A DNA stretch of 64,000 nucleotides. It comes from Bacilli bacterium. GTDB lineage: Bacteria; Bacillota_I; Bacilli_A; RF39; UBA660. The DNA lies in NCBI GenBank assembly GCA_017435485.1, contig JAFSEY010000011.1, positions 1-64,000 of the forward strand. The letters are read 5' to 3'. Position numbers and translations under genes: made by a program. The notes beneath the pieces were generated by a model. It searched no databases. It saw nothing but the letters and a program-made list of their open reading frames with translations, and had not been told where the DNA came from. This document shows, in pieces, positions 1 to 64,000 of this stretch; the first letter of the stretch is position 1, and every line of letters begins with the position of its first letter.

Positions 1-65
1 ATTTTTATTTTTTCTTCTTTTGAATGATAATTATTTTTTCCACCTTTTGGTCTACCACTTGGCAT
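1..65 (-). CDS. 5' end of a minus-strand CDS, possibly IS transposase OrfA
   Basis: Only the first 21 codons are in the window, starting at an ATG read on the minus strand (63-65) and running off the left edge. The peptide begins MPSGRPKGGKNNYHSKEEK. A basic RPKGG-type start followed by a helix-forming SKEEK segment is, from memory, typical of small DNA-binding OrfA proteins of IS3-like elements. A strong ribosome site (AAAGGAG, minus strand, 74-80) precedes the start. The inverted-repeat sequence at 100-124 fits an element end about 60 bp upstream of the ORF. Assignment is inference from a short fragment; another small DNA-binding protein is possible. Confidence 0.4.
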   Translation of the reverse strand, partial: MPSGRPKGGKNNYHSKEEKIK

Positions 66-99
66 AATTTCATCTCCTTTATTTTATTATAACAAAAAA

Positions 100-124
100 T
101 GCAGACAACTTTTTTGTGTCTACA
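100..124. repeat. Possible insertion-sequence terminal repeat
   Basis: Twenty-five bases that start with TG and end with CA. They contain an imperfect palindrome, GCAGACAA (101-108) against TTGTGTCTAC (114-123). The position, just upstream of the partial minus-strand ORF, and the TG...CA ends resemble the outer end of an IS3-type element. A hairpin or terminator for leftward or rightward transcription is the alternative. The other end of the element lies outside the window, so the repeat cannot be paired. Confidence 0.3.
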
Positions 125-171
125 TTTATTTTACAACTTCAAAAAAACTCTTTGCTTTTATTATGGATAGA

Positions 172-200
172 TTGAATTTTAAAATATATTTTGCTATAAT
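172..200 (+). promoter_or_regulatory. Promoter of mnmE operon
   Basis: TTGAAT (172-177), a 17-bp spacer, and a perfect TATAAT (195-200). The mnmE start follows about 20 bp downstream, so the untranslated leader is short. Confidence 0.75.
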
Positions 201-220
201 ACGAGCCGGAAGTGAGTATT

Positions 221-1564
221 ATGACTGATACAATTTGTGCAATATGTACAGCTTTAGGAACTGGAGCTATCTCCATAATTAGAGTAAGTGGAGAAGAGAG
301 CTTCTCAATTGTTTCTAAAATTTTTAGTAAAGATTTAACTAAATTAGCTGATCATACTATCAATTATGGTTTTATAAAATATGAAAATGAAATAATCGAT
401 GAAGTATTAGTAGCCATTATGAAAGGTCCAAAATCATATACATGCGAAGATGTAGTTGAAATAAACTGTCATGGAGGAATTGCAACAACTAATAAAATAT
501 TAGAAATATTACTTACTGAAGGTTGCCGATTAGCAACACCGGGAGAGTTTACCAAAAGAGCATATTTAAATGGAAGACTTAATTTATCTCAAGCTCAAGC
601 AGTAAATGATTTGTTAACTGCTAAAAGTGATGCAGCTCGAAAAGTATTTATGAATGGACTTCAAGGTGTTTTAACTAAGAAGATACGTGAAATAAGACAA
701 GTACTAGTTGATTTAATAAGTAATATTGAAGTAAATATCGACTTTCCTGAATATGAAGACAACTTAGTAATAACCAATGAAATATTAGAAAAACATTTAA
801 ATAGTTTAAAAGAAGAATTTACGAGCTTATTGGAAGATGCTAAAACAACTAACTTAGTTAAAGAAGGTATTAATGTTTGTTTAGTAGGTAAACCAAACTC
901 AGGTAAAAGTAGTTTATTAAATGCATTACTTAACGAAGAAAAAGCCATTGTTAGTAACATTGAAGGAACAACAAGGGATATTGTTGAAGGAAGTATTAAT
1001 TTAAATGGAATTTCTTTAAATATTATTGATACAGCTGGAATAAGAGAAACTGAAAATGAAATCGAAAAAATCGGCGTAGAGAAAAGTAAAAAAGCAATTG
1101 ATATGGCTGATTTAATCATCATAGTTATAGATAAATCTAAAGGTATTACAAGTGAAGATCAAGAATTGATTGATAAAGTACCCGAAGAAAAAAGAATTAT
1201 TTTTATGAATAAGGATGATTTAGATGGTGAATTAATTCTAAGTGATTATAAAGTAATCACAGGAAACACACAAAATATTGAAGGCATTAGAGTATTAAAA
1301 CAAGAAATAATAAACAGGTTTAATTTAGATCAAATTAATTCTAAGGATGTTACTTATTTAAACAATATTAATCAAATAAATGTTATCAAGAAATGTTTAG
1401 ATTTAACGGTAAACGCCTTAACTAATTTAGAAAATAATGCGTTTGTTGATATGATTGAAATAGACATTCGCACTATATGGGAATTATTAGGAGAACTTAT
1501 CGGCGAACAATATGATGAAGAATTATTAGATAATTTATTTAAAAACTTTTGTTTAGGAAAGTAG
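221..1564 (+). CDS. mnmE: tRNA modification GTPase MnmE
   Basis: MnmE works with MnmG to place the (carboxymethyl)aminomethyl group on wobble U34 of certain tRNAs. With the ATG at 221 the protein has 447 residues, close to the usual 450-460. An N-terminal tetrahydrofolate-binding domain (IIRVSG, PGEFTKRAYLNGR) is followed by a G domain inserted in the helical part: GKPNSGKS (about 223-230), GTTRD, DTAG and NKDD. The C-terminus FCLGK carries the conserved cysteine. A GTG at 212 is in frame, but it lies inside the ribosome site GGAAGTGAG, so ATG 221 is preferred. mnmG follows 8 nt downstream, the classic gene pair. Confidence 0.96.
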   Translation: MTDTICAICTALGTGAISIIRVSGEESFSIVSKIFSKDLTKLADHTINYGFIKYENEIIDEVLVAIMKGPKSYTCEDVVEINCHGGIATTNKILEILLTEGCRLATPGEFTKRAYLNGRLNLSQAQAVNDLLTAKSDAARKVFMNGLQGVLTKKIREIRQVLVDLISNIEVNIDFPEYEDNLVITNEILEKHLNSLKEEFTSLLEDAKTTNLVKEGINVCLVGKPNSGKSSLLNALLNEEKAIVSNIEGTTRDIVEGSINLNGISLNIIDTAGIRETENEIEKIGVEKSKKAIDMADLIIIVIDKSKGITSEDQELIDKVPEEKRIIFMNKDDLDGELILSDYKVITGNTQNIEGIRVLKQEIINRFNLDQINSKDVTYLNNINQINVIKKCLDLTVNALTNLENNAFVDMIEIDIRTIWELLGELIGEQYDEELLDNLFKNFCLGK

Positions 1565-1572
1565 GTGAAAAT

Positions 1573-3432
1573 ATGTACGATATAATTGTAGTAGGTGCAG
1601 GACATGCTGGTTGTGAAGCTGCTTACATAGCTTCTTTTATGGGTAAAAAAACAGCTTTAATAACGATTAATAAAGCCAATCTTGCTGATATGCCTTGTAA
1701 TCCTTCAATTGGTGGAACTGCCAAAGGGATTATTGTTAGAGAAATAGATGCCCTAGGTGGATTAATGGGTAAAGTTGCTGATAAAAGTCATTTTCAAATA
1801 AAAATGTTAAATGATAGCAAAGGGCCAGCTGTAAGGTCATTAAGAGCTCAAGCTGATAAAAAAGTCTATCCGTCTGAAATGTTAAAAGAATTAGAAAAGC
1901 TTTCTAATTTAGATATTATTGAAAATACTGTTGAAGACTTAATTGTTGAAGATAAAAAAGTTACCGGAGTAGTTTTGGCTAACAATGAAATATTAACATC
2001 AAAAATCGTTATTTTAACAACCGGAACATATTTAAAAGCCAATATTTTAATTGGAGATACTAATACTCCAGGTGGACCGCATGGTGAAAAAAGGAGTAAC
2101 CATCTAAGTGATAACTTAGAAAAATTGGGATTTACTATTCAAAGACTAAAGACCGGAACTCCACCTCGAATTAAAGAAAGCTCAATCAATTTCTCTGTAA
2201 TGCAAGAAGAGCATGGCTCATTAAAACCATATACATTTAGTTTTGAAAATGAAGTGTATTATGATATAGATCGTCAAGAAAAATGTTATTTAATTTATAC
2301 AAATGAGAATACTCATCAAATTATTAATGAAAATTTAGATAAATCAAGCATGTATGGTGGATTTGTAAGTGGAGTAGGACCAAGATATTGTCCATCTATT
2401 GAAGATAAAATTGTTCGTTTTAAAGATAAAGAAAGACATCAACTATTTTTAGAACCAGAAAGTAAATATTATGATGAATGGTATCTACAAGGATTTTCTA
2501 CTTCTATGCCTAAAGATGTTCAAGAAAAAATGGTTCATAGCTTACCTGGATTAGAAAATGCTATCATCACCAAATATGCCTATGCAATTGAATATGATGC
2601 TATAGACCCTTTACAACTTACTCCATCATTAGAAACCAAAGTAATTGAAAACTTATTTACAGCTGGTCAAATAAACGGTACAAGTGGATACGAAGAAGCA
2701 GCAGCCCAAGGATTAATGGCAGGGATTAATGCTTTCTTAAAACTAAATAACCAAGAACCATTAATCTTAAGAAGAGATGAAGCATATATAGGTGTATTAA
2801 TTGATGATTTAGTAACTAAAGGAACAAAAGAACCATATCGAATGCTAACTAGTAGAGCAGAATTTCGTCTTATTTTAAGACATGATAATGCTGATTTACG
2901 TTTAACACCTCATGCTCATAAAGTAAAATCAATATCAGCCAAAGCTTATCAAAGATATGAAAATAAAATAAATCTAATAAATGAGTTTAAAGAATTTTTA
3001 CAAACAAACTCTTTAAATATTAAAGAAAATAAAGAAAAGTTAGAAGAATTATGTCAAATTGAATTTACCAAAAATATTAAACTAATTGATGCTTTAAAAC
3101 GCCCAGAGATTACTTTAGATATTTTAAATCAAATAATTGATTTAACTAAATATACTTCAGTATTTGAAGAAGTAGAAATCGAAATAAAATATGAAGGATA
3201 CATAAATAAAGCTTATAAAGAAAAAGATAAATTAATCAAGCTAGAAAAAAAGACAATTCCAAAAGATCTTAACTATGATTTAATTAAAAATTTATCAAGC
3301 GAATCTCGCCAAAAACTAAAACAAGTAAATCCCCTAACACTAGGTCAAGCATCTCGTATAAGTGGAGTAAATCCTGTTGATATATCCATTTTAGCAATTT
3401 ATTTAAAAAAGGAATATGCCCATGAAAATTAA
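1573..3432 (+). CDS. mnmG: tRNA uridine-5-carboxymethylaminomethyl synthesis enzyme MnmG (GidA)
   Basis: FAD-dependent partner of MnmE in wobble-uridine modification, 619 residues (family about 620-630). The N-terminus has the dinucleotide-binding GAGHAGCEAA. Other family signatures are CNPSIGGTAKG, KTGTPPR, and GQINGTSGYEEAAAQG near the flavin site. The C-terminal helical domain (LTSRAEFRL onward) binds MnmE and tRNA. The frame is open from 1549, but the ATG at 1573 follows a GGTG ribosome site that overlaps the mnmE stop, and gives the canonical start MYDIIVVGAGHAG. The last 11 bases overlap rsmG, suggesting translational coupling. Confidence 0.97.
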   Translation: MYDIIVVGAGHAGCEAAYIASFMGKKTALITINKANLADMPCNPSIGGTAKGIIVREIDALGGLMGKVADKSHFQIKMLNDSKGPAVRSLRAQADKKVYPSEMLKELEKLSNLDIIENTVEDLIVEDKKVTGVVLANNEILTSKIVILTTGTYLKANILIGDTNTPGGPHGEKRSNHLSDNLEKLGFTIQRLKTGTPPRIKESSINFSVMQEEHGSLKPYTFSFENEVYYDIDRQEKCYLIYTNENTHQIINENLDKSSMYGGFVSGVGPRYCPSIEDKIVRFKDKERHQLFLEPESKYYDEWYLQGFSTSMPKDVQEKMVHSLPGLENAIITKYAYAIEYDAIDPLQLTPSLETKVIENLFTAGQINGTSGYEEAAAQGLMAGINAFLKLNNQEPLILRRDEAYIGVLIDDLVTKGTKEPYRMLTSRAEFRLILRHDNADLRLTPHAHKVKSISAKAYQRYENKINLINEFKEFLQTNSLNIKENKEKLEELCQIEFTKNIKLIDALKRPEITLDILNQIIDLTKYTSVFEEVEIEIKYEGYINKAYKEKDKLIKLEKKTIPKDLNYDLIKNLSSESRQKLKQVNPLTLGQASRISGVNPVDISILAIYLKKEYAHEN

Positions 3433-4138
3433 TGAATTTATTAATTATTTAAAAGAAATTAATGTTAATGTTACAGAAAAAGAGTTATCTTTATTAGAAA
3501 AATATTATGAATATTTAGTTGAATATAATTCTCATACCAATTTGACATCAATTACTGACAAAGACTTAGTTTATCTAAAACACTTTTATGATAGTATATC
3601 AGTAGCACAAAGTTATGATTTTACTAAAGAATTAAAAGTCTTAGATATAGGAACAGGTGCTGGGTTTCCTGGAGTAATTTTAAAAATATTTTTTCCAAAA
3701 TTAGAATTAGTTTTACTAGATTCTAATAATAAAAAGACAACATTCTTAATAAACTTAATAGAAAAGCTTGGATTAGAAAATGTTACAGTTGTTAACGATC
3801 GAGCTGAAAATTATATAAAGCAAAATAGAGAAAGCTTTGATATCGTTATTTCAAGAGCCGTTGCTAATACGGCAATTTTACTAGAACTTGGTATTCCATT
3901 TTTGAAAGTAGGGGGAAACTTAATTGTGATGAAAGCAAGTAGTGAAGTTACCAACAAAGAACTAGATAATAGCAAGAATACATTGCCAATCCTAAAAACA
4001 AAACTCATAAACAAAAAAAGTTTTCTTTTACCGGTTGAAAACAGCCAAAGAACAATAATTATTTTTAAGAAAAATGATGTAACAGATTCTAAGTATCCTA
4101 GAAGCTATGATAAAATTCTTAAAAAGCCATTGAAATAA
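3422..4138 (+). CDS. rsmG: 16S rRNA (guanine-N7) methyltransferase RsmG (GidB)
   Basis: Methylates N7 of a guanine in the 530 loop of 16S rRNA (G527 in E. coli), using S-adenosylmethionine. The 238-residue length is typical. The glycine-rich SAM motif LDIGTGAGFPGV is near residue 77, and YYEYLVEYNSHTNLTSIT is the family's N-terminal signature. Two ATGs are close together (3416 and 3422). The second is preferred because the AAAAAAGGAA ribosome site is 7 nt from it and only 1 nt from the first. The gene overlaps the end of mnmG by 11 nt and is followed by parB/noc, as in many Bacilli. Confidence 0.95.
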   Translation: MKINEFINYLKEINVNVTEKELSLLEKYYEYLVEYNSHTNLTSITDKDLVYLKHFYDSISVAQSYDFTKELKVLDIGTGAGFPGVILKIFFPKLELVLLDSNNKKTTFLINLIEKLGLENVTVVNDRAENYIKQNRESFDIVISRAVANTAILLELGIPFLKVGGNLIVMKASSEVTNKELDNSKNTLPILKTKLINKKSFLLPVENSQRTIIIFKKNDVTDSKYPRSYDKILKKPLK

Positions 4139-4188
4139 AATGTAAAACGCGCTAAAATGACATTAGAATAAGAAAGGGTTTGATATAT

Positions 4189-5325
4189 GTGAATCATACA
4201 GGTAGTGTAATTCAAATACCTATTGAGGATATTATTCCTAATAGATTTCAACCACGTATTGCTTTTGATGAAAAAGCCTTACAAGATTTAGCAAATTCTA
4301 TCAAACAACATGGTATCATCCAACCCTTAGTTGTACGTAGATTAGGCGATAAATATGAAATAATAGCTGGAGAAAGAAGATATAAGGCTTCACAATTAGC
4401 AGGACTTATTTCCGTGCCAGCAATCTTAACTGATATAGATGATCAAACTAGTGCTGAAGTAGCATTAGTTGAAAATGTTCAAAGAAAAGATCTAACTGCC
4501 ATTGAAGAAGCAAGAAGTTATAAAAATATTTTAGATAAAGGTAGTATGACTCAAGAAGAGTTAGCTAAAAAGATGGGAGTATCTCAATCAGCTATTGCCA
4601 ATAAATTGCGTCTTTTAAATTTAGCAGAAGAAGTTCAAGATGCTTTATTAGAAGGGAAAATTTCGGAAAGACATGCCAGAAGTTTATTATTGGCAGCAAA
4701 TCAAGCAAGACAAGTAGAATTATTAAATAGAACAGTTGAAGAACGTCTTACTGTTAGACAGTTAGATATGATAATTAAAGAAGAAAATCATTCTGCTAAT
4801 GATGATATTATAGAAGATGTTCCTTTAGTGAACATAGAACAAGATTTAGAAGAGATGAAATCTAATGCAACTGATATTAATCCAATAAATTTAGACCTTG
4901 AACTTTCTAGTTTAGAAACAAAAGAAGAAATAATTCCTAAGGAAGAAGAATTACCAATTAATGCAAAACCGAAGTTTTTTAACTTTTTAGACAGCGCTCC
5001 AAAAATAGAGGAAATAAATTCTTCATTATCAAGTTTTGAAAAATCAGAACCTGAAGATTTAATAAGTGAACTATCTAACTTTGAACCAACTACTCCACTA
5101 GAAATGCTAATTGAACCATCAATTGTAGAAGAAGAAATAGAAACATTGGATGATGATATTTCTATATTTAATACAGAAAAACCAATAGAAGAAAACGATC
5201 TAGTTGACAAGATAAATAAAGTAAGAAATCTAATTAATGAAATTAATATAGATGACAAAATTAAAATCGAAGAAATAGATTTAGATAGTTCATATCAAAT
5301 AAATATAACTATTACAAAAAATTAA
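4189..5325 (+). CDS. ParB/Noc-type DNA-binding CTPase with long acidic linker
   Basis: Chromosome partition or nucleoid-occlusion protein. The N-terminal ParB/Srx CTP-binding domain carries IPNRFQPR and GERRYKAS (about 61-68). The central part has a helix-turn-helix (MTQEELAKKMGVSQSAIANK, about 119-138). Residues from about 200 to 335 form a low-complexity, strongly acidic stretch, and the last 40 or so residues (INEINIDDKIKIEEI onward) look like the usual C-terminal dimerisation domain. The protein has 378 residues against about 280-290 in the family; the linker explains the excess. Position after rsmG matches noc of Bacillus; no parA is adjacent, so Noc versus ParB is open. Start is uncertain: GTG 4189 (spacing 11) or TTG 4180 (spacing 2). 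Confidence 0.88.
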   Translation: MNHTGSVIQIPIEDIIPNRFQPRIAFDEKALQDLANSIKQHGIIQPLVVRRLGDKYEIIAGERRYKASQLAGLISVPAILTDIDDQTSAEVALVENVQRKDLTAIEEARSYKNILDKGSMTQEELAKKMGVSQSAIANKLRLLNLAEEVQDALLEGKISERHARSLLLAANQARQVELLNRTVEERLTVRQLDMIIKEENHSANDDIIEDVPLVNIEQDLEEMKSNATDINPINLDLELSSLETKEEIIPKEEELPINAKPKFFNFLDSAPKIEEINSSLSSFEKSEPEDLISELSNFEPTTPLEMLIEPSIVEEEIETLDDDISIFNTEKPIEENDLVDKINKVRNLINEINIDDKIKIEEIDLDSSYQINITITKN

Positions 5326-5349
5326 GGAAGCTATTCAAAATTAGCTTCC
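5326..5349. terminator. Bidirectional terminator between parB/noc and the PBP gene
   Basis: GGAAGCTA (5326-5333) pairs with TAGCTTCC (5342-5349) around an 8-nt loop. T-rich sequence lies on both sides, so it can end transcription of both convergent genes. The left arm contains the PBP stop codon. Confidence 0.75.
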
Positions 5350-7268
5350 ATTTCTTTAAATACTAAATTTTCACTACCTTTAACATAATAATATAAAGCA
5401 GCTTTTTTTTCGTCAGAAACAACGTCTCCTGTTATTGCGTCTTTTAGGGTAGCAACAACGTTTTTGGGTTTCTCATACCAAGTAGTTTCTTTATCTTTCA
5501 TATAGCTTTCAACAGAATCTGCCCAAATATTTTTAGTATACATATTCTCGCTTCTAGATACCTCTCTGTTATCATCATAACCAACCCAAACCATCATCAT
5601 CACATCAGGATTATAACCAGCAATCCAATAATCGGTGTTAGTAGTTCCTGTTTTTATCGCATACTTGTTAGTTAGTTTACCTTTAATAGAAAGTGCCGAT
5701 GGAACAGTATAATCTGAAAAAACACTATTAGAAGTATTACATAGCATTTCACTTAAAATATAAGAATAATTAGGGTTTAAAACTAGTTCGCTATCATCTT
5801 TAAATTCATATAAAACATTTCCATTAACATCCTCTATTTTTCTAATTAAATGAACATCTTTTTGATAACCACCACTAGCGAAAGTTGTATATCCATTAGC
5901 ATAATCAATCATAGATAGTTCACTTGTACCCAAAGCTAAAGAAATGACAGGATTTAAATCGCCTTTAATTCCTGTTCTTAGAGCAACTTCAATCATTGTT
6001 TCTGGCCCCAAAAACAAATTAGTTTTAATAGCATAAATATTATCAGATAAAGCTATAGCAGTAGCCATAGAAATATTTTTATTAGCATATTGATTATCAT
6101 AATTGTTAGGCGAATATACTTGGCCATTAGCTAAGTTAAAATTAGTTTTTTCACTTGTAAATGTTGTTGAAGAAATAAAATCATTCTCTAAAGCAGCATA
6201 ATAAAGAAAACTTTTCATAGTAGAACCAACTTGTCTTTTGGCTTTAGTTGCGCGATTAAATTGACTTAAAGAATAATCTCTGCCACCACTCATAGCTAAA
6301 ACCCCACCAGTATTAGGATCAACCATTAAACTAGCTACTTGTATATCACTTTCTGTGATATTATTATTTATAGCTTTTTCCATACTATTTTGGGCTTCCG
6401 GATCAAAATAAGTATATATTTTTAGACCTTTAGAAGTTATTAAAGAGGTAGGGATTTCTTTAATAGTATTTAATTCTTCTAAAACAGCATCATTATAATA
6501 CATAATCATTTTTAAATTATCATCGTCATTAGCTCCTTTAATATTAATTGGATTTACAAATAAATCATTTAAAGTACTTGCATTTAGTTTATCATTATTA
6601 ACCATCGCATTAGCAACCATCTTTGCTCTTTCTATACATTTTTCATAATTGCTAACAGGATTATAATTAGACGGGTTTTTAGGAATACCTGCTAAAACAA
6701 TTGCTTCCTCTAAAGATAACTCGCTAGGTTCTTTTCCAAAATAATAACGACTTGCATTAGTAATTCCGTAATTTCCCTGACCATAATTAATAGTATTTAA
6801 GTAACCTTCTAGTATCTCATCTTTACTAAAATGCACTTCTAATTGCAAGGTTAAAAAAGCTTCCTCAATTTTTCTTTTCCAAGTTTTATCAAAATCTAAA
6901 TATAAATTTTTAATGTATTGTTGAGAAATAGTTGAAGCCCCTTGAACAATCGATTTATTTTTAATATTTTCAAACATAGCTTTAGCAATTCTTAAATAAT
7001 CAAAGCCTTGATGAGAATAAAAATTTTTATCTTCAATGCTAATAACAGCATCAATTAAATAAGGACTTATATCAGTTAATTTAGTCCAATCGCTATTAGA
7101 ACCTTTAGAAATAACCATCTCATCTTTATCATAAATTTGAATATTATTTGAAGATTTTATATCTAAAGAAGGCGAAATATAAGCATAAGCATACAAACCC
7201 ATCATTATAACTACAAAAGCAATAAATCCAAATACACAAGTTTTTATCGTCCAATTAATAAATTTCAT
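5331..7268 (-). CDS. Class A penicillin-binding protein (transglycosylase/transpeptidase)
   Basis: Bifunctional peptidoglycan synthase, 645 residues. An N-terminal membrane anchor (about 8-30) is followed by the GT51 glycosyltransferase: catalytic IEDKNFYSHQG (78-88, Glu79) and GASTISQQ (110-117). The transpeptidase domain has the active-site STMK near residue 349, an SDN motif (ALSDNIYA), and KTGTT near 538. All catalytic motifs are intact. It resembles PBP1A/PonA but lacks the long C-terminal tail of the Bacillus protein. The gene stands alone on the minus strand, convergent with parB/noc and divergent from the G-tract promoter locus. A GGTGAAAAC-type ribosome site precedes its ATG. Confidence 0.93.
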   Translation of the reverse strand: MKFINWTIKTCVFGFIAFVVIMMGLYAYAYISPSLDIKSSNNIQIYDKDEMVISKGSNSDWTKLTDISPYLIDAVISIEDKNFYSHQGFDYLRIAKAMFENIKNKSIVQGASTISQQYIKNLYLDFDKTWKRKIEEAFLTLQLEVHFSKDEILEGYLNTINYGQGNYGITNASRYYFGKEPSELSLEEAIVLAGIPKNPSNYNPVSNYEKCIERAKMVANAMVNNDKLNASTLNDLFVNPINIKGANDDDNLKMIMYYNDAVLEELNTIKEIPTSLITSKGLKIYTYFDPEAQNSMEKAINNNITESDIQVASLMVDPNTGGVLAMSGGRDYSLSQFNRATKAKRQVGSTMKSFLYYAALENDFISSTTFTSEKTNFNLANGQVYSPNNYDNQYANKNISMATAIALSDNIYAIKTNLFLGPETMIEVALRTGIKGDLNPVISLALGTSELSMIDYANGYTTFASGGYQKDVHLIRKIEDVNGNVLYEFKDDSELVLNPNYSYILSEMLCNTSNSVFSDYTVPSALSIKGKLTNKYAIKTGTTNTDYWIAGYNPDVMMMVWVGYDDNREVSRSENMYTKNIWADSVESYMKDKETTWYEKPKNVVATLKDAITGDVVSDEKKAALYYYVKGSENLVFKEMEANFE

Positions 7269-7331
7269 GTTTTCACCTATTTGTTATTATGATAAATAAA
7301 AATTAAAATATAAGTAGGAAAAAACTTTTTC

Positions 7332-7360
7332 TTGACAGAGGGGGGGGGTCATTATATACT
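7332..7360 (+). promoter_or_regulatory. Strong promoter with a G9 tract in the spacer
   Basis: Consensus TTGACA (7332-7337), exactly 17 bp of spacer, and TATACT (7355-7360). The spacer holds nine consecutive G (7340-7348), striking in such AT-rich DNA. Gain or loss of one G by strand slippage would change the -35/-10 spacing and thus promoter strength. As read here the spacing is optimal. Confidence 0.85.
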
Positions 7361-7384
7361 ATATATCCGAAATGAGGGGATGTT

Positions 7385-8080
7385 ATGGAAAAACAAAGAA
7401 TAAAAATTGAGGCAGAGATTATGGAAAATATTAAACCGTTTGCAGAAAGAATGTTTAATGTTGCTAAACAAGGCTATATTGTAGAAGCCGAATTTAATAA
7501 AATGCATCTTAGCACTGAAGGATTTAATAATGCCGACGAAATGCTAGCTGATCTTTATAAAAAAGAACAAGAAAAGGAAGAAAAATTTAAAAATTCACCG
7601 GAATATGAACAACTGTGTCAAAGGGTGGCAGCTGAAGTAGAAGCAGAATTTCAACAAGGAGAACAAGTAGTTGCTAAGTTTACAACGCTTGATTTTGATT
7701 CAATCGATTCAATAGTTACTTGGTTTTTAGAATTGGCGTCTTGTCGAGAATTTTATGTCCGCCATTATAAAATCGTAGAGCAGTTGAAAGAAAAAGGTTT
7801 TCTTCCATTATCAGAATTAACAATAGATTATAATATGACGGCCAAAGAGTATATCGAAGTATGTCCTAATTTAGATGAAGTTGGGAAATATGTAATTAGT
7901 CGAGCAATGGAATCCATAATTCAACTTGGATTTGTAAGTGACCACGAAGCTCCATTTATGAAAGCATATTTGTTAAGAAGCGGTAATAAAAAAGAGCAAT
8001 CATTAAGTAGAAAGAATTCAAAATTAAATAAAAAAGGCAGGGGTATTAATGGAAACACTAAAAAACCAATTGAAAAATAA
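7385..8080 (+). CDS. Hypothetical protein, first gene behind the G-tract promoter
   Basis: Not recognised. It is a 231-residue, charged, soluble-looking protein with no signal peptide or membrane segment. Residues 45-95 are rich in Glu and Lys and probably helical (YKKEQEKEEKFKN). The middle has an aromatic-rich part (VTWFLELASCREFYVRHYKIV), and the C-terminal 30 residues are strongly basic (RKNSKLNKKGRG), which could bind nucleic acid or be disordered. Its ATG lies 24 nt after the -10 of the G-tract promoter, behind GAGGGGATGTT. Its end overlaps the next gene by 32 nt, so the two are cotranscribed and would switch together. Confidence 0.75.
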   Translation: MEKQRIKIEAEIMENIKPFAERMFNVAKQGYIVEAEFNKMHLSTEGFNNADEMLADLYKKEQEKEEKFKNSPEYEQLCQRVAAEVEAEFQQGEQVVAKFTTLDFDSIDSIVTWFLELASCREFYVRHYKIVEQLKEKGFLPLSELTIDYNMTAKEYIEVCPNLDEVGKYVISRAMESIIQLGFVSDHEAPFMKAYLLRSGNKKEQSLSRKNSKLNKKGRGINGNTKKPIEK

Positions 8081-8981
8081 TTCTAAAAGAAAAGCATTTA
8101 ATTATTATAAATCTTTAGATGATTATGTTTTAAATGGATATTATAAAAATGTAAATAAAGACGTAGAAAAAGAATATGTTGAGTTATTCAATTTATTGTG
8201 TAAACTAATTGAAATAAGCAATATAATAAAAACAAAAGAAATCGAAATTGATGAAATTAAAGATGAAATATCTGATAGCATAAAAATTCGCGAAAACCAT
8301 CATCAATTAAAAGTGGAATTTTTTGCTTTAATTAAACTTATAAATTACAAAAAATCATTAGATGAGTCAAAAGATTTAACAAAATTAAGACAGCAATATA
8401 AAGAAATCCATGAATCAATTAAAAAAAATAGAGAAGCGTTAGCTGAATTAAAAGATGAATCAGATTTAGACACAAGCATTCAGTTATTAAATAATTATCA
8501 AGAACAATTTATAAATATAATAAATTCATTAAGAAATTTAGCGTTAAGTTCTGATCCTTTAATTGTAAATTATTCAGGGTTTATAAGAACGGATATTTCT
8601 CAAAGCTTAATAAGATATAAATGGATTCAAAAAGATTTAATTGGTATAATGATCGAAAAAAACGCAAAATTAAAAGAGGCAATGTATTGTTATGTCCGTA
8701 ATTTAATACCAAAAATTATTGAACGTTTTGACAAAAATGAAAAGTGTTTAACAGACGAAGAAAAAAACAAGATTTTCATGATATCATCAATAGAAAATCA
8801 GTTAGATGTAAATTTATTGCATGTAAATAAAGCTGATTTTGGTTTGGATGAAGAATGCACTCGTATATATCAAAATTGGATAAGAGAATATATTGCTGTT
8901 TGTCAAATAACAATTGATTATTTAAACAAAGGTTTTATTTCTATTGAAAATCATAAACGAGTATTAAAACAAATGTCATAA
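8049..8981 (+). CDS. Hypothetical coiled-coil protein, family member 1 of 3
   Basis: Not recognised; 310 residues. It is the first of three neighbouring paralogs. Shared parts are an N-terminal segment YYKNVNKDVEKEYVELFNLL, a central charged coiled coil (about 60-145), and a signature YSGFIRTDISQSLIRY near 177-192, followed by a helical region. No signal peptide or membrane helix. The start overlaps the preceding gene in another frame by 32 nt; AGGGG eight nt upstream of the ATG supports it. It should therefore share the G-tract promoter. A promoter follows before the next paralog. Function unknown; a structural or self-associating protein is possible but only inferred from helix content. Confidence 0.75.
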   Translation: METLKNQLKNNSKRKAFNYYKSLDDYVLNGYYKNVNKDVEKEYVELFNLLCKLIEISNIIKTKEIEIDEIKDEISDSIKIRENHHQLKVEFFALIKLINYKKSLDESKDLTKLRQQYKEIHESIKKNREALAELKDESDLDTSIQLLNNYQEQFINIINSLRNLALSSDPLIVNYSGFIRTDISQSLIRYKWIQKDLIGIMIEKNAKLKEAMYCYVRNLIPKIIERFDKNEKCLTDEEKNKIFMISSIENQLDVNLLHVNKADFGLDEECTRIYQNWIREYIAVCQITIDYLNKGFISIENHKRVLKQMS

Positions 8982-9000
8982 GCAATTATGATATTTTTTC

Positions 9001-9028
9001 TTTACAAATAATAAATTTGTAATATAAT
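9001..9028 (+). promoter_or_regulatory. Promoter of the second and third paralogs
   Basis: TTTACA (9001-9006), 16-bp spacer, TATAAT (9023-9028), then a good ribosome site AAGGGGAAAG before the ATG at 9052. It gives these two genes expression independent of the G-tract promoter. Confidence 0.65.
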
Positions 9029-9051
9029 ATCTAAAACAAGGGGAAAGATAT

Positions 9052-10026
9052 ATGAAAACTTTAAAAGAAGGAATAGCTTTAGATATAGAATCAAACAATG
9101 AAATTTTCTTTATCGATAAATTATGCTTAATAGAACAGGTTTTAGATGTATATTATAAATATGTTAATGATGATCTTGAAGACAACATTGCAAACCTTTT
9201 TGATGAAATACTGAAGGCTTATCAATTAAGTGAAAAGCTATGTAAAACAATTATGAGTATTCCTGATATAAAACAAGATATAAAACAAAGAAAAGAATTA
9301 AAAGCCAAACTTGATGATATTTTAAAAGTCATTAAGCGACATGCAGCAAAAATTCCAAATGGAAACACACAAAAAGAAGTTTTAGGGGAATTGCAAAATA
9401 TACATGCATTACATTTTTCTTATAATGACATTAATGCTGATTACATAAATAGAGCAGATGAAGAATCATTAGAATTAGCTGAAAAAAACATAGATTTTAT
9501 CAAAAATATTTTAAATAACAAAGCAGAATCCATAAATGTATGTCAAGAATATTTAGAAACGCCGATGACAGAATACTATGGATTTATAAGAAGTGAATTT
9601 AATAATAATTTTATATTTGGTTCATATTTACAAAAAGATTTTTTAGGAAATCTATTATCTCTTAAAGCAAAATTGTTTTCTAATACTATAGAATTTTTAC
9701 AAGAAGCATCAAAAATATTGATAAATAACATTAATGACAATAAATATCCAATTTTATCAGAAGATTATATAAATAAAATTTATTTATTAGCTGATTGCAG
9801 CAATAGTATAGATACTAACATAACAAGATTAATTAATATAATTAGAAGTAATGAAGTAATAAACAAATCAAGTATTTATACCGACATAAATAGTTTAATA
9901 AATAAAACTAATGCAGCCTTAATTTATGTTAGAGACGGTGTAAAAAATGAAGAAATATTAAAAGACGATATGATGAGTTATCAAAGAAAATTAAAATACA
10001 GATATGATAAGGAGAAAAATCAATGA
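9052..10026 (+). CDS. Hypothetical coiled-coil protein, family member 2 of 3
   Basis: Unrecognised 324-residue protein, paralogous to the genes on both sides. Visible shared blocks are VYYKYVNDDLEDNIANLFDEIL (written here in part: YYKYVNDDLED) near 38-48, a helical middle rich in Lys/Glu/Ile, and YYGFIRSEFNNNFIFG near 177-192, matching YSGFIRTDI in member 1. It starts MKTLKEG, like MKTFKTI of member 3, so members 2 and 3 are closer to each other at the N-terminus. No export signal. It ends with a 4-nt ATGA overlap with member 3, typical of translational coupling. Confidence 0.75.
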   Translation: MKTLKEGIALDIESNNEIFFIDKLCLIEQVLDVYYKYVNDDLEDNIANLFDEILKAYQLSEKLCKTIMSIPDIKQDIKQRKELKAKLDDILKVIKRHAAKIPNGNTQKEVLGELQNIHALHFSYNDINADYINRADEESLELAEKNIDFIKNILNNKAESINVCQEYLETPMTEYYGFIRSEFNNNFIFGSYLQKDFLGNLLSLKAKLFSNTIEFLQEASKILINNINDNKYPILSEDYINKIYLLADCSNSIDTNITRLINIIRSNEVINKSSIYTDINSLINKTNAALIYVRDGVKNEEILKDDMMSYQRKLKYRYDKEKNQ

Positions 10027-11042
10027 AAACATTTAAGACAATTATAGAACAAAATGAAAAATACAGCACTGATAATAATACTCTATATATAGATCAAGTA
10101 ATTAAAGAAGCTTATTATAACCAAGTTAGTAGTGATTTAGAAGATGCTTATTGTAAATTATTAGATGCGTTAGTTAAATATTCAAATTTATTAAATAAAT
10201 TAAACAATCAAAGACAAAGAATAATTGATATAAATAATCAATTCAGAGAATTTAACTCTAAACATCATCAAAATGTTTTATTAAAAGATAAAATAAACAA
10301 ATTAAATACAGAAATAAGTAGTTTATCTAACGAAGATAATCTAACTAAAGATGCTATACTTAAAATACAAAGTTTGAGAAAAGAGAGAAATACATTGGAA
10401 AACACTATGTATCAAAATCTAGCATATATGGATGAATGTGCAACAGTACCTGTTCTTGAAAAAGCTAAGAAAGAAGAACAGGTAACAGTTAAAAAAATTA
10501 ATGAATTATTAAGACTCATTTCAACTATTATTAACAATTATTTGAGTCAAAACAAAAAGCCATTAATTTCTGGATATTCAGGGATAATACGTACTGATAT
10601 AACTAATAATTTACCAAAAGAATCTTTATCCAAAAGAGTTCAATTAAGTAATTTAGTAGTTGCATATGCAGACCTTATGGAAAGTTTATGTCCTAAATTA
10701 ATTAATATAGGTAATAGTATTATAAACCACCAAAAAGGAATGTATAATGAGTTACCTTATGAAGAAGTTACGATGCTAAATATAATTAATACTCTAAGTT
10801 ACGAATATTTAAGTTATTTACAAAGAGTTTTATTAACATTTAAAACAGATAATTTTTCTATAGATGGAGAACTTGAAAATAAGATAATGCTTTTAGAAAT
10901 TGCTAAAGAATATATGAAAAATGGTCATTTTGATGAAGAAAAAGTAAAATCAACAAGTACATATTACAATAAGCGTTTTGGTATAACACCGCAAGTTGCT
11001 TATGATTTCTATACATTATCAAGAGCAAAAAAAGGAAATTAA
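10023..11042 (+). CDS. Hypothetical coiled-coil protein, family member 3 of 3
   Basis: Unrecognised 339-residue paralog. It shows AYYNQVSSDLEDAYCKLLDAL near 30-50 (key residues YY, V, DLE), a long predicted coiled coil (about 55-130), and GYSGIIRTDITNNL near 183-196. The C-terminal region differs from the other two. The ATG overlaps the stop of member 2 (ATGA) and follows AAGGAGAAAA. A hairpin terminator starts at its stop codon and closes the operon. No enzyme motif was found in any of the three. Confidence 0.75.
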   Translation: MKTFKTIIEQNEKYSTDNNTLYIDQVIKEAYYNQVSSDLEDAYCKLLDALVKYSNLLNKLNNQRQRIIDINNQFREFNSKHHQNVLLKDKINKLNTEISSLSNEDNLTKDAILKIQSLRKERNTLENTMYQNLAYMDECATVPVLEKAKKEEQVTVKKINELLRLISTIINNYLSQNKKPLISGYSGIIRTDITNNLPKESLSKRVQLSNLVVAYADLMESLCPKLINIGNSIINHQKGMYNELPYEEVTMLNIINTLSYEYLSYLQRVLLTFKTDNFSIDGELENKIMLLEIAKEYMKNGHFDEEKVKSTSTYYNKRFGITPQVAYDFYTLSRAKKGN

Positions 11043-11071
11043 TGAAGTCAGTAAATTGATTTCATTTTTTT
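11041..11071 (+). terminator. Terminator of the three-paralog locus
   Basis: AATGAAGTCA (11041-11050) pairs with TGATTTCATT (11057-11066), with one G-T pair, and a run of T follows. Confidence 0.75.
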
Positions 11072-11080
11072 AAATAATTC

Positions 11081-11109
11081 TTTAAGTTTAGTATCTAACA
11101 TGTTATAAT
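11081..11109 (+). promoter_or_regulatory. Promoter upstream of the ywiB-like gene and argS
   Basis: TATAAT (11104-11109) with a weak -35 TTTAAG (11081-11086) 17 bp upstream. Transcription would start near 11116, a few bases before the ribosome site of the ywiB-like gene. Confidence 0.5.
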
Positions 11110-11138
11110 GTTCTAGAAAAAAAGAAGGTGTAGTTTTT

Positions 11139-11492
11139 ATAAAAGTATTTGATTGGGATTTTTATCATGATGATGAGTTAATTGAAAGTTATAAAAATAT
11201 CGAAATTACTAAAGACAATTATTATAAAGTAAATGAAGAAATAACTTTTATTAATTCTAAAGAAGAAAAATCATTAATAAAATATGGAGATGAATATGTA
11301 TTTAAAATAGATTTTAATAATAAGACTTCATCTATTAAATTAAATAATTACAATTATGAAGCAGATATAAATGTCAAGAAAAGTCTTGTTAAAATTGAAA
11401 ATAATATTATAATAATCGAATATGAATTAGAAACAGATGAATGTTTAAATAAAATAGTTATTACCAGAAGGGAAGATAATAATGAAAAGTAA
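11139..11492 (+). CDS. YwiB-like (DUF1934) protein without ATG, GTG or TTG start
   Basis: An open frame of 117 codons runs from ATA 11139 to TAA 11490-11492, overlapping argS by 11 nt. The peptide (KVFDWDFYHDDELIE ... IIIIEYELETDECLNKIVI) looks like a small beta-barrel and ends like YwiB of Bacillus, whose gene also precedes argS-rpoE. No ATG, GTG or TTG occurs in this frame between the upstream stop (11106-11108) and the end. A ribosome site AGAAGGTG (11123-11130) lies 8 nt before ATA 11139, so AUA initiation is the best reading. A start-codon mutation (pseudogene) or a sequencing error is the alternative. Family assignment is from memory and synteny. Confidence 0.5.
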   Translation: MKVFDWDFYHDDELIESYKNIEITKDNYYKVNEEITFINSKEEKSLIKYGDEYVFKIDFNNKTSSIKLNNYNYEADINVKKSLVKIENNIIIIEYELETDECLNKIVITRREDNNEK

Positions 11493-13089
11493 ATTAATCG
11501 AGGCTATTAAAAAAACTTTAGAAGATCTAGATATTACTTATACTAATGAAATAGAAATATCAGAACCAAAAGATAAAGAAAATGGCCAATTTTCCACAAA
11601 TGTTGCTATGAAATTAGCTAGCTTATTAAAAGAAAATCCATTAAATATTGCTAATAAAATAACGGATAATTTAAGTTGTGAAAATATTTCTAAAATTGAA
11701 GTTAAAGCACCTGGTTTTATTAATTTCTTTGTTGATGAAGATTATTTGTTTAATATGATTAATGAAATAATAAAATTAGGAAATGATTATGGACGTAGTG
11801 ATATTGGAAATGGTCAAAGTTATAATATTGAATTTGTCAGTGCAAACCCAACGGGAATCTTACATTTAGGAAACGCTCGCGGTGGAGCTTATGGGGATTC
11901 TTTAGCAAGAATCTTAGATTTTGCGGGATATGATGTTGTAAAAGAATATTATATTAACGATGCTGGTTCGCAAATAGATAATTTAGGTCTTTCTATTCAA
12001 GCTCGTTATTTTGGGCTATGTGGCAAAGAAGAAATAATGCCTGAAAATGGTTATCATGGCCCAGAAATACTAGAAATGGCTAAAGAAATTTATGATATTC
12101 ATAAAGAAGCTTGGTTAAATGAACCTCTAGAGTCATTTAAAGAAGTTGGTGTAAAAAAATTATTATCAAGAATTATTAATGATTTAGAAGAATATGGTAT
12201 TAAATATGATGTCTTTACTAGCGAAAAAGATATTTATCAAAAATATTCTTTAAAAGATATAGTTGATAATATGCAAAAAAACGGCTATACTTATGAACAA
12301 GACGGAGCTATATGGTTTAAATCAACTTCGTTTTATGATAGTAAAGATCATGTTTTAATAAGAAATGACGGAAACTATACTTACTTAGTACCTGATATTG
12401 CTAATCATATTAATAAATACCAAAGAGGATTTACGAAAATGATCGACGTATTAGGAACTGATCATCATGGATATGTTGCTAGATTAAAAGGTGCTTTAAA
12501 AGCTAATGGATATGATGATAGCAAACTTGATGTTAAATTATTACAATTAGTTAGATTAATGAATGGTGAAGAAATTGTTAGAATGAGTAAAAGAACCGGA
12601 AACACTATTACTTTAAAAGATCTGATTGATGAAGTCGGTGTTAATGCAGCAAGATATTTCTTTACAATGCATAGCTTAGATACGCAAATGGATTTTGATA
12701 TGGAATTAGCCAAGAAAAATAGTAGCGAAAACCCAGTTTATTATGTATCTTACGCATATGCTAGAATATGTACTATATTAAATAGTCAAAAAGATGTTAA
12801 GGTAACAAGTTATGATAACATCAAAGATCAAGACACTATAGATTTATTATCAGTAGTTCATAAGTTCCCACAAGTTGTAGCTTCTGCAGCGCAAAAAGAA
12901 CTTCCTCATCTAATAACAAACTATGTTTATGAGTTAGCTAATAATTTCCACGCTTATTATTCACGTCATCGTCTTATTACTGAGGATGAAAATAAAACTG
13001 CTGAAAATATGAATTTAATTAAAGCGGTAAAAATTACTATAAAAAATGCTTTAAATTTAATTGGTGTAGAACCACCTGAAAAAATGTAG
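11482..13089 (+). CDS. argS: Arginyl-tRNA synthetase
   Basis: Charges tRNA-Arg with arginine; class I synthetase of 535 residues, slightly shorter than the usual 550-580. The N-terminal Add1 domain is followed by the HIGH-like motif NPTGILHLGNARGG (about 128-141), with LHLGN as the HIGH equivalent. EIVRMSKRTGNTITL near 370 is the KMSKS-equivalent region (ArgRS often lacks the canonical motif). The C-terminal anticodon-binding DALR domain carries YVYELANNFHAYY. The ATG at 11482 follows GAAGGGAAG and overlaps the ywiB-like gene. rpoE follows 9 nt later, the usual Bacilli order. Confidence 0.96.
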   Translation: MKSKLIEAIKKTLEDLDITYTNEIEISEPKDKENGQFSTNVAMKLASLLKENPLNIANKITDNLSCENISKIEVKAPGFINFFVDEDYLFNMINEIIKLGNDYGRSDIGNGQSYNIEFVSANPTGILHLGNARGGAYGDSLARILDFAGYDVVKEYYINDAGSQIDNLGLSIQARYFGLCGKEEIMPENGYHGPEILEMAKEIYDIHKEAWLNEPLESFKEVGVKKLLSRIINDLEEYGIKYDVFTSEKDIYQKYSLKDIVDNMQKNGYTYEQDGAIWFKSTSFYDSKDHVLIRNDGNYTYLVPDIANHINKYQRGFTKMIDVLGTDHHGYVARLKGALKANGYDDSKLDVKLLQLVRLMNGEEIVRMSKRTGNTITLKDLIDEVGVNAARYFFTMHSLDTQMDFDMELAKKNSSENPVYYVSYAYARICTILNSQKDVKVTSYDNIKDQDTIDLLSVVHKFPQVVASAAQKELPHLITNYVYELANNFHAYYSRHRLITEDENKTAENMNLIKAVKITIKNALNLIGVEPPEKM

Positions 13090-13098
13090 GAGGATATT

Positions 13099-13533
13099 AT
13101 GAGCTTAAAAGATTATAAAAAAGAAGAATTACAAAATATGGGTTATGATGATTTAGCGGCATTAGTTTTAGAAGATGCTGGTAAACAAATGAAAATAATG
13201 GATATTTTTGGAAAGATAAATGAAATATTAGAATTATCACCAAGTGAATATGAAAATAGAATCGGTGATTTCTTTGAGCTTCTTTCAACTGATAAAAAGT
13301 TTATCATGGTTGATAATGGATTTTGGGATTTAAGAAGTAAACATGCCCCAAAAATCGTTGTTGATGAAGAAGATGATACAGAAGATTTAGTTGAAGACGA
13401 TGTTCTAGACGAAGAAGAAACAGAAGAAGAAAAAGATATTTTCTATGAAATCGATGATAACGATGACGAAGCTGATGATGATTTGAAAGACTTAGTTATT
13501 GTTGATGGTGATGAAGAGGAGCAAACTTTATAG
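13099..13533 (+). CDS. rpoE: RNA polymerase delta subunit
   Basis: Delta is a Firmicutes-specific RNA polymerase subunit that aids recycling and promoter selectivity. The protein has 144 residues. An N-terminal HARE-HTH domain (about 10-90; MGYDDLAALVLEDAGK, GFWDLRSKH) is followed by a highly acidic disordered tail (about 95-144, runs of Asp/Glu), which is the hallmark of the family. AGGAGGATATT precedes the ATG. It lies 9 nt after argS and is probably cotranscribed with it. A weak stem and five T around 13516-13545 may end the operon. Confidence 0.93.
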   Translation: MSLKDYKKEELQNMGYDDLAALVLEDAGKQMKIMDIFGKINEILELSPSEYENRIGDFFELLSTDKKFIMVDNGFWDLRSKHAPKIVVDEEDDTEDLVEDDVLDEEETEEEKDIFYEIDDNDDEADDDLKDLVIVDGDEEEQTL

Positions 13534-13581
13534 CTGCTTCTTTTTGCATTTTAAAAATAGAATAGACAAGGAATGATTTAA

Positions 13582-14646
13582 ATGTTTGAAAGATTAGAAA
13601 ATATAAAAGCAAAATATGAAGAAGTAAGCGAATTATTAACCAATCCTGAAATAATGAGCGATTTTAATAAATTAAAAGACTTATCAAAAGAACAAAGTGA
13701 TTTAAAAGTTACTGTTGATAAATACGCTGAATATCAAAAAATAGAAGATGATTTAGCTCAAGCGAAAGAAATGCTAAATGATAGCGAATTAAAAGAATTT
13801 GCTGAAGAAGAAATGGCTAGATTAACTGAAGAAAAAGAGAAAGTTTATGGCGAGCTTGAAATCTTATTAGTTCCTAAGGATGAAAATGATGGCAAAAACG
13901 TTATTATGGAAATAAGAGGCGCTGCCGGTGGAGATGAAGCAAATATCTTTGCAGGAGATCTATTTAGAATGTATACTTACTATGCCGAAAAAAATGGTTG
14001 GAAAATTGAAGTTATCAACACCATTGAAGGAACTAGCGGAGGATTTTCTCAAGCCGAATTTATGATCAAAGGTGATAACGTATACTCTAAGTTAAAATAC
14101 GAAAGCGGTTCTCATCGTGTTCAAAGAGTTCCTGTTACAGAAACCCAAGGACGAGTACATACCTCTACTGCAACAGTTTTAGTAATGCCAGAAGTAGAAA
14201 CAGTCAATATTGATGTTAAAGAAAGCGATATTAAAATGGATGTTTACCATAGTAGTGGAGCAGGTGGACAATCCGTAAATACATCAAACTCAGCAGTAAG
14301 ACTAACTCACATTCCAACTGGAGTAGTTGTAACCTGCCAGACTGAAAGAAGTCAACTAAAAAATAGAGAAAGAGCTCTTAACTTATTAAAAATTAAGATA
14401 AAAGATGAACAAGAAAGACAACAAGCGGAAGCATTAGGTTCAGAACGTAAAACTAAAATCGGATCAGGAGATAGATCTGAAAAAATTAGAACATATAATT
14501 ATCCGCAAAATCGTGTTACAGATCATCGAATCAACTTTTCTATAATGAGTTTAGATAAAGTAATGGATGGAAACCTAGATCCAGTAATAGAAGCACTAAT
14601 TACCGAAGACTTAAAACGTAAATTAGCGGGAGAATCTTTTGAATAA
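13582..14646 (+). CDS. prfA: Peptide chain release factor 1
   Basis: Recognises UAA and UAG stop codons in the ribosomal A site and releases the peptide. It has 354 residues (family about 355-360). The N-terminal coiled-coil domain is followed by the codon-recognition part RVPVTETQGRVHTS, where PVT stands in for the usual PAT tripeptide of RF1. The catalytic GGQ is at 228-230 (HSSGAGGQSVNTS). The gene overlaps prmC, whose product methylates that glutamine, by 8 nt. Confidence 0.96.
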   Translation: MFERLENIKAKYEEVSELLTNPEIMSDFNKLKDLSKEQSDLKVTVDKYAEYQKIEDDLAQAKEMLNDSELKEFAEEEMARLTEEKEKVYGELEILLVPKDENDGKNVIMEIRGAAGGDEANIFAGDLFRMYTYYAEKNGWKIEVINTIEGTSGGFSQAEFMIKGDNVYSKLKYESGSHRVQRVPVTETQGRVHTSTATVLVMPEVETVNIDVKESDIKMDVYHSSGAGGQSVNTSNSAVRLTHIPTGVVVTCQTERSQLKNRERALNLLKIKIKDEQERQQAEALGSERKTKIGSGDRSEKIRTYNYPQNRVTDHRINFSIMSLDKVMDGNLDPVIEALITEDLKRKLAGESFE

Positions 14647-15367
14647 ACCAGATTATATTAGCTATCCAGATTGGAGAATCTTAAAAGAAAAGTATTCAGA
14701 AAAAAAATTAGCCAAATATTTCGCTAAGAATTATCCGTATCAATATTTAATAGGAAATGTGGAATTTTATGGCTACCCCATAATTGTTAACAAAAAGGTC
14801 TTAATTCCAAGATGGGAAACTGAAGATTTAGTTGATAGAATTATCAAAAAAATAAAAAAAGCTCATTTAAAAATTAATAAAGCTATTGATATTTGCACAG
14901 GAAGTGGATGTATTGCTGTTGCTTTAGCTAAAGAGCTAAGCATTTCAATATCAGCTGTTGATAAAAGCACTAAAGCATTAAAAGTAGCCAAAAAAAATGC
15001 TAAATTGAATAATACACCAGTAACATTTAAAAAGATGGATGTATTAAAAGAAGATTTTAATGATAAATACAATCTTATTGTTTGTAATCCGCCATATATT
15101 TCATATGATGAAGAAGTAGGTAAAGAGACTAAATATGAACCGCAAAAAGCTTTGTTTGCTGAAAATAATGGATTAGAGTTTTACGAACACCTTTTAAAAA
15201 CGCTACCCAATCATGTTGAAGATAAATATTTAATAGCATTTGAAATTGGCATGAATCAAAAACCACAATTAAACCAATTAGCAAAAAAATATTTCCCAAA
15301 AGCTAAAATAACTTTTGAAAAAGATCTAAATAATCGAGAAAGATTTCTTTTTATTAAAAATGTTTGA
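14639..15367 (+). CDS. prmC: Release factor glutamine methyltransferase PrmC
   Basis: SAM-dependent enzyme that N5-methylates the glutamine of the GGQ motif in release factors. It has 242 residues, shorter than the usual 275-290 because the N-terminal helical domain is abbreviated. The SAM motif IDICTGSGCIAVALA is near 83, and the substrate-binding NPPY is at 150-153. The start is TTG at 14639, inside the end of prfA; GCGGGAGA just upstream supports it. The overlap implies coupled translation with its substrate RF1. Confidence 0.93.
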   Translation: MNKPDYISYPDWRILKEKYSEKKLAKYFAKNYPYQYLIGNVEFYGYPIIVNKKVLIPRWETEDLVDRIIKKIKKAHLKINKAIDICTGSGCIAVALAKELSISISAVDKSTKALKVAKKNAKLNNTPVTFKKMDVLKEDFNDKYNLIVCNPPYISYDEEVGKETKYEPQKALFAENNGLEFYEHLLKTLPNHVEDKYLIAFEIGMNQKPQLNQLAKKYFPKAKITFEKDLNNRERFLFIKNV

Positions 15368-15382
15368 ATAAAAACATTTTTT
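15356..15382 (+). terminator. Terminator of prfA-prmC
   Basis: AAAAATGTTT (15356-15365) pairs with AAACATTTTT (15372-15381) around a 6-nt loop, and T-rich sequence follows. The left arm contains the prmC stop. Confidence 0.65.
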
Positions 15383-15410
15383 ATTTGTCATTATTTATTT
15401 GGTGATAAAG

Positions 15411-15920
15411 ATGAAAAAAATAATAATTGGGTTATTTATTTTAACTATAGTTATAAACATTTTTAAAAAAAAGGAAGAGTTTTTAATTCCCGATGAAGCA
15501 TTAAGGTTTAGAGTTATTGCTAATAGTAATTCCTTAGAGGATCAACTTTTAAAAAGTAAAGTAAAAAATAATGTAGAAACAGAAATTTTCAAGTTATTAA
15601 ATGAAGTTAATAGCTATTCAGATGCTAGAACAATTTTAGAAAATAATACAGATTTAATTAATGAGAAAGTTTCTCAATATACAATGAATTATCAAATAAA
15701 TATTGGAAAAAATTATTTTCCAGAAAAAGAGTATAAAGGAGTAAAATATGAAGCTGGTGAATATGATTCTTTGGTAATAACTTTAGGTAGTGGTATTGGA
15801 AATAACTGGTGGTGTGTCTTATTTCCTCCTTTATGTATGATCGACGAACAAGAAACCAGTATAGAAGAATATAACTATCAATTATATATTTCCAAACTAT
15901 TTCAAGATATTAAGTATTAA
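15411..15920 (+). CDS. spoIIR: Sporulation signalling protein SpoIIR
   Basis: Forespore-made secreted signal that triggers SpoIIGA to process pro-sigma-E in the mother cell. It has 169 residues. An N-terminal signal or anchor helix (about 3-15) is followed by the family signatures LRFRVIANSNSLEDQLLKSK and NNWWCVLFPPLCMID. Upstream in-frame TTG (15399) and GTG (15402) are part of the ribosome site, so ATG 15411, 4 nt after GGTGAT, is chosen. The neighbours prmC and mntP are as in Bacillus. Its presence shows that the sigma-E checkpoint of sporulation exists in this organism. Confidence 0.92.
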   Translation: MKKIIIGLFILTIVINIFKKKEEFLIPDEALRFRVIANSNSLEDQLLKSKVKNNVETEIFKLLNEVNSYSDARTILENNTDLINEKVSQYTMNYQINIGKNYFPEKEYKGVKYEAGEYDSLVITLGSGIGNNWWCVLFPPLCMIDEQETSIEEYNYQLYISKLFQDIKY

Positions 15921-15953
15921 TCACTAATAAAATAATATAATTTATTGGTGATT
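15919..15953 (+). terminator. Long hairpin that overlaps the mntP ribosome site
   Basis: AATCACTAATAAA (15919-15931) pairs with TTTATTGGTGATT (15941-15953), 13 bp with one G-T pair and a 9-nt loop. The right arm contains GGTGAT, the ribosome site of mntP. It may end spoIIR transcription, though the T tail is weak, or hide the mntP ribosome site. Confidence 0.55.
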
Positions 15954-15957
15954 TATT

Positions 15958-16485
15958 TTGTCTTTAATATTTTCAATAGCAGTTGCTTTAAGTTTAGATG
16001 CTTTCTCTGTTTCTTTATCCTTAGGAACGTTTGAAAAAAATTATAAAAATTATTTAAAGTTTGCTTTAACCGTAGGAATATTTCATTTTATCATGCCATT
16101 TCTTGGTTCCTTTACTAATCATCTGCTACTAAGGAACTTGGTTATAAATGGAAATAAATTAATGGGCTTAATATTAATAGTGTTAGCAATTCAAATGCTA
16201 ATTGAACTAATTAGAAATAAAGAAGAAGTCTTTAAGCTAGACTTTAAAGAAATGTTACTTCTTGCTTTAAGTGTTAGCTTAGATAGTTATTTTACTGGTA
16301 TCGGATTAAAATCAATTACGAACAATTTATTATTATCATTTATTATTTTTTCGGTAGTCAGCAGCATTTTTACCTTTATGGGCTGCGTGCTAGGCAAATT
16401 TGGTAAAAAATACTTAGGACATTATGCCAATGGTCTGGCAATCTTACTTTTATTAATCTTAGGTGTCAAGTATCTCCTATTCTAA
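15958..16485 (+). CDS. mntP: Manganese efflux pump MntP family protein
   Basis: Six-helix membrane protein of the MntP (DUF204) family, which exports Mn2+. It has 175 residues (family about 180-190). Two homologous halves are visible, each with the conserved acidic motif in its first helix: ALSLDAFSVSLSLG near 10-23 and ALSVSLDSYFTGIGL near 102-116. The start is TTG 15958, 5 nt after GGTGAT, and that ribosome site lies in a 13-bp hairpin. No yybP-ykoY manganese riboswitch is seen upstream. The B. subtilis neighbourhood spoIIR...ywlD(mntP) supports the call; the related sporulation protein YtaF is an alternative. Confidence 0.82.
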   Translation: MSLIFSIAVALSLDAFSVSLSLGTFEKNYKNYLKFALTVGIFHFIMPFLGSFTNHLLLRNLVINGNKLMGLILIVLAIQMLIELIRNKEEVFKLDFKEMLLLALSVSLDSYFTGIGLKSITNNLLLSFIIFSVVSSIFTFMGCVLGKFGKKYLGHYANGLAILLLLILGVKYLLF

Positions 16486-16514
16486 TTGACAATTTCAATA
16501 ATTAACGATAAATT
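16486..16514 (+). promoter_or_regulatory. Probable murA promoter
   Basis: TTGACA (16486-16491), 17-bp spacer, TAAATT (16509-16514). The leader to the murA start is about 80 bp and shows no clear structure. Confidence 0.45.
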
Positions 16515-16597
16515 AATAGTGGATAGTTATATTAATTAGTAACAAATGTCTAGTATTTAACATAAATAATAGTAGAAATATAAAAGGTAGTGATTGA

Positions 16598-17857
16598 GTG
16601 AAAAAAATCGTTATTGAAGGAAATAAGGAGTTAACTGGAACAATTAATATTTGTGGCGCTAAAAATAGTGCAGTAGCATTAATTCCCGCTGCTATACTTT
16701 GTGATGAAGAAGTAAAAATATATAACGTTCCTAATATATCCGATCGAGATGCTTTACTAAATATTTTAGATCATCTTAATTGTAAAACAGAACTTATTGA
16801 TGATTATTTGCGAATTAATTTAGAAGGTTTAGAAAATAAATTAATACCAGAAGATCTAAGTAATAAATTAAGAGCATCATATTATTTTATGGGAGCATTA
16901 TTAAGTAAATATAAATTTGTTGAAATGTATTTTCCGGGCGGATGTAACATTGGAGCAAGACCAATAAACTTACATTTAAAAGGATTTGAAATGCTTGGGG
17001 CCAAAGTTACTATTGATGGAAATAAATATACAATCTCCGCAGAAGAATTAAAAGGAGCTAGAATCTATTTAGATATCGCCAGTGTAGGTGCAACAATTAA
17101 TTTAATGCTAGCGGCCGTAAAAGCCAAAGGAACAACTATTATTAGTAATGCTGCAAGAGAACCCGAAATAACTAATGTTGCAACATTTTTGAATAATATG
17201 GGTGCTAAAATAACTGGTGTAGGAACTAGTGAAATTAAAATTGAAGGAGTAGAACATTTACATAAGGCCATAATTGATGTTATTCCTGACCGTATTGAAG
17301 CGGGAACCTATGCTATAATCGGAGCTGCTTTAGGACGTGATTTAGTTATTAATAATATTATTGAAGAACATTTGGAAGCCCTATTAAGTAAATTAAAAGA
17401 TATGGGCGTTTCCATTAAAAGCGAAAAAGGCAAGTTAATTATTAATAAAGCCGAAAATTTAAAACCAATCAATATCAAAACTTTAGTATTTCCAGGATTT
17501 CCAACTGATTTGGGTCAACCGATTACAACACTGCTTACACAAGCCCAAGGCATGAGTCTATTTGAAGAAACTATTTATGAAAATCGTTTTGGGCACATTA
17601 AATATTTAAATAAAATGGGAGCAAATATCAATGTTAATACGGCTTCGTCAACAGCTATAATAATGGGACCAGCTAAGTTAAAAGGACGCGATGTTGTAGC
17701 TACAGATTTAAGAGCAGGAGCTGCCATGGTAATAGCGGGATTAATTGCCGAAGGAACAACGAAAATAGATGAAATAAAACATATCTTAAGGGGATATGAA
17801 AATATCATTGAAAAACTTCAGGCAGTAGGTGCTAATATCAGAATTGAAGAAATATAA
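16598..17857 (+). CDS. murA: UDP-N-acetylglucosamine 1-carboxyvinyltransferase MurA
   Basis: First committed step of peptidoglycan synthesis: transfers enolpyruvate from PEP to UDP-GlcNAc. It has 419 residues, the standard length. The catalytic cysteine that fosfomycin alkylates is present at residue 116 in PGGCNIGARPINLHL. CGAKNSAVALIPA near 21 and DLRAGAAMVIAG near the C-terminus are further family signatures. The start is GTG 16598 behind AAAGGTAGTG. A terminator follows at once, so it is a single-gene unit. Confidence 0.96.
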   Translation: MKKIVIEGNKELTGTINICGAKNSAVALIPAAILCDEEVKIYNVPNISDRDALLNILDHLNCKTELIDDYLRINLEGLENKLIPEDLSNKLRASYYFMGALLSKYKFVEMYFPGGCNIGARPINLHLKGFEMLGAKVTIDGNKYTISAEELKGARIYLDIASVGATINLMLAAVKAKGTTIISNAAREPEITNVATFLNNMGAKITGVGTSEIKIEGVEHLHKAIIDVIPDRIEAGTYAIIGAALGRDLVINNIIEEHLEALLSKLKDMGVSIKSEKGKLIINKAENLKPINIKTLVFPGFPTDLGQPITTLLTQAQGMSLFEETIYENRFGHIKYLNKMGANINVNTASSTAIIMGPAKLKGRDVVATDLRAGAAMVIAGLIAEGTTKIDEIKHILRGYENIIEKLQAVGANIRIEEI

Positions 17858-17881
17858 TGTAGAGAAATCTACATTTTTTTA
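17856..17881 (+). terminator. Terminator of murA
   Basis: AATGTAGA (17856-17863) pairs with TCTACATT (17868-17875) around a 4-nt loop and is followed by seven or more T. Confidence 0.88.
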
Positions 17882-17893
17882 TTGGGGGATTAG

Positions 17894-18544
17894 ATGAAAA
17901 AAGTTATTAGTGTTTTTATAATGGCCATTGTTTTATGCATATTTACCTACAACATAACAAAGAATCCAAAGAAAAACATCTTAGCACTAGGTGATGGATT
18001 ATGTTTAGCTAATTCGATTTATGACGTCGAAAGTCATAGTTATAATCACTATATAAAAGATTATTATTATGAAAAAAAATTATTAAATAATTTTAATGAT
18101 GAATTTTGCAAAACTAATTTGAGTGTAAGAGAATTAAATGCTCTAATTTTAGAAAATAAACAAATTAATAATCAAAGCATTCAATATCTGTTAGATAATG
18201 CTGACGTGCTAACTTTAGCAATTGGATTTGATGAATTAAAATCCTATGCTAAATTAACTAATCAAATAAAAAAAGATTTTTTAAATGACTATGCGATATT
18301 AATAAGTAATATTATGGATATGACTAATGCTAAGATCTTAGTAATTGGTTATTATCCTAATTATTTTAAAGATGCTCTAGAAATTAGCAAAAAAATTCAA
18401 GCAATCGTTGTAACTAGAAACTTAGACTTTATAAATATAGAAGATGTTTCTAAAAATAAAGAATTCTTTTATGATATAAAACAAAGTAATTTGAATATTA
18501 AAGGTCATAAACAAATTTTTAATAAAATAGAAGACTATTTATAA
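17894..18544 (+). CDS. Membrane-anchored SGNH-hydrolase-like protein lacking catalytic residues
   Basis: A 216-residue protein with an N-terminal hydrophobic anchor (about 4-20), so it likely acts outside the membrane. The rest resembles an SGNH/GDSL hydrolase: NILALGDGLCLAN at block I, LTLAIGFDEL at block III, and LNIKGHKQIFNKI at the last block. The nucleophile serine of GDS is a glycine here (GDGL), and the final DxxH aspartate-histidine pair is not recognisable. The protein is therefore probably inactive as an esterase. The family link is by motif reading and is moderate. It lies between murA and the secretion locus, with GGGGGATT as ribosome site. Confidence 0.6.
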   Translation: MKKVISVFIMAIVLCIFTYNITKNPKKNILALGDGLCLANSIYDVESHSYNHYIKDYYYEKKLLNNFNDEFCKTNLSVRELNALILENKQINNQSIQYLLDNADVLTLAIGFDELKSYAKLTNQIKKDFLNDYAILISNIMDMTNAKILVIGYYPNYFKDALEISKKIQAIVVTRNLDFINIEDVSKNKEFFYDIKQSNLNIKGHKQIFNKIEDYL

Positions 18545-18563
18545 GGATTTAACATTGTAAACC

Positions 18564-18591
18564 TTGACTTTTTATTGTATACTATTATAAA
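18564..18591 (+). promoter_or_regulatory. Promoter of essC
   Basis: TTGACT (18564-18569), 16-bp spacer, TATAAA (18586-18591). A strong AAAGGAGGTG ribosome site follows before the ATG at 18612. Confidence 0.6.
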
Positions 18592-18611
18592 GAGTAAAAG
18601 GAGGTGCATAT

Positions 18612-21600
18612 ATGTTAATTACAATTATTAAAAACAACAAAATACGTCCTTTCTTTTTACCCGCTAAAGTTTATGGTAACTACTGGATAACTGATGAAAA
18701 CAAACAAAATCTTATAAATATAGAAGCATCAAATGACACTTGGGTTTTACGTAGTAATGATGATGTTAAAATAGTTAACAAAGACATGTATCTAGATTCT
18801 GTTTTCTTATTAAACTATAGTTATTGTTTCTTAAAATCTTTAAAAAATAATGAAACTTTTATTATTTATTGCTCACCCACATATGATGAAAATGTTATTA
18901 ATTTAAGCGTATCTAATAATACAGAAATAACTATCGGGAAATCAATTTCTTCTAGTATTATTTATGAAAATACAAATATAGCCGATAATCATTGTAAACT
19001 ATCATTCATAAATAATACTTGGGAATTTAAATTGCTTGATTCAAAGCTATCATTTATAAATAATAACGTTGCCCAAGATAGCAGATTACATGTAGGTGAC
19101 TCAATTTTTATTATGGGATTAAAAATCATAATCGGAACTGATTATATAATAATAAACAATCCAGACAATAAAGTTAAATATAATCCTTCGTATTTACAAG
19201 AAAAACAAATCACTAACACAATTCCCGATGAAATTGATGAATTAGATGATGAAACTGTTGTTGAAATGTATCAAGAGGGAGACTATTTTTTAAGAGCACC
19301 GCGTTTTAAATCAAAGATTGAACCAGAAAAGATTTTAATAGATCCACCTCCTGGGGCAGAAAATATGCAAGAAATGCCTCTTATATATCAAATTGGTCCA
19401 ATGATTACAATGGGAATGACTTCAATGGTGACTGTGGCTACTACAATAACTAATCTAGTTATAAACAACAAACCTCTTACTAGTGCCATACCAAGTCTGC
19501 TTATTGCTATAGCGATGTTAATGTCAATTGTATTGTGGCCATCTCTTACAAGAAGATATAATAAAAAACAAAAGAAAAAAAGAGAAGAAAAAATAAAAAG
19601 CAAATATAAAGCCTATTTAGAAACAAAGAAAAAAGCTATTAGCGAAGCGCTCGTTAAACAAAAACAAATTATGATTGAAAACAATATTTCTTTAGAAGAA
19701 TGCCAAAATATAATTAATGCCAAGAAAAGAAATTTATGGGAAAGAGAAATAGAAGATGAGGATTTTCTTACTGTCCGTATTGGTGTTGGTTCAGCCAACC
19801 CAGATTTAGAAATCAAAGCTCCTGAAGAACACTTTACTTTAGAAGATGATGAGCTTAATTTAATCGTTCAAAGTATAGTTAATAGTTCTAAGACAATTGA
19901 AAATGTTCCTATAAATATTTCTTTAACCGAAAAAAACATTATAGCTACTGTTGGGGCTGAACAAGTAAATAAAACTTTTATTGATGGACTTATCTTACAA
20001 CTAGTAACTTTCCATAGTTATGATGAATTAAAAATAGTTTTATTCACTAAAGAAGAGAATGTTGAAAAATGGAGTTATTTAAAAACAATGCCTCATTGTT
20101 GGGATGACTTAAAATCAATAAGATTTTTTGCTAGCAATGCAGAAGATATGAAACAAGTTTCTGCCTATTTGGAAAAAATATTTTATGATCGCAAATATAT
20201 TGATGAAAAAGAAAGTAATTTAAATTATCGTAGCTTTAGACCATATTATATAATCATCACAGATAACTTAAAAGTTGCTCGTAATATTGAAATTGTTAAA
20301 AAAATATTAAATCAAAAAGTAAATATTGGTTTTAGTTTATTAATCAAAAACGATCGTTTAACTAACTTACCAGGAGAATGTTCGACGTTCTTAAATATTG
20401 ACATTAATGGTTCAGGTTTGTTTGAAAATGAACTAGTTTCAACAAAACAAAAAAGTTTTGTGGCGGATATTAATTATAATCTTAATTTGAATCAGATTTC
20501 TCAAACATTAGCTAATATTCCATTAGAAATAAGAAGCCCTGATGGAGCGTTACCTGAAGTGGTATCATTCTTACAAATGTATAATATCGGTAAAGTAGAT
20601 CAATTAAATACTTTAAATCGTTGGAAATCTAATAATCCTACAATAAGTTTACAAGTTCCTGTAGGAATAGATGAAAGTGGCGAGTTATTTAATCTAGACT
20701 TGCATGAAAAAGTTCATGGACCACACGGGCTTATTGCGGGTATGACTGGTTCCGGAAAAAGTGAATTTATTATAACGTATATCTTATCATTAGCGGTAAA
20801 CTTCCATCCCGATGAAATTCAATTTGTTCTAATCGACTATAAAGGAGGCGGGTTAGCAGGGGCTTTTGAAAATAAAGAAACTGGCATTAAGTTGCCACAC
20901 TTAGCAGGAACAATTACCAACTTAGATACAATTGAAATGAATAGATCTTTAGCATCTATTCAAAGTGAACTTCGCCGAAGACAAAGGTTATTTAATGAAG
21001 CCAGAGATTCCTTAAATGAAAGCACCATTGATATTTATAAGTATCAAAAGTTATATCGCGATGGAATGGTAAAAAAACCAATTTCTCATTTGTTTATTAT
21101 TTCTGACGAATTTGCGGAATTAAAAGCTCAACAACCAGAATTTATGAGCCAACTTATTAGTACAGCTCGTATTGGGCGTAGTTTAGGAGTGCATTTGATC
21201 CTAGCAACACAAAAGCCAGCTGGTGTAGTAGATGATCAAATATGGTCCAACTCAAAGTTCAGAGTTTGTTTAAAAGTTCAAGACAAATCAGATAGTATGG
21301 ATATGATTAAATGTCCAGATGCTGCAACATTAAAAAGAACAGGAAGGTTTTACTTACAAGTTGGTTATAATGAATTTTTTGCTTTAGGACAATCAGCTTG
21401 GTGCGGAGCCCAATATTACCCATCTGACAAAGTAAAGAAAAAAGTTGACAATTCAATTGGATTTATTAATGGAATTGGTCAAATATTTAAAAGTGTTGAA
21501 GATGTCAAAAAAAATGTATTAGTAGCATCTAAAGGTGAAGAATTGCCAAATATTATGAAATATTTAGTAAATATTGCCAAAGAAGAAAATATTTCAACAC

Positions 21601-23237
21601 CACAATTATGGTTAGATAGAATTCCTGATTATATTTATGTTGAAAATTTAAAGAAAAAGTACCGTTATCAACCAACACCATATATAATGCAACCGATTAT
21701 TGGAGAATATGATGATCCAAATAATCAAAGGCAAGCTTTACTAACCATCCCTCTTACCCAAGATGGAAATCTAATTATTTACGGAGCGGCTGGAAGTGGA
21801 AAAGAACAAATGCTTACAACTATTATTTATTCTTTGATTGTTGACCATAGTGTTGCTGAGGTAAATATTTATGCTTTAGATTTTGGCGCAGAGACTTTAA
21901 AAGTCTTTACTAAAGCTCCTCATGTCGGAGATATCTTATATTTAGGCGATGAAGAAAAAATAGTTAATTTAATTAAGATGTTACAAGAAACAATTGAAAA
22001 ACGTAAAAAACTATTTGTTGATTATAATGGTAGTTATACATCTTATTGTAAGCATAGCGGTAAGACATTGCCAAATATAATAGTTATTATGAATAATTAT
22101 GAAGTATTCTCTGAATCATATTATGATTATGAAGATATGATATTACAATTAAGCCGCGATGGTTTAAAATATGGAATTATCTTTATTTTAACAACAAGCG
22201 GCACCAATACAGTTAAATATCGCTTAAGACAAAACTTCAAACAAGAGTTAGTATTACAAATGAATGATAATAGTGATTATATATCAATATTAGGAAATAC
22301 AAATAAAGTATATCCATCTAAAGCTAAAGGTAGAGGTTTAGTAAAATATGATAATGTTTATGAATTTCAAACCGCTTACCCATATAAAGAAAGTGAACAA
22401 GTTGAATACATTAAGCAGATTGTTACTAAATTAACAGAAGCTTATCCAACTAAAGCTAAATCAGTACCAATTTTACCAGATAAAGTAACTTTAGACTTTG
22501 TAAAAGACTATTTGGTAGATTTAGTAAGTATTCCAATCGGAGTTCAAAAAGGAAATCTTGAGGTTGAAAGTTTTGATTTTAAAAGTAAGTATGCAACGTT
22601 AATTACTGGAAATGAAATGGATTTTTACAAACCGTTTGCTAATGCCTTGATTATGGAATTTTATAATCTAAATAAATCTTCATTATATGTTTTTGATACA
22701 ATGGATTTCGTAAAGACAGAAGTTTCTAAAAAAGTTGGTTCACTAAATAGTGGGTTTGATGAAACTACGATTAAAATAATTGATTATATAGAAGAATGCC
22801 ACAAAATATATGTCGATAATAATTATAGTAGAGATGCTCTACATGATAAACATCCTGTTACTTGGATTATTTTCGGAGTGGCTGATTGGTTGAATCGCCT
22901 AGGGGGAGAAGCAAAAGAAAAGTTTACTAGTGTTATTGAAAAAGGAAAAGATTTAGAATTATTAAACCTAATATTTTATGATTCATTAAGCAATTTAAAG
23001 AAATTAGAATATGAAAGTTGGTATAAAACCATAATTGCTAATAATCGTGGTATTTGGTTAGGTAATGGAATTGCTGATCAATTTACTATTAAATTGTCTC
23101 GTACTCCTCGAGAACTTCGGGAGATGGTTGATGTTAATTTTGGGTACTCAGTAAAAAATGGTATTGCAACATTAATTAAAGTAGTTGAATATCAAGAAAA
23201 TGATTTGGCTTCAGAAAAGGAGGAACACCTTGAATAA
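18612..23237 (+). CDS. essC: Type VIIb secretion ATPase EssC
   Basis: Central membrane ATPase of the Firmicutes type VII (ESX-like) secretion system, 1541 residues (family about 1480-1500). The N-terminal part (about 1-180) resembles tandem FHA domains (ITIGKSISSSIIYENT, ADNHCKL). Two membrane helices follow at about 262-285 and 293-314, then a charged coiled segment. The first FtsK/SpoIIIE domain has Walker A GMTGSGKSEF near 710-720 with FVLIDYKGGG. The second has GAAGSGKEQM near 1058. The third (LITGNEMDFYKPF, about 1330) lacks a P-loop lysine, so it is degenerate. esaB starts inside its end. Confidence 0.92.
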   Translation: MLITIIKNNKIRPFFLPAKVYGNYWITDENKQNLINIEASNDTWVLRSNDDVKIVNKDMYLDSVFLLNYSYCFLKSLKNNETFIIYCSPTYDENVINLSVSNNTEITIGKSISSSIIYENTNIADNHCKLSFINNTWEFKLLDSKLSFINNNVAQDSRLHVGDSIFIMGLKIIIGTDYIIINNPDNKVKYNPSYLQEKQITNTIPDEIDELDDETVVEMYQEGDYFLRAPRFKSKIEPEKILIDPPPGAENMQEMPLIYQIGPMITMGMTSMVTVATTITNLVINNKPLTSAIPSLLIAIAMLMSIVLWPSLTRRYNKKQKKKREEKIKSKYKAYLETKKKAISEALVKQKQIMIENNISLEECQNIINAKKRNLWEREIEDEDFLTVRIGVGSANPDLEIKAPEEHFTLEDDELNLIVQSIVNSSKTIENVPINISLTEKNIIATVGAEQVNKTFIDGLILQLVTFHSYDELKIVLFTKEENVEKWSYLKTMPHCWDDLKSIRFFASNAEDMKQVSAYLEKIFYDRKYIDEKESNLNYRSFRPYYIIITDNLKVARNIEIVKKILNQKVNIGFSLLIKNDRLTNLPGECSTFLNIDINGSGLFENELVSTKQKSFVADINYNLNLNQISQTLANIPLEIRSPDGALPEVVSFLQMYNIGKVDQLNTLNRWKSNNPTISLQVPVGIDESGELFNLDLHEKVHGPHGLIAGMTGSGKSEFIITYILSLAVNFHPDEIQFVLIDYKGGGLAGAFENKETGIKLPHLAGTITNLDTIEMNRSLASIQSELRRRQRLFNEARDSLNESTIDIYKYQKLYRDGMVKKPISHLFIISDEFAELKAQQPEFMSQLISTARIGRSLGVHLILATQKPAGVVDDQIWSNSKFRVCLKVQDKSDSMDMIKCPDAATLKRTGRFYLQVGYNEFFALGQSAWCGAQYYPSDKVKKKVDNSIGFINGIGQIFKSVEDVKKNVLVASKGEELPNIMKYLVNIAKEENISTPQLWLDRIPDYIYVENLKKKYRYQPTPYIMQPIIGEYDDPNNQRQALLTIPLTQDGNLIIYGAAGSGKEQMLTTIIYSLIVDHSVAEVNIYALDFGAETLKVFTKAPHVGDILYLGDEEKIVNLIKMLQETIEKRKKLFVDYNGSYTSYCKHSGKTLPNIIVIMNNYEVFSESYYDYEDMILQLSRDGLKYGIIFILTTSGTNTVKYRLRQNFKQELVLQMNDNSDYISILGNTNKVYPSKAKGRGLVKYDNVYEFQTAYPYKESEQVEYIKQIVTKLTEAYPTKAKSVPILPDKVTLDFVKDYLVDLVSIPIGVQKGNLEVESFDFKSKYATLITGNEMDFYKPFANALIMEFYNLNKSSLYVFDTMDFVKTEVSKKVGSLNSGFDETTIKIIDYIEECHKIYVDNNYSRDALHDKHPVTWIIFGVADWLNRLGGEAKEKFTSVIEKGKDLELLNLIFYDSLSNLKKLEYESWYKTIIANNRGIWLGNGIADQFTIKLSRTPRELREMVDVNFGYSVKNGIATLIKVVEYQENDLASEKEEHLE

Positions 23238-23481
23238 ATTGTTAGTTAAAATATCATATCCGCGCATTAATCAAGAATATGAAATGTTTATTCCCATAAA
23301 TAAAACAATTGCTAAGATTTTAATGTTAGTTCAAAAAGCCATTAGTGAGATAAATGTCGATTATATTCCGATAAAAAAAGATGTAAGCCTAGTTAAGAAA
23401 AATACTGGTGAAGTATTACCAATGAATGAAATTGTTAAGAATACCTCTATTGAACAAGGAGATGTACTGGTTATTTTGTGA
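23230..23481 (+). CDS. esaB: EsaB/YukD-like ubiquitin-fold protein
   Basis: Small cytoplasmic accessory of type VIIb secretion with a ubiquitin-like fold, 83 residues. The sequence (LLVKISYPRINQEYEMFIP ... IEQGDVLVIL) follows the YukD pattern, ending in a hydrophobic strand. The frame is open from 23185, but the TTG at 23230 follows AAAAGGAGG by 5 nt and gives the normal length, so it is the chosen start. It overlaps the last codons of essC by 8 nt. A terminator covers its stop codon. Confidence 0.8.
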   Translation: MNKLLVKISYPRINQEYEMFIPINKTIAKILMLVQKAISEINVDYIPIKKDVSLVKKNTGEVLPMNEIVKNTSIEQGDVLVIL

Positions 23482-23515
23482 TTTACACTAAATTTACAAA
23501 ATAACCTTTTTTTTT
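23469..23515 (+). terminator. Terminator between essC-esaB and the WXG100 genes
   Basis: GGTTATTTTGT (23469-23479) pairs perfectly with ACAAAATAACC (23496-23506) and is followed by nine T. It separates machinery from substrates transcriptionally. Confidence 0.88.
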
Positions 23516-23538
23516 GTTTATTGATAAATAAAACATGT

Positions 23539-23544
23539 TATAAT
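23539..23544 (+). promoter_or_regulatory. -10 element upstream of the WXG100 pair
   Basis: Perfect TATAAT 47 nt before the first WXG100 start. No good -35 is spaced at 16-18 bp; TTGTTT at 23514-23519 would give 19 bp. The AGGGAGGTG ribosome site before the ATG is strong, consistent with high expression of small secreted proteins. Confidence 0.45.
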
Positions 23545-23590
23545 AAAAACGTAAGGATAGACAAAGATCCAAAATAGGGAGGTGAATTAA

Positions 23591-23887
23591 ATGAAAGGAA
23601 AAATCAGTGTAGATCCAGCTACTCTTTCTTCATATGGAAGTCATGTTAATCAATTAGGTAGTGATTATACAACGGAAATAAATGCAATATATGCAACTAT
23701 AGAAGATTTAAAAAAAGGATGGACAGGAGAAGCTGCAACTACATTCAACACAACAGTAAAAGGTTATGAACAAGAATTGAAAAAATTAGGAACTACAATT
23801 CAAGATTTAGGAACTGATTTAGGAACAATAGCAGGCATATATACACAACAAGAACTAGAAAATGCTGAAGCTGCTGGTAAATTATAA
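23591..23887 (+). CDS. WXG100 secreted protein (EsxA-like)
   Basis: Small helical-hairpin substrate or partner of type VII secretion, 98 residues. The turn motif W-T-G is at 44-46 (KKGWTGEAATTF) between two predicted helices. A C-terminal secretion signal of YxxxD/E type could be the YTQQELENAEA region (Tyr...Glu, about 86-90). It follows essC-esaB after a terminator and has its own -10 and a strong ribosome site. It probably pairs with the next gene's product as a dimer. Confidence 0.9.
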   Translation: MKGKISVDPATLSSYGSHVNQLGSDYTTEINAIYATIEDLKKGWTGEAATTFNTTVKGYEQELKKLGTTIQDLGTDLGTIAGIYTQQELENAEAAGKL

Positions 23888-23911
23888 GATAGAAAGGAAA
23901 ATTAACTTAGA

Positions 23912-24205
23912 ATGGGAAATTTTAGTATTACTCTTGAACAAGTTGCAGAAATAGCTAAAAAACTTAAAAAGCATGCGGATAAGATGCAAAACATTTTAGA
24001 AGATGTAACTTCTAAAATTAATACAGTGCATGCTGATGTTTGGCAAAGTGCTGCTGCAACTACTCATTTAGACCAATATAATGATTTAAAATCTAAGTAT
24101 CAGAGTTTTTATGACGAAATAATAAAAATTGCTAAGTTTTTAGATGATATTGTATCAGGCACAATCTCTACTGAAATTAATATTCAAAACGCTCTAAATG
24201 GATAA
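23912..24205 (+). CDS. WXG100-like protein (second copy, WxS variant)
   Basis: A 97-residue helical protein whose turn reads V-W-Q-S (W44, S46) instead of WxG, a known variant in the superfamily. Heptad-like helices flank it (VAEIAKKLKKHADKMQNIL and LKSKYQSFYDEIIKIAKFL). It lies 24 nt after the first WXG100 gene; the ribosome site AGAAAGGA is 13 nt from the ATG, rather far, so it may be translated less. Probably a heterodimer partner. A strong bidirectional terminator follows. Confidence 0.82.
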   Translation: MGNFSITLEQVAEIAKKLKKHADKMQNILEDVTSKINTVHADVWQSAAATTHLDQYNDLKSKYQSFYDEIIKIAKFLDDIVSGTISTEINIQNALNG

Positions 24206-24227
24206 TAAGATAAACATTTTTATAATT

Positions 24228-24259
24228 AAAGAAGTCGCAAATTATTTTGCGACTTCTTT
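24228..24259. terminator. Bidirectional terminator between WXG100 and tetR genes
   Basis: AAAGAAGTCGCAAA (24228-24241) pairs perfectly with TTTGCGACTTCTTT (24246-24259) around a 4-nt loop. A and T runs on the two sides allow use in both directions. Confidence 0.85.
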
Positions 24260-24790
24260 ATATATTTTAATAATTCTTTTAATAATATCCTTACTGTCTA
24301 TTTTTAAATCATTTGTAGCTACTAATGTAGCCAAACCATTAGCATAAAGCCATACATGCATAAATAAGTTTTTAGCATCTTCAAAAGAATATCCAAATTT
24401 ATTAACCAAACTTATTATTGTAGATTGATTCCATTTTTCATTTAAAACATCGTCTATACTTTTCCATTGCAGATTGTTTGATAGAAATAGGCATTTAAAT
24501 AAATTTTTATACTCATTAGCAAATTCAACATAAGCAACACATAAAGTTACTAAAGCATTTTTGTTATAAACTCTCTTGTTAATAAATTCATCATATTGTT
24601 TATAAACTTCGTTATAAATATCTTCTTTAATTTCATCCATTCCGGTATATAAACGATATAGTGGTTTCGTTGATATTCCAATTTCTTGAGCAAGACTTCT
24701 TGCGTTTAATGATTCCCAACCATTTTTTTTAACCATCGCTACTGCACTATTGATGATAATGGTTTTATCTATCAAATTATTAATAGCCAT
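24242..24790 (-). CDS. TetR-family transcriptional regulator
   Basis: A 182-residue repressor-type protein. The N-terminal helix-turn-helix (about 27-46; SLAQEIGISTKPLYRLYTGM) is typical of TetR. The C-terminal half is a ligand-binding and dimerisation helical domain (KRVYNKNALVTLCVAYVEF), with the TetR C-terminal pattern seen in AcrR-like proteins. A perfect palindrome lies between its -10 and its ribosome site, so it very likely represses itself. No obvious drug pump is adjacent; the closest same-strand upstream gene is ttcA-like. The ligand cannot be inferred. Confidence 0.85.
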   Translation of the reverse strand: MAINNLIDKTIIINSAVAMVKKNGWESLNARSLAQEIGISTKPLYRLYTGMDEIKEDIYNEVYKQYDEFINKRVYNKNALVTLCVAYVEFANEYKNLFKCLFLSNNLQWKSIDDVLNEKWNQSTIISLVNKFGYSFEDAKNLFMHVWLYANGLATLVATNDLKIDSKDIIKRIIKIYKEVAK

Positions 24791-24806
24791 AATTAGTTCC
24801 TCCCGC

Positions 24807-24826
24807 CTGGTAACTTATGTTACCAG
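24807..24826. promoter_or_regulatory. TetR operator palindrome
   Basis: CTGGTAAC-ttat-GTTACCAG, a perfect 8-bp inverted repeat with a 4-bp centre. It touches the -10 of the minus-strand tetR promoter and lies 17 bp from the gene start, the position expected for self-repression. Confidence 0.8.
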
Positions 24827-24854
24827 TATACCACAAAAAATATTCATTTGTCAA
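24825..24854 (-). promoter_or_regulatory. Promoter of the tetR gene
   Basis: On the minus strand TTGACA (24849-24854), 18-bp spacer, TATACT (24825-24830). The operator palindrome overlaps the downstream edge of the -10. Confidence 0.75.
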
Positions 24855-24876
24855 AAAATCGCCAAAATATGCCAAA

Positions 24877-25689
24877 TTATTTCTCGTAATCATCTAAAAA
24901 ATTATATTGAACATCATTTTGGTGATAACCGATTACTGTTGATAAGTTAACGTTTGTAATGCTATTATAGATATTAAAATCAAAATATTTATTGTTTTTA
25001 CGAAGTTCTTTAATCAAATTTTTTATTTCCATTCGCTTACCATTATCTAAGCTTTTTTCGGTAAAAGAGCAAGCACAATTTATAAATTTTAATTCATTAT
25101 AGTTAGCCCATGAAATAATATCTTTCTCTTTAACAAAATATAAAGGCCTTATAAGTTCCATGCCCTGGAAATTATCACTATGTAATTTAGGCATCATTGT
25201 CTTAAACTCACCACTATAAAACATTGATAATAAGATAGTTTCTATAACATCATCAAAATGATGACCAAGAGCTATTTTATTACAACCCAGCTTTTTAGCA
25301 TAATCATATAAATATCCTCTACGCATCCTAGCGCATAAATAACAAGGTTTTTCGCTATTAAGCATATCAGCAACCGCAAAAACATCACTTTTAAAAATAT
25401 TTAAGGAAATTCCAAGGATATCGGCATTCTTTTTTATTTGCTCTAAATGATTGTCTTTATACCCAGGGTCCATAACGATAAACTCCAAAGAAAATTTCAT
25501 TTTCCCGTGCTTTTGAATTTCTTGTAAGCATTTTGCTAGGATAAAAGAGTCTTTTCCTCCAGAAATACATACTGCTATTTTATCATCATCTTTAATTAGC
25601 TTAAAATCATTTAAAGCTTTTATAAAAGGTGACCAAATTGTTTTACGATACTTTTTTATAATACTTTTTTCAATGTCTTTTAATTCCAT
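24877..25689 (-). CDS. TtcA-like tRNA 2-thiocytidine / PP-loop ATPase
   Basis: PP-loop ATP pyrophosphatase that probably adds sulfur to a tRNA base (2-thiocytidine in TtcA). It has 270 residues. The adenylating P-loop SGGKDS is at 43-48. The iron-sulfur-cluster cysteines Cys116 and Cys119 (CYLC) and a later pair Cys205/Cys207 (NCAC) are present. The motif LGHHFDDVIET is characteristic of the TtcA/TilS-type superfamily. The frame extends to GTG 25701, but ATG 25689 follows GGTGAT by 4 nt and is preferred. It lies downstream of gerQ on the same strand. Confidence 0.85.
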   Translation of the reverse strand: MELKDIEKSIIKKYRKTIWSPFIKALNDFKLIKDDDKIAVCISGGKDSFILAKCLQEIQKHGKMKFSLEFIVMDPGYKDNHLEQIKKNADILGISLNIFKSDVFAVADMLNSEKPCYLCARMRRGYLYDYAKKLGCNKIALGHHFDDVIETILLSMFYSGEFKTMMPKLHSDNFQGMELIRPLYFVKEKDIISWANYNELKFINCACSFTEKSLDNGKRMEIKNLIKELRKNNKYFDFNIYNSITNVNLSTVIGYHQNDVQYNFLDDYEK

Positions 25690-25713
25690 TAAAATCACCA
25701 CAAAATATTATAT

Positions 25714-25743
25714 CAAAAAAAAGTAGCTAATAATAGCTAACTT
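25714..25743 (-). terminator. Terminator of gerQ
   Basis: On the plus strand AAGTAGCTA (25721-25729) pairs with TAGCTAACTT (25734-25743) with one bulge. Seven A on the plus strand (25714-25720) form the U tail of the minus-strand transcript. Confidence 0.6.
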
Positions 25744-26099
25744 TAAAATGTCTTTTCGGAATAACTATGACTATAATTTATTTTTTCATCAAATTCAACA
25801 TAATCAAGATATATCATTCTGATTAAATACCATCTTCCTGTCACAGGATCACTTATTATTAAATGATCTCTTCCTGCTTCTTCCACTATACCCGTATAAA
25901 CCTTATTTTGCCATTCTGTCGAATCTGGATAAGAAACATAGGCTTTTACTTTTTTTCCTTTATTTAATCTTAAGATATTTTCAATGAAACTTTGTTCCAT
26001 CGGTAAACTATCTTGATAAGTATTAATGTTTCCTGGCGGAGTTACGATGTTACTTTCGTTAGTAGGAAATGTTGGATTTTGGAAATAGTTTCCGTTCAC
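25743..26099 (-). CDS. gerQ: Spore coat protein GerQ
   Basis: Coat protein needed for proper localisation of the cortex hydrolase CwlJ and cross-linked by transglutaminase in Bacillus spores. It is 118 residues here, shorter than the Bacillus protein because the Gln/Tyr-rich N-terminus is brief. The diagnostic C-terminal region is well preserved: QSFIENILRLNKGKKVKAY, GIVEEAGRDHLIISDP, YLDYVEFDEKINY. Two GTG starts are possible (26108 and 26099). The second is chosen because GGTGAT lies just ahead of it, the spacing used by neighbouring genes. Confidence 0.88.
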   Translation of the reverse strand: MNGNYFQNPTFPTNESNIVTPPGNINTYQDSLPMEQSFIENILRLNKGKKVKAYVSYPDSTEWQNKVYTGIVEEAGRDHLIISDPVTGRWYLIRMIYLDYVEFDEKINYSHSYSEKTF

Positions 26100-26135
26100 T
26101 TTTATCACCTCATCATAAGTATATGTTTAAAAAAA

Positions 26136-26164
26136 TTGCTTATTAATCTTTTTTTTATTATAAT
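26136..26164 (+). promoter_or_regulatory. Promoter of the YitT-family gene
   Basis: TTGCTT (26136-26141), 17-bp spacer, TATAAT (26159-26164). The TAGGAGA ribosome site follows at 26171. Confidence 0.65.
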
Positions 26165-26183
26165 TGTTAATAGGAGAATAGAT

Positions 26184-27056
26184 ATGAAAAGTAAAAGTAT
26201 TGACGCAAAAAAAATTTATAAAATAATAGGTTTAATTTTTGGAACCTTTATTTTAGCATTAAATTATAATTTATTTTTATTGCCAAATAATCTAGTAATT
26301 GGAGGAACATCTGGTTTATCAATTATATTTAAAGATTTTATTGATCCAACTATATTTATTTATGGAGCGACTTTTTTATTGCTTATTGTAAGCTTTGTTT
26401 TATTAGGATATGATGATACTAAAAAAACAATCGTTGGTTCATTGTTATATCCCTTGTTTGTAACTTTTACAAAACCAATAGCAGCAGTAATAATTCCTAA
26501 TTTAGTATTTGAAGAATTTATTGTAACAGCTGTACTTACAGGAGTATTTTATGGCGTAGCAAATGGAATCATTTTTAAAACTGGATTTACGACTGGAGGC
26601 TCTGATGTTATTATAAAAATATTAACTAAATATTTAAAGACACCGGAAGGGAAATCATCAACATATATGAATGCTATTATTATTTTGTTAGGAGGATTTA
26701 ATTTTGGCCTACCAAGGGTTGTATATGCTTTCTTTGTATTATTTATAAGTACTTATTTAATTGACAAAATTATGATTGGAATTTCTGATAGTAAGGTTTT
26801 TTATATTTATACTAAACATAGTTCTAAGATAAGAGACGTAATTTTAGAAGAACTGAAAACGGGGTACACAATCCTTCCGACCTTAGGGGGTTATTCTCAC
26901 GATAATGGAGAACTTATCATGTGTGTTGTTAATACAAATGACTATTATTTATTTAAAGAATTAGTATTATCAATTGATTCCGAAGCGTTTATTGTTGTCA
27001 ATGATTGCTATGACGTTAACGGTGGTGTCAAGAAGAAAAATTTGCCATTTATATAG
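26184..27056 (+). CDS. YitT-family membrane protein (DUF161/DUF2179)
   Basis: Integral membrane protein of about 290 residues with five or six hydrophobic segments in the first 190 residues (FGTFILALNYNLFLLPNN, FIYGATFLLLIVSFVLLG and others). The family signature TTGGSDVIIKILTKY is near 140. The C-terminal cytosolic DUF2179 domain (about 210-285; YTILPTLGGYSHDNGELIMC) may bind a ligand. Function of the family is not established. The reading frame is open from 26013, but only ATG 26184 has a ribosome site and promoter, and the upstream part lies over gerQ. Confidence 0.88.
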   Translation: MKSKSIDAKKIYKIIGLIFGTFILALNYNLFLLPNNLVIGGTSGLSIIFKDFIDPTIFIYGATFLLLIVSFVLLGYDDTKKTIVGSLLYPLFVTFTKPIAAVIIPNLVFEEFIVTAVLTGVFYGVANGIIFKTGFTTGGSDVIIKILTKYLKTPEGKSSTYMNAIIILLGGFNFGLPRVVYAFFVLFISTYLIDKIMIGISDSKVFYIYTKHSSKIRDVILEELKTGYTILPTLGGYSHDNGELIMCVVNTNDYYLFKELVLSIDSEAFIVVNDCYDVNGGVKKKNLPFI

Positions 27057-27097
27057 AAAATGTCAAGTGATATAATGAAAGAGTAATAGGTGGTAAT

Positions 27098-27799
27098 ATG
27101 AAGTTTATCGAGTTAAAAGATTGTTATAAAGTTTATAAAAATGGAGTTACAGCCTTAGCAGATGTTTCAGTAAAAATAGCAAAAGGGGAATTTGTCTTTG
27201 TTATTGGTGCGAGTGGTAGTGGAAAATCTACTTTTATCAAGCTGTTATATCGTGAAGAAAAACCAACAAAAGGAAATGTTAATGTTGGCGGTGTTAATGT
27301 GGCTAAATTACGAAATGGAAAAGTATATAAATTACGTCGCAAATTAGGTATAGTGTTTCAAGATTTTAAGTTGCTTCCTAAGATGACGGTTTATGAAAAT
27401 GTTGCTTTTGCTTTAGAAACTATGGGAATTAAAGAAAGCGAAATTCGTCCTAGAGTAATTGAAGCGTTAAATCATGTTGGATTAAAAGATAAATTAAGAA
27501 GTTTTCCCAATCAATTATCAGGCGGAGAGCAGCAAAGGGTATGTATAGCAAGAGCTATTGTAAACGAACCTAAATTACTAATTTGTGATGAACCTACTGG
27601 AAACTTAGATCCAGACACTTCAAAAGAAATAATGAAAGTATTAGAAAAAATTAATAAAGAGTTAGGAACAACAATCATAATGGCTACTCATGATAAAGAA
27701 ATAGTTAACCGTATGAAAAAAAGAGTTATTCTACTTGAACAGGGTGTGTTAACCGGAGATTACTTGAAAGGAAGTTATAAAGCACATGAAGGCAATTAG
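27098..27799 (+). CDS. ftsE: Cell division ATP-binding protein FtsE
   Basis: Cytosolic ATPase of the FtsEX complex, an ABC-type module that activates peptidoglycan hydrolases at division or elongation sites. It has 233 residues. Walker A GASGSGKST (37-45), signature LSGGEQQR (140-147) and Walker B LLICDEP (160-166) are intact, and MATHDKEIVNRM holds the switch histidine. The gene overlaps ftsX by 14 nt. It forms a three-gene unit with ftsX and the hydrolase. Confidence 0.95.
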   Translation: MKFIELKDCYKVYKNGVTALADVSVKIAKGEFVFVIGASGSGKSTFIKLLYREEKPTKGNVNVGGVNVAKLRNGKVYKLRRKLGIVFQDFKLLPKMTVYENVAFALETMGIKESEIRPRVIEALNHVGLKDKLRSFPNQLSGGEQQRVCIARAIVNEPKLLICDEPTGNLDPDTSKEIMKVLEKINKELGTTIIMATHDKEIVNRMKKRVILLEQGVLTGDYLKGSYKAHEGN

Positions 27800-28679
27800 A
27801 ATATTAGTAAGAAGTTTAAGAGACTCATTAAAAAGTATTTTTCGTAATTTTAGTTTAAGCATTGCATCTATTGCGTGCACAACAATAACATTAATACTGG
27901 TAGCTATCTCATTAGTTGTATCATTTAATGTTAATAAAATAACTAAAGAATTAGAGCATGAACTTACAATAGTTGTTTATTTAGATAGAGAAACAACAAT
28001 GGAACAGGTAAAACAAATTGAAGGTCAAATATTAGATATTAATAATGTTAGTGAGGTTATCTATAAAAGCAAAGATGAATGGAAAGTTGAAATGCAAAAC
28101 TATTCTGCGACTTTAGATACAACACTATCTTATTTAGAAACTAATCCCCTTCTTGATTCATTTGTTGTGAAAGTAAGCGATGCTACGCATTTAAAAGAAA
28201 CAAACAATCAAATTTCGGCAATTGAAAATGTTGAATCGTCAAGCTATGGCGAAGGGATGGTAGAAAAGTTATTATCAATTTTTGATATAGTGAAAAAAGT
28301 AACTATCATTATTGTATTAGCTCTTGTTATGGTAACGGCTTTTCTGATTAATAACACAATTAAATTAACCATTTTTTCTCGAAAAAATGAAATAGAAATA
28401 ATGCGTTTAGTAGGAACCAGTAATACTGCTATTAAATTACCTTTCCTATTTGAAGGCTTCTTTATTGGTATAATTGGTGCTATTATTCCAATAATTTTAA
28501 CCATATATGGATATGTTATAGCTTATGATTATTTTGGGGGCTATCTATTTAGTCAAATAATTACTTTAATTAAACCATTCAATTTCATTTTATATGTTTC
28601 ATTAGCGCTACTTGCTATCGGAGCTTTAGTAGGTATGATTGCGAGTATTAGAGCAGTTAGAAAGTATTTGAAAATATGA
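27786..28679 (+). CDS. ftsX: Cell division permease-like protein FtsX
   Basis: Membrane partner of FtsE, 297 residues. The first transmembrane helix (about 25-48), then an extracellular loop (about 50-165; VVYLDRETTMEQV) that in other bacteria contacts the hydrolase. Three more helices follow (about 172-192, 215-245, 262-290). The conserved pre-helix motif NEIEIMRLVGTSNTAI is present. Its stop overlaps the next ATG as ATGATG, so FtsX and its likely hydrolase are translationally coupled. Confidence 0.93.
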   Translation: MKAIRILVRSLRDSLKSIFRNFSLSIASIACTTITLILVAISLVVSFNVNKITKELEHELTIVVYLDRETTMEQVKQIEGQILDINNVSEVIYKSKDEWKVEMQNYSATLDTTLSYLETNPLLDSFVVKVSDATHLKETNNQISAIENVESSSYGEGMVEKLLSIFDIVKKVTIIIVLALVMVTAFLINNTIKLTIFSRKNEIEIMRLVGTSNTAIKLPFLFEGFFIGIIGAIIPIILTIYGYVIAYDYFGGYLFSQIITLIKPFNFILYVSLALLAIGALVGMIASIRAVRKYLKI

Positions 28680-29893
28680 TGAAAAAACTAATTAATGGAC
28701 TAAGAAAAGCAGGAGCTATTTTATGGGTTTTAACACTTTTAGCATATCAACCATTAAATGCTTATGCCAAAGAAGCTGAAACCTTAGCTGATCTAAGAGA
28801 AGAATTAAAATCGCTTCAAGCTGAAAAGAAAAGAAATGAACAATCTAAAAATCAAACCCAATCAGAAATAAATTCTAAAAAAAATGCGGTAGCAAATGCT
28901 CACGAAGAAATTGAGCAAGCTAAAACTGATATAACTATAGCGGAACAGGAAATAACTGATTCTAAAACGGAAATAGATAAGCTAACGGCCGAAACAGAAG
29001 CATTACTAGTTTTTATGCAACAAATGAATGGAGAAAATGCCTATGTTCAATATGTAACTGGTTCAAGCTCGATGACGGAACTTGTAATGCGTTTGGCAGC
29101 CGTTGATCAAATTACTACTTATAATCAAAAAACATTGGCAGAATTAGAAGCGTTAATAAACAAGAATGAACAATTAAAAGTAGAATTAGAACAAAAACAA
29201 GTTGATTTAAATAACAAAATAGAAAGTTATGAGAAGAAAATCACTAGCTTAGGAAAAAACTTAGCTGATTTAGCTGAAGTTTCCGAAGACATAGATGATC
29301 AAATAAAAAATCAAAAAGCGCTTATAAAGACCTATGAAGATATGGGATGCGGCGAAAACCAATTACTAAGTCAATGTGTTGAAGTGGCTAATAATGCTAG
29401 TTGGCGAAAACCATTAAAAAGAGGCGTAGTAACCTCATTATGGGGATATCGAAAAAGCCCAATTACTGGCGCGCAACAATTCCATAATGGAATAGATTTA
29501 GCAGGAAATAGTGAAGGGACCAAAATATATTCGGCTGCCAGCGGAACGGTTGCCGCAATCACGTGGAAATCGAGTTGCGGAGGAAATAAAGTCTATATTC
29601 ACTCATATGTAAACGGCAAAAGTTATACACATTATTATTTCCACTTATTAAATATTAATGTTAAAGTTGGTGATAATGTTACAACGGAGACAGCTATTGG
29701 AACAGTTGGTGGTGGATCTAAAACAAGGTCTTATGATAAATGTTCTACAGGGGCGCATCTTCACTTTGGAATCGCTACTGGATTTTATCTAGGAGCGGGA
29801 AAAGGAAGTTACTCATCATATAGTAAATTGGTAGCCAACAATATCCAACCACCAGGTTTTGGAAAAAAGGGCTCATGGTTCTATTCAAGGTAG
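28676..29893 (+). CDS. Secreted LytM/M23 peptidoglycan hydrolase with coiled coil
   Basis: A 405-residue exported protein: signal peptide (about 12-31, ending near AYAKEA), a long coiled coil (about 32-225) and a C-terminal M23 metallopeptidase. Zinc-binding motifs HNGID (about 270-274) and HLHFG (about 361-365) are intact. The two cysteines in the linker (MGCGENQLLSQCVE) could form a disulfide. The coiled coil plus overlap with ftsX argue that FtsEX activates it, as with PcsB, CwlO or EnvC; that link is inference from architecture and operon. A terminator follows the stop. Confidence 0.9.
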   Translation: MMKKLINGLRKAGAILWVLTLLAYQPLNAYAKEAETLADLREELKSLQAEKKRNEQSKNQTQSEINSKKNAVANAHEEIEQAKTDITIAEQEITDSKTEIDKLTAETEALLVFMQQMNGENAYVQYVTGSSSMTELVMRLAAVDQITTYNQKTLAELEALINKNEQLKVELEQKQVDLNNKIESYEKKITSLGKNLADLAEVSEDIDDQIKNQKALIKTYEDMGCGENQLLSQCVEVANNASWRKPLKRGVVTSLWGYRKSPITGAQQFHNGIDLAGNSEGTKIYSAASGTVAAITWKSSCGGNKVYIHSYVNGKSYTHYYFHLLNINVKVGDNVTTETAIGTVGGGSKTRSYDKCSTGAHLHFGIATGFYLGAGKGSYSSYSKLVANNIQPPGFGKKGSWFYSR

Positions 29894-29918
29894 AGAAATT
29901 GATTCTTTACCTTTTTTT
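29887..29918 (+). terminator. Terminator of the ftsEX-hydrolase operon
   Basis: AAGGTAGAGAA (29887-29897) pairs with TTCTTTACCTT (29903-29913), with one G-T pair, and T-rich sequence follows. Its right arm overlaps the -35 of the whiA promoter. Confidence 0.8.
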
Positions 29919-29933
29919 ATTTTGTTGTATAAT
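29906..29933 (+). promoter_or_regulatory. Promoter of whiA
   Basis: TTTACC (29906-29911), 16-bp spacer, TATAAT (29928-29933). The GGTGAT ribosome site is only 8 nt further on. Confidence 0.55.
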
Positions 29934-29950
29934 TAATAAAGGTGATTTGC

Positions 29951-30856
29951 ATGACATTCGCAACGCAAATAAAAGATGAAGTAACAAAAATTCCTCAAAA
30001 CTATTTAGAAAATCTAAGTGAGCTTGCAGCTATAGTTAGATATGATGCTATTATCGAAAACAATACTTTGGTTATTACTTTAGAGAATGCTAGTATAGCT
30101 AGAAGAATATATCGTAGTTTTAAAGAAATATTTAGTATCAGTCCTAAAATTGTCATACGTAATCAAAAAAGATTTAGAATTGATACGTTATACATCTTAG
30201 AAATTAAAGAAAAATTAAATACAATATGTGAAAGGCTTTTCATAAACGAAGACTTTTCTAATTTTTTGCAAACGGAAGAAGAAAGGGTTGCTTTTTTTCG
30301 AGGTGCTTTTTTAGCTTGTGGTAGTATTAGCGATCCAAAAATGGGTAGTTACCATTTTGAAATGGTTTTAAGAAAAAGTAAAGAAGCCGATGCGTTGCTT
30401 CAAATATTACAAAGTCTAAACTTTCATCCTAAAAAAATTAAAAGAGCTAATAAGTATATGATTTATATAAAATCAGCCGAAGAAATAAGTGATATATTAA
30501 AACTATTTAAAGCAACTAATTCCTTATTTTATTTTGAAGATATCAGAATCTATCGAGATCATAAAAATATGGTAAATCGCTTAAATAATTGTGAAATAGC
30601 TAATCAAGAAAAATCAATTTCAACTGGACTAAAACAAGCAGAACAAATAAAATATTTAAAGGAAAATGACCTACTAGAACTTTTAGATGAAAAAACTATT
30701 TTTGTTGCAAAGTATCGTGAAAAATATCCGGATGTATCATATCAAGAATTAGCTGAGATTATTTCTTTAGAAACAGATTATTCTATTGGAAAATCCGGAA
30801 TCAATCATCATTTTATTAAAATTAAGAAATTAGTCGAAAAACATCAAAATAAGTAA
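29951..30856 (+). CDS. whiA: DNA-binding protein WhiA
   Basis: Conserved Gram-positive regulator of cell division and, in actinomycetes, sporulation. It has 301 residues. The N-terminal region resembles a LAGLIDADG homing-endonuclease fold without catalytic function (FFRGAFLACGSISDPKMGSYHFE, shown by FRGAFLACGS near 115). The C-terminal helix-turn-helix is YPDVSYQELAEIISLETDYS. ATG 29951, 4 nt after GGTGAT, is preferred over an in-frame GTG at 29942. In Bacillus it follows rapZ and yvcK; here those are absent. Confidence 0.93.
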   Translation: MTFATQIKDEVTKIPQNYLENLSELAAIVRYDAIIENNTLVITLENASIARRIYRSFKEIFSISPKIVIRNQKRFRIDTLYILEIKEKLNTICERLFINEDFSNFLQTEEERVAFFRGAFLACGSISDPKMGSYHFEMVLRKSKEADALLQILQSLNFHPKKIKRANKYMIYIKSAEEISDILKLFKATNSLFYFEDIRIYRDHKNMVNRLNNCEIANQEKSISTGLKQAEQIKYLKENDLLELLDEKTIFVAKYREKYPDVSYQELAEIISLETDYSIGKSGINHHFIKIKKLVEKHQNK

Positions 30857-30889
30857 ACATTTGGCGAAGTCATCGTCAAATGTTTTTTT
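30855..30889 (+). terminator. Terminator of whiA
   Basis: AAACATTTGGCG (30855-30866) pairs with CGTCAAATGTTT (30874-30885), one G-T pair, followed by T. It forms an efficient-looking hairpin. Confidence 0.85.
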
Positions 30890-30930
30890 GCATGTTATTA
30901 TTATTTTCAAGAAATGGAGAGCATAATAAT

Positions 30931-31674
30931 ATGACAAAAATAACAATAAGTAGTTTAATTAAAATAATGAATGAAACATGTCATGAATCAATGGCGGTAT
31001 TAGAAGGCTTAAAAAAATCAATATTTATTCAAAGTGGCAATGAATTAATAAATCCAGACAAACTGGAGTTTAGAATAGCCGAAAAGGAAATGCTTCAAGG
31101 CTGTGAAATTCCAGAGTATATCATTTCCATAAGTTGGCTAAATAAAAAGCTAGAAAATATTAATTGTCGAATTGATCCTATAAACAAAAAAATAATTTTA
31201 TGCAATGTTATTGGCGATAGTCTTGATTGTTTAGAAACAAAAGAACAAAAAGACTTTATAGAGCTCAACAAATATATAATATATAAAGCTTTAGAAGAGG
31301 CTAACGCAAATCAAAAATACGTTTCGTTAAGTTCATGTAACATGTGGCAATCAACTTTAAGCAGATATTATAGTAAACCTCATTCGCTTCTAGCAGAGAA
31401 TTTAAATGGAACTTATGAGTTTGATATTAACGGAACTCAACTTAGCTTAAAAAATGGTATAGATCATCTTTGGTTTGATGTCTATAAAAATATTTTTAGT
31501 CAATCTAAATCATCTATTTACGTTGTTAGAGAAAAAGATATATCGAATGATGAATTACAAAATTTACATGAAATATATTTTGATAAGTTATACATAGACA
31601 TAAATGATTTACCGGGATTTTGGCAATCATTAATATGTCAATCATCAAAACTGAGTCTTAAAAAACAAAATTAA
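30931..31674 (+). CDS. Hypothetical cytosolic protein
   Basis: Not recognised. The product has 247 residues, is mixed alpha/beta by appearance, has no signal peptide or membrane helix, and has scattered cysteines. Distinctive stretches are VSLSSCNMWQSTLSRYYS and DINDLPGFWQSLICQSS. The frame is open from an ATG at 30880, but that ATG is inside the whiA terminator. The ATG at 30931, with GGAGAG 8 nt upstream, is the chosen start. The gene converges on clpP and shares a bidirectional terminator with it. Confidence 0.65.
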   Translation: MTKITISSLIKIMNETCHESMAVLEGLKKSIFIQSGNELINPDKLEFRIAEKEMLQGCEIPEYIISISWLNKKLENINCRIDPINKKIILCNVIGDSLDCLETKEQKDFIELNKYIIYKALEEANANQKYVSLSSCNMWQSTLSRYYSKPHSLLAENLNGTYEFDINGTQLSLKNGIDHLWFDVYKNIFSQSKSSIYVVREKDISNDELQNLHEIYFDKLYIDINDLPGFWQSLICQSSKLSLKKQN

Positions 31675-31716
31675 AAAGTATGGTTAAATAATTTTATCTA
31701 TTAAACCATACTTTTT
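31674..31716. terminator. Bidirectional terminator between hypothetical gene and clpP
   Basis: AAAAGTATGGTT (31674-31685) pairs with the AACCATACTTTT arm ending near 31714, with A and T runs on the outer sides suited to both convergent transcripts. It holds the clpP stop. Confidence 0.75.
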
Positions 31717-32253
31717 TGCTTCTTCTGGATCCATATAATAGTCTCTTTCGGTATCTAAAGTTATTTTCTCAATAGGTTGATTGGTATTTTTAGCTAACAA
31801 TTTATTTAATTTTTCTTTAATTTTCAGTATTCTTTCGGCAGCTATCTTAATATCACTTGCTTGTCCTTGTGCTCCCCCTAATGGTTGATGAATCATAATT
31901 TCGGCATTAGGTAATGCATAGCGTTTTTTCTGTTCGCCACTAGAAAGTAAAAACGCCGCCATACTTGCAGCCATTCCGATGCAAATGGTACAAACATTAC
32001 TTTTAATATAATTCATTGTATCATATATAGCCATTCCGCTAGTGACACTGCCCCCAGGGCTATTAATATAAAGAGAAATGTCATCATGATTTAAGCTATC
32101 TAAATATAAAAGTTGACTAATAATAATATTAGCGCTAGCATCATCAATTTCGCCGGTACAAAAAACAATTCTATCTTTTAATAATCTTGAATATAAATCA
32201 AAAGCATACTCTTTTTGATTAGTTTTTTCAATGACAGTTGGAATAATGTTCAT
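31684..32253 (-). CDS. clpP: ATP-dependent Clp protease proteolytic subunit ClpP
   Basis: Serine peptidase that forms the barrel of ClpCP/ClpXP. It has 189 residues. The catalytic triad is visible: Ser97 (GMAASMAAF), His122 ([11 protein letters not shown]) and Asp171 ([12 protein letters not shown]). [17 protein letters not shown] is the substrate-channel signature. The ribosome site TAGGTGAT on the minus strand precedes the ATG. The gene stands alone. Confidence 0.96.
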
Positions 32254-32308
32254 ATGATCACCTATAATTATAATATCTATAATTAATAAAAGTTATACAA
32301 AAAACTAT

Positions 32309-32336
32309 ATGACAAAATAAACATTTATGTTATAAT
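32309..32336 (+). promoter_or_regulatory. Promoter of the TGS-kinase gene
   Basis: ATGACA (32309-32314), 16-bp spacer, TATAAT (32331-32336). The leader to the ATG is short, with GAGAGGG as ribosome site. Confidence 0.5.
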
Positions 32337-32360
32337 TTTATAGAATAGAGAGGGTATATT

Positions 32361-34004
32361 ATGAAACAAATTAATGTTAATGTTGAAAACTATGGTAATT
32401 ATGAATATCCTTTCGGGATTTCTTTATATGAAGTATGCGAAGATTTGAAAATAAATTATGAAGTAGTTGGCGCCAAAATAAATAACGAGCTTAATCCACT
32501 TACAACGAGATTAGTTAAAGATACAGATATTAAATTTATTGATAGCACTGATTTAGCTGGATATAAAATATATAAAGCTGGTCTACAATTTATATTTGAG
32601 GTTGCATTGAAAGAAACTTTCCCTGAGTTTGAAGTGATTTATGAACATAGTGTTCCTAAAGGGCTATTAGCAGAAATTATCGGAAACAGAACTCTTACTC
32701 AAAAAGAGATGGGGATTATAAAAGGAAATATGGCTAAAATAATAGCTGAAGATCTAAAATTTGAAAAATATAATATTTCTAAGAGAGATGCTATCGAATA
32801 TTTTGAAAAAGGCAATCAAATTGAAAAAGCTCAAAATATTGAAAATAGCGGCGAAGAGATTATTACTTTATATAAATTAAAAGACTTTTTAAATTATTAC
32901 TATACGGAAATGCCGTATACTACAAAGTCTATTTCCAAATTTGATCTAGTATATTTAGGAAATAATCGACTGGTATTTTTATGGCCAAGCGCTAGAAGTG
33001 AAGGAAAAGTACCAGAATATGTTCATTATGGCAATATAATAAATTCTTTTCTAAATGGAAAAAATTGGTTAGAAAAAATGGAAGTTCCTTATCTTGCTGA
33101 TTTAAATAAACTAGTTAGCACATCTAAAATAAAAGAATTAATAGAAGCAAATGAATTATTATTTAATCAATCTATAGCAGCCTGTGCCGAAAAGATTGCT
33201 AAGAATAATGAAAAAAAAGTGGTATTAATAGCTGGGCCATCATCAGCTGGAAAAACAACAACCACCAAAAGACTATCAGCTTATTTAAAGGTTAGGGGTT
33301 TAAAACCAATATCAATATCAGTTGATGATTATTTTGTTGATCGTGAAAAAACTCCAAAAGATGAAAATGGTGAGTATGACTTTGAATGTCTGATGGCAAT
33401 TGATGTAGAAAGATTTAATAAAGATTTAATGGATTTATTGAATGGTAAAGCGGTTGATTTGCCGACTTATGATTTTGTTTCAGGAACCCATACTAATAGC
33501 GGAAAAGAAGTTTCACTAGCGGACGATGGAATAATTCTTGTTGAAGGATTACATGCGTTAAATGACGAATTAACTCCACATATAAGTAGTTTGCTAAAAT
33601 ACAAAATATATTTAAGCCCTTTTATTCCGCTTAACATTGATAAGCATAATTACATTTCTACATTAGATTTAAGGTTACTAAGAAGACTCATCAGAGATAA
33701 TCGTACTAGAGGATTAGATGTAAGTGGAACTATTAAAATTTGGCAAAGCGTTCGTAATGGAGAAGAAAAATACATCTTCCCTTATATACATCAAGCGGAC
33801 ATTATTATCAATACCGCCTTATCGTATGAACTAGGTGTAGTAAGAGTTTATGCTGAACCGTTATTATATTCAGTAGGAATAGATTCTCCATATTATGAAG
33901 AAGCAAGAAGATTAATAAATTTCTTAAAAAGATTTTATTTAATACCAACAGAATACATTCCCAAAGATTCAATACTAAGAGAATTTATTGGTTATGGCGA
34001 ATAA
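32361..34004 (+). CDS. Uridine-kinase-like protein with TGS and ThrRS-type N-terminal domains
   Basis: A 547-residue fusion. Residues 1-65 look like a TGS domain. Residues 70-280 resemble the editing/SAD part of threonyl-tRNA synthetase without the aminoacylation domain. The C-terminal half is a phosphoribulokinase/uridine kinase domain with Walker A GPSSAGKT (about 292-299), ISVDDYFVDREKTP and VEGLHALND. This fusion is known in Firmicutes and Thermotogae as a nucleoside kinase-like protein of uncertain substrate. It overlaps no neighbour; gap starts 16 nt later behind a shared ribosome-site region, so the two are probably cotranscribed. Confidence 0.85.
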   Translation: MKQINVNVENYGNYEYPFGISLYEVCEDLKINYEVVGAKINNELNPLTTRLVKDTDIKFIDSTDLAGYKIYKAGLQFIFEVALKETFPEFEVIYEHSVPKGLLAEIIGNRTLTQKEMGIIKGNMAKIIAEDLKFEKYNISKRDAIEYFEKGNQIEKAQNIENSGEEIITLYKLKDFLNYYYTEMPYTTKSISKFDLVYLGNNRLVFLWPSARSEGKVPEYVHYGNIINSFLNGKNWLEKMEVPYLADLNKLVSTSKIKELIEANELLFNQSIAACAEKIAKNNEKKVVLIAGPSSAGKTTTTKRLSAYLKVRGLKPISISVDDYFVDREKTPKDENGEYDFECLMAIDVERFNKDLMDLLNGKAVDLPTYDFVSGTHTNSGKEVSLADDGIILVEGLHALNDELTPHISSLLKYKIYLSPFIPLNIDKHNYISTLDLRLLRRLIRDNRTRGLDVSGTIKIWQSVRNGEEKYIFPYIHQADIIINTALSYELGVVRVYAEPLLYSVGIDSPYYEEARRLINFLKRFYLIPTEYIPKDSILREFIGYGE

Positions 34005-34020
34005 GGAAAGGAAATTTAAA

Positions 34021-35025
34021 ATGATAAAAGTAGCAATTAATGGATTTGGAAGAATAGGAAGAATAGCATTTAGACAAATGATTACAACTACAGATTTTGA
34101 TATAGTAGCAATCAATGATTTAACAAATGCCGAAGATTTAGCATATTTATTAAAATATGATACCGATCATGGTTCGTTTCATGAAGATGAAATATCTTTT
34201 GATAATGATGAATTAATTATAGCAGGAACAAAAAGAATTAAAGTGTATAGCGAAGCAGATCCAGTAAATTTACCTTGGGGAAACTTGGATGTTGATCTGG
34301 TTTTAGAATGTACTGGAAGATTTACTGATGCTGAAAAAGCTAAAGCTCATATAACCGCTGGAGCCAAAAAGGTTTTAATTTCGGCTCCTGCTAAAGGCGA
34401 TTTGAAAACAATTGTATACAGTGTTAATGATCAAAACTTAGATGGAACGGAAAAAATTATTTCTGCAGCAAGTTGCACAACTAATTGTCTTGCTCCTGTA
34501 TTAAAAGTAATCGACGATAATAACAAAATTATTAGAGGATATATGACTACAGTTCATGCTTATACCAACGATCAGGCTACATTAGATATTGCACATAAAA
34601 AAGGAATTTATGCTAGAAGAGGAAGAGCTTGTGCCCAAAATATTGTTCCAGCATCAACAGGAGCAGCTAGTGCAATTGGAGAAGTAATTCCAAGTTTAAA
34701 AGGTAAAATGGATGGTCACGCCTTTAGAGTTCCGGTGTCAGATGGTTCAGTAATAGATGTGACTCTAGAATTAGAAAGAAATACATCAGTAGAAGAAATT
34801 AACAATTTATTTAAATCAAATGTCAGTGAAGTATTAATGGCCACTAATGATCCAATTGTATCAAGTGATGTTTTAAATAAAAAATGTGGAGCATTAGTAG
34901 ATATGTTATCAACAAAAATATTAGAGGTGGATGGTAAACAACTTGTTAAAGTAATTGCTTGGTATGATAATGAATTTGGGTATACTGCTCAAATGCTTAG
35001 AACCGCTAAAGCAATGTTTAGATAA
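34021..35025 (+). CDS. gap: Glyceraldehyde-3-phosphate dehydrogenase
   Basis: Glycolytic enzyme that converts glyceraldehyde-3-phosphate to 1,3-bisphosphoglycerate with NAD. It has 334 residues. The NAD-binding GFGRIGR is at 8-14, the catalytic Cys152 lies in SAASCTTNC, and HAYTNDQ carries the catalytic His. The frame is open from 33988, but ATG 34021, with AGGAAAGGAAA upstream, gives the standard start MIKVAINGFG. Its usual downstream partner pgk is more than 22 kb away because the paralog array lies between them. Confidence 0.97.
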   Translation: MIKVAINGFGRIGRIAFRQMITTTDFDIVAINDLTNAEDLAYLLKYDTDHGSFHEDEISFDNDELIIAGTKRIKVYSEADPVNLPWGNLDVDLVLECTGRFTDAEKAKAHITAGAKKVLISAPAKGDLKTIVYSVNDQNLDGTEKIISAASCTTNCLAPVLKVIDDNNKIIRGYMTTVHAYTNDQATLDIAHKKGIYARRGRACAQNIVPASTGAASAIGEVIPSLKGKMDGHAFRVPVSDGSVIDVTLELERNTSVEEINNLFKSNVSEVLMATNDPIVSSDVLNKKCGALVDMLSTKILEVDGKQLVKVIAWYDNEFGYTAQMLRTAKAMFR

Positions 35026-35049
35026 ATCAACAGAAATGTTGATTTTTTT
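35024..35049 (+). terminator. Terminator of gap
   Basis: AAATCAACA (35024-35032) pairs with TGTTGATTT (35037-35045) around GAAA, followed by T. It separates gap from the array. Confidence 0.85.
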
Positions 35050-35067
35050 ATATATTTAATTTAAAAT
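35039..35067 (+). promoter_or_regulatory. Promoter of the first array operon
   Basis: TTGATT (35039-35044), 17-bp spacer, TAAAAT (35062-35067). The -35 lies in the right arm of the gap terminator. Confidence 0.45.
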
Positions 35068-35088
35068 AACAACTCATGGGTGATATCT

Positions 35089-35955
35089 ATGGATAAAATA
35101 CAATTACAAAAAGATATTGAAGAAGTAATAAAAAAATATTGTCAAACTAAAGATTTATGTCGTTTAGGTTTTGAATACGCTGAATATGAAAAGGCCTTTG
35201 CCTTTACTAATGAAAATTTATTTGAACTATATCATAAACTTATGAAAGATAGATATCATTCAGCTTTAACAGTTTTATCAAGTGGCGATCATGCTTTCAA
35301 TTTAATTTATCATGATGTTATGCAAATAGATACTTTTGATTGTAATAGATTAACTGAATACTATTCATTAGGATTTAAAAAAACAGCGTTAGAAATATTA
35401 GATTTTGAAGAATTTTGTGATTTATTCAAAGAATATAATCCGAGTATAGAAAAGTATGTAATAGATGCTTTACCGAAAAAGTATAAAATATTTTGGCAAT
35501 ACTTTCTAGACGCCCGTAAAGAAGTAACTGAAAGTCCAAGTATTTTCGACTTAGTTAGAGGAAAAAATATTAGATATGCCGAAAAATATAATTATTATTT
35601 TAATAAAACTTGCTTTAATAATTTAAAACCAAAATTAAAAGAAGCAACTATAACATTTACTTGTGCCGATATAAAAGAGGTTCCGGAAAAGTTTTCTAAA
35701 TATGATTTGATAATGTTATCAACGATTTTAAATTATCGTTCAGAAATTTTAGGAATGACAATAGGCGAAGCTGTAGCTTTAGTTGAAAAGTTTTATCACA
35801 ACAATTTAAACGACTTTGGCGAGCTAGTTTATGGATATAAATATATATATTCAGAAGAGATTGATGATATTTATGAAAATATTAACTTTGGTAGAAAACT
35901 AACAAGAAATGTAGATGACGGAACATCTTTCAGTTTAGAAAAAGGATGTGATTAA
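35089..35955 (+). CDS. Array copy 1, DUF3419-like SAM-binding protein
   Basis: A 288-residue protein in the HAFNLIY subgroup. LSSGDHAFNL is at 64-73, DTFDCNRLTEYYSLGF at 81-96 (the only copy with Ser in this place), and YDLIMLSTIL near 205, where Thr replaces the Asn that the other 23 copies have in LSN. That change could affect the substrate pocket. ATG 35089 follows GGGTGAT; an in-frame GTG at 35080 is part of that ribosome site. Copy 2 starts 1 nt after its stop. Confidence 0.85.
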   Translation: MDKIQLQKDIEEVIKKYCQTKDLCRLGFEYAEYEKAFAFTNENLFELYHKLMKDRYHSALTVLSSGDHAFNLIYHDVMQIDTFDCNRLTEYYSLGFKKTALEILDFEEFCDLFKEYNPSIEKYVIDALPKKYKIFWQYFLDARKEVTESPSIFDLVRGKNIRYAEKYNYYFNKTCFNNLKPKLKEATITFTCADIKEVPEKFSKYDLIMLSTILNYRSEILGMTIGEAVALVEKFYHNNLNDFGELVYGYKYIYSEEIDDIYENINFGRKLTRNVDDGTSFSLEKGCD

Positions 35956-35956
35956 A

Positions 35957-36913
35957 ATGGGGTTGTTTGATGATGAAATTGAAGTACCAGAAAATGATTT
36001 GCTTGAAAAAGTAGGAAAAGATCTCAATGAAGCAATAGCAATATTTTGTCATAGATTAGTAGACAAACATACAGCAGAAGATTATAGAGGGTATTCACGA
36101 CCTTATCAAAGCACCAATGAATATCTAAGAGGAATATATAGTCAAGTTGATATGTCTAAATATAATAATGCTTTAACAGTACTATCAAGTGGAGATCATG
36201 TTTTTAACTTGTTATATCACGATGTTTTCAATATAGATACATTCGACTGTAATCGTTTAACTGAATATTATGCTTTAGGCTTTAAATTAACAGCCATAAA
36301 AGTTCTTACTTTTAAACAGTTTGAAGATTTATTTGCTGATCGAGATGATTACGAGCGTAGCATTGAAAAATATGTAATAAATAAAATGCCATTTCATTAT
36401 CAATTGTTTTGGCAACGTCTTTTAGAAAAACGTCAAGATATTGATTTTGAAAGACCTACGGTGTTTGATTTTTGCCGAGATGTTGGATACGATCGTTCTC
36501 ACCATTTTGATTATTCAGAAGCAAGAACAAGATATAATACTTTAAATGCCTATCGAAATCCTGATGGTTTTGAAAAAGTAAAAGAAAATTTAAAAAAAGC
36601 TAATATAACTTTTAAAGTATCTGATATTAGAGAAATACCCCAAAAGTTTGGCGCTTATGATTTCATTGAATTATCTAATATTATTGGTGTGTTAATGAAC
36701 TGGATTGAACCGGAACTCTTAATATCTATAATAAAAAATATATATGATAACAATCTAAATAATAATGGCGAAATGATATTTACATATAGATATAATAGTC
36801 CAACAATTGCAAGAGATGAAGTTTATAATGAAATTAATTTTGGGCATAAAAGAGAACTAAGTATATGGCCGGATTCGGCTGGTAGTTTAATGAAAAAAGG
36901 GAAATTAAAATGA
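35957..36913 (+). CDS. Array copy 2, longest member
   Basis: At 318 residues the longest copy. It has an acidic N-terminal extension (MGLFDDEIEVPENDLLEK) and an insertion after CRDVGYDRSHHFDYSEAR. Core motifs are LSSGDHVFNL and DTFDCNRLTEYYALGFKLTAI; YDFIELSNIIGVL follows. Phrases FERPTVF and CRDVG are shared with its neighbourhood (copy 3 and the remnant near 41615). ATG 35957 is chosen over GTG 35948, which lies in the AAAGGATGTGA ribosome site. Stop overlaps copy 3 by 4 nt. Confidence 0.85.
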   Translation: MGLFDDEIEVPENDLLEKVGKDLNEAIAIFCHRLVDKHTAEDYRGYSRPYQSTNEYLRGIYSQVDMSKYNNALTVLSSGDHVFNLLYHDVFNIDTFDCNRLTEYYALGFKLTAIKVLTFKQFEDLFADRDDYERSIEKYVINKMPFHYQLFWQRLLEKRQDIDFERPTVFDFCRDVGYDRSHHFDYSEARTRYNTLNAYRNPDGFEKVKENLKKANITFKVSDIREIPQKFGAYDFIELSNIIGVLMNWIEPELLISIIKNIYDNNLNNNGEMIFTYRYNSPTIARDEVYNEINFGHKRELSIWPDSAGSLMKKGKLK

Positions 36914-37788
36914 TTGAAGTTAGTCAGAGAAAAAAAGATATAAATGAAGTAATAAAAAAATATTGTAGTTCAAGCAGTTTAAAAGCAATAGGTTATGATT
37001 ATAGTGAATATGGTAGAGCATATCATTTTACTAATGAACATTTAATTGAATTATATAATCAAATAGATTTTACAAATTACCAAACGGGGTTATGTGTCTT
37101 ATCTAGTGGAGATCACGCTTTTAATATGATTTATAAAGGAATAGAGCAAATTGATACGTTTGATAGTAGCAGATTAACAGAGTATTATGCTCTAGGTATT
37201 AAAAAGACTGCTATTGAAGTTTTAAATTATCGAGAATTTTTAACATTATTTTCTAACTCGTTATTCCGAAACGAAAATGAGCTGGCTTTAGAAAAATACG
37301 TATTATCATGTACATCAGAAGAATATAAATCTTTTTGGATAGCATTTTTAGAAGCAAGAAAAAAACTAGGAGAAGAAAAACCAACAATATTTACAATATG
37401 CCGAGATGTTGGAATAATTAGAGGGAATAATTTATATTTACAAAGTGAATCAGCTTATAATAGGTTAAAAGATAATTTGAAATACGCTCGATTAACTTAT
37501 ACAAATGCTGATATTACAGCAGTATCAAATATATTTGGAACTTATAATGTTATAAATTTATCGAATATTATAAGTGTATTAGATAGTTATGTGGAACCGG
37601 CTGTTATTCATAATATGATAAAAATTATTTATGATCACAATTTAAATCAAAATGGCGAAATGATATATGACTATAAATATATGGAAGATGTAATTAGTGA
37701 TGATGAATATTTTCTTGGGGTTGATTATGCTCCCAAAATTATAAGAAAATTAGCTGGTGATGAAGTGGCTTGTCTTCAAAAAAGATGA
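36910..37788 (+). CDS. Array copy 3
   Basis: A 292-residue member with two core substitutions: FDSSRL in place of FD-x-NRL, so the conserved Asn is Ser, and YNVINLSNI in place of YDLI. Motif I LSSGDHAFNM is normal. It begins MIEVSQRKKDINEVIKKYC, very like copy 1 (IEEVIKKYC), so the two are close relatives. The start overlaps copy 2 as ATGA. A decayed fragment of another copy starts right after its stop. Confidence 0.84.
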   Translation: MIEVSQRKKDINEVIKKYCSSSSLKAIGYDYSEYGRAYHFTNEHLIELYNQIDFTNYQTGLCVLSSGDHAFNMIYKGIEQIDTFDSSRLTEYYALGIKKTAIEVLNYREFLTLFSNSLFRNENELALEKYVLSCTSEEYKSFWIAFLEARKKLGEEKPTIFTICRDVGIIRGNNLYLQSESAYNRLKDNLKYARLTYTNADITAVSNIFGTYNVINLSNIISVLDSYVEPAVIHNMIKIIYDHNLNQNGEMIYDYKYMEDVISDDEYFLGVDYAPKIIRKLAGDEVACLQKR

Positions 37789-37789
37789 T

Positions 37790-37882
37790 AAAATAGAAAA
37801 TAGATTAAGTGAGTATTACGCATTAGGATTTAAAAAACGCTTGAAGTACTTGACTAGCATCAATTTTAAATTTATTTATTGA
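37790..37882 (+). pseudogene. Remnant of an array gene
   Basis: A frame with no start codon encodes NRLSEYYALGFKKRLKYL before a stop at 37880-37882. The first 14 residues match the NRLTEYYALGFKKRA core of the intact copies, and the rest diverges. Everything upstream of this core is missing. It is a deleted copy left between copies 3 and 4, which shows that array members are lost as well as gained. Confidence 0.75.
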
Positions 37883-37902
37883 TTTCGATAATAACGAACT
37901 AT

Positions 37903-37929
37903 ATTTGAAAAAGATTGTATTTTTCAAAT
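37903..37929. repeat. AT-rich palindrome between copies 3 and 4
   Basis: ATTTGAAAAA (37903-37912) pairs perfectly with TTTTTCAAAT (37920-37929) around a 7-nt loop. No T run follows, so it is not a standard terminator. It may be a regulator site or a weak transcriptional pause. Confidence 0.4.
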
Positions 37930-37935
37930 AATTGA

Positions 37936-37962
37936 TTGCCTTTTCTGATTTAATGATATAAA
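37936..37962 (+). promoter_or_regulatory. Possible promoter before array copy 4
   Basis: TATAAA (37957-37962) with TTGCCT (37936-37941) 15 bp upstream, a short spacing. The 203-nt gap ahead of copy 4 makes some promoter here likely. Confidence 0.35.
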
Positions 37963-37991
37963 ATAAAATCCAAAGTTTAAGGTGAGATCAA

Positions 37992-38858
37992 ATGGACTCA
38001 AGAAATAAAGATTTACTTGCAACAATAGAATTATATAAATCTATGCAAAAATTGTGTTACAATGGCTATAAATTTTTTGACTATGGAGCTGTTTACCAAC
38101 AAACAAATGAAAATATGGTTAAGCTATTCAAGCAAATAAATTTAAAAAAAGTAAACAATGCTTTAACGGTAACATCAAGTGGAGACCAAGTATTAAATCT
38201 TCTTTCCCAAGGTGTTACGAACATAGATACTTTTGATACTAATCGTTTAACTGAATATTATGCTTTGGGATTTAAATTAGTTGCAGCACAATGCTTAAAT
38301 ATAGAACAATTTTTAAAATTGTTTAAAGAATCTAATTCAAGGGAAAGTTTAGAATTGCAAAAGTATGTAATTTCTTGCTCTTCGGGTGAATATAGATGGT
38401 TTTGGGAAAGCTTTATTGATTTTCTGGATAATGAAAAGAAAGACCATAGCGGAGTATTTGAAATATGTCGCAAAAAAGTAGAAAGTCATACAGATAATAA
38501 TGTTTATTTACAAACTTTGGAATTGTACGACGAAACGAAAAAGAACTTAAATAATGCTAATATTACCTTTAATCAATTAAATATAACGGATTTACCAAAT
38601 GAATTAGGGACTTATGATTTTATTTATTTATCAAATATTATTGAGTATCGTCAAAAAATATTTGGTCCAACCGATTTGGTAACAGATGTTATCAAACTAA
38701 TCGAATCTATTTATAATCATAATTTAAATTCAAAAGGAGAATTGTTCTATTTATATGTAATATTTCGAAATTATCAAGAAGTCATGAATAATATTAAAAT
38801 AGCTAAAACAATCATTTATAAAGACAAAAACTTAATTGCTTTAAGCTTAAAAAAATAA
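37992..38858 (+). CDS. Array copy 4
   Basis: A 288-residue member. Motif I reads VTSSGDQVLNL, the only copy where Thr precedes SSGD, and the acidic region is DTFDTNRLTEYYALGFKLVAA. The strand YDFIYLSNIIEYR is normal. The C-terminus is short and divergent (IIYKDKNLIALSLKK). It begins MDSRNKDLLATIELY, without the EQR start. GGTGAGATC gives the ribosome site. Copy 5 follows after 13 nt. Confidence 0.84.
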   Translation: MDSRNKDLLATIELYKSMQKLCYNGYKFFDYGAVYQQTNENMVKLFKQINLKKVNNALTVTSSGDQVLNLLSQGVTNIDTFDTNRLTEYYALGFKLVAAQCLNIEQFLKLFKESNSRESLELQKYVISCSSGEYRWFWESFIDFLDNEKKDHSGVFEICRKKVESHTDNNVYLQTLELYDETKKNLNNANITFNQLNITDLPNELGTYDFIYLSNIIEYRQKIFGPTDLVTDVIKLIESIYNHNLNSKGELFYLYVIFRNYQEVMNNIKIAKTIIYKDKNLIALSLKK

Positions 38859-38871
38859 AGGATGTGAGAAT

Positions 38872-39750
38872 ATGGAAAATATTTGTCAGTGGGAAAAAGA
38901 TTTGCGCGAGATAATATCTCGTGGACAGGATATTTTTGTTAATTATCAAGAGTATTCTAAATGCTATCCATTTACGAACGAGAGACTAAGTGACTTAATG
39001 TATTTATTGAACACAAGTGGAGTATACAATGCGTTATGTGTCTTATCTAGTGGAGATCATGTTTTTAATTTGATTAGCAAAGGTATAATTAACATCGATA
39101 CATTTGATACTAATCGATTAACAGAATATTATGCCTTAGGTTTTAAAAAGACTGCATTGCAGAATTTAAAATATCAAGAATTTTGTGATTACTTTTTTGG
39201 ACCACATTATCAAAGGGAAAAAACAAAACCAATAGAAAACTATGTTATTGAACATATGCCGCAACAATATAGGGCGTTTTGGCAAGGATATATAAATAAC
39301 TTAGAAGAAAGAAAAAAAGATAATAAAGGCATATTTGAGCTTCTTACTTTTCTCGGATTTGATACAGCAATAGAATATAATAAATATTTATCTAGTGAGA
39401 TAGAATATAATAATTTGCAAAAGAACTTAGAAAAAGCAAATATAAGTTTCTCTCCAATTAACATAAAAAAAGTATGGCATAGTATGGGAAAATATGATTT
39501 AATATTGCTTTCAAATGTTATACAGGCAATGAGAAAACCTTTATTTGGGAAAGCAATTAATATTGCCGATAAGATTTATAAACATAATTTAAATGAAAAT
39601 GGCGAAATGATATATTTATATGAATTTGTTGATCCAGATTTTTTTAGGAAAGATGAAGTTATATTAGCCAGAACTTTAAAGGGCAATGATATCAAATACT
39701 TATTAAATGGTAGTTATGCTACTGGAAAGAAAAAAGTAGCAATTAGGTAA
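38872..39750 (+). CDS. Array copy 5
   Basis: A 292-residue member starting MENICQWEKDLREI. Motif I is LSSGDHVFNL, then DTFDTNRLTEYYALGFKKTAL; YDLILLSNVIQAM follows. The C-terminus has a unique basic tail (GSYATGKKKVAIR). GGATGTGAG precedes the ATG. Only 4 nt separate it from copy 6, so the two are clearly in one operon. Confidence 0.84.
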   Translation: MENICQWEKDLREIISRGQDIFVNYQEYSKCYPFTNERLSDLMYLLNTSGVYNALCVLSSGDHVFNLISKGIINIDTFDTNRLTEYYALGFKKTALQNLKYQEFCDYFFGPHYQREKTKPIENYVIEHMPQQYRAFWQGYINNLEERKKDNKGIFELLTFLGFDTAIEYNKYLSSEIEYNNLQKNLEKANISFSPINIKKVWHSMGKYDLILLSNVIQAMRKPLFGKAINIADKIYKHNLNENGEMIYLYEFVDPDFFRKDEVILARTLKGNDIKYLLNGSYATGKKKVAIR

Positions 39751-39754
39751 TATT

Positions 39755-40633
39755 ATGATAACTATCATTAATAATGAACAGCGTCAAAAAGACTTAAATC
39801 AAATACCAGAATTTATAAATGATAGTGAGTTTGATTATAAATTTCAAGAGTATTCTGCGATTTATTATCTTACTAATGAAAAGTTAGCAAATTTATATAA
39901 TGAAATTAATTTTACAAAATATAAGACAGCTTTAACAGTTTTATCAAGTGGCGATCAAACTTTTAATTTAATATTAGAAGGCGTAGAAAGAATAGATACC
40001 TTTGATTGTAATCGGTTGGCAGAATATTATGCGTTAGGTTTTAAAAAAACCGCAATTCAATGCTTAGATTATAAAGATTTTACCAATTTATTTTATCTTC
40101 GTCAGAAAAAGCTATATGACTTAGAAAGCGAAGTAATAAAACATATGCCAAAAGAATATAAAATTTTTTGGAAAACTTATCGGGAAGTATATAGACAATA
40201 TTATCCTTATCCTAGTGTATTAGGCTTGGCTAAAGAACATAATTTTCCTAATGGAAATAATATTTATTTTAGTAAAGAAAGTTATAAATATTTGCAAAAA
40301 AGATTAAATGATGTATTAATTACATTTAGTTATGCAGAAGTTAAACAATTACCTGAGGCGTTTGGTCAATATGATTTTATATATTTATCTAATATTCTAT
40401 CATATGATCACTGGGTATTTAATAGCAAAGATAGGGAATGTTTAGCAGAGCAGTATGCTAAGTTTGTTTTAGATATTTATACAAAAAATTTAAATCCGAA
40501 TGGACTTTTAATATATAATTATGGATTTAATGGTTTAATAGACAAGTATTGTAGTAATGAAATTGTAGAAAGAAAAGTCACTTATGATTTAGAAAAGTTA
40601 GATAGAGCATACGGGTTAAGAAAACTTAAATAG
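39755..40633 (+). CDS. Array copy 6
   Basis: A 292-residue member starting MITIINNEQRQKDLNQI. Motif I is LSSGDQTFNL and the acidic region FDCNRLAEYYALGF (Ala instead of the usual Thr, shared only with copy 16). YDFIYLSNILSYD matches the family. AGGTAAT lies before the ATG. The C-terminus ends DRAYGLRKLK. Copy 7 follows after 13 nt. Confidence 0.84.
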   Translation: MITIINNEQRQKDLNQIPEFINDSEFDYKFQEYSAIYYLTNEKLANLYNEINFTKYKTALTVLSSGDQTFNLILEGVERIDTFDCNRLAEYYALGFKKTAIQCLDYKDFTNLFYLRQKKLYDLESEVIKHMPKEYKIFWKTYREVYRQYYPYPSVLGLAKEHNFPNGNNIYFSKESYKYLQKRLNDVLITFSYAEVKQLPEAFGQYDFIYLSNILSYDHWVFNSKDRECLAEQYAKFVLDIYTKNLNPNGLLIYNYGFNGLIDKYCSNEIVERKVTYDLEKLDRAYGLRKLK

Positions 40634-40646
40634 AAAGGTGAATATT

Positions 40647-41543
40647 ATGTTAAGCTTAGAAGAACAAAGACAAGTCGACATTCAAAAAGTTTTAGAAATA
40701 TATGGAAAAGCCGATATTTCTTTAACTGGTACTTTTTTTGAGGAATATTCTCGTTTCTATGATTTTACTAATGAAAAACTATTTGCTTTATTTGAATTAC
40801 TAAAATTAAATGGAAAAGAATCTGCTTTAACAGTTTTATCAAGTGGAGATCATGTATTTAATTTAATATTACAAGGAATTAATACTGTTACGACATTTGA
40901 TTGTAATCGTTTAACAGAATATTATGCTCTAGGATTTAAAAAAACCGCTATTGAAATACTTAATTATGAACAATTTATTGAATTATTTTGTCCGTATGGA
41001 TATTCGGCAGTGTCATCTAAATTAAATGAATTAGAAAAAGAAGTTATCAAAAATATGCCTCTTGCTTATCGGAAATTTTGGGAAAGCTTTTTAAATATGC
41101 GTAGAGAATATGAATATAATCCGAGTGTTTTTCATTTGACGTATTCAACTAGTAACTTTGCAAAAGCACTCAGCAATAATAAATATCTTTTAAATGCAGA
41201 AATGTATAACGCTTTAAAAAGGAAAATATCAAACGCCAAAATTGAATTTGTTGCTACTAATATAACTGATGTTCCAAAATTATTCGGAAGATACGATTAT
41301 ATAGATTTTTCGAATGTATTATACTTTTATCAAGGGATATTTCCTGAAGAAAGTGCAAAAAAAGCTATTAATCTTGTCAAATCAGTTTATGAAAACAACC
41401 TCAACAAAGATGGATTGTTTAAATATTATTATAATTTTGATGGAGTGAGAACTTTTCCTAAATTTGGTAGCAATATAGAAAAAGAATATGTTTTAGATTC
41501 TGATACAACTTCAATTTTAAAAAGAACAATAAATATGGATTAA
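40647..41543 (+). CDS. Array copy 7
   Basis: A 298-residue member starting MLSLEEQRQVDIQKV. Motif I LSSGDHVFNL is followed by TTFDCNRLTEYYALGFKKTAI. The later strand reads YDYIDFSNVLYFY, with Phe before SN where most have Leu. ATG 40647, behind AAAGGTGA, is preferred to GTG 40638. It is the last of the first HxFN-type block; 109 nt without a complete gene follow. Confidence 0.84.
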   Translation: MLSLEEQRQVDIQKVLEIYGKADISLTGTFFEEYSRFYDFTNEKLFALFELLKLNGKESALTVLSSGDHVFNLILQGINTVTTFDCNRLTEYYALGFKKTAIEILNYEQFIELFCPYGYSAVSSKLNELEKEVIKNMPLAYRKFWESFLNMRREYEYNPSVFHLTYSTSNFAKALSNNKYLLNAEMYNALKRKISNAKIEFVATNITDVPKLFGRYDYIDFSNVLYFYQGIFPEESAKKAINLVKSVYENNLNKDGLFKYYYNFDGVRTFPKFGSNIEKEYVLDSDTTSILKRTINMD

Positions 41544-41569
41544 AAAATAACTTGCGAATTTCAATAACA

Positions 41570-41640
41570 TGCTTTAAGATATAACGCACCAGTAATAACA
41601 AAGATTAATTTATTTGAAAGACCTACAGTTTTATTTTAGG
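41570..41640 (+). pseudogene. Possible second remnant of an array gene
   Basis: In the gap between copies 7 and 8 a frame reads INLFERPTVLF before TAG at 41636-41638. Copy 2 has DFERPTVFDFC at the equivalent place in its middle region, and DNA identity is visible there (GAAAGACCTACG against GAAAGACCTACA). The match is only about eight residues, so chance cannot be excluded. Confidence 0.3.
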
Positions 41641-41652
41641 GGGAGTAAAGTT

Positions 41653-42576
41653 ATGGTAATATCACAACAGCGTAGATTTGACTTAGAAAATACGATTAAA
41701 ATATATTTAGAAGGTTATCAAAATGGATATTTTGGAGTTAATGATGATTTTATAGAATATGCTAGTTTCTATCATTTGACTAATGAACCTGTTAATAAAA
41801 TATTTAGTGAAATCGTTTTGAATGAGATTCAAAAAGCTTTAAGCGTTCTAGCTAGCGGGGATCAAGTATTTCATATGATTAGTGGCGGGGTTCAAAATAT
41901 TGATAGCTTTGATATAAATCGCTTAACAGAATATTATGCCCTAGGATTTAAAAAGCGCGCAATAGAATGTTTAAATTATTATGAATTTATGAAGTTGTTT
42001 GAGTATTATAAAGACTGGGAACTCGAACGGCATTTTAGCGAAAATAAAGACATAGAAAAGTATGTAATTGAAAATATGGAGGAAGAATACAAATGGTTTT
42101 GGAATGAATTCCTTTATGCCGCAAAAGAAAAAGGATTTGAAGCAAGTATATTTCATTTATCTTGTGAAGCTGATCTTATTGATAGGCAAAATACAAAAAA
42201 CAATTTATATATGAAAGATGAAAGTGAGTATATTAACCTACAAAGAAGACTGAAGGAAGTTAATATATCATATAAGTATTGCTCAATAATGGATGTTCCA
42301 ACTACATTTACTAAATATGATTTGATATATCTTTCTAATATTATGGATTATTATCGTTCTTTTTATGGAAATAATAATAGACCAATGGATGATGCTAGAA
42401 ATTTAATTAAAGCCATTTACACCCAAAATTTAAATCCAAATGGCGAAATAATATTAACGGAAATGCAAAGAAAATTTTCACCCAATGAATTTTTAAAAGA
42501 AATGATTAATCATCCGATCATTAATAATTGTCTATTTACAGCTTATGGAATAAAAAAGAAGCGAAAATTAAAGTAA
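41653..42576 (+). CDS. Array copy 8, first of the EQR/KKRAIE subgroup
   Basis: A 307-residue member starting MVISQQRRFDLENTI. Motif I is LASGDQVFHM, then DSFDINRLTEYYALGFKKRAIE; YDLIYLSNIMDYY follows. The W-rich helix IEKYVIENMEEEYKWFWNEF typifies this subgroup. It is closest to copy 17 (both have FIEYASFYHLTNE and GDQVFH). ATG 41653 behind GGGGGAG is chosen over an upstream in-frame start at 41614. Copy 9 starts 20 nt later. Confidence 0.84.
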   Translation: MVISQQRRFDLENTIKIYLEGYQNGYFGVNDDFIEYASFYHLTNEPVNKIFSEIVLNEIQKALSVLASGDQVFHMISGGVQNIDSFDINRLTEYYALGFKKRAIECLNYYEFMKLFEYYKDWELERHFSENKDIEKYVIENMEEEYKWFWNEFLYAAKEKGFEASIFHLSCEADLIDRQNTKNNLYMKDESEYINLQRRLKEVNISYKYCSIMDVPTTFTKYDLIYLSNIMDYYRSFYGNNNRPMDDARNLIKAIYTQNLNPNGEIILTEMQRKFSPNEFLKEMINHPIINNCLFTAYGIKKKRKLK

Positions 42577-42596
42577 ATAAATAGGGGGCAATACAA

Positions 42597-43490
42597 ATGG
42601 TAATATCAGAACAACGACAAGAAGATTTACATAAAGCTATTGATTTATATTTAAAAATATATCAAGAAGGAAAAGTAGAATTAAAAAGCGAATTTTCAAA
42701 ATATTCAGGCTATTATTATATAACAAATGAACCTATACGTGATATATTTGACATAAGAACAAAATATGAAAATAAAAAAATTTTAAGTGTATTAGCAGGT
42801 GGAGATCATATATTTGAAATGATATTTAAAGGAGCTAGTAATGTAGATACCTTTGATATTAATGCTTTATTGGAATATTACACAATTGGATTTAAAAAAA
42901 GAGCAATAGAGTGTTTAGCTTATCAAGAATATCTTGATTTGTTTGATTTTTCATATGATGGACTAGAAAATAAATATTATAATATAAAAACTGAAATAGA
43001 AGACTATGTTGTTAAAAATATGGATGAAGAATATAGCTGGTTTTGGAAAGAAGTTAAACGTATTTTAAAAGAGTATGGATATGAAGCAAGTGTATTTCAT
43101 TTTGCTTTAAATATTAAACAAAAAGATTTTAATAAACCAAGCTTTTTAAAAAGTGAAGATAACTATAAAATTCTTCAAAATAAATTAAAATCTACAACTA
43201 TAAATTTTCAACAAGCGAATATAATAGAACTACGAATAAAATTTCCTAAATATGATTTAATCTATTTATCAAATATCTTAGATTATAGGGAACAAGAATA
43301 TGCTAAAACACTATTAACTGATATATATAATAATAACTTATATAAAAATGGCCAAATAATATTTACAGATTTATGTAGCTATTTTGACGAAGAAATATAC
43401 GAATCAGTTCCAGGCGCAGAAAAAATTAAAAGATGGTTTGATAATCCAGGCCTTCCTTGTTATGGCTTAAAAAAGAGGAGGATTAAATGA
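42597..43490 (+). CDS. Array copy 9, altered acidic motif
   Basis: A 297-residue member starting MVISEQRQEDLHKAI. Motif I is LAGGDHIFEM. The acidic motif reads DTFDINALLEYYTIGF, the only copy in which the Arg of NRL is replaced (Ala) and the following Thr is Leu. YDLIYLSNILDYR is normal. This suggests altered or lost substrate binding. AGGGGGCAA is the ribosome site. The stop overlaps copy 10 by 4 nt. Confidence 0.84.
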   Translation: MVISEQRQEDLHKAIDLYLKIYQEGKVELKSEFSKYSGYYYITNEPIRDIFDIRTKYENKKILSVLAGGDHIFEMIFKGASNVDTFDINALLEYYTIGFKKRAIECLAYQEYLDLFDFSYDGLENKYYNIKTEIEDYVVKNMDEEYSWFWKEVKRILKEYGYEASVFHFALNIKQKDFNKPSFLKSEDNYKILQNKLKSTTINFQQANIIELRIKFPKYDLIYLSNILDYREQEYAKTLLTDIYNNNLYKNGQIIFTDLCSYFDEEIYESVPGAEKIKRWFDNPGLPCYGLKKRRIK

Positions 43491-44422
43491 TTAGAACTGA
43501 ACAACGTGAAATAGATTTAGAAAATGCAATTAATTTGTACGTTAATAAATTTGAAAAAAGTAGTCCATCCAATTTTGATGAATATTCACCTTATTATATA
43601 TTTACTAATGAACCATTACAACAACTGATCGATTTAATTGACTTATCTACATATAAAAAATGTTTATCAGTTTTATCGGGCGGAGATATCGCATTTTCCT
43701 TAATTAATGCAGGTTTTAAGCAAGTGGACACATTTGATATAAATAGATTAACAGAGTATTTTGTTCTAGGATTTAAAAAAAGAGCAATAGAACTTTTGTC
43801 ATATGAGCAATTTTTAGAACTATTTAATTATGACTTTCATGCACTTTTTAATAACCAATTCGGAACAAACCAAACATTAGAAAATTATGTGATAAGTAAT
43901 TTAGATAAGGATTACAAAAATTTTTGGATGGAATATAAATATGGATTAAAAGAAAAAGGATATAATTCCAGTGTATTTCATATGGGAGTAAATTATATTT
44001 TAAAAGATATTAAATACCGTAAACAATTATCTTATCTAAACTGCGCAGAAGACTATAAAACTTTTCAAAAAAAATTAATTGATTCAACAATAAATTTTGA
44101 ACCATTAGATATAAAAGATATTCCACAAAAACTTAATAGTTATGATTTTATACATCTTTCTAATATTTTAGATTATTCCTATTTGCTATATCCTGATAGT
44201 AGAAAAGCTGTTAATGAAGGAATTAAACTATTGACTGAAATTTATAATAAAAATTTAACAAGTGAAGGCTTGATAATTATTACAGCCATATTACCACGTT
44301 TTATTAGTTCATTAGTATGGAATTGTAATTATGCTGGTCTACTAAAAAAATATTCTATAAAAAATTTTTACGAAATAGAAACTTATGAAATTAAGAAAAA
44401 AAGGAACATAGTTTTAAAGTAA
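43487..44422 (+). CDS. Array copy 10
   Basis: A 311-residue member starting MIRTEQREIDLENAI. Motif I is the most divergent of the EQR group, LSGGDIAFSL; the acidic region is DTFDINRLTEYFVLGFKKRAIE. YDFIHLSNILDYS follows. The start overlaps copy 9 as ATGA behind GAGGAGG. It ends the operon that precedes the promoter at 44429. Confidence 0.84.
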   Translation: MIRTEQREIDLENAINLYVNKFEKSSPSNFDEYSPYYIFTNEPLQQLIDLIDLSTYKKCLSVLSGGDIAFSLINAGFKQVDTFDINRLTEYFVLGFKKRAIELLSYEQFLELFNYDFHALFNNQFGTNQTLENYVISNLDKDYKNFWMEYKYGLKEKGYNSSVFHMGVNYILKDIKYRKQLSYLNCAEDYKTFQKKLIDSTINFEPLDIKDIPQKLNSYDFIHLSNILDYSYLLYPDSRKAVNEGIKLLTEIYNKNLTSEGLIIITAILPRFISSLVWNCNYAGLLKKYSIKNFYEIETYEIKKKRNIVLK

Positions 44423-44428
44423 AATATC

Positions 44429-44457
44429 TTGTTATTTAATTAAAAGCGATATATAAT
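44429..44457 (+). promoter_or_regulatory. Internal array promoter before copy 11
   Basis: TTGTTA (44429-44434), 17-bp spacer, TATAAT (44452-44457). A strong AGAGGGGG ribosome site and the ATG at 44486 follow. Confidence 0.7.
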
Positions 44458-44485
44458 ATGAACTTAAATCAAGAGGGGGATTTAA

Positions 44486-45400
44486 ATGGCTATATCAGAG
44501 CAAAGAGAAAAAGACTTAAAAAACACTATAGATTTATATTTAAATTTTTATAAAGACAAGAAAAAAGATCGTTTAGATGATTTTGTTGAGTACGCTGGTT
44601 TTTATCATATTACTAATGAAAAAGCTAGTGAAATAATCGAAAAAACAACAGTTACTGATAAGATGAAAGCTTTATGTGTTTTAGCTGGAGGAGATCAAGT
44701 TTTTAATTTAATTAATGCAGGTATAAAAAATATAGAAACTTTTGATATCAACAGATTAACGGAGTATTACGCTCTAGGATTTAAAAAAAGAGCAATAGAG
44801 TGTTTAAGTTATGAAGAATATATTAAGTTATTAAGCTATTACCGAGGATGGTATGTAAAAACTCATCATAATTTACAACCTGAAATAGAAAAATATGTTA
44901 TTGAAAATATGGAAGAAGAATATAAATGGTTTTGGCAACAATTTAAGTATGCATTGCAACAAGAAGGTTGTAACCCTAGTATTTTTCATTTATCGATTGG
45001 TTCAGGTGAAAAAAACATAACTAAAAACATTTATGCAAAAGACGAAGAAACATATAAAAAATTTCAAAAGCTATTAAGAGAGGCTAAGATAACATTCACT
45101 CAATCTTCCATAACTGAGCTTCCAGAAAAGTTTGGTTTATATGATTTAGTTTATTTATCAAATATTCTGGATTATCCAAGAGATTTTTATGGTGACAAAG
45201 AAAACCCTTTATATTCCGCTTTAGAGTTATTAAATAGAATTTATGAGCAAAATCTAAATTGTCCTGGGGAAATATTAATGACTTACTTGACAGGATCATT
45301 TATCCCTTCGCTTTGTAAAAATAAGTATTATCAAAATAATTTTGAAGAAATTATTCTTGACTCTGAAAGAGAACATGCCTATAAAGTATTAAAAAAATAA
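44486..45400 (+). CDS. Array copy 11
   Basis: A 304-residue member starting MAISEQREKDLKNTI. Motif I LAGGDQVFNL, then ETFDINRLTEYYALGFKKRAIE, with Glu in place of the Asp before TFD. The helix IEKYVIENMEEEYKWFWQQF and the strand YDLVYLSNILDYP are present. It is the first gene after an internal promoter. Copy 12 follows after 13 nt. Confidence 0.85.
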   Translation: MAISEQREKDLKNTIDLYLNFYKDKKKDRLDDFVEYAGFYHITNEKASEIIEKTTVTDKMKALCVLAGGDQVFNLINAGIKNIETFDINRLTEYYALGFKKRAIECLSYEEYIKLLSYYRGWYVKTHHNLQPEIEKYVIENMEEEYKWFWQQFKYALQQEGCNPSIFHLSIGSGEKNITKNIYAKDEETYKKFQKLLREAKITFTQSSITELPEKFGLYDLVYLSNILDYPRDFYGDKENPLYSALELLNRIYEQNLNCPGEILMTYLTGSFIPSLCKNKYYQNNFEEIILDSEREHAYKVLKK

Positions 45401-45413
45401 TGGAAGTGACAAT

Positions 45414-46313
45414 ATGACTATATCAGAACAAAGAAGAAAAGATTTAGAAAATGCAATAAACTTATATGATATACAAAAGAATGACCAAGTAAAAGCACTT
45501 GATTTTAGTGCTTATAATAAATTTTATAAAATGACAAATGAAAATTTATTGCAGGCATATAAAACCGTTGAAGCATCATCCTCAACAAAAGCTTTGACAA
45601 TTTTAGCTAGTGGAGATCAAGCATTTAATTTGATAAACAAAGGAGTAATTAATGTTGACTGTTTTGATGTTAATCGGTTGACGGAATACTATGCATTAGG
45701 CTTTAAAAAAAGAGCAATAGAATGTTTGACATATAAACAATTCATAGATTTATTTAGTGCTCCTAAAAATTATCAAGAAATAGAGAGTTATGTTATTGAA
45801 AACATGGATGATATATATAAATGGTTTTGGAGTGAATATAAATTCAGATTAAAGGAACAAGGCTATAGCTCAAGTATCTTTGATTTATCTATAGTCGTAA
45901 AAAAACATATTTGTCAGCAAGATATTAACAGCTATTTAGCAAGTGAAAAGGATTTTCTTGAGTTTAAACAAAAACTTGCTAATACTAATATAAACTTCTA
46001 CAATGCTAACGTAAAGGATTTACCAGAAAAATTTGGATTATATGATTTAATATATTTATCTAATGTTTTTGATTATTATGACGATATTTTATATCCGGAA
46101 TATCCAAATGGAATGGCTTTGCGAAAAACGATAGAATTAATAAAACAAATATTTGAGATGAATTTAACGAAGCATGGAGAAATGATTTTCAGTCATTTTG
46201 ATGACTTCTTTGTTAAACAGTTATTTTTAGAACAAATAATAAATTCCCAAAAAAAGACATATTATACATCAGCTTATTTTCCACATGTTAGGGGATTAAA
46301 AAAGGAGAAGTGA
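45414..46313 (+). CDS. Array copy 12
   Basis: A 299-residue member starting MTISEQRRKDLENAI. LASGDQAFNL is followed by DCFDVNRLTEYYALGFKKRAIE. YDLIYLSNVFDYY is normal. The C-terminal part (SQKKTYYTSAYFPHVRGLKK) is shared with copy 13 (QKHMYYAPYTYPSHRGLKK), so these neighbours have a common tail. The first codons share a near-identical DNA block with copies 14, 17 and 18. Copy 13 starts 4 nt later. Confidence 0.85.
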   Translation: MTISEQRRKDLENAINLYDIQKNDQVKALDFSAYNKFYKMTNENLLQAYKTVEASSSTKALTILASGDQAFNLINKGVINVDCFDVNRLTEYYALGFKKRAIECLTYKQFIDLFSAPKNYQEIESYVIENMDDIYKWFWSEYKFRLKEQGYSSSIFDLSIVVKKHICQQDINSYLASEKDFLEFKQKLANTNINFYNANVKDLPEKFGLYDLIYLSNVFDYYDDILYPEYPNGMALRKTIELIKQIFEMNLTKHGEMIFSHFDDFFVKQLFLEQIINSQKKTYYTSAYFPHVRGLKKEK

Positions 46314-46317
46314 CAAT

Positions 46318-47244
46318 ATGATCTCAAAAGAACGAAGCGTTGAAATACTTAATGATTTAAACGAAGCTATAAAGTTATATCAAATAATAAAAAATGATGA
46401 AGCACCAGGGAATGCCGAATATTGTGATTATCATCCGTTTTATGAAAATACAAATGAACATTTAGCGCATTTACTAAAACCTCTTGCAATCCCTTCAGAC
46501 AGTAAAATATTAACTATATTAGCCAGCGGAGATCAACCTTTTAATTTTATTAACAAAGGAATAACAAGTATTGATACTTTTGATATAAATAAACTAACAG
46601 AATATTATGCTCTAGGTTTTAAGAGAACAGCGATTCTTACCTTAACTTACGAACAATATTTAAAATTATTTAGTTACTTTAGTGATGACGAAACAAGAAG
46701 GATGGAAGACTTTATTATCAGCAGTATGCCAGAGGATTACAAATATTTTTGGACAGAATATAAATACGCCTTAAAAGAATTAGGGTATAAAGGCAGTGTT
46801 TTTGGTATATCAATTAGAGATATAAAAGATGAAGAAAATTATTTAAGAAACAACTACTTATTAAATGCAAAAGTTTATAAAGAATTTCAACAAAAATTAC
46901 TTAATGCTAAAATAAATTTTACTCATGCTAATGTAACAGAACTACCAACAAAATTTTCTCAATACAATTTAGTATATCTATCTAATGTTATGGATTATTA
47001 TAAAACCGTATTATATGCAGACATACCACCACAAGAAGCGTTATTAAAAGCAGTTGAATTAACAAAAGAAATATATGCCAAAAATGTTTTAAATCCCGGA
47101 GAGTTAATGTTTAGTTTCTTTGGTACAGGATATGCCAACGAAGTATTTATTGATCCAACTGTTGAAGGACAAAAACACATGTACTACGCGCCATATACTT
47201 ACCCAAGTCATAGAGGGTTAAAAAAAGGTAAGGGCTTATGGTAA
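46318..47244 (+). CDS. Array copy 13
   Basis: A 308-residue member without the EQR start (MISKERSVEILNDLNEAIKL). Motif I LASGDQPFNF is unusual in carrying Pro; the acidic motif is DTFDINKLTEYYALGFKRTAI (Lys for Arg). The later strand is YNLVYLSNVMDYY, Asn instead of Asp. AGGAGAAGTG is the ribosome site. The last 7 nt overlap copy 14. Confidence 0.84.
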   Translation: MISKERSVEILNDLNEAIKLYQIIKNDEAPGNAEYCDYHPFYENTNEHLAHLLKPLAIPSDSKILTILASGDQPFNFINKGITSIDTFDINKLTEYYALGFKRTAILTLTYEQYLKLFSYFSDDETRRMEDFIISSMPEDYKYFWTEYKYALKELGYKGSVFGISIRDIKDEENYLRNNYLLNAKVYKEFQQKLLNAKINFTHANVTELPTKFSQYNLVYLSNVMDYYKTVLYADIPPQEALLKAVELTKEIYAKNVLNPGELMFSFFGTGYANEVFIDPTVEGQKHMYYAPYTYPSHRGLKKGKGLW

Positions 47245-48155
47245 AAGTAATATCAGAACAAAGAAGAAAAGATTTAGAAGAAGCAATAGAGCTTTATTTA
47301 TCTGCTTATCAAAAGAAAGATTTTGTGAACGATGATTATGTTGAATATGCCGGTTATTATCGAATTACTAATGAACCATTTAGTAAATTTTTAGCAAAAG
47401 CCAATTTTTCTAATACTTCAAAAACGCTCAGCGTCTTATCTAGTGGAGATCAAGTATTTGAAATGGTACGAAAAGGAATTAAAAAAATAGATACCTTTGA
47501 TATAAATAGAATGACTGAGTATTTTGCATTAGGTTTTAAAAAACGTGCTATAGAATGTTTATCATACGAACAATTTTTAAGCCTTAACAAATACGATAGG
47601 ATAGTTACTAAGCATAATAATGAAAATCTTGAAATAGAAAAATATGTAATTGAAAATATGGAAGAAGAATATAAGTGGTTTTGGCAAGAATTAATAGCTA
47701 GCTTAAAAGGTGAAGGTTTTAATGTTAGTGTATTTCATTTTGTTATAGATTATCTCTATTTAACAAAATTCCATTATAGTAGAAATCCTTATATGGCAGA
47801 TAAAGAAAAATATAAAGAATTACAACAAAAATTGTTAAAGGCCAAGATAACTTTTCAGCAAGCTGATATAAAAGAACTTCCTAAAAAATTTCAACAATAT
47901 GACTTGATATATTTATCTAATATCTTAGAATATCATGAAGATATTTTTGAAAAATCAGGTTTGCCGCCTGAAGAAGCAATTAAGTTATTAAAAAAAATTT
48001 ATAATAAAATGTTAAATAATAATGGTGAAATCATTTTAACTGATTTAATGGATTGGTTTTATCCATCCTTTGCTGCTGAAAAATTATTTAAAGAAAATCA
48101 TGAGTTGATCGTTGATGGATCCGATAGAGGATATATATTAAAAAAGAAAAAATAA
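47238..48155 (+). CDS. Array copy 14
   Basis: A 305-residue member starting MVKVISEQRRKDLEEAI. LSSGDQVFEM is followed by DTFDINRMTEYFALGFKKRAIE, so it mixes the SSGD form of one subgroup with the KKRAIE tail of the other. YDLIYLSNILEYH follows. The gene begins inside copy 13. Copy 15 starts 12 nt after its stop behind CTAGGAGG. Confidence 0.85.
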   Translation: MVKVISEQRRKDLEEAIELYLSAYQKKDFVNDDYVEYAGYYRITNEPFSKFLAKANFSNTSKTLSVLSSGDQVFEMVRKGIKKIDTFDINRMTEYFALGFKKRAIECLSYEQFLSLNKYDRIVTKHNNENLEIEKYVIENMEEEYKWFWQELIASLKGEGFNVSVFHFVIDYLYLTKFHYSRNPYMADKEKYKELQQKLLKAKITFQQADIKELPKKFQQYDLIYLSNILEYHEDIFEKSGLPPEEAIKLLKKIYNKMLNNNGEIILTDLMDWFYPSFAAEKLFKENHELIVDGSDRGYILKKKK

Positions 48156-48167
48156 CTAGGAGGAATT

Positions 48168-49061
48168 ATGAATAAACAGCAAAAAAAAGATATTGAAATG
48201 ACTAAGGACTTTTATCGTAAATTAATTCTTAATTATAATATAGGCAATAGCTTTGAAACATATTCTAAAGTTTATTCCTTCACTAATGAAAATCTTGCTA
48301 AACTTTATCCTTTGATGCATTTTGAAAAATATAATAGCGCTCTTACAGTTTTATCAAGTGGAGACCATGCCTTTAATCTAATTTATATGGGAGTTGATAA
48401 AGTAGATACATTTGATACAAATCGTTTAACGGAATATTATGCATTGGGGTTTAAAAAAACAGCTATCGAATGTTTATCATATCAAGAATTTATGAATATG
48501 TTTCAAGGACTATCTAAAATTTCTAGTGAATATTTTTTAGAAATGATGAAGTTTGTTATTGAGAATATGGATAAAAAATATAAAGAGTTTTTTGGAGAGT
48601 TTTATGAATTTATTACAACATTAAATTATCACAATTATTTAATAAAATTATTTAGAAACGATACAAAAATAGCTGACAGAGATATTAATAATTTATATTT
48701 ACAATCAGCAAATGCTTATCAATTGATGCAACAACGATTAGAAAAAGCTAAAATTACCTTTAAGAAATGTGATGCGAAAAATTTAACACATAATTTTCAA
48801 ACGTATGACCTTATTGATATGTCTAATGTTTTAGCTTCAATGAGAAAAATAAGTTTTTATGACGAACAAATTGATCAAAGGATATCAAATATAATTAAAT
48901 ATTTATATAAAAACAATTTGAATAATAATGGAACTTTATTAGTAGAATATGGCTATCATGGCATACTTTTTTGTGAGAATATCTTAGCTCATATAAATCT
49001 AGGTCAGCAAGCTTTTTACAGAACTTCATGTAGTGAAACAAGAGGATTAGTAAAAAAATAA
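48168..49061 (+). CDS. Array copy 15
   Basis: A 297-residue member of the HAFNLIY subgroup set among EQR-type genes. It starts MNKQQKKDIEMTKDFY. LSSGDHAFNLIYMGV and DTFDTNRLTEYYALGFKKTAIE are nearly those of copy 19, and both share LFR-(N/S)-DT-x-I-x-x-(R/K)-DI in the middle. The strand reads YDLIDMSNVLASM. A terminator begins at its stop codon. Confidence 0.85.
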   Translation: MNKQQKKDIEMTKDFYRKLILNYNIGNSFETYSKVYSFTNENLAKLYPLMHFEKYNSALTVLSSGDHAFNLIYMGVDKVDTFDTNRLTEYYALGFKKTAIECLSYQEFMNMFQGLSKISSEYFLEMMKFVIENMDKKYKEFFGEFYEFITTLNYHNYLIKLFRNDTKIADRDINNLYLQSANAYQLMQQRLEKAKITFKKCDAKNLTHNFQTYDLIDMSNVLASMRKISFYDEQIDQRISNIIKYLYKNNLNNNGTLLVEYGYHGILFCENILAHINLGQQAFYRTSCSETRGLVKK

Positions 49062-49110
49062 AAGAAACAAAAATTATAGTAGTTATAAATAATTGGTTGT
49101 TTCTTTTTTT
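49061..49110 (+). terminator. Internal array terminator after copy 15
   Basis: AAAGAAACAA (49061-49070) pairs with TTGTTTCTTT (49097-49106), loop of 26 nt, then T-rich sequence. The right arm supplies the -35 of the next promoter. Confidence 0.65.
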
Positions 49111-49125
49111 ATGTTGGTATATAAT
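49097..49125 (+). promoter_or_regulatory. Internal array promoter before copy 16
   Basis: TTGTTT (49097-49102), 17-bp spacer, TATAAT (49120-49125). The following bases (ACAAAACTAACTAGT) recur after the promoter of copy 20. Confidence 0.65.
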
Positions 49126-49171
49126 ACAAAACTAACTAGTGGTCATTTTAAATAAAAAAGGAGAAATAAGA

Positions 49172-50089
49172 ATGACAGCATCAGAACAAAGAGAAAAAGA
49201 TATAATAGAAGCAACAAATATGTACTTATATAAAACATCGAAGCTGCACGACGCATATAGCTATGCTTATCGATTTACAAATGAAAATGTTGATAGTATA
49301 TGGAGTCTTTTTGAATTTAGTGCTAATGTAAAATTATTAAGCGTCTTATCAAGTGGAGATCAACTATTTGATATGGTTTTAAATGGGATAAAAAATGCAG
49401 ATACGTTTGATTGCAACAGAATCGCTGAATATTATACTTTAGGGTTTAAAAAGGTAGCAATAGAAACCCTGAACTATTATCAGTTTTTAGATTTATTTAA
49501 TTATGAAAAAAGAAGTAGGAAAAAATCAAAGATGGAGAATTATGTAATTTCATGTGCTCCAGAAGAATACAAAAACTTTTGGCAGGAATTATTCTATAAT
49601 TTAAAACAAAGTGGTATTAATTCAAGTGTCTTTGATTTTGTAAGAGGGGAAAACATTCAAGATGTACTTTTAAACAATAGATGTAATTATCTAAAAACTA
49701 ATGAAAACTATACAAGTCTTCAAAAGGCACTAAGAGAATCAAATATAACTTTTAAATATAATGATATTAAAAATATTCCTGAAGGATATGGTAAGTATGA
49801 TTTTATTTACATATCTAATATCATGGATTATTTTAATGATATATTTTCTGAACAATCAGAACTAGACGCCTTATCTAGCACATTAGAATTGCTTCAAAAA
49901 ATATATGATGTAAATTTAAATAAGCCTGGAGAAATTCTTTTAACTTATTTTCCTCGAACGTTTATTAATGAAATATTAAATAGAAATAGTTCTGCAAAAT
50001 TCAGTCCAGTAAAAATAAGTTGTACTAAAAAGGTGCGATATCCTAATGCAGTAGCTCTAGAAAAAGGAAGAGTTTTATGGAAAAAGTAA
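49172..50089 (+). CDS. Array copy 16
   Basis: A 305-residue member starting MTASEQREKDIIEATNMY. Motif I LSSGDQLFDM; acidic region DTFDCNRIAEYYTLGFKKVAI, with Ile for Leu and Ala for Thr. The strand is YDFIYISNIMDYF. The frame is open from 49139, but ATG 49172, 7 nt after AAAGGAGA, aligns with the start of the other copies. First gene behind an internal promoter. The end overlaps copy 17 by 13 nt. Confidence 0.85.
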   Translation: MTASEQREKDIIEATNMYLYKTSKLHDAYSYAYRFTNENVDSIWSLFEFSANVKLLSVLSSGDQLFDMVLNGIKNADTFDCNRIAEYYTLGFKKVAIETLNYYQFLDLFNYEKRSRKKSKMENYVISCAPEEYKNFWQELFYNLKQSGINSSVFDFVRGENIQDVLLNNRCNYLKTNENYTSLQKALRESNITFKYNDIKNIPEGYGKYDFIYISNIMDYFNDIFSEQSELDALSSTLELLQKIYDVNLNKPGEILLTYFPRTFINEILNRNSSAKFSPVKISCTKKVRYPNAVALEKGRVLWKK

Positions 50090-50997
50090 TTAGTGAACAA
50101 AGAAGAAAAGATTTAGAAGCAACTACTAAATTATATTTAGAAGGATATTGTAGTAAAGCGTTTGAAATATCTGGAAAATTTATAGAGTACGCTAGCTTTT
50201 ATCATTTGACTAATGAATCGGTTGAGACATTTTTAAAAATTGTAACTCTTACACCATCAACCAAAGCGTTAAGTATCTTAGCAAGCGGCGATCAAGTATT
50301 TCATTTAGTTCAAAGAGGTCTAAAAGATATAGATACATTTGATATAAATAGATTAACAGAGTATTATGCATTAGGATTTAAAAAAAGAGCAATCGAATGT
50401 TTAAGTTTTGATGATTATAATAAGCTTTTTGAATATTATAAAGAGCATTATGATAGAACTCATAACCATCAACATTTAGATATAGAACAATATGTAATTG
50501 AAAATATGGAAGATGAATACAAGTGGTTTTGGCAAGAATTGTTTTATAATTTAAAACAACAAGGTTTTAATGCCAGTGTGTTTCACTTTGCAAATAATGC
50601 TGATAAATTAAGTTCTATATGCAGAATCCCTAATTCATATATGAAAGATAAGGACAAATACAAAGAATTACAACAAAAATTAACAAAAGCCAATATAACA
50701 TTTAAACAATCATCAATTGTAGATGTACCAACAAATTTTACAAATAAATACGATTTAATATATTTGTCTAATGTAATGGAATATTATACTGAATTCTTTA
50801 GCGGAAACAAAAAGCAAGCTTTAGATTTACTTAAAAAAATTTATAGTGAAAATTTAAACAAAAATGGCGAAATATTACTAATTGATCTTATTGAAAGATT
50901 TATATCTGTGTTGACAGAAGATAATTTTTTAAAGGAACACAGATATATAATAGGGCGTGACACAACATATGGATATACTCTAAAAAAGGAGAAATAA
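50077..50997 (+). CDS. Array copy 17
   Basis: A 306-residue member starting MEKVISEQRRKDLEATTKL. LASGDQVFHL and DTFDINRLTEYYALGFKKRAIE; the strand is YDLIYLSNVMEYY. It resembles copy 8, eight genes upstream (FIEYASFYHLTNE in both), more than its direct neighbours, which suggests block duplication or gene conversion. It begins inside copy 16 behind AAAAGGAAGAG. Two nt separate it from copy 18. Confidence 0.85.
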   Translation: MEKVISEQRRKDLEATTKLYLEGYCSKAFEISGKFIEYASFYHLTNESVETFLKIVTLTPSTKALSILASGDQVFHLVQRGLKDIDTFDINRLTEYYALGFKKRAIECLSFDDYNKLFEYYKEHYDRTHNHQHLDIEQYVIENMEDEYKWFWQELFYNLKQQGFNASVFHFANNADKLSSICRIPNSYMKDKDKYKELQQKLTKANITFKQSSIVDVPTNFTNKYDLIYLSNVMEYYTEFFSGNKKQALDLLKKIYSENLNKNGEILLIDLIERFISVLTEDNFLKEHRYIIGRDTTYGYTLKKEK

Positions 50998-50999
50998 GA

Positions 51000-51896
51000 A
51001 TGACAGTATCAGAACAAAGAAGAAAAGATTTAGAAGAAGCATTAAAATTAAGTGGCAAAAAAATTAAAGAAGTTACTGATTTTAAGGAATATAATATCTT
51101 TTTTGGCCTAACTAATGAGTATCTACAAGATTTATGGAGTCGATTCCGCATTTCTGGTGAAACAGGTTTATCGGTATTAGCAAGTGGAGACCAAATGTTA
51201 AACTTAATTTATAAGGGTGTTTCTAAAATAGATACATTTGATATAAATAGATTAACAGAATATTATGCAATAGGTTTTAAAAAACGTGCTATAGAATGTT
51301 TGAGTTATGAACAATTTATAAAACTTTTTGATTATTATGATAGAAATACAGCACCTTACTATTTTTTAAATCCTGAACTCGAAAAATATGTTATAGAAAA
51401 TATGGAAGAGGAATACAAAAGGTTTTGGCAAGAATTTTTATATAGATCTAAAGAGTTGAATCCAACTAAACCAAATTCAATATTCATATTAGCCCAAAAA
51501 TCAGAGCTAAAATGGGTTAAATCAAATCATAGTAATATATACATGAATAATATAAAAAACTACCAAAAGCTTCAACAAAATCTATTGGATGCTAAAATAA
51601 CATTTCAGCAAATGAATATTTTAGACATATCACCAAATATGGGGAAATACGATACAATATTTTTATCTAATATTTTTGATTATTATGAAGATATGTTTGA
51701 TGAAAACCCATTTGATGAGGCACTTAAATTGGCTAAAAGTATCTATGAAAATAATCTGCAAGATGGCGGTCAATTAATATTTATCCACCTGTTTTCTCGC
51801 TTTTTAAGTCGCCTAATGGATGAAAATTATGTTGAAGATACAAGGCTATATGATTTAGCTCTAGGATGGAAAAAGCCTAGAAGTAGAAAAAGATAG
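51000..51896 (+). CDS. Array copy 18
   Basis: A 298-residue member starting MTVSEQRRKDLEEALKL. The N-terminal region is shortened and motif I reads LASGDQMLNL after GETGLSV. The acidic region is DTFDINRLTEYYAIGFKKRAIE, and the strand YDTIFLSNIFDYY. The C-terminus ends in a basic tail (KKPRSRKR). AAAAAGGAGAAA is the ribosome site. Copy 19 follows after 11 nt. Confidence 0.85.
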   Translation: MTVSEQRRKDLEEALKLSGKKIKEVTDFKEYNIFFGLTNEYLQDLWSRFRISGETGLSVLASGDQMLNLIYKGVSKIDTFDINRLTEYYAIGFKKRAIECLSYEQFIKLFDYYDRNTAPYYFLNPELEKYVIENMEEEYKRFWQEFLYRSKELNPTKPNSIFILAQKSELKWVKSNHSNIYMNNIKNYQKLQQNLLDAKITFQQMNILDISPNMGKYDTIFLSNIFDYYEDMFDENPFDEALKLAKSIYENNLQDGGQLIFIHLFSRFLSRLMDENYVEDTRLYDLALGWKKPRSRKR

Positions 51897-51907
51897 AGAT
51901 GATAAAT

Positions 51908-52795
51908 ATGAATAAACAAAGAGAAAAAGATTTGGAACAAACAATTAAGCTTTATGATGAGTTACAATCAGATTACTATTTAGGAATTGATTTTGAAGAA
52001 TATTCTAAAATATATTCTTTTACAAACGAATATTTAGCTAATATGTTCTTACAAATGAATTTGTCGTGTAAGAAAAATGCTTTAACTGTATTATCAAGTG
52101 GCGATCATGCTTTTAATTTAATTTATATGGGTATTGAAAACATTGATACATTTGATTCGAATCGCTTAACTGAATACTATGCGCTGGGTTTAAAAAAGAC
52201 AGCTATCCAATGCTTAAATTATAATGAATTTATGAAATTATTTTCTGGAAAAATAGAACGAAAACAAATTGAACTGCTTAATTATGTGATTCAAAATATG
52301 GAACCAGAATATCGTAATTATTTTGAAACATTAATTGCATACTTTAAAAAATATTCTTTTGACTATGTAATTCATTTATTTAGAAGCGATACTGATATAA
52401 GTCAAAAAGATATAAAAAACATCTATCTTCGTTCCGATGTTAATTATCACAAAATGCAAAAAAGATTAGCTGAAGCCACTATTAGTTTTAAACATTGTGA
52501 TGTGTTAAATATTCCAAAAGATTTTGGAAAGTATGATTTAGTAGAACTATCCAATATTTTAGGAGTAAGCGTGAACAGAAACTGGCTGCAGAAAAAAAGA
52601 GTTTCTGATTTGCTTTGTCAAATTTATAATAATAATTTAAACGAACATGGAGAATTGCTATTTGATTATTCATGGGGAAATGATTTTAGAACAGTAGGGG
52701 CATGTAGTGATATTTATGATAATGTTAGCTATGCAAATAAAAAAGAATATGCATATATGAACGATCTTATAAGAAGCTTAAAAAAACAACTATAG
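51908..52795 (+). CDS. Array copy 19
   Basis: A 295-residue member starting MNKQREKDLEQTIKLY. LSSGDHAFNLIYMGI and DTFDSNRLTEYYALGLKKTAI; strand YDLVELSNILGVS. Closest to copy 15. ATG 51908 is chosen over ATG 51899, since it matches the MNKQ start of copy 15; the ribosome site is weak for both. Its last codons are inside a terminator stem. Confidence 0.84.
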   Translation: MNKQREKDLEQTIKLYDELQSDYYLGIDFEEYSKIYSFTNEYLANMFLQMNLSCKKNALTVLSSGDHAFNLIYMGIENIDTFDSNRLTEYYALGLKKTAIQCLNYNEFMKLFSGKIERKQIELLNYVIQNMEPEYRNYFETLIAYFKKYSFDYVIHLFRSDTDISQKDIKNIYLRSDVNYHKMQKRLAEATISFKHCDVLNIPKDFGKYDLVELSNILGVSVNRNWLQKKRVSDLLCQIYNNNLNEHGELLFDYSWGNDFRTVGACSDIYDNVSYANKKEYAYMNDLIRSLKKQL

Positions 52796-52807
52796 GTTGT
52801 TTTTTTT
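52781..52807 (+). terminator. Internal array terminator after copy 19
   Basis: AAAAAACAAC (52781-52790) pairs with GTTGTTTTTT (52796-52805) around TATAG, followed by T. It overlaps the end of copy 19. Confidence 0.8.
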
Positions 52808-52823
52808 ATTATTTTATTATAAA
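52797..52823 (+). promoter_or_regulatory. Internal array promoter before copy 20
   Basis: TTGTTT (52797-52802), 15-bp spacer, TATAAA (52818-52823), then ATACAAACTTAACTAGT. The block is a diverged duplicate of the one before copy 16. GTAAGGGG is the ribosome site. Confidence 0.5.
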
Positions 52824-52853
52824 ATACAAACTTAACTAGTAAGGGGTATCTTT

Positions 52854-53741
52854 ATGAGAAGTTTAGAAGAACAAAGATTAGAAGATTTAAGACAAATTAA
52901 AGATAGAATTAAAACTGGTATTATATCATACGATTTCGAAGAATATGCCGCTTTCTATAACTTTTCTAATGAACATATAAATAAAAAATATTCCCAAATT
53001 GATTTTACAAATTATCATACGGCATTAACCGTTTTATCAAGTGGAGACCATGCCTTTAATGCAATATATCAGGGAATTGATAACGTTGATACTTTTGATG
53101 TGAATCGTTTAACAGAGTATTATGCCCTAGGCTTTAAAAAAAGAGCCATAGAGTGTTTAACTTTTGAACAATTCTGTACGTTGTATAGTAAAAGAGATCG
53201 AATGGATTTAGAAGATGAAGTTATTAAAAATATGGATGATGAATATAAAAAATTTTGGGAAGCTTATAAATATGAACTGAAATGTTTGGGAGAAGAGATT
53301 CCAACTGTGCTATATTGGACTAAGGCAATAATGTATCCTCATGGACATGATTACAATGCTTATTTGAATGATGAACAAACATATAAACATTTACAAAAAC
53401 GATTAGAAGTTGCTAAAATAAGTTTTGCTCAAGCCAATATAACCGAATTACCTTCAAAATTTGGAACTTATGATTTTATTGAACTTTCTAATATATTAAC
53501 TTATCAGCACAAAATTTTCTCTCATAATGTAAAAAAGAATACCACAAAATTAGTTACAGATATATATGACCATAATTTGAATGGTTTTGGTACAATGCTT
53601 TACCAAACTGGAGGAACTATAGTTGGAGATAATCCGTTAGCTCTTTATGTACCTAGACGCCTTAAAAGAGCTAAAAAAATTTTTGATAAAAACAATTCTG
53701 AAGATTGGATATATGGCCTTCAAAAAGGAGGCAGAAAATGA
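52854..53741 (+). CDS. Array copy 20
   Basis: A 295-residue member starting MRSLEEQRLEDLRQIKD. LSSGDHAFNAIYQGI is followed by DTFDVNRLTEYYALGFKKRAIE. The aromatic segment reads FEEYAAFYNFSNE, Ser in place of the usual Thr; only copy 21 shares this. Strand YDFIELSNILTYQ. Copies 20 and 21 are the most similar neighbours and look like a recent tandem duplication. They overlap by 4 nt. Confidence 0.85.
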   Translation: MRSLEEQRLEDLRQIKDRIKTGIISYDFEEYAAFYNFSNEHINKKYSQIDFTNYHTALTVLSSGDHAFNAIYQGIDNVDTFDVNRLTEYYALGFKKRAIECLTFEQFCTLYSKRDRMDLEDEVIKNMDDEYKKFWEAYKYELKCLGEEIPTVLYWTKAIMYPHGHDYNAYLNDEQTYKHLQKRLEVAKISFAQANITELPSKFGTYDFIELSNILTYQHKIFSHNVKKNTTKLVTDIYDHNLNGFGTMLYQTGGTIVGDNPLALYVPRRLKRAKKIFDKNNSEDWIYGLQKGGRK

Positions 53742-54622
53742 ATTTGAAAAAACAAAGATTAAAAGATCTGCGACAATTAAAAGAAATTATTAAACAGAAT
53801 GGTTTAACACATAACTTTGAAGAATATGCTGCTTTTTATTATTTTTCGAATGAACAAATTAATCGCATATTTTCGCAAATCAATTTTGAAAAATATCATA
53901 CCATGTTAAGTGTCTTATCAAGTGGAGACCATGCTTTTAATGCCATTTATCACGGGATAGATGTAGTAGATACATTTGATGTGAATCGAATGACTGAATA
54001 TTATGCTTTAGGTTTTAAAAAAAGAGCAATCGAATGTTTAAACTTTGAACAATTTTGTTTATTGTATACTTTAAATGGACGAGATAAAAAATTATTGGAT
54101 TTGGAAGATGAAGTAATAAACAATATGGATCAGGAGTATAAGAAGTTTTGGAAAACTTATAAATATAAAATGAAAGAACAAAGAAAATCAGGCCAAAGTG
54201 TATTATATTGGAACAAGGAAGAGTCTTGGCCAGAAGGCGGACATTATAATGCTTATCTAGATTCTGAACAAGCTTATAAATATTTACAAAAGAGATTAGA
54301 AAGTGCTAAAATAACGTTTACCCACGCAAATATAACAGAATTGCCAACAAAATTTAAAGCATATGATTTTGTTGAATTATCTAATATTCTATCGTATAGA
54401 GAAGATATTTATGAAAAAAAAGCGGAGTATTATACAAGTAAATTAATAGGTGATATTTACAATAATAATTTAAAAAGTAACGGAATAATGATATATCAAA
54501 CTAGAGGACTTGATCCATTGAGTCCATTGTTTGCTCCTATGCAACTAAAAAGGGCGAGAAAAACTTTTGCTGAAAGTGATGGATGGTTGTGCGTATATGG
54601 CCTTCAGAAAGGAGGTAAATAA
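53738..54622 (+). CDS. Array copy 21
   Basis: A 294-residue member starting MNLKKQRLKDLRQLKEI, near-duplicate of copy 20: FEEYAAFYYFSNE, LSSGDHAFNAIYHGI, DTFDVNRMTEYYALGFKKRAIE, and the same C-terminal theme (PMQLKRARKTF against PRRLKRAKKIF). ATG 53738 follows AAAGGAGGC and overlaps the copy 20 stop; the frame's earlier ATG at 53705 is inside copy 20. Overlaps copy 22 by 1 nt. Confidence 0.85.
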   Translation: MNLKKQRLKDLRQLKEIIKQNGLTHNFEEYAAFYYFSNEQINRIFSQINFEKYHTMLSVLSSGDHAFNAIYHGIDVVDTFDVNRMTEYYALGFKKRAIECLNFEQFCLLYTLNGRDKKLLDLEDEVINNMDQEYKKFWKTYKYKMKEQRKSGQSVLYWNKEESWPEGGHYNAYLDSEQAYKYLQKRLESAKITFTHANITELPTKFKAYDFVELSNILSYREDIYEKKAEYYTSKLIGDIYNNNLKSNGIMIYQTRGLDPLSPLFAPMQLKRARKTFAESDGWLCVYGLQKGGK

Positions 54623-55545
54623 TGATAATACCAGAACAACGAAGAAAAGATTTAGCGTGTACATTAGAACTATATAAAAGATTATATAGTGACTTTGAAG
54701 AATTAAGAACAAAAGATTTTAAAGAATATAATGTATTATATATGATGACAAATGAACAATTAAATGATATTTGGCATAAAAGAAAACAACTTGGAAACTG
54801 TAATGCTTTAAGTGTGTTAGCAAGTGGAGATCAAGCATTTAATTTGATAAATAAAGGTGTTTTATCAATAGATACTTATGATATAAATCGTTTGACAGAG
54901 TACTATGCCTTAGGGTTTAAAAAAACAGCAATAGAAACTTTATCTTTTATGGATTTTTTAAATTTGTTTGATCGTTATGATTTAGAATGGAACTCTGACC
55001 TTGAACGTGAAGTAATTAAAAATATGCCGGATGAATATCGTTGGTTTTGGCAAGAATTTTTATATTCAGCAAAAGATATAAAACGAAATCCTAGCATATT
55101 TGATTTGGTAGGTGGTTGTGGTATTATAGATCAAATATTATGTGATCGGAAAAACAATTATTTGTTAGATGAAAATGAATATAAGCTGTTACAAGAAAAT
55201 ATGAAAAAAGCCAAAATAACTTTTAGCTGTTGTGATATAAAAGAAATCCCAAAATCATTTGGTCAATACAATATTATCTATCTTTCTAATATTTTAGATT
55301 ACTATAAACAAATTTTTAGAGGAAAGCATTCTTTACAAAAAGCCTATAAATTATTGACAACTATTTATATGAAGAATTTAAAAGATTCCGGAGAAATATT
55401 TTTAACAAATTTAACAGGAGATTTTAGAACGAAATTATTTTTGGATAATCCTGAAATACCTCAAAATAAATATTATGATTATTTAAATGAATTGATAGCT
55501 ACAGGAATTCCTAAGGGAAAAGCTTTGTTAAAAACTAAAAAATAG
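54622..55545 (+). CDS. Array copy 22
   Basis: A 307-residue member starting MIIPEQRRKDLACTLEL. LASGDQAFNL is followed by DTYDINRLTEYYALGFKKTAIE, the only copy with Tyr before the acidic Asp. The strand YNIIYLSNILDYY has Asn instead of Asp. GAAAGGAGG is a strong ribosome site ending in the previous stop (TAATG). Copy 23 follows after 9 nt. Confidence 0.85.
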   Translation: MIIPEQRRKDLACTLELYKRLYSDFEELRTKDFKEYNVLYMMTNEQLNDIWHKRKQLGNCNALSVLASGDQAFNLINKGVLSIDTYDINRLTEYYALGFKKTAIETLSFMDFLNLFDRYDLEWNSDLEREVIKNMPDEYRWFWQEFLYSAKDIKRNPSIFDLVGGCGIIDQILCDRKNNYLLDENEYKLLQENMKKAKITFSCCDIKEIPKSFGQYNIIYLSNILDYYKQIFRGKHSLQKAYKLLTTIYMKNLKDSGEIFLTNLTGDFRTKLFLDNPEIPQNKYYDYLNELIATGIPKGKALLKTKK

Positions 55546-55554
55546 GTGATGTAA

Positions 55555-56493
55555 ATGACAATACCAGATCAAAGAAAAATAGATTTACAAAAGGCTATAG
55601 AAGTTTATATGCGCAAATTAAGAAGAAATAATCCAAACGTAGATGGTGGAGAGTATGGATTATATTATCGCTTTACTAATGAACCCTTAGCCAACTTTAT
55701 TAATAAGATAAATGTTTCTGCGAATACTGAGGTGCTTACTGTGCTAGCTAGTGGAGACCAAGCATTTAATTTTATCCAAGCAGGAGCAAATCACATAGAT
55801 ACATTTGACATTAATCGCTTAACAGAATATTTTGCCCTTGGTTTTAAAAAGACGGCCATTCAAGTATTAAATTATGAACGATTTTTAAATTTATTTAATT
55901 ATAATAGTTTAAAACCCCAAAATGCCCCTGACTTAGAATTAGAAAAAAGTATCATAGAATCATGCCCAGAGGAATACAAGTGGTTTTGGCAAGAATTTAC
56001 GCGTATTTTAAAAGATAATAACTTAAATCCCAGTGTATTTGAAATATCTGATGGATTTCATTCTAATATCGTGAAAAAACATCACTTTAATAGATATACG
56101 AATAATGAGGAAAATTACAAATTGTTACAAAAGCGATTGTTAGAAACAACTATATCATTTCAGCCTTTAGACTTAGCAGATGTATCTAAAGCAATAACAC
56201 TAAAATATGACTATGTATTTATATCCAATATTTTAGATGCTTATGCTACCCATGTTTCTAATAATATGCCTGATTCTTTAAAAGTGGCATTGAAAATATT
56301 TTTAGATATTTATCGCCATAATGTAAAAAGAAATGGAGAATTAGCATTTTCAACGTTTGATTTTGGTGGATTTGGTGATGAATTTATCGATATGTATAAT
56401 TCGTTAGATAATAAAAATGGTGAAAAAGTTATGTATCCGGGTGAAGTACCTCTGATATTTGGTTTGCGTAAAAGTAAAGGGGTAAAAAGATAA
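55555..56493 (+). CDS. Array copy 23
   Basis: A 312-residue member starting MTIPDQRKIDLQKAIEV. LASGDQAFNF and DTFDINRLTEYFALGFKKTAI. The strand is longer here (LKYDYVFISNILDAY), preceded by DLADVSKAIT instead of the usual ELPxKF. The C-terminal third is divergent (FGDEFIDMYNSLDNKNG). TAGGTGATG is the ribosome site. Copy 24 follows after 1 nt. Confidence 0.85.
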   Translation: MTIPDQRKIDLQKAIEVYMRKLRRNNPNVDGGEYGLYYRFTNEPLANFINKINVSANTEVLTVLASGDQAFNFIQAGANHIDTFDINRLTEYFALGFKKTAIQVLNYERFLNLFNYNSLKPQNAPDLELEKSIIESCPEEYKWFWQEFTRILKDNNLNPSVFEISDGFHSNIVKKHHFNRYTNNEENYKLLQKRLLETTISFQPLDLADVSKAITLKYDYVFISNILDAYATHVSNNMPDSLKVALKIFLDIYRHNVKRNGELAFSTFDFGGFGDEFIDMYNSLDNKNGEKVMYPGEVPLIFGLRKSKGVKR

Positions 56494-56494
56494 A

Positions 56495-57382
56495 ATGACA
56501 GAATCGGAGAAACATCAATTGTTAAAAGATATTGAACAAAGTGTTAAAATTTTTCAAACTGCTGCAAGATTCACAGAATATAGTAAAGTATATCCATATA
56601 CTAATGAAAATCTTATTAAAAAATACAGTTTAATAATTGAGGGTGATTATCAAACGGCGTTAACTGTCTTATCAAGTGGCGATCATCTTCTTAATTTAGT
56701 TATGAATGGTACATCCCATATAGATACTTTTGATAGTAATAAAATGACAGAATATTATGTTATGGGTATTAAAATACCAGCCATTTTAAATATGACGTAT
56801 GAGCAATATATGAAGTTTTACAAAACATTGCTTAGGCCTGGAATTAATGAAGATAAAATATTTGCTGTTGTAAAAGGCGCAGAAGAAAAATATAAATACT
56901 TTTGGGAAGAGTTCTATCGCATATATTATGACCAAAATAACTTGAGATTTGATTTTGAAAATTTATTTATTTCTGAATTTGATAGGTCGCATTTTAATAA
57001 ATATCTTCGAAGTTCTAGTGATTATCAAAAAATGCAATCTTGTTTAAAAGATGCTACAATAACGTTTAAACATGCAGATGTTACAACAATCCCATTAGAA
57101 TTTAAAACATATGATTTAATAGACATCTCAAATATCCTAAATTATTATGAAACAATTTTTAAAGCATATAATTATCCGCGAGAAGAAAGAAAAAAATTAG
57201 TTGCTGAAATTGTTTCTAAAAATTTAATCCAAGACGGAGTCATATTCTATGATTACTTTTTAGGGACAGGTTTTTATGAAGCGATAAGACAAACGCGTGC
57301 AGTGATGATAGAAAATACTTCTCCTTTTAGTGTTGAGTGCACAAATGGGCTTGCTTTGGGTTTAACTAAAAATAAAAAATAG
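56495..57382 (+). CDS. Array copy 24, most divergent
   Basis: A 295-residue member starting MTESEKHQLLKDIEQSV. LSSGDHLLNL is followed by DTFDSNKMTEYYVMGIKIPAI, in which most of the otherwise conserved LGFKK block is changed. YDLIDISNILNYY keeps the later strand. It is the last member; pgk's promoter begins 5 nt after its stop and no terminator is evident, so array transcripts may read into pgk. Confidence 0.84.
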   Translation: MTESEKHQLLKDIEQSVKIFQTAARFTEYSKVYPYTNENLIKKYSLIIEGDYQTALTVLSSGDHLLNLVMNGTSHIDTFDSNKMTEYYVMGIKIPAILNMTYEQYMKFYKTLLRPGINEDKIFAVVKGAEEKYKYFWEEFYRIYYDQNNLRFDFENLFISEFDRSHFNKYLRSSSDYQKMQSCLKDATITFKHADVTTIPLEFKTYDLIDISNILNYYETIFKAYNYPREERKKLVAEIVSKNLIQDGVIFYDYFLGTGFYEAIRQTRAVMIENTSPFSVECTNGLALGLTKNKK

Positions 57383-57386
57383 CAAC

Positions 57387-57414
57387 TTGTAAATAACTTT
57401 AATTAAGGTATAAT
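57387..57414 (+). promoter_or_regulatory. Promoter of pgk-tpiA
   Basis: TTGTAA (57387-57392), 16-bp spacer, TATAAT (57409-57414), then a GTAGGTGAAAAT ribosome site. Confidence 0.65.
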
Positions 57415-57433
57415 TATAGTAGGTGAAAATAAG

Positions 57434-58570
57434 ATGAAATTTATTGAAGAGATGAATCTTAATAATAAGAAAGTTATTGTTAGATGTGATTTTAATGTTC
57501 CTATAATTGATGGGAAAATAACTGATGATAGTAAAATAGTTAAAAGTTTAAAAACGATTCATTATTTATTGGAAAAAAATTGTCGAGTTGTTTTATTAAG
57601 TCATTTAGGAAGAGTAAAATCAAATGAAGATAAAAAGAAAAATACATTATTACCAGTAAAAGAGTGTTTAGAAGGTTTACTTGGTACAGAAGTAACGTTT
57701 GTTACCGATTATCCAAATGAAGAAATTCCGAAAGATAGTAAACTCATTCTTTTAGAAAATACTAGGTATTATGACTATCCTGAAAAATTAGAAAGCGGTA
57801 ACGATTTAGAATTAGCTAAAATGTGGGCTAAACTTGGAGATGTTTTTGTTTATGATGCATTTGCTAGTGCGCATCGTCGTCATGCTTCAACATCAGGGCT
57901 TGCTAGTTTACTTCCAACTTGTATTGGTTATCTAGTAAAACAGGAATTAGAAAACTTAAATCATGTTAAAGAACCAAATGAACCATTTATGGTAATAATG
58001 GGTGGAGCTAAAGTGGATGATAAACTTCCATTAATAAAAAACTTACTACCTCGCTGTGAAAACCTATTACTTGGTGGTGGAATAGCTAATTCCTTTTTAA
58101 AGGCCAAAGATGTAAATGTTGGTAATAGCTTAGCTACGACAGATGAAAATATCCTATTAGATTTAAAATGTCTTATTGAATTATATAAAGATAAAATAGT
58201 TTTACCAGTAGATTTCAAAGATAAAAATACTGGTGAAGTAAAAATGTTAGAAGAACTAGCTAATAACGACATTATTTATGATATAGGCCCTAAAACAGCA
58301 GCAAAATATGGAAATATTCTGAAAAACGCTCAAACTGTATTTATGAATGGGACACTTGGAATGAGTGAAGAAGCAGGATTTGAAAATGGTACCAAAAAAG
58401 CATTTGAACATTTAACTAACGTTCCAATCGTAGTAATTGGTGGTGGAGATACTGTTGCAGCTGTTAATAACTTAGGATTTACTGACAAATTTATATTATC
58501 AAGTGGTGGGGGAGCTTCTTTAGAATACATAGCCAATCAAAATCTTCCAGTTTTGGAGGATATAAAATAA
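57434..58570 (+). CDS. pgk: Phosphoglycerate kinase
   Basis: Transfers phosphate from 1,3-bisphosphoglycerate to ADP. It has 378 residues, a little below the usual 390-400. The substrate-site RCDFNVPI is at 18-25, LSHLGRVKS near 55, and VMGGAKVDDKLPLI and the C-terminal GGGDTVAAV nucleotide motifs are intact. tpiA begins 1 nt after its stop, so the two are coupled. The array separates it from gap. Confidence 0.97.
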   Translation: MKFIEEMNLNNKKVIVRCDFNVPIIDGKITDDSKIVKSLKTIHYLLEKNCRVVLLSHLGRVKSNEDKKKNTLLPVKECLEGLLGTEVTFVTDYPNEEIPKDSKLILLENTRYYDYPEKLESGNDLELAKMWAKLGDVFVYDAFASAHRRHASTSGLASLLPTCIGYLVKQELENLNHVKEPNEPFMVIMGGAKVDDKLPLIKNLLPRCENLLLGGGIANSFLKAKDVNVGNSLATTDENILLDLKCLIELYKDKIVLPVDFKDKNTGEVKMLEELANNDIIYDIGPKTAAKYGNILKNAQTVFMNGTLGMSEEAGFENGTKKAFEHLTNVPIVVIGGGDTVAAVNNLGFTDKFILSSGGGASLEYIANQNLPVLEDIK

Positions 58571-58571
58571 A

Positions 58572-59285
58572 ATGAAAGTAGTATGTAATTTAAAAGCGCA
58601 TAAGACTTGGAAAGAATATCGTGAGTATATCGCCGATTTAAGTAAGTTAGATACTAATCATGAACTCATTGTATCTCCAAGTTTTCCTTATTTAGCATAT
58701 TATCCTAAAAATATAGCACTTTGCGCTCAAGATGTATCATTTAGTAATCATGAAAATATTGTTGGTAATGTTACTGCAAAACAATTAAAATCATTAGATG
58801 TTAGATATTGCCTGGTTGGACATAGTAGTAGAAGAATTCATCATGATGAAAATGAAAAAACTATTAAGAAGAAAATCGGTAATTGTTTAGAAAATGATAT
58901 TAAAGTTATTTATTGTATTGGAGAATCTCGTGAAGAAAAGCAAAGAGAAAAAACTTATCAAGTTATTGAAAAACAAATTGCAAGAATATTTAATAACTTT
59001 GAAGGAGATTTAAATAATATAATTATCGCTTACGAACCAATCTGGGCTATTAGTGAAAATAAAAAAGATAGCGATAGTATTGATTTAGCAAAAATAAAAG
59101 ATATTGTTATCTTTATAAAAAAAATTATTTTAGATTATTATGGTATTAATATAAAAGTATTATATGGTGGCAGTATTGATGAAGAAATAATTAGTGATTA
59201 TCTAGATTTAGAAATTGATGGCTTTTTAATCGGTAATGCTAGTTTAGATGTTGAGAAAGTGTCAAATATCCTAAATAAAATATAA
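58572..59285 (+). CDS. tpiA: Triosephosphate isomerase
   Basis: Interconverts dihydroxyacetone phosphate and glyceraldehyde-3-phosphate. It has 237 residues against the usual 248-252. The catalytic Lys is in CNLKAHKTW (near residue 7), the electrophile His in VGHSSRR (near 83) and the base Glu in AYEPIWAIS (near 154). YGGSID and LIGNASL are the phosphate-binding loops. HSSRR replaces the usual HSERR. A terminator follows after about 30 nt. Confidence 0.95.
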   Translation: MKVVCNLKAHKTWKEYREYIADLSKLDTNHELIVSPSFPYLAYYPKNIALCAQDVSFSNHENIVGNVTAKQLKSLDVRYCLVGHSSRRIHHDENEKTIKKKIGNCLENDIKVIYCIGESREEKQREKTYQVIEKQIARIFNNFEGDLNNIIIAYEPIWAISENKKDSDSIDLAKIKDIVIFIKKIILDYYGINIKVLYGGSIDEEIISDYLDLEIDGFLIGNASLDVEKVSNILNKI

Positions 59286-59292
59286 TTCGACA
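59286..59292 (-). promoter_or_regulatory. Possible 0A box upstream of spo0A
   Basis: TTCGACA, the reverse complement of the Spo0A-binding TGTCGAA, right after the tpiA stop and about 110 bp before spo0A. Self-regulation by Spo0A would be natural, but a 7-mer is expected several times by chance in 64 kb. Confidence 0.3.
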
Positions 59293-59313
59293 CAGTTAGA
59301 CATATCTTTACAT

Positions 59314-59352
59314 AAGTAGACAAAACATTTTCTAGTATTTTGTCTACTTTTT
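59314..59352 (+). terminator. Terminator of pgk-tpiA
   Basis: AAGTAGACAAAA (59314-59325) pairs with TTTTGTCTACTT (59338-59349) around a 12-nt loop, followed by T. A perfect TATAAT (59356-59361) just downstream may belong to the spo0A promoter, but no good -35 is spaced for it. Confidence 0.85.
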
Positions 59353-59403
59353 ATATATAATGAATTTGCGTGTGGTAAATATAAATAGAAAAAAGGATGG
59401 ATT

Positions 59404-60168
59404 ATGGAAAAGAAAGTTAATTTGTTGATAGTGGATGACAACGAAACTGTTATCGACAATATTAAGAAGTATTTTAGTAGTCACGCAGTAATTAATGTAT
59501 CTTGTGCTTGTAATGATGGAAGTAGTGCTTTAGATATTATTTTACATGAACAAGATAGATATGATTTAATCATTATGGATTTATTAATGCCAGAAGTTGA
59601 TGGTATTGAAATCTTACAACAAATGCAAAATCATAATGTTGACAAGAAAGTAATTGTTTTAACCAGTTATAAAAAAGATTACACAGTAAGACAAACGGCT
59701 ATGTATGGTGTAAATTACTATATGATGAAACCATTTAGTTTACCATCATTAGAAAAAAGAATTTTAGAAGTATTAAATGATAATTTAGAATTAGTAAGTG
59801 ATTTATCTGATAATGTATTACTAGCTATTAGTAAATTATTACATAGCTTAGGAATGCCTTCTCATATAAAAGGTTATCAATACATTAGAGAAAGTATTAT
59901 GATGATGTATCAAAATCCTGATATGTTAGGTGGTATAACAAAAGAAATATATCCAGAAATAGCTGATAAGTTTGATACAACATCATCAAGAGTTGAAAGA
60001 GCTATAAGACATGCTATTGAAGTAAGTTGGAATAGGGGAGACTATGATTTGATGGAAGAAATATTTGGTCATAGTGTTGATTACGATCGGGCTAAACCAA
60101 CTAATTCAGAGTTTATAGCTACGTTAGCTGATAAGCTTCGCATGGATAAAACTTTATTAGCAGTATAG
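59404..60168 (+). CDS. spo0A: Sporulation master regulator Spo0A
   Basis: Response regulator that starts sporulation when phosphorylated. It has 254 residues (Bacillus 267). The receiver domain (about 4-120) has Asp11-Asp12, the phosphoacceptor Asp59 (IIMDLLMPEVDG) and Lys in MMKPFSLP. The C-terminal DNA-binding domain (about 145-250) is diagnostic: LHSLGMPSHIKGYQYIRE, FDTTSSRVERAIRHAIEVSW. AAAAAGGATGG precedes the ATG. It stands between glycolytic genes, an unusual location. Confidence 0.96.
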   Translation: MEKKVNLLIVDDNETVIDNIKKYFSSHAVINVSCACNDGSSALDIILHEQDRYDLIIMDLLMPEVDGIEILQQMQNHNVDKKVIVLTSYKKDYTVRQTAMYGVNYYMMKPFSLPSLEKRILEVLNDNLELVSDLSDNVLLAISKLLHSLGMPSHIKGYQYIRESIMMMYQNPDMLGGITKEIYPEIADKFDTTSSRVERAIRHAIEVSWNRGDYDLMEEIFGHSVDYDRAKPTNSEFIATLADKLRMDKTLLAV

Positions 60169-60192
60169 AAATGAGGCAACACTCATTTTTTT
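60169..60192 (+). terminator. Terminator of spo0A
   Basis: AAATGAG (60169-60175) pairs with CTCATTT (60182-60188) around a 6-nt loop, followed by T. Confidence 0.75.
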
Positions 60193-60219
60193 GATTTATT
60201 AAACTGTTTGTGTTATATT
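60191..60219 (+). promoter_or_regulatory. Promoter of gpmI
   Basis: TTGATT (60191-60196), 17-bp spacer, TATATT (60214-60219). GGAAGGTG is the ribosome site. Confidence 0.6.
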
Positions 60220-60241
60220 TAATTAACGGAAGGTGTAAATA

Positions 60242-61741
60242 ATGAAAAAAATTATGCTAGTTATTTTAGATGGTTTTGGTTATCGTGAAGAAAAAAATGG
60301 TAATGCAATATTAAATGCTAACATAAGTAATTTTAATTCCTTGTGGGAAAACTATCCGCATACAACGCTTTATGCATCCGAAGAATATGTTGGATTAGAA
60401 CCAGGAGTATTTGGCAATAGTGAAACGGGTCATATGTCAATTGGGTCAGGAAGAAAAATTAAAAGTAACAGAGAAATAGTTAATGATTTTTTTGCAAGTA
60501 TAAAAATCAATGAAGACTTTGAAGCTTTTATTAATAATGTCAACGAAAGTACCAAGCCATTACATATTATGGGCTTACTTAGTGAAGGAAATGTTCATAC
60601 TTCATTTGAACATTGGACTAAGCTTATAGATGCAATTAAGGGAAGAATAACTAATAATATTTACATTCATGTTATAACTGATGGAAGAGATACAGATCCA
60701 AAAAGTTCATATAGTTACATTGAAAAATTACAAGAAAAACTTGTTGATATGAGAAATGTTAAAATAGCTAGTATTTGTGGAAGACATTATGCCATGGATC
60801 GTGATAAAAAATGGGATAGGACCAAATTATATTATGATTTAATTACTAAAGGACTTGCTATTAGTTGCAAAGATATTAAAACTGGAATTGAAAAAAGCTA
60901 TGATAGTGGCATAACAGATGAATTTGTTAAACCATTAATTGTGGATAAAGAAGGAGTTATCAACAATGGCGATAATATTTTCTGGATGAACTATCGGGAA
61001 GATAGATCCAATCAGCTTTTAAATGCTATTACTAACAAAGAGTTTAGTGATTTTGCTAAAAAAGATATTTCGGATTGTCAAGTCTATACTTTTTTTCCGT
61101 TCGATAAACCAATCTTAACAACCAGTTTTGTTCAATACGATAAAGTAAATGATCCAATTGGAGTATATTTATCTAAATTAGGGCTTACGCAAGCCAGAAT
61201 TGCTGAAACAGAAAAGTTTGCGCATGTGACATATTTCTTTGATGGACAATATGAAGGAAAAATAGAAAAATGTGATAAGTTTATGCTACCATCGCCACAA
61301 GTTGCAACTTATGATATGCAGCCAGAAATGAGTGCTGTCGAAGTTACTAAAAAAGCGATGGCCTGTTTAGATAAAGATTACGACTTTGTTGTGGTAAATT
61401 ATGCTAATCCAGATATGGTTGGACATACAGGTAACTTTGAAGCAACTGTAAAAGCTTGTTCTGCTGTTGATATTTGTTTAGGAAAACTAGTTGAAACAGC
61501 TTTTGATAATTTTTATAAAGTAATTGTTATGGCTGATCATGGTAATGCCGATACAATGTTTGATGAAGAAGGAAAAATTTGTACAACACATACGTTATCA
61601 AAAGTACCGTTTATAATAACTGACAATGGACTGGAATTAAAAAATACTGGAGATATAACTATGGTTGCTCCAACGATATTAGATTATATGGATATTGCTA
61701 GACCAGCAGATATGCAAACGACAGATAGTTTAATTAAATAA
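60242..61741 (+). CDS. gpmI: 2,3-bisphosphoglycerate-independent phosphoglycerate mutase
   Basis: Manganese-dependent enzyme interconverting 3- and 2-phosphoglycerate. It has 499 residues. The first metal-binding Asp is in MLVILDGFGY, and the catalytic Ser60 is in FGNSETGHMSIGSGR. HVITDGRDTDP, NYANPDMVGHTG and MADHGNADTM supply further metal ligands. It completes the gap-pgk-tpi-gpm set of this window; eno is not in it. Mn dependence may link it to mntP. Confidence 0.97.
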   Translation: MKKIMLVILDGFGYREEKNGNAILNANISNFNSLWENYPHTTLYASEEYVGLEPGVFGNSETGHMSIGSGRKIKSNREIVNDFFASIKINEDFEAFINNVNESTKPLHIMGLLSEGNVHTSFEHWTKLIDAIKGRITNNIYIHVITDGRDTDPKSSYSYIEKLQEKLVDMRNVKIASICGRHYAMDRDKKWDRTKLYYDLITKGLAISCKDIKTGIEKSYDSGITDEFVKPLIVDKEGVINNGDNIFWMNYREDRSNQLLNAITNKEFSDFAKKDISDCQVYTFFPFDKPILTTSFVQYDKVNDPIGVYLSKLGLTQARIAETEKFAHVTYFFDGQYEGKIEKCDKFMLPSPQVATYDMQPEMSAVEVTKKAMACLDKDYDFVVVNYANPDMVGHTGNFEATVKACSAVDICLGKLVETAFDNFYKVIVMADHGNADTMFDEEGKICTTHTLSKVPFIITDNGLELKNTGDITMVAPTILDYMDIARPADMQTTDSLIK

Positions 61742-61743
61742 TT

Positions 61744-61772
61744 AAGAAGGTTTACAAAAAACTTCTTTTTTT
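61744..61772 (+). terminator. Terminator of gpmI
   Basis: AAGAAG (61744-61749) pairs with CTTCTT (61762-61767), with a T run. The first 17 bases (61744-61760) are repeated exactly in the terminator at 63160. Confidence 0.7.
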
Positions 61773-61773
61773 A

Positions 61774-61802
61774 TTGCATAAAAGTAATTTATGTAATATA
61801 GT
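61774..61802 (+). promoter_or_regulatory. Promoter of the AAA+ gene
   Basis: TTGCAT (61774-61779), 17-bp spacer, TATAGT (61797-61802). Confidence 0.6.
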
Positions 61803-61827
61803 AAATAACTACTTAGGGGTGATAACT

Positions 61828-63153
61828 ATGAGAAAGCTAATGGTTGGTATACTATATAGAAGTTTTGATTATAAAATAAATGGCGTTTTGCGTAAATTTG
61901 TTGTAGTAGAAGATTTCGGCATAGGTCTATATTTTGATGAAAAGGGTGAAAAGAAATTTGAATTTTATAAATCTGAATATGGAAATGATGGCAACTATTT
62001 TATGGTGGCTAATAAGATAGAAAGAAAATATACTGTGGGTGTTAGGGATATAGCAGATATAAATGAGACCATGACTAGTTATCAATTTAAAATGCAAAAA
62101 ATAAAAGAAGAATTCTTTACAGATGAAAACAACCCAAAATTTTATTTATATGATAATGAAGAATGTGCTATCAGTCGAGTTACAGACTTAGAAATGATAC
62201 ACGAACTTGAACAAGAATATGAAAAAATAAAACATCCCAACCCCAAAATCCCAAATGGTATTTTAAAATATGGCGAGGTATTAACAGATAGGACTTTTTA
62301 TTGTGACCCTGCTATAGGAAGGAGCAAAGAGCTTGAATTATTAAAGCTTGGTTTAGTAACTCCAAAAAAGTCTCCTCTACTAATAGGGCTTCCTGGAGTT
62401 GGTAAAAGCGCTATAGTTGATGGGTTAGCATATCAAATCCAACTTGGAAACGTTCCTGATGCTTTAAATAACAAAATAATTTTCAACATAGATGCTGCCT
62501 CTATTATTAGTGGCTGTAATTTAGTGGGAATGGTTGAAGAAAATGTAAAAGAAATTTTAACTGCGATAAGAAATAAAAAAGAAATTATTGTTTTTATAGA
62601 TGAATTTCATACGCTTATTGGATTAGGTCAAGGAAGTAACTCTAATATCGATGTTGCAAACATGTTTAAACCATATTTGGCTAGCGGACAAATTACATTA
62701 ATTGGTGCTACTACTACAGAAGAATATGAAAAAATAATTTGTAAAGATAAAGCGTTTGCTAGAAGGTTTGAAGTAATTAATGTTCTTGAACCGTCTAGAG
62801 AAACGGTAATTGACATTTTAATTGGGAGCTTGCCTTATTATGAAAATACAACGGGTACAAAATTTGCTTTTAACGATTATGAAACAAAAGAAATATTTAA
62901 TATTATAAGTAATCTAACTGAATACTCAAATAGAATCCAGAATAAATTAAATCCGGACATATCGTTGGAATTCCTTGGTAAAACTTTTGCTTATGCTAGT
63001 TTATATAACAAAGAAAGCGTCGGTTATGAAGAAATAATTAACGCAATATTAATCTCAGCTACAGTAAATGAAACGGCAAAAACAGAGGCAATTAAACAAT
63101 TAAGAAATTTATCTGAATATCAAACGCCTAAAAGAATATTAGAAAATAATTAA
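61828..63153 (+). CDS. Stand-alone Clp-type AAA+ ATPase
   Basis: A 441-residue protein. Residues 1-150 are unrecognised and not a Clp N-domain repeat. The rest is one AAA+ module of the ClpA/B/C D1 type: Walker A GLPGVGKS (187-194), Walker B IDEFHTL (257-263), GATTTEEYEK sensor, and arginine fingers in FARRFEV. The second AAA+ domain that full Clp unfoldases have is missing, and no ClpP-binding loop is seen. It could be a remodelling partner or adaptor. ATG 61828 behind GGGGTGAT is preferred to 61774, which lies in the promoter. Similar terminators flank the gene. Confidence 0.75.
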   Translation: MRKLMVGILYRSFDYKINGVLRKFVVVEDFGIGLYFDEKGEKKFEFYKSEYGNDGNYFMVANKIERKYTVGVRDIADINETMTSYQFKMQKIKEEFFTDENNPKFYLYDNEECAISRVTDLEMIHELEQEYEKIKHPNPKIPNGILKYGEVLTDRTFYCDPAIGRSKELELLKLGLVTPKKSPLLIGLPGVGKSAIVDGLAYQIQLGNVPDALNNKIIFNIDAASIISGCNLVGMVEENVKEILTAIRNKKEIIVFIDEFHTLIGLGQGSNSNIDVANMFKPYLASGQITLIGATTTEEYEKIICKDKAFARRFEVINVLEPSRETVIDILIGSLPYYENTTGTKFAFNDYETKEIFNIISNLTEYSNRIQNKLNPDISLEFLGKTFAYASLYNKESVGYEEIINAILISATVNETAKTEAIKQLRNLSEYQTPKRILENN

Positions 63154-63159
63154 TAATAT

Positions 63160-63186
63160 AAGAAGGTTTACAAAAATCTTCTTTTT
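63160..63186 (+). terminator. Terminator of the AAA+ gene
   Basis: AAGAAG (63160-63165) pairs with CTTCTT (63178-63183), then T. It shares its first 17 bases with the gpmI terminator. Confidence 0.65.
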
Positions 63187-63225
63187 CAATGAAAAAATTT
63201 ATGTCGAAAATCGCAAAATTTAGGC

Positions 63226-63254
63226 TTGCATTTCATATAATATGTTGTTATAAT
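63226..63254 (+). promoter_or_regulatory. Promoter of the S10 ribosomal operon
   Basis: TTGCAT (63226-63231), 17-bp spacer, TATAAT (63249-63254). Confidence 0.7.
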
Positions 63255-63259
63255 TGAAT

Positions 63260-63385
63260 CTGTATGGCTGCTTAGATGTGCGAGGTTGCTGATACACTAG
63301 GTGACGTTGATTAAACAATATCTAGAAATCAGGTAATTCGTGCGGAGCGAGTCTATACTAGATATAGGCGAAAGGAGGACATATA
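63260..63385 (+). promoter_or_regulatory. Structured leader of the S10 operon
   Basis: About 125 nt of notably more GC-rich, non-coding leader before rpsJ. Blocks GTGCGAGGTTGCTGATACAC and GTGCGGAGCGAGTC resemble, from memory, leaders ahead of rpsJ in other Firmicutes, thought to bind a ribosomal protein for feedback control. A small hairpin TCTATACTAGATATAG lies close to the AAAGGAGG ribosome site and could control access. Which protein binds is not evident. Confidence 0.5.
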
Positions 63386-63388
63386 ATT

Positions 63389-63697
63389 ATGTCAAAAAAC
63401 AAAGTTCGTATTAACTTAGCTGCATATGACCATAGAATGTTAGATGTAGCTTGCGGAAAGATCGTAGAAACAGTTAAAAGAACTGGGGGAGTTGTTTCTG
63501 GACCTGTACCACTACCAACTGAAATTCAAAAATTTACAGTATTAAAAGCGGTACACAAATATAAAGATTCAAGAGAACAATTTGAAATGCGTACGCATAA
63601 AAGATTGATCGATATAAAAGATCCGTCTAAAGAAACAATTGATGCTTTAACTCACTTAGACATTCCAAGTGGTGTTGACATCGACATTAAATTATAA
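63389..63697 (+). CDS. rpsJ: 30S ribosomal protein S10
   Basis: Component of the 30S head; also NusE in antitermination. It has 102 residues, the standard length. Diagnostic stretches are [21 protein letters not shown] and [28 protein letters not shown] precedes the ATG. rplC follows 22 nt later, the start of the S10-spc ribosomal operon. Confidence 0.97.
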
Positions 63698-63719
63698 TTA
63701 AAAGGAAGGAAAAAGAAAA

Positions 63720-64000
63720 ATGAAAGGAATCTTAGGACGCAAAGCTGGAATGACTCAAGTTTTTACTAAAGAAGGTAAATTAATTCCTGTAACTGTTGTT
63801 GAAGTACAACCAAACGTAGTTATGCAAGTAAAAACTGTTGAAACTGACGGATATAACGCAGTACAGTTAGGCGTATTTGACAAAAAAGAAAAAAATAGCA
63901 GCAAGCCAAGTATTGGGCATGCAAAAAAAGCAAACACAACACCTAAGCGCTTCTTAAAAGAAATAAGAAATTTAGAAGGGTCTTACAATTTAGGAGATAC
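63720..64000 (+). CDS. rplC: 50S ribosomal protein L3 (partial)
   Basis: First 93 codons of L3; the gene runs off the right edge. The start [20 protein letters not shown] and [13 protein letters not shown] are typical of bacterial L3. AAGGAAGGAAAAAG is the ribosome site. It continues the S10 operon. Confidence 0.95.

Follow-up and report, generated by a model that had tools for sequence, protein, structure and literature searches.

The window, which is the whole 64,000-nucleotide stretch of Bacilli DNA analysed here, carries 24 consecutive plus-strand ORFs of 288-321 aa that stand head to tail from 35080 to 57382. This array is placed between the terminator of gap and a promoter-like site of pgk (Table 1) and takes up about 2% of a reduced 1.09-Mb genome. 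The ORF list confirms the 24 intact paralogs counted in a first-pass annotation of the same DNA. The array start given there, 35089, falls just inside the first ORF, and copy 1 would begin at the ATG at 35098 or at an upstream GTG (35080 or 35089). A remnant had also been reported, and the DNA after copy 3 (approximately 37806-37858) does encode NRLSEYYALGFKK with no surrounding ORF. As claimed there, no transporter, regulator or transposase is directly adjacent: the nearest genes are gap on the upstream side and pgk-tpi on the downstream side. To our knowledge, no layout like this 24-copy tandem array has been described.

Table 1. The array and its flanking features, in window positions
Feature	Coordinates	Strand	Evidence or remark
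gap (glyceraldehyde-3-phosphate dehydrogenase), left boundary	34021..35025	+	sequence; gap homologues in 37/38 genomes
gap intrinsic terminator: perfect 9-bp inverted repeat AAATCAACA-GAAA-TGTTGATTT and T run	35025..35055	+	sequence; alignment, conserved in G001 (sister species)
copy 1	35080..35955	+	remnant only in G001
copy 2	35948..36913	+	
copy 3	36910..37788	+	
remnant of further copy, NRLSEYYALGFKK...	37806..37858	+	sequence
copy 4	37992..38858	+	top DUF3419 match of array, 48.4 bits
copy 5	38872..39750	+	ortholog least conserved, 52%
copy 6	39755..40633	+	split in G001
copy 7	40638..41543	+	
copy 8	41614..42576	+	likely start ATG 41653; ortholog 96%
copy 9	42597..43490	+	
copy 10	43487..44422	+	
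copy 11	44486..45400	+	
copy 12	45414..46313	+	no ortholog in G001
copy 13	46318..47244	+	
copy 14	47238..48155	+	AlphaFold model pLDDT 89.4, pTM 0.90
copy 15	48168..49061	+	no separate ortholog in G001
copy 16	49139..50089	+	likely start ATG 49172; no ortholog in G001
copy 17	50077..50997	+	no ortholog in G001
copy 18	51000..51896	+	no ortholog in G001
copy 19	51899..52795	+	
copy 20	52854..53741	+	closest pair with copy 21, 62% identity
copy 21	53705..54622	+	likely start ATG 53738, AAGGAGG; broken in G001
copy 22	54622..55545	+	no ortholog in G001
copy 23	55555..56493	+	
copy 24, most divergent	56495..57382	+	model pLDDT 85.8, pTM 0.88; TGA splits G001 counterpart
promoter-like TTGTAA-16-TATAAT upstream of pgk	57386..57420	+	sequence; conserved in G001 (alignment); putative function
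pgk (phosphoglycerate kinase), right boundary	57434..58570	+	Pfam PGK E=4e-111

The gap terminator was missed by a terminator scanner because its stem is A+T-rich. Its conservation, together with the promoter-like site before pgk, disfavours co-transcription of the array with gap. A Shine-Dalgarno-like site lies upstream of 18 of the 24 copies, which are probably expressed jointly. The gene spo0A is found 2 kb beyond pgk-tpi.

Pairwise identity among the copies is 26.5-61.8% (mean 36.0%), and all score 280-373 bits against a shared profile, which excludes chance resemblance. [FY]D and EY[YF] occur in 24/24 copies and the G-D pair is invariant; L-x-x-GD, previously ascribed to every copy, is kept in 23, with copy 4 having T for L. 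At this mean identity gene-dosage amplification is disfavoured, and the dosage effect once offered as an option is a poor fit. An assembly artefact is unlikely: duplicates joined in error would not differ as much as these copies do, no exact repeat within the array exceeds 35 bp, and an independent assembly of another species has a colinear array.

Descent, distribution and selection

In a phylogenetic tree the 24 copies form a single clade (bootstrap 100, SH-aLRT 98), indicating that one founder was duplicated in place. Copies that lie farther apart in the array are less identical (rho -0.25, permutation p ~0.001), and the whole genome holds one further, distant relative only (C2:13041). A search of other genomes, as the first-pass annotation had proposed, showed that goat caecum MAG RGIG1752, another species of this genus, carries a colinear array within a single 139-kb contig, a third genus member having zero copies at the gap-pgk site and other sampled relatives 0-6 copies. 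Among the sampled genomes the array is thus found in two species of one genus only, and family relatives occur in none outside one Bacilli family. The founder gene probably entered between gap and pgk in the common ancestor of these two gut Bacilli species and then multiplied there through tandem duplication, some copies being lost or decaying along the way.

The 14 ortholog pairs between this genome and the sister species G001 have dN/dS values of 0.12-0.25, which indicates that the copies are maintained; this purifying selection supports the earlier view that none is an obvious relic. G001 has lost some copies and carries several others broken, and hence not every copy is indispensable. Paralogs confuse the DNA chain of the two arrays, which blurs exact mapping of deletions.

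The solitary or 2-6-copy relatives (for example G387, G235 and G139; mreD-like-[X]-M23 sites) belong to the same protein family, with the same domain order and a near full-length profile match, but they number six copies at most, occupy other genomic sites and fall outside the array clade. Their surroundings are mostly housekeeping genes (mreC, spoIVF-like M23/M50 peptidases, gltX, sigma factors, RNase J, uvrB), vary by lineage and name no pathway. Searches of phage, plasmid and viral collections gave no relatives, and mobile cargo is rejected on that ground. By title, none of four papers found to mention DUF3419 concerns this lineage, and a paper on RF39-type Bacilli does not mention "tandem" or "methyltransferase". 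According to the abstract of one study, ubiquitination-related gene families are expanded in Chlamydiae (PMC4209131). Lineage-specific expansion in host-associated bacteria is common to both cases, but unlike the Chlamydiae case as summarised there, the present one involves a putative small-molecule-type enzyme, a strict head-to-tail array and a 1.1-Mb genome.

Predicted fold, SAM site and the DUF3419 module

AlphaFold models of copies 14 and 24 are confident (pTM 0.90 and 0.88) with class I element order, the predicted fold thus extending even to the most divergent copy. For both models, SAM-dependent methyltransferases are among the best PDB matches in Foldseek (E 4e-6 to 2e-5, probability 1.00), although TM-scores against solved structures are only 0.3-0.5. 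Together these results support the proposed class I SAM fold. Weak Methyltransf_31 and Methyltransf_25 matches are seen in four copies each, those of copy 14 in its C-terminal half, and profile sequence searches found no PDB relatives. The best Foldseek matches, the class I small-molecule N-methyltransferases NNMT and OvoM, share the fold and the position of the SAM site, but similarity is low (TM-score 0.34-0.5, ~12% identity) and the array proteins differ in a long helical insertion between strands 2 and 3.

Averaged over alignment columns, entropy is as low as 0.75-1.0 bit for the SAM segments, against 2.3-2.9 for insertion 1, insertion 3 and loops, and between species 4-8% of positions differ in the SAM segments versus 14-23% in the variable ones. 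In copy 14 numbering, variable loops lie at 108-130, 159-188, 230-243 and 269-287. The shared SAM site would be built from an N-terminal Y..TNE loop, SSGD after strand 1, D-x-N-R-x-x-E-Y-Y after strand 2 and Y-D-x-x-x-x-S-N on strand 4. Motifs and models suggest that the proteins bind SAM.

BtaA, the characterised DUF3419 member, is an aminocarboxypropyl transferase for betaine lipid that uses SAM as donor and diacylglycerol as acceptor, and an adjacent BtaB-type methyltransferase is typical of bacterial bta operons. Pfam PF11899 (DUF3419) is matched by 23/24 copies at E<=0.1, and approximately 15 of the 24 exceed its curated cut-off (28.2 bits) in a genome search. The assignment to DUF3419 therefore stands in part: most copies pass the Pfam cut-off, yet their matches are confined to profile positions ~4-166 of 385, the first third and SAM-binding half, and no copy matches beyond this point. 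Relatives in other genomes match the same N-terminal module, down to E 2e-17. None of nine alphaproteobacterial and Deinococcus megaplasmids carries DUF3419. The array proteins resemble DUF3419/BtaA in a recognisable N-terminal SAM-binding module, and differ in their narrow clade, in forming a tandem array instead of a single gene and in having no adjacent BtaB.

Candidate functions and SAM supply

On balance, with slightly better than an even chance, the array encodes 24 cytosolic class I SAM-dependent group transferases, a lineage-specific offshoot of DUF3419/BtaA from one founder, with diverged predicted acceptors. As putative catalysts, they would transfer either methyl or 3-amino-3-carboxypropyl. 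Acceptor-side segments appear to have diverged copy by copy, and several different acceptors are therefore most likely served by the set. The earlier suggestion that each copy has its own acceptor would fit a fixed SAM site with variable loops.

Where would the SAM come from? The bacterial SAM synthetase gene metK was undetected in this genome (G000), its sister G001 and G002, and SAM would thus have to be imported or made otherwise. Among 37 genomes of the bacterial family, metK is present in none of 13 with the gene family and in 7 of 24 without it, a difference with a Fisher p of 0.038 (0.069 without G001, G002 and G013) that ignores phylogeny; overall, metK is absent from 30 of the 37. That SAM synthetase was lost, SAM is imported and the 24 enzymes form a toolkit with distinct acceptors for lipid or small-molecule modifications in the ruminant gut is a rather doubtful extension of the transferase reading. 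The apparent lack of metK, together with the SAM motifs being the most constrained part of the proteins, could also point to proteins that bind SAM without catalysis and act as buffer, sensor or carrier, the cell being unable to make SAM and dependent on import. However, this is unlikely, as the Fisher test and the general scarcity of metK limit the association, the search covered the bacterial rather than the archaeal type of synthetase, and a buffer would have no need of 24 variants that differ on the acceptor side.

DUF3419 is the only curated family matched above cut-off, and the copies could therefore be BtaA-like lipid enzymes that put the 3-amino-3-carboxypropyl group of SAM on a lipid headgroup, giving betaine-type or amino-acid lipids. 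BtaA activity of this kind has been described, and BtaA and several other aminocarboxypropyl transferases are apparently not homologous to NAS, CntL and MccD (PMC10491745). Fold is thus not predictive of the group moved, the match is confined to the SAM half of DUF3419, and 24 diverged copies would be superfluous for a single lipid enzyme. Moreover, with gap and pgk-tpi as neighbours, neither a BtaB-type gene nor any other pathway gene adjoins the array, and we judge lipid headgroup transfer improbable.

Foldseek matches also include Dam and the RNA methyltransferases AviRa and TrmR, raising the prospect of enzymes that modify RNA or protein and have diversified in their macromolecular targets, or of DNA adenine methylases. 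This too has a low probability: strand 4 ends L-S-N with no DPPY/NPPY motif (all copies have Y-[DN]-x4-S-[NT] in place of a Dam-type DPPY), Pfam scans reveal no added RNA-binding domain and small-molecule methyltransferases reach TM-scores that are just as good. The sporadic, variable copy number across the bacterial family and the fast turnover would suit a defence or conflict module that diversified in an arms race, yet this is very unlikely. PADLOC and PHROG gave no convincing match (with PADLOC, 2 of the 5 copies scanned had partial matches that were no more than marginal, E 0.001-0.012), leading us to reject defence genes; phage, plasmid and viral relatives are lacking, the array and most annotated relatives sit amid housekeeping genes, and dN/dS is far below 1. 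Least credible of all is duplication drift, a selfish or neutral array of little function that the losses and breakages in G001 would permit, given purifying selection on all 14 testable ortholog pairs, the confident fold predicted for the most divergent copy and the retained ribosome-binding sites.

That a gene-shedding lineage keeps 24 diverged copies of one enzyme under selection implies a strong benefit. Because the same genomes apparently lack metK, the way uncultured gut Bacilli manage SAM becomes open to direct testing. The array would offer a ready-made set for studying acceptor change in class I SAM enzymes, and also bears on whether other chemistries have evolved from the DUF3419 group with its aminocarboxypropyl transfer.

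Copy content, predicted fold and genomic site

The tandem array is genuine, maintained and of single origin, and its 24 head-to-tail copies (numbered from gap to pgk) encode putative SAM-dependent transferases related to DUF3419 without a full-length match to it; no parallel to such an array was found described. The aligned copies share 26-62% identity (mean 36%) and 17 invariant columns, and similarity between copies drops with distance along the array, a pattern expected from local duplication. A single extra remnant separates copy 3 from copy 4. Shine-Dalgarno-like sites of at least 4 nt occur at 18 of the copies and favor an internal ATG start for copies 8, 16, and 21. Outside the array, a profile search of the whole source genome (G000; 1.085 Mb, 14 contigs, 94% complete) revealed one distant relative.

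The Pfam profile DUF3419 (PF11899), whose characterized member is BtaA, is matched by 23 of the copies (E ≤ 0.1), in its N-terminal part wherever the matched stretch is shown, and relatives in other genomes match it likewise. AlphaFold models of two copies, 14 (pLDDT 89, pTM 0.90) and the most divergent, 24 (pLDDT 85.8, pTM 0.88), have the class I methyltransferase strand order and a helical segment inserted between strands 2 and 3, and their Foldseek matches include NNMT, OvoM, AviRa, and Dam (E about 1e-5, TM 0.3-0.5). The strand 4 motif is L-S-N and DPPY is absent.

Features of the array locus and of related loci
Feature	Position	Strand	Remarks
EssC, large type VII secretion ATPase	18612-23237		TIGR03928, 1077 bits
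gap	left of array	+	ends in 9-bp inverted repeat with T run
Array	35080-57382	+	24 consecutive ORFs, 288-321 aa each (ORF listing of window)
TTGTAA-16-TATAAT, promoter-like	5' of pgk		read from sequence
pgk, tpi, spo0A, gpmI	right of array
PP2C-like gene and 95-aa ORF (G002)	L150:5569-7461		PP2C-like identity read from translation
Copy in second species (G001)	C25:104763-105602		ortholog of copy 19

The array seems to form one or more transcription units of its own, since the repeat after gap and the promoter-like site before pgk align nearly unchanged in G001, the second species of the genus with the array. Several other genera of the family have pgk directly after gap. A third genus member, G002 (65% complete), carries both genes on one contig with the PP2C-like gene and the short ORF between them in place of the array, and this junction may therefore be a recurrent insertion site. 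Elsewhere in the window, the genes directly upstream of EssC in this reduced genome differ from the usual T7SS genes.

Conservation and origin of the array

The G001 array (MAG RGIG1752, goat caecum) is colinear and occupies the same gap-pgk junction. About 15 of its copies are intact and 4 appear broken, although some of the latter could reflect sequencing errors. Ortholog identity is 52-96%. No ortholog of copies 12, 16, 17, 18, or 22 was found in the G001 array, nor one of its own for copy 15, and one G001 copy (about 108.4-109.4 kb) has no counterpart in the G000 array. The G001 ortholog of copy 19, whose N-terminus also shows 62% similarity to copy 15, stands directly after that of copy 14, so that copies 15-18 are absent from G001 or were lost. 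For 14 testable ortholog pairs dN/dS is about 0.12-0.25 (Nei-Gojobori), with uncertain values where dS is near or above 1. Strong variation in dS, from 0.08 in copy 8 to >1 in copies 4, 5, and 20, and from 0.29 in tpi to 1.37 in a PRK-domain gene in the flanks, suggests recombination between lineages.

The array copies from G000 and G001 group as a single clade (bootstrap 100, SH-aLRT 98) in a 116-protein tree and pair by ortholog within it, so most of the expansion predates the species split. Alternatively, an older array may have been transferred wholesale from an unsampled relative. Relatives occur in 156 of 386 genomes of the family, and all matches among 296 genomes sampled across the class fall within it (copies per genome in both surveys being at least those counted); 16 relative-rich genomes checked in full have 2-6 copies each. 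The related records are named as uncultured Bacilli, one as Candidatus Caccenecus, presumably pointing to GTDB order RF39. In another lineage (L093, L095, L096, L100, L101, and L109), one to three members follow mreC and a short ORF and precede M23 and M50 peptidase genes (spoIVFA/spoIVFB-like), the position of minC-minD in Bacillus.

SAM supply and acceptors

Profile searches with the bacterial SAM synthetase (metK) C-terminal domain, PF02773, found no match in G000, G001, or G002, nor in 27 of 34 other sampled genomes of the family; the same search hit 10 of the 14 control genomes and 23/23 sampled genomes from other families of the class. Among the 37 family genomes, none of the seven with PF02773 has the DUF3419-like family, and all 13 with the latter lack PF02773. 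This exclusion (Fisher p 0.038, or 0.069 when G001, G002, and G013 are left out, phylogeny being ignored in both) is a lead only. Import of SAM by G000 is plausible, because other SAM-type methyltransferases, e.g., an MTS-domain protein adjoining release factor, and a PNP_UDP_1-family nucleosidase or phosphorylase remain encoded.

What group would the copies move? This is not readable from sequence, since some aminocarboxypropyl transferases seem non-homologous to better-known ones: BtaA and several others are apparently not homologous to NAS, CntL, and MccD (a review, PMC10491745). Column entropy across the 24 paralogs reaches its minimum in three predicted SAM-binding segments and its maximum in the insertions and loops, and G000/G001 substitutions are distributed likewise. 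Dosage as the reason for 24 copies fits badly with such conserved SAM segments and variable loops. The pattern fits one common cofactor and many acceptors, but cofactor sites are generally conserved in any SAM enzyme family, so it supports acceptor diversification without proving it.
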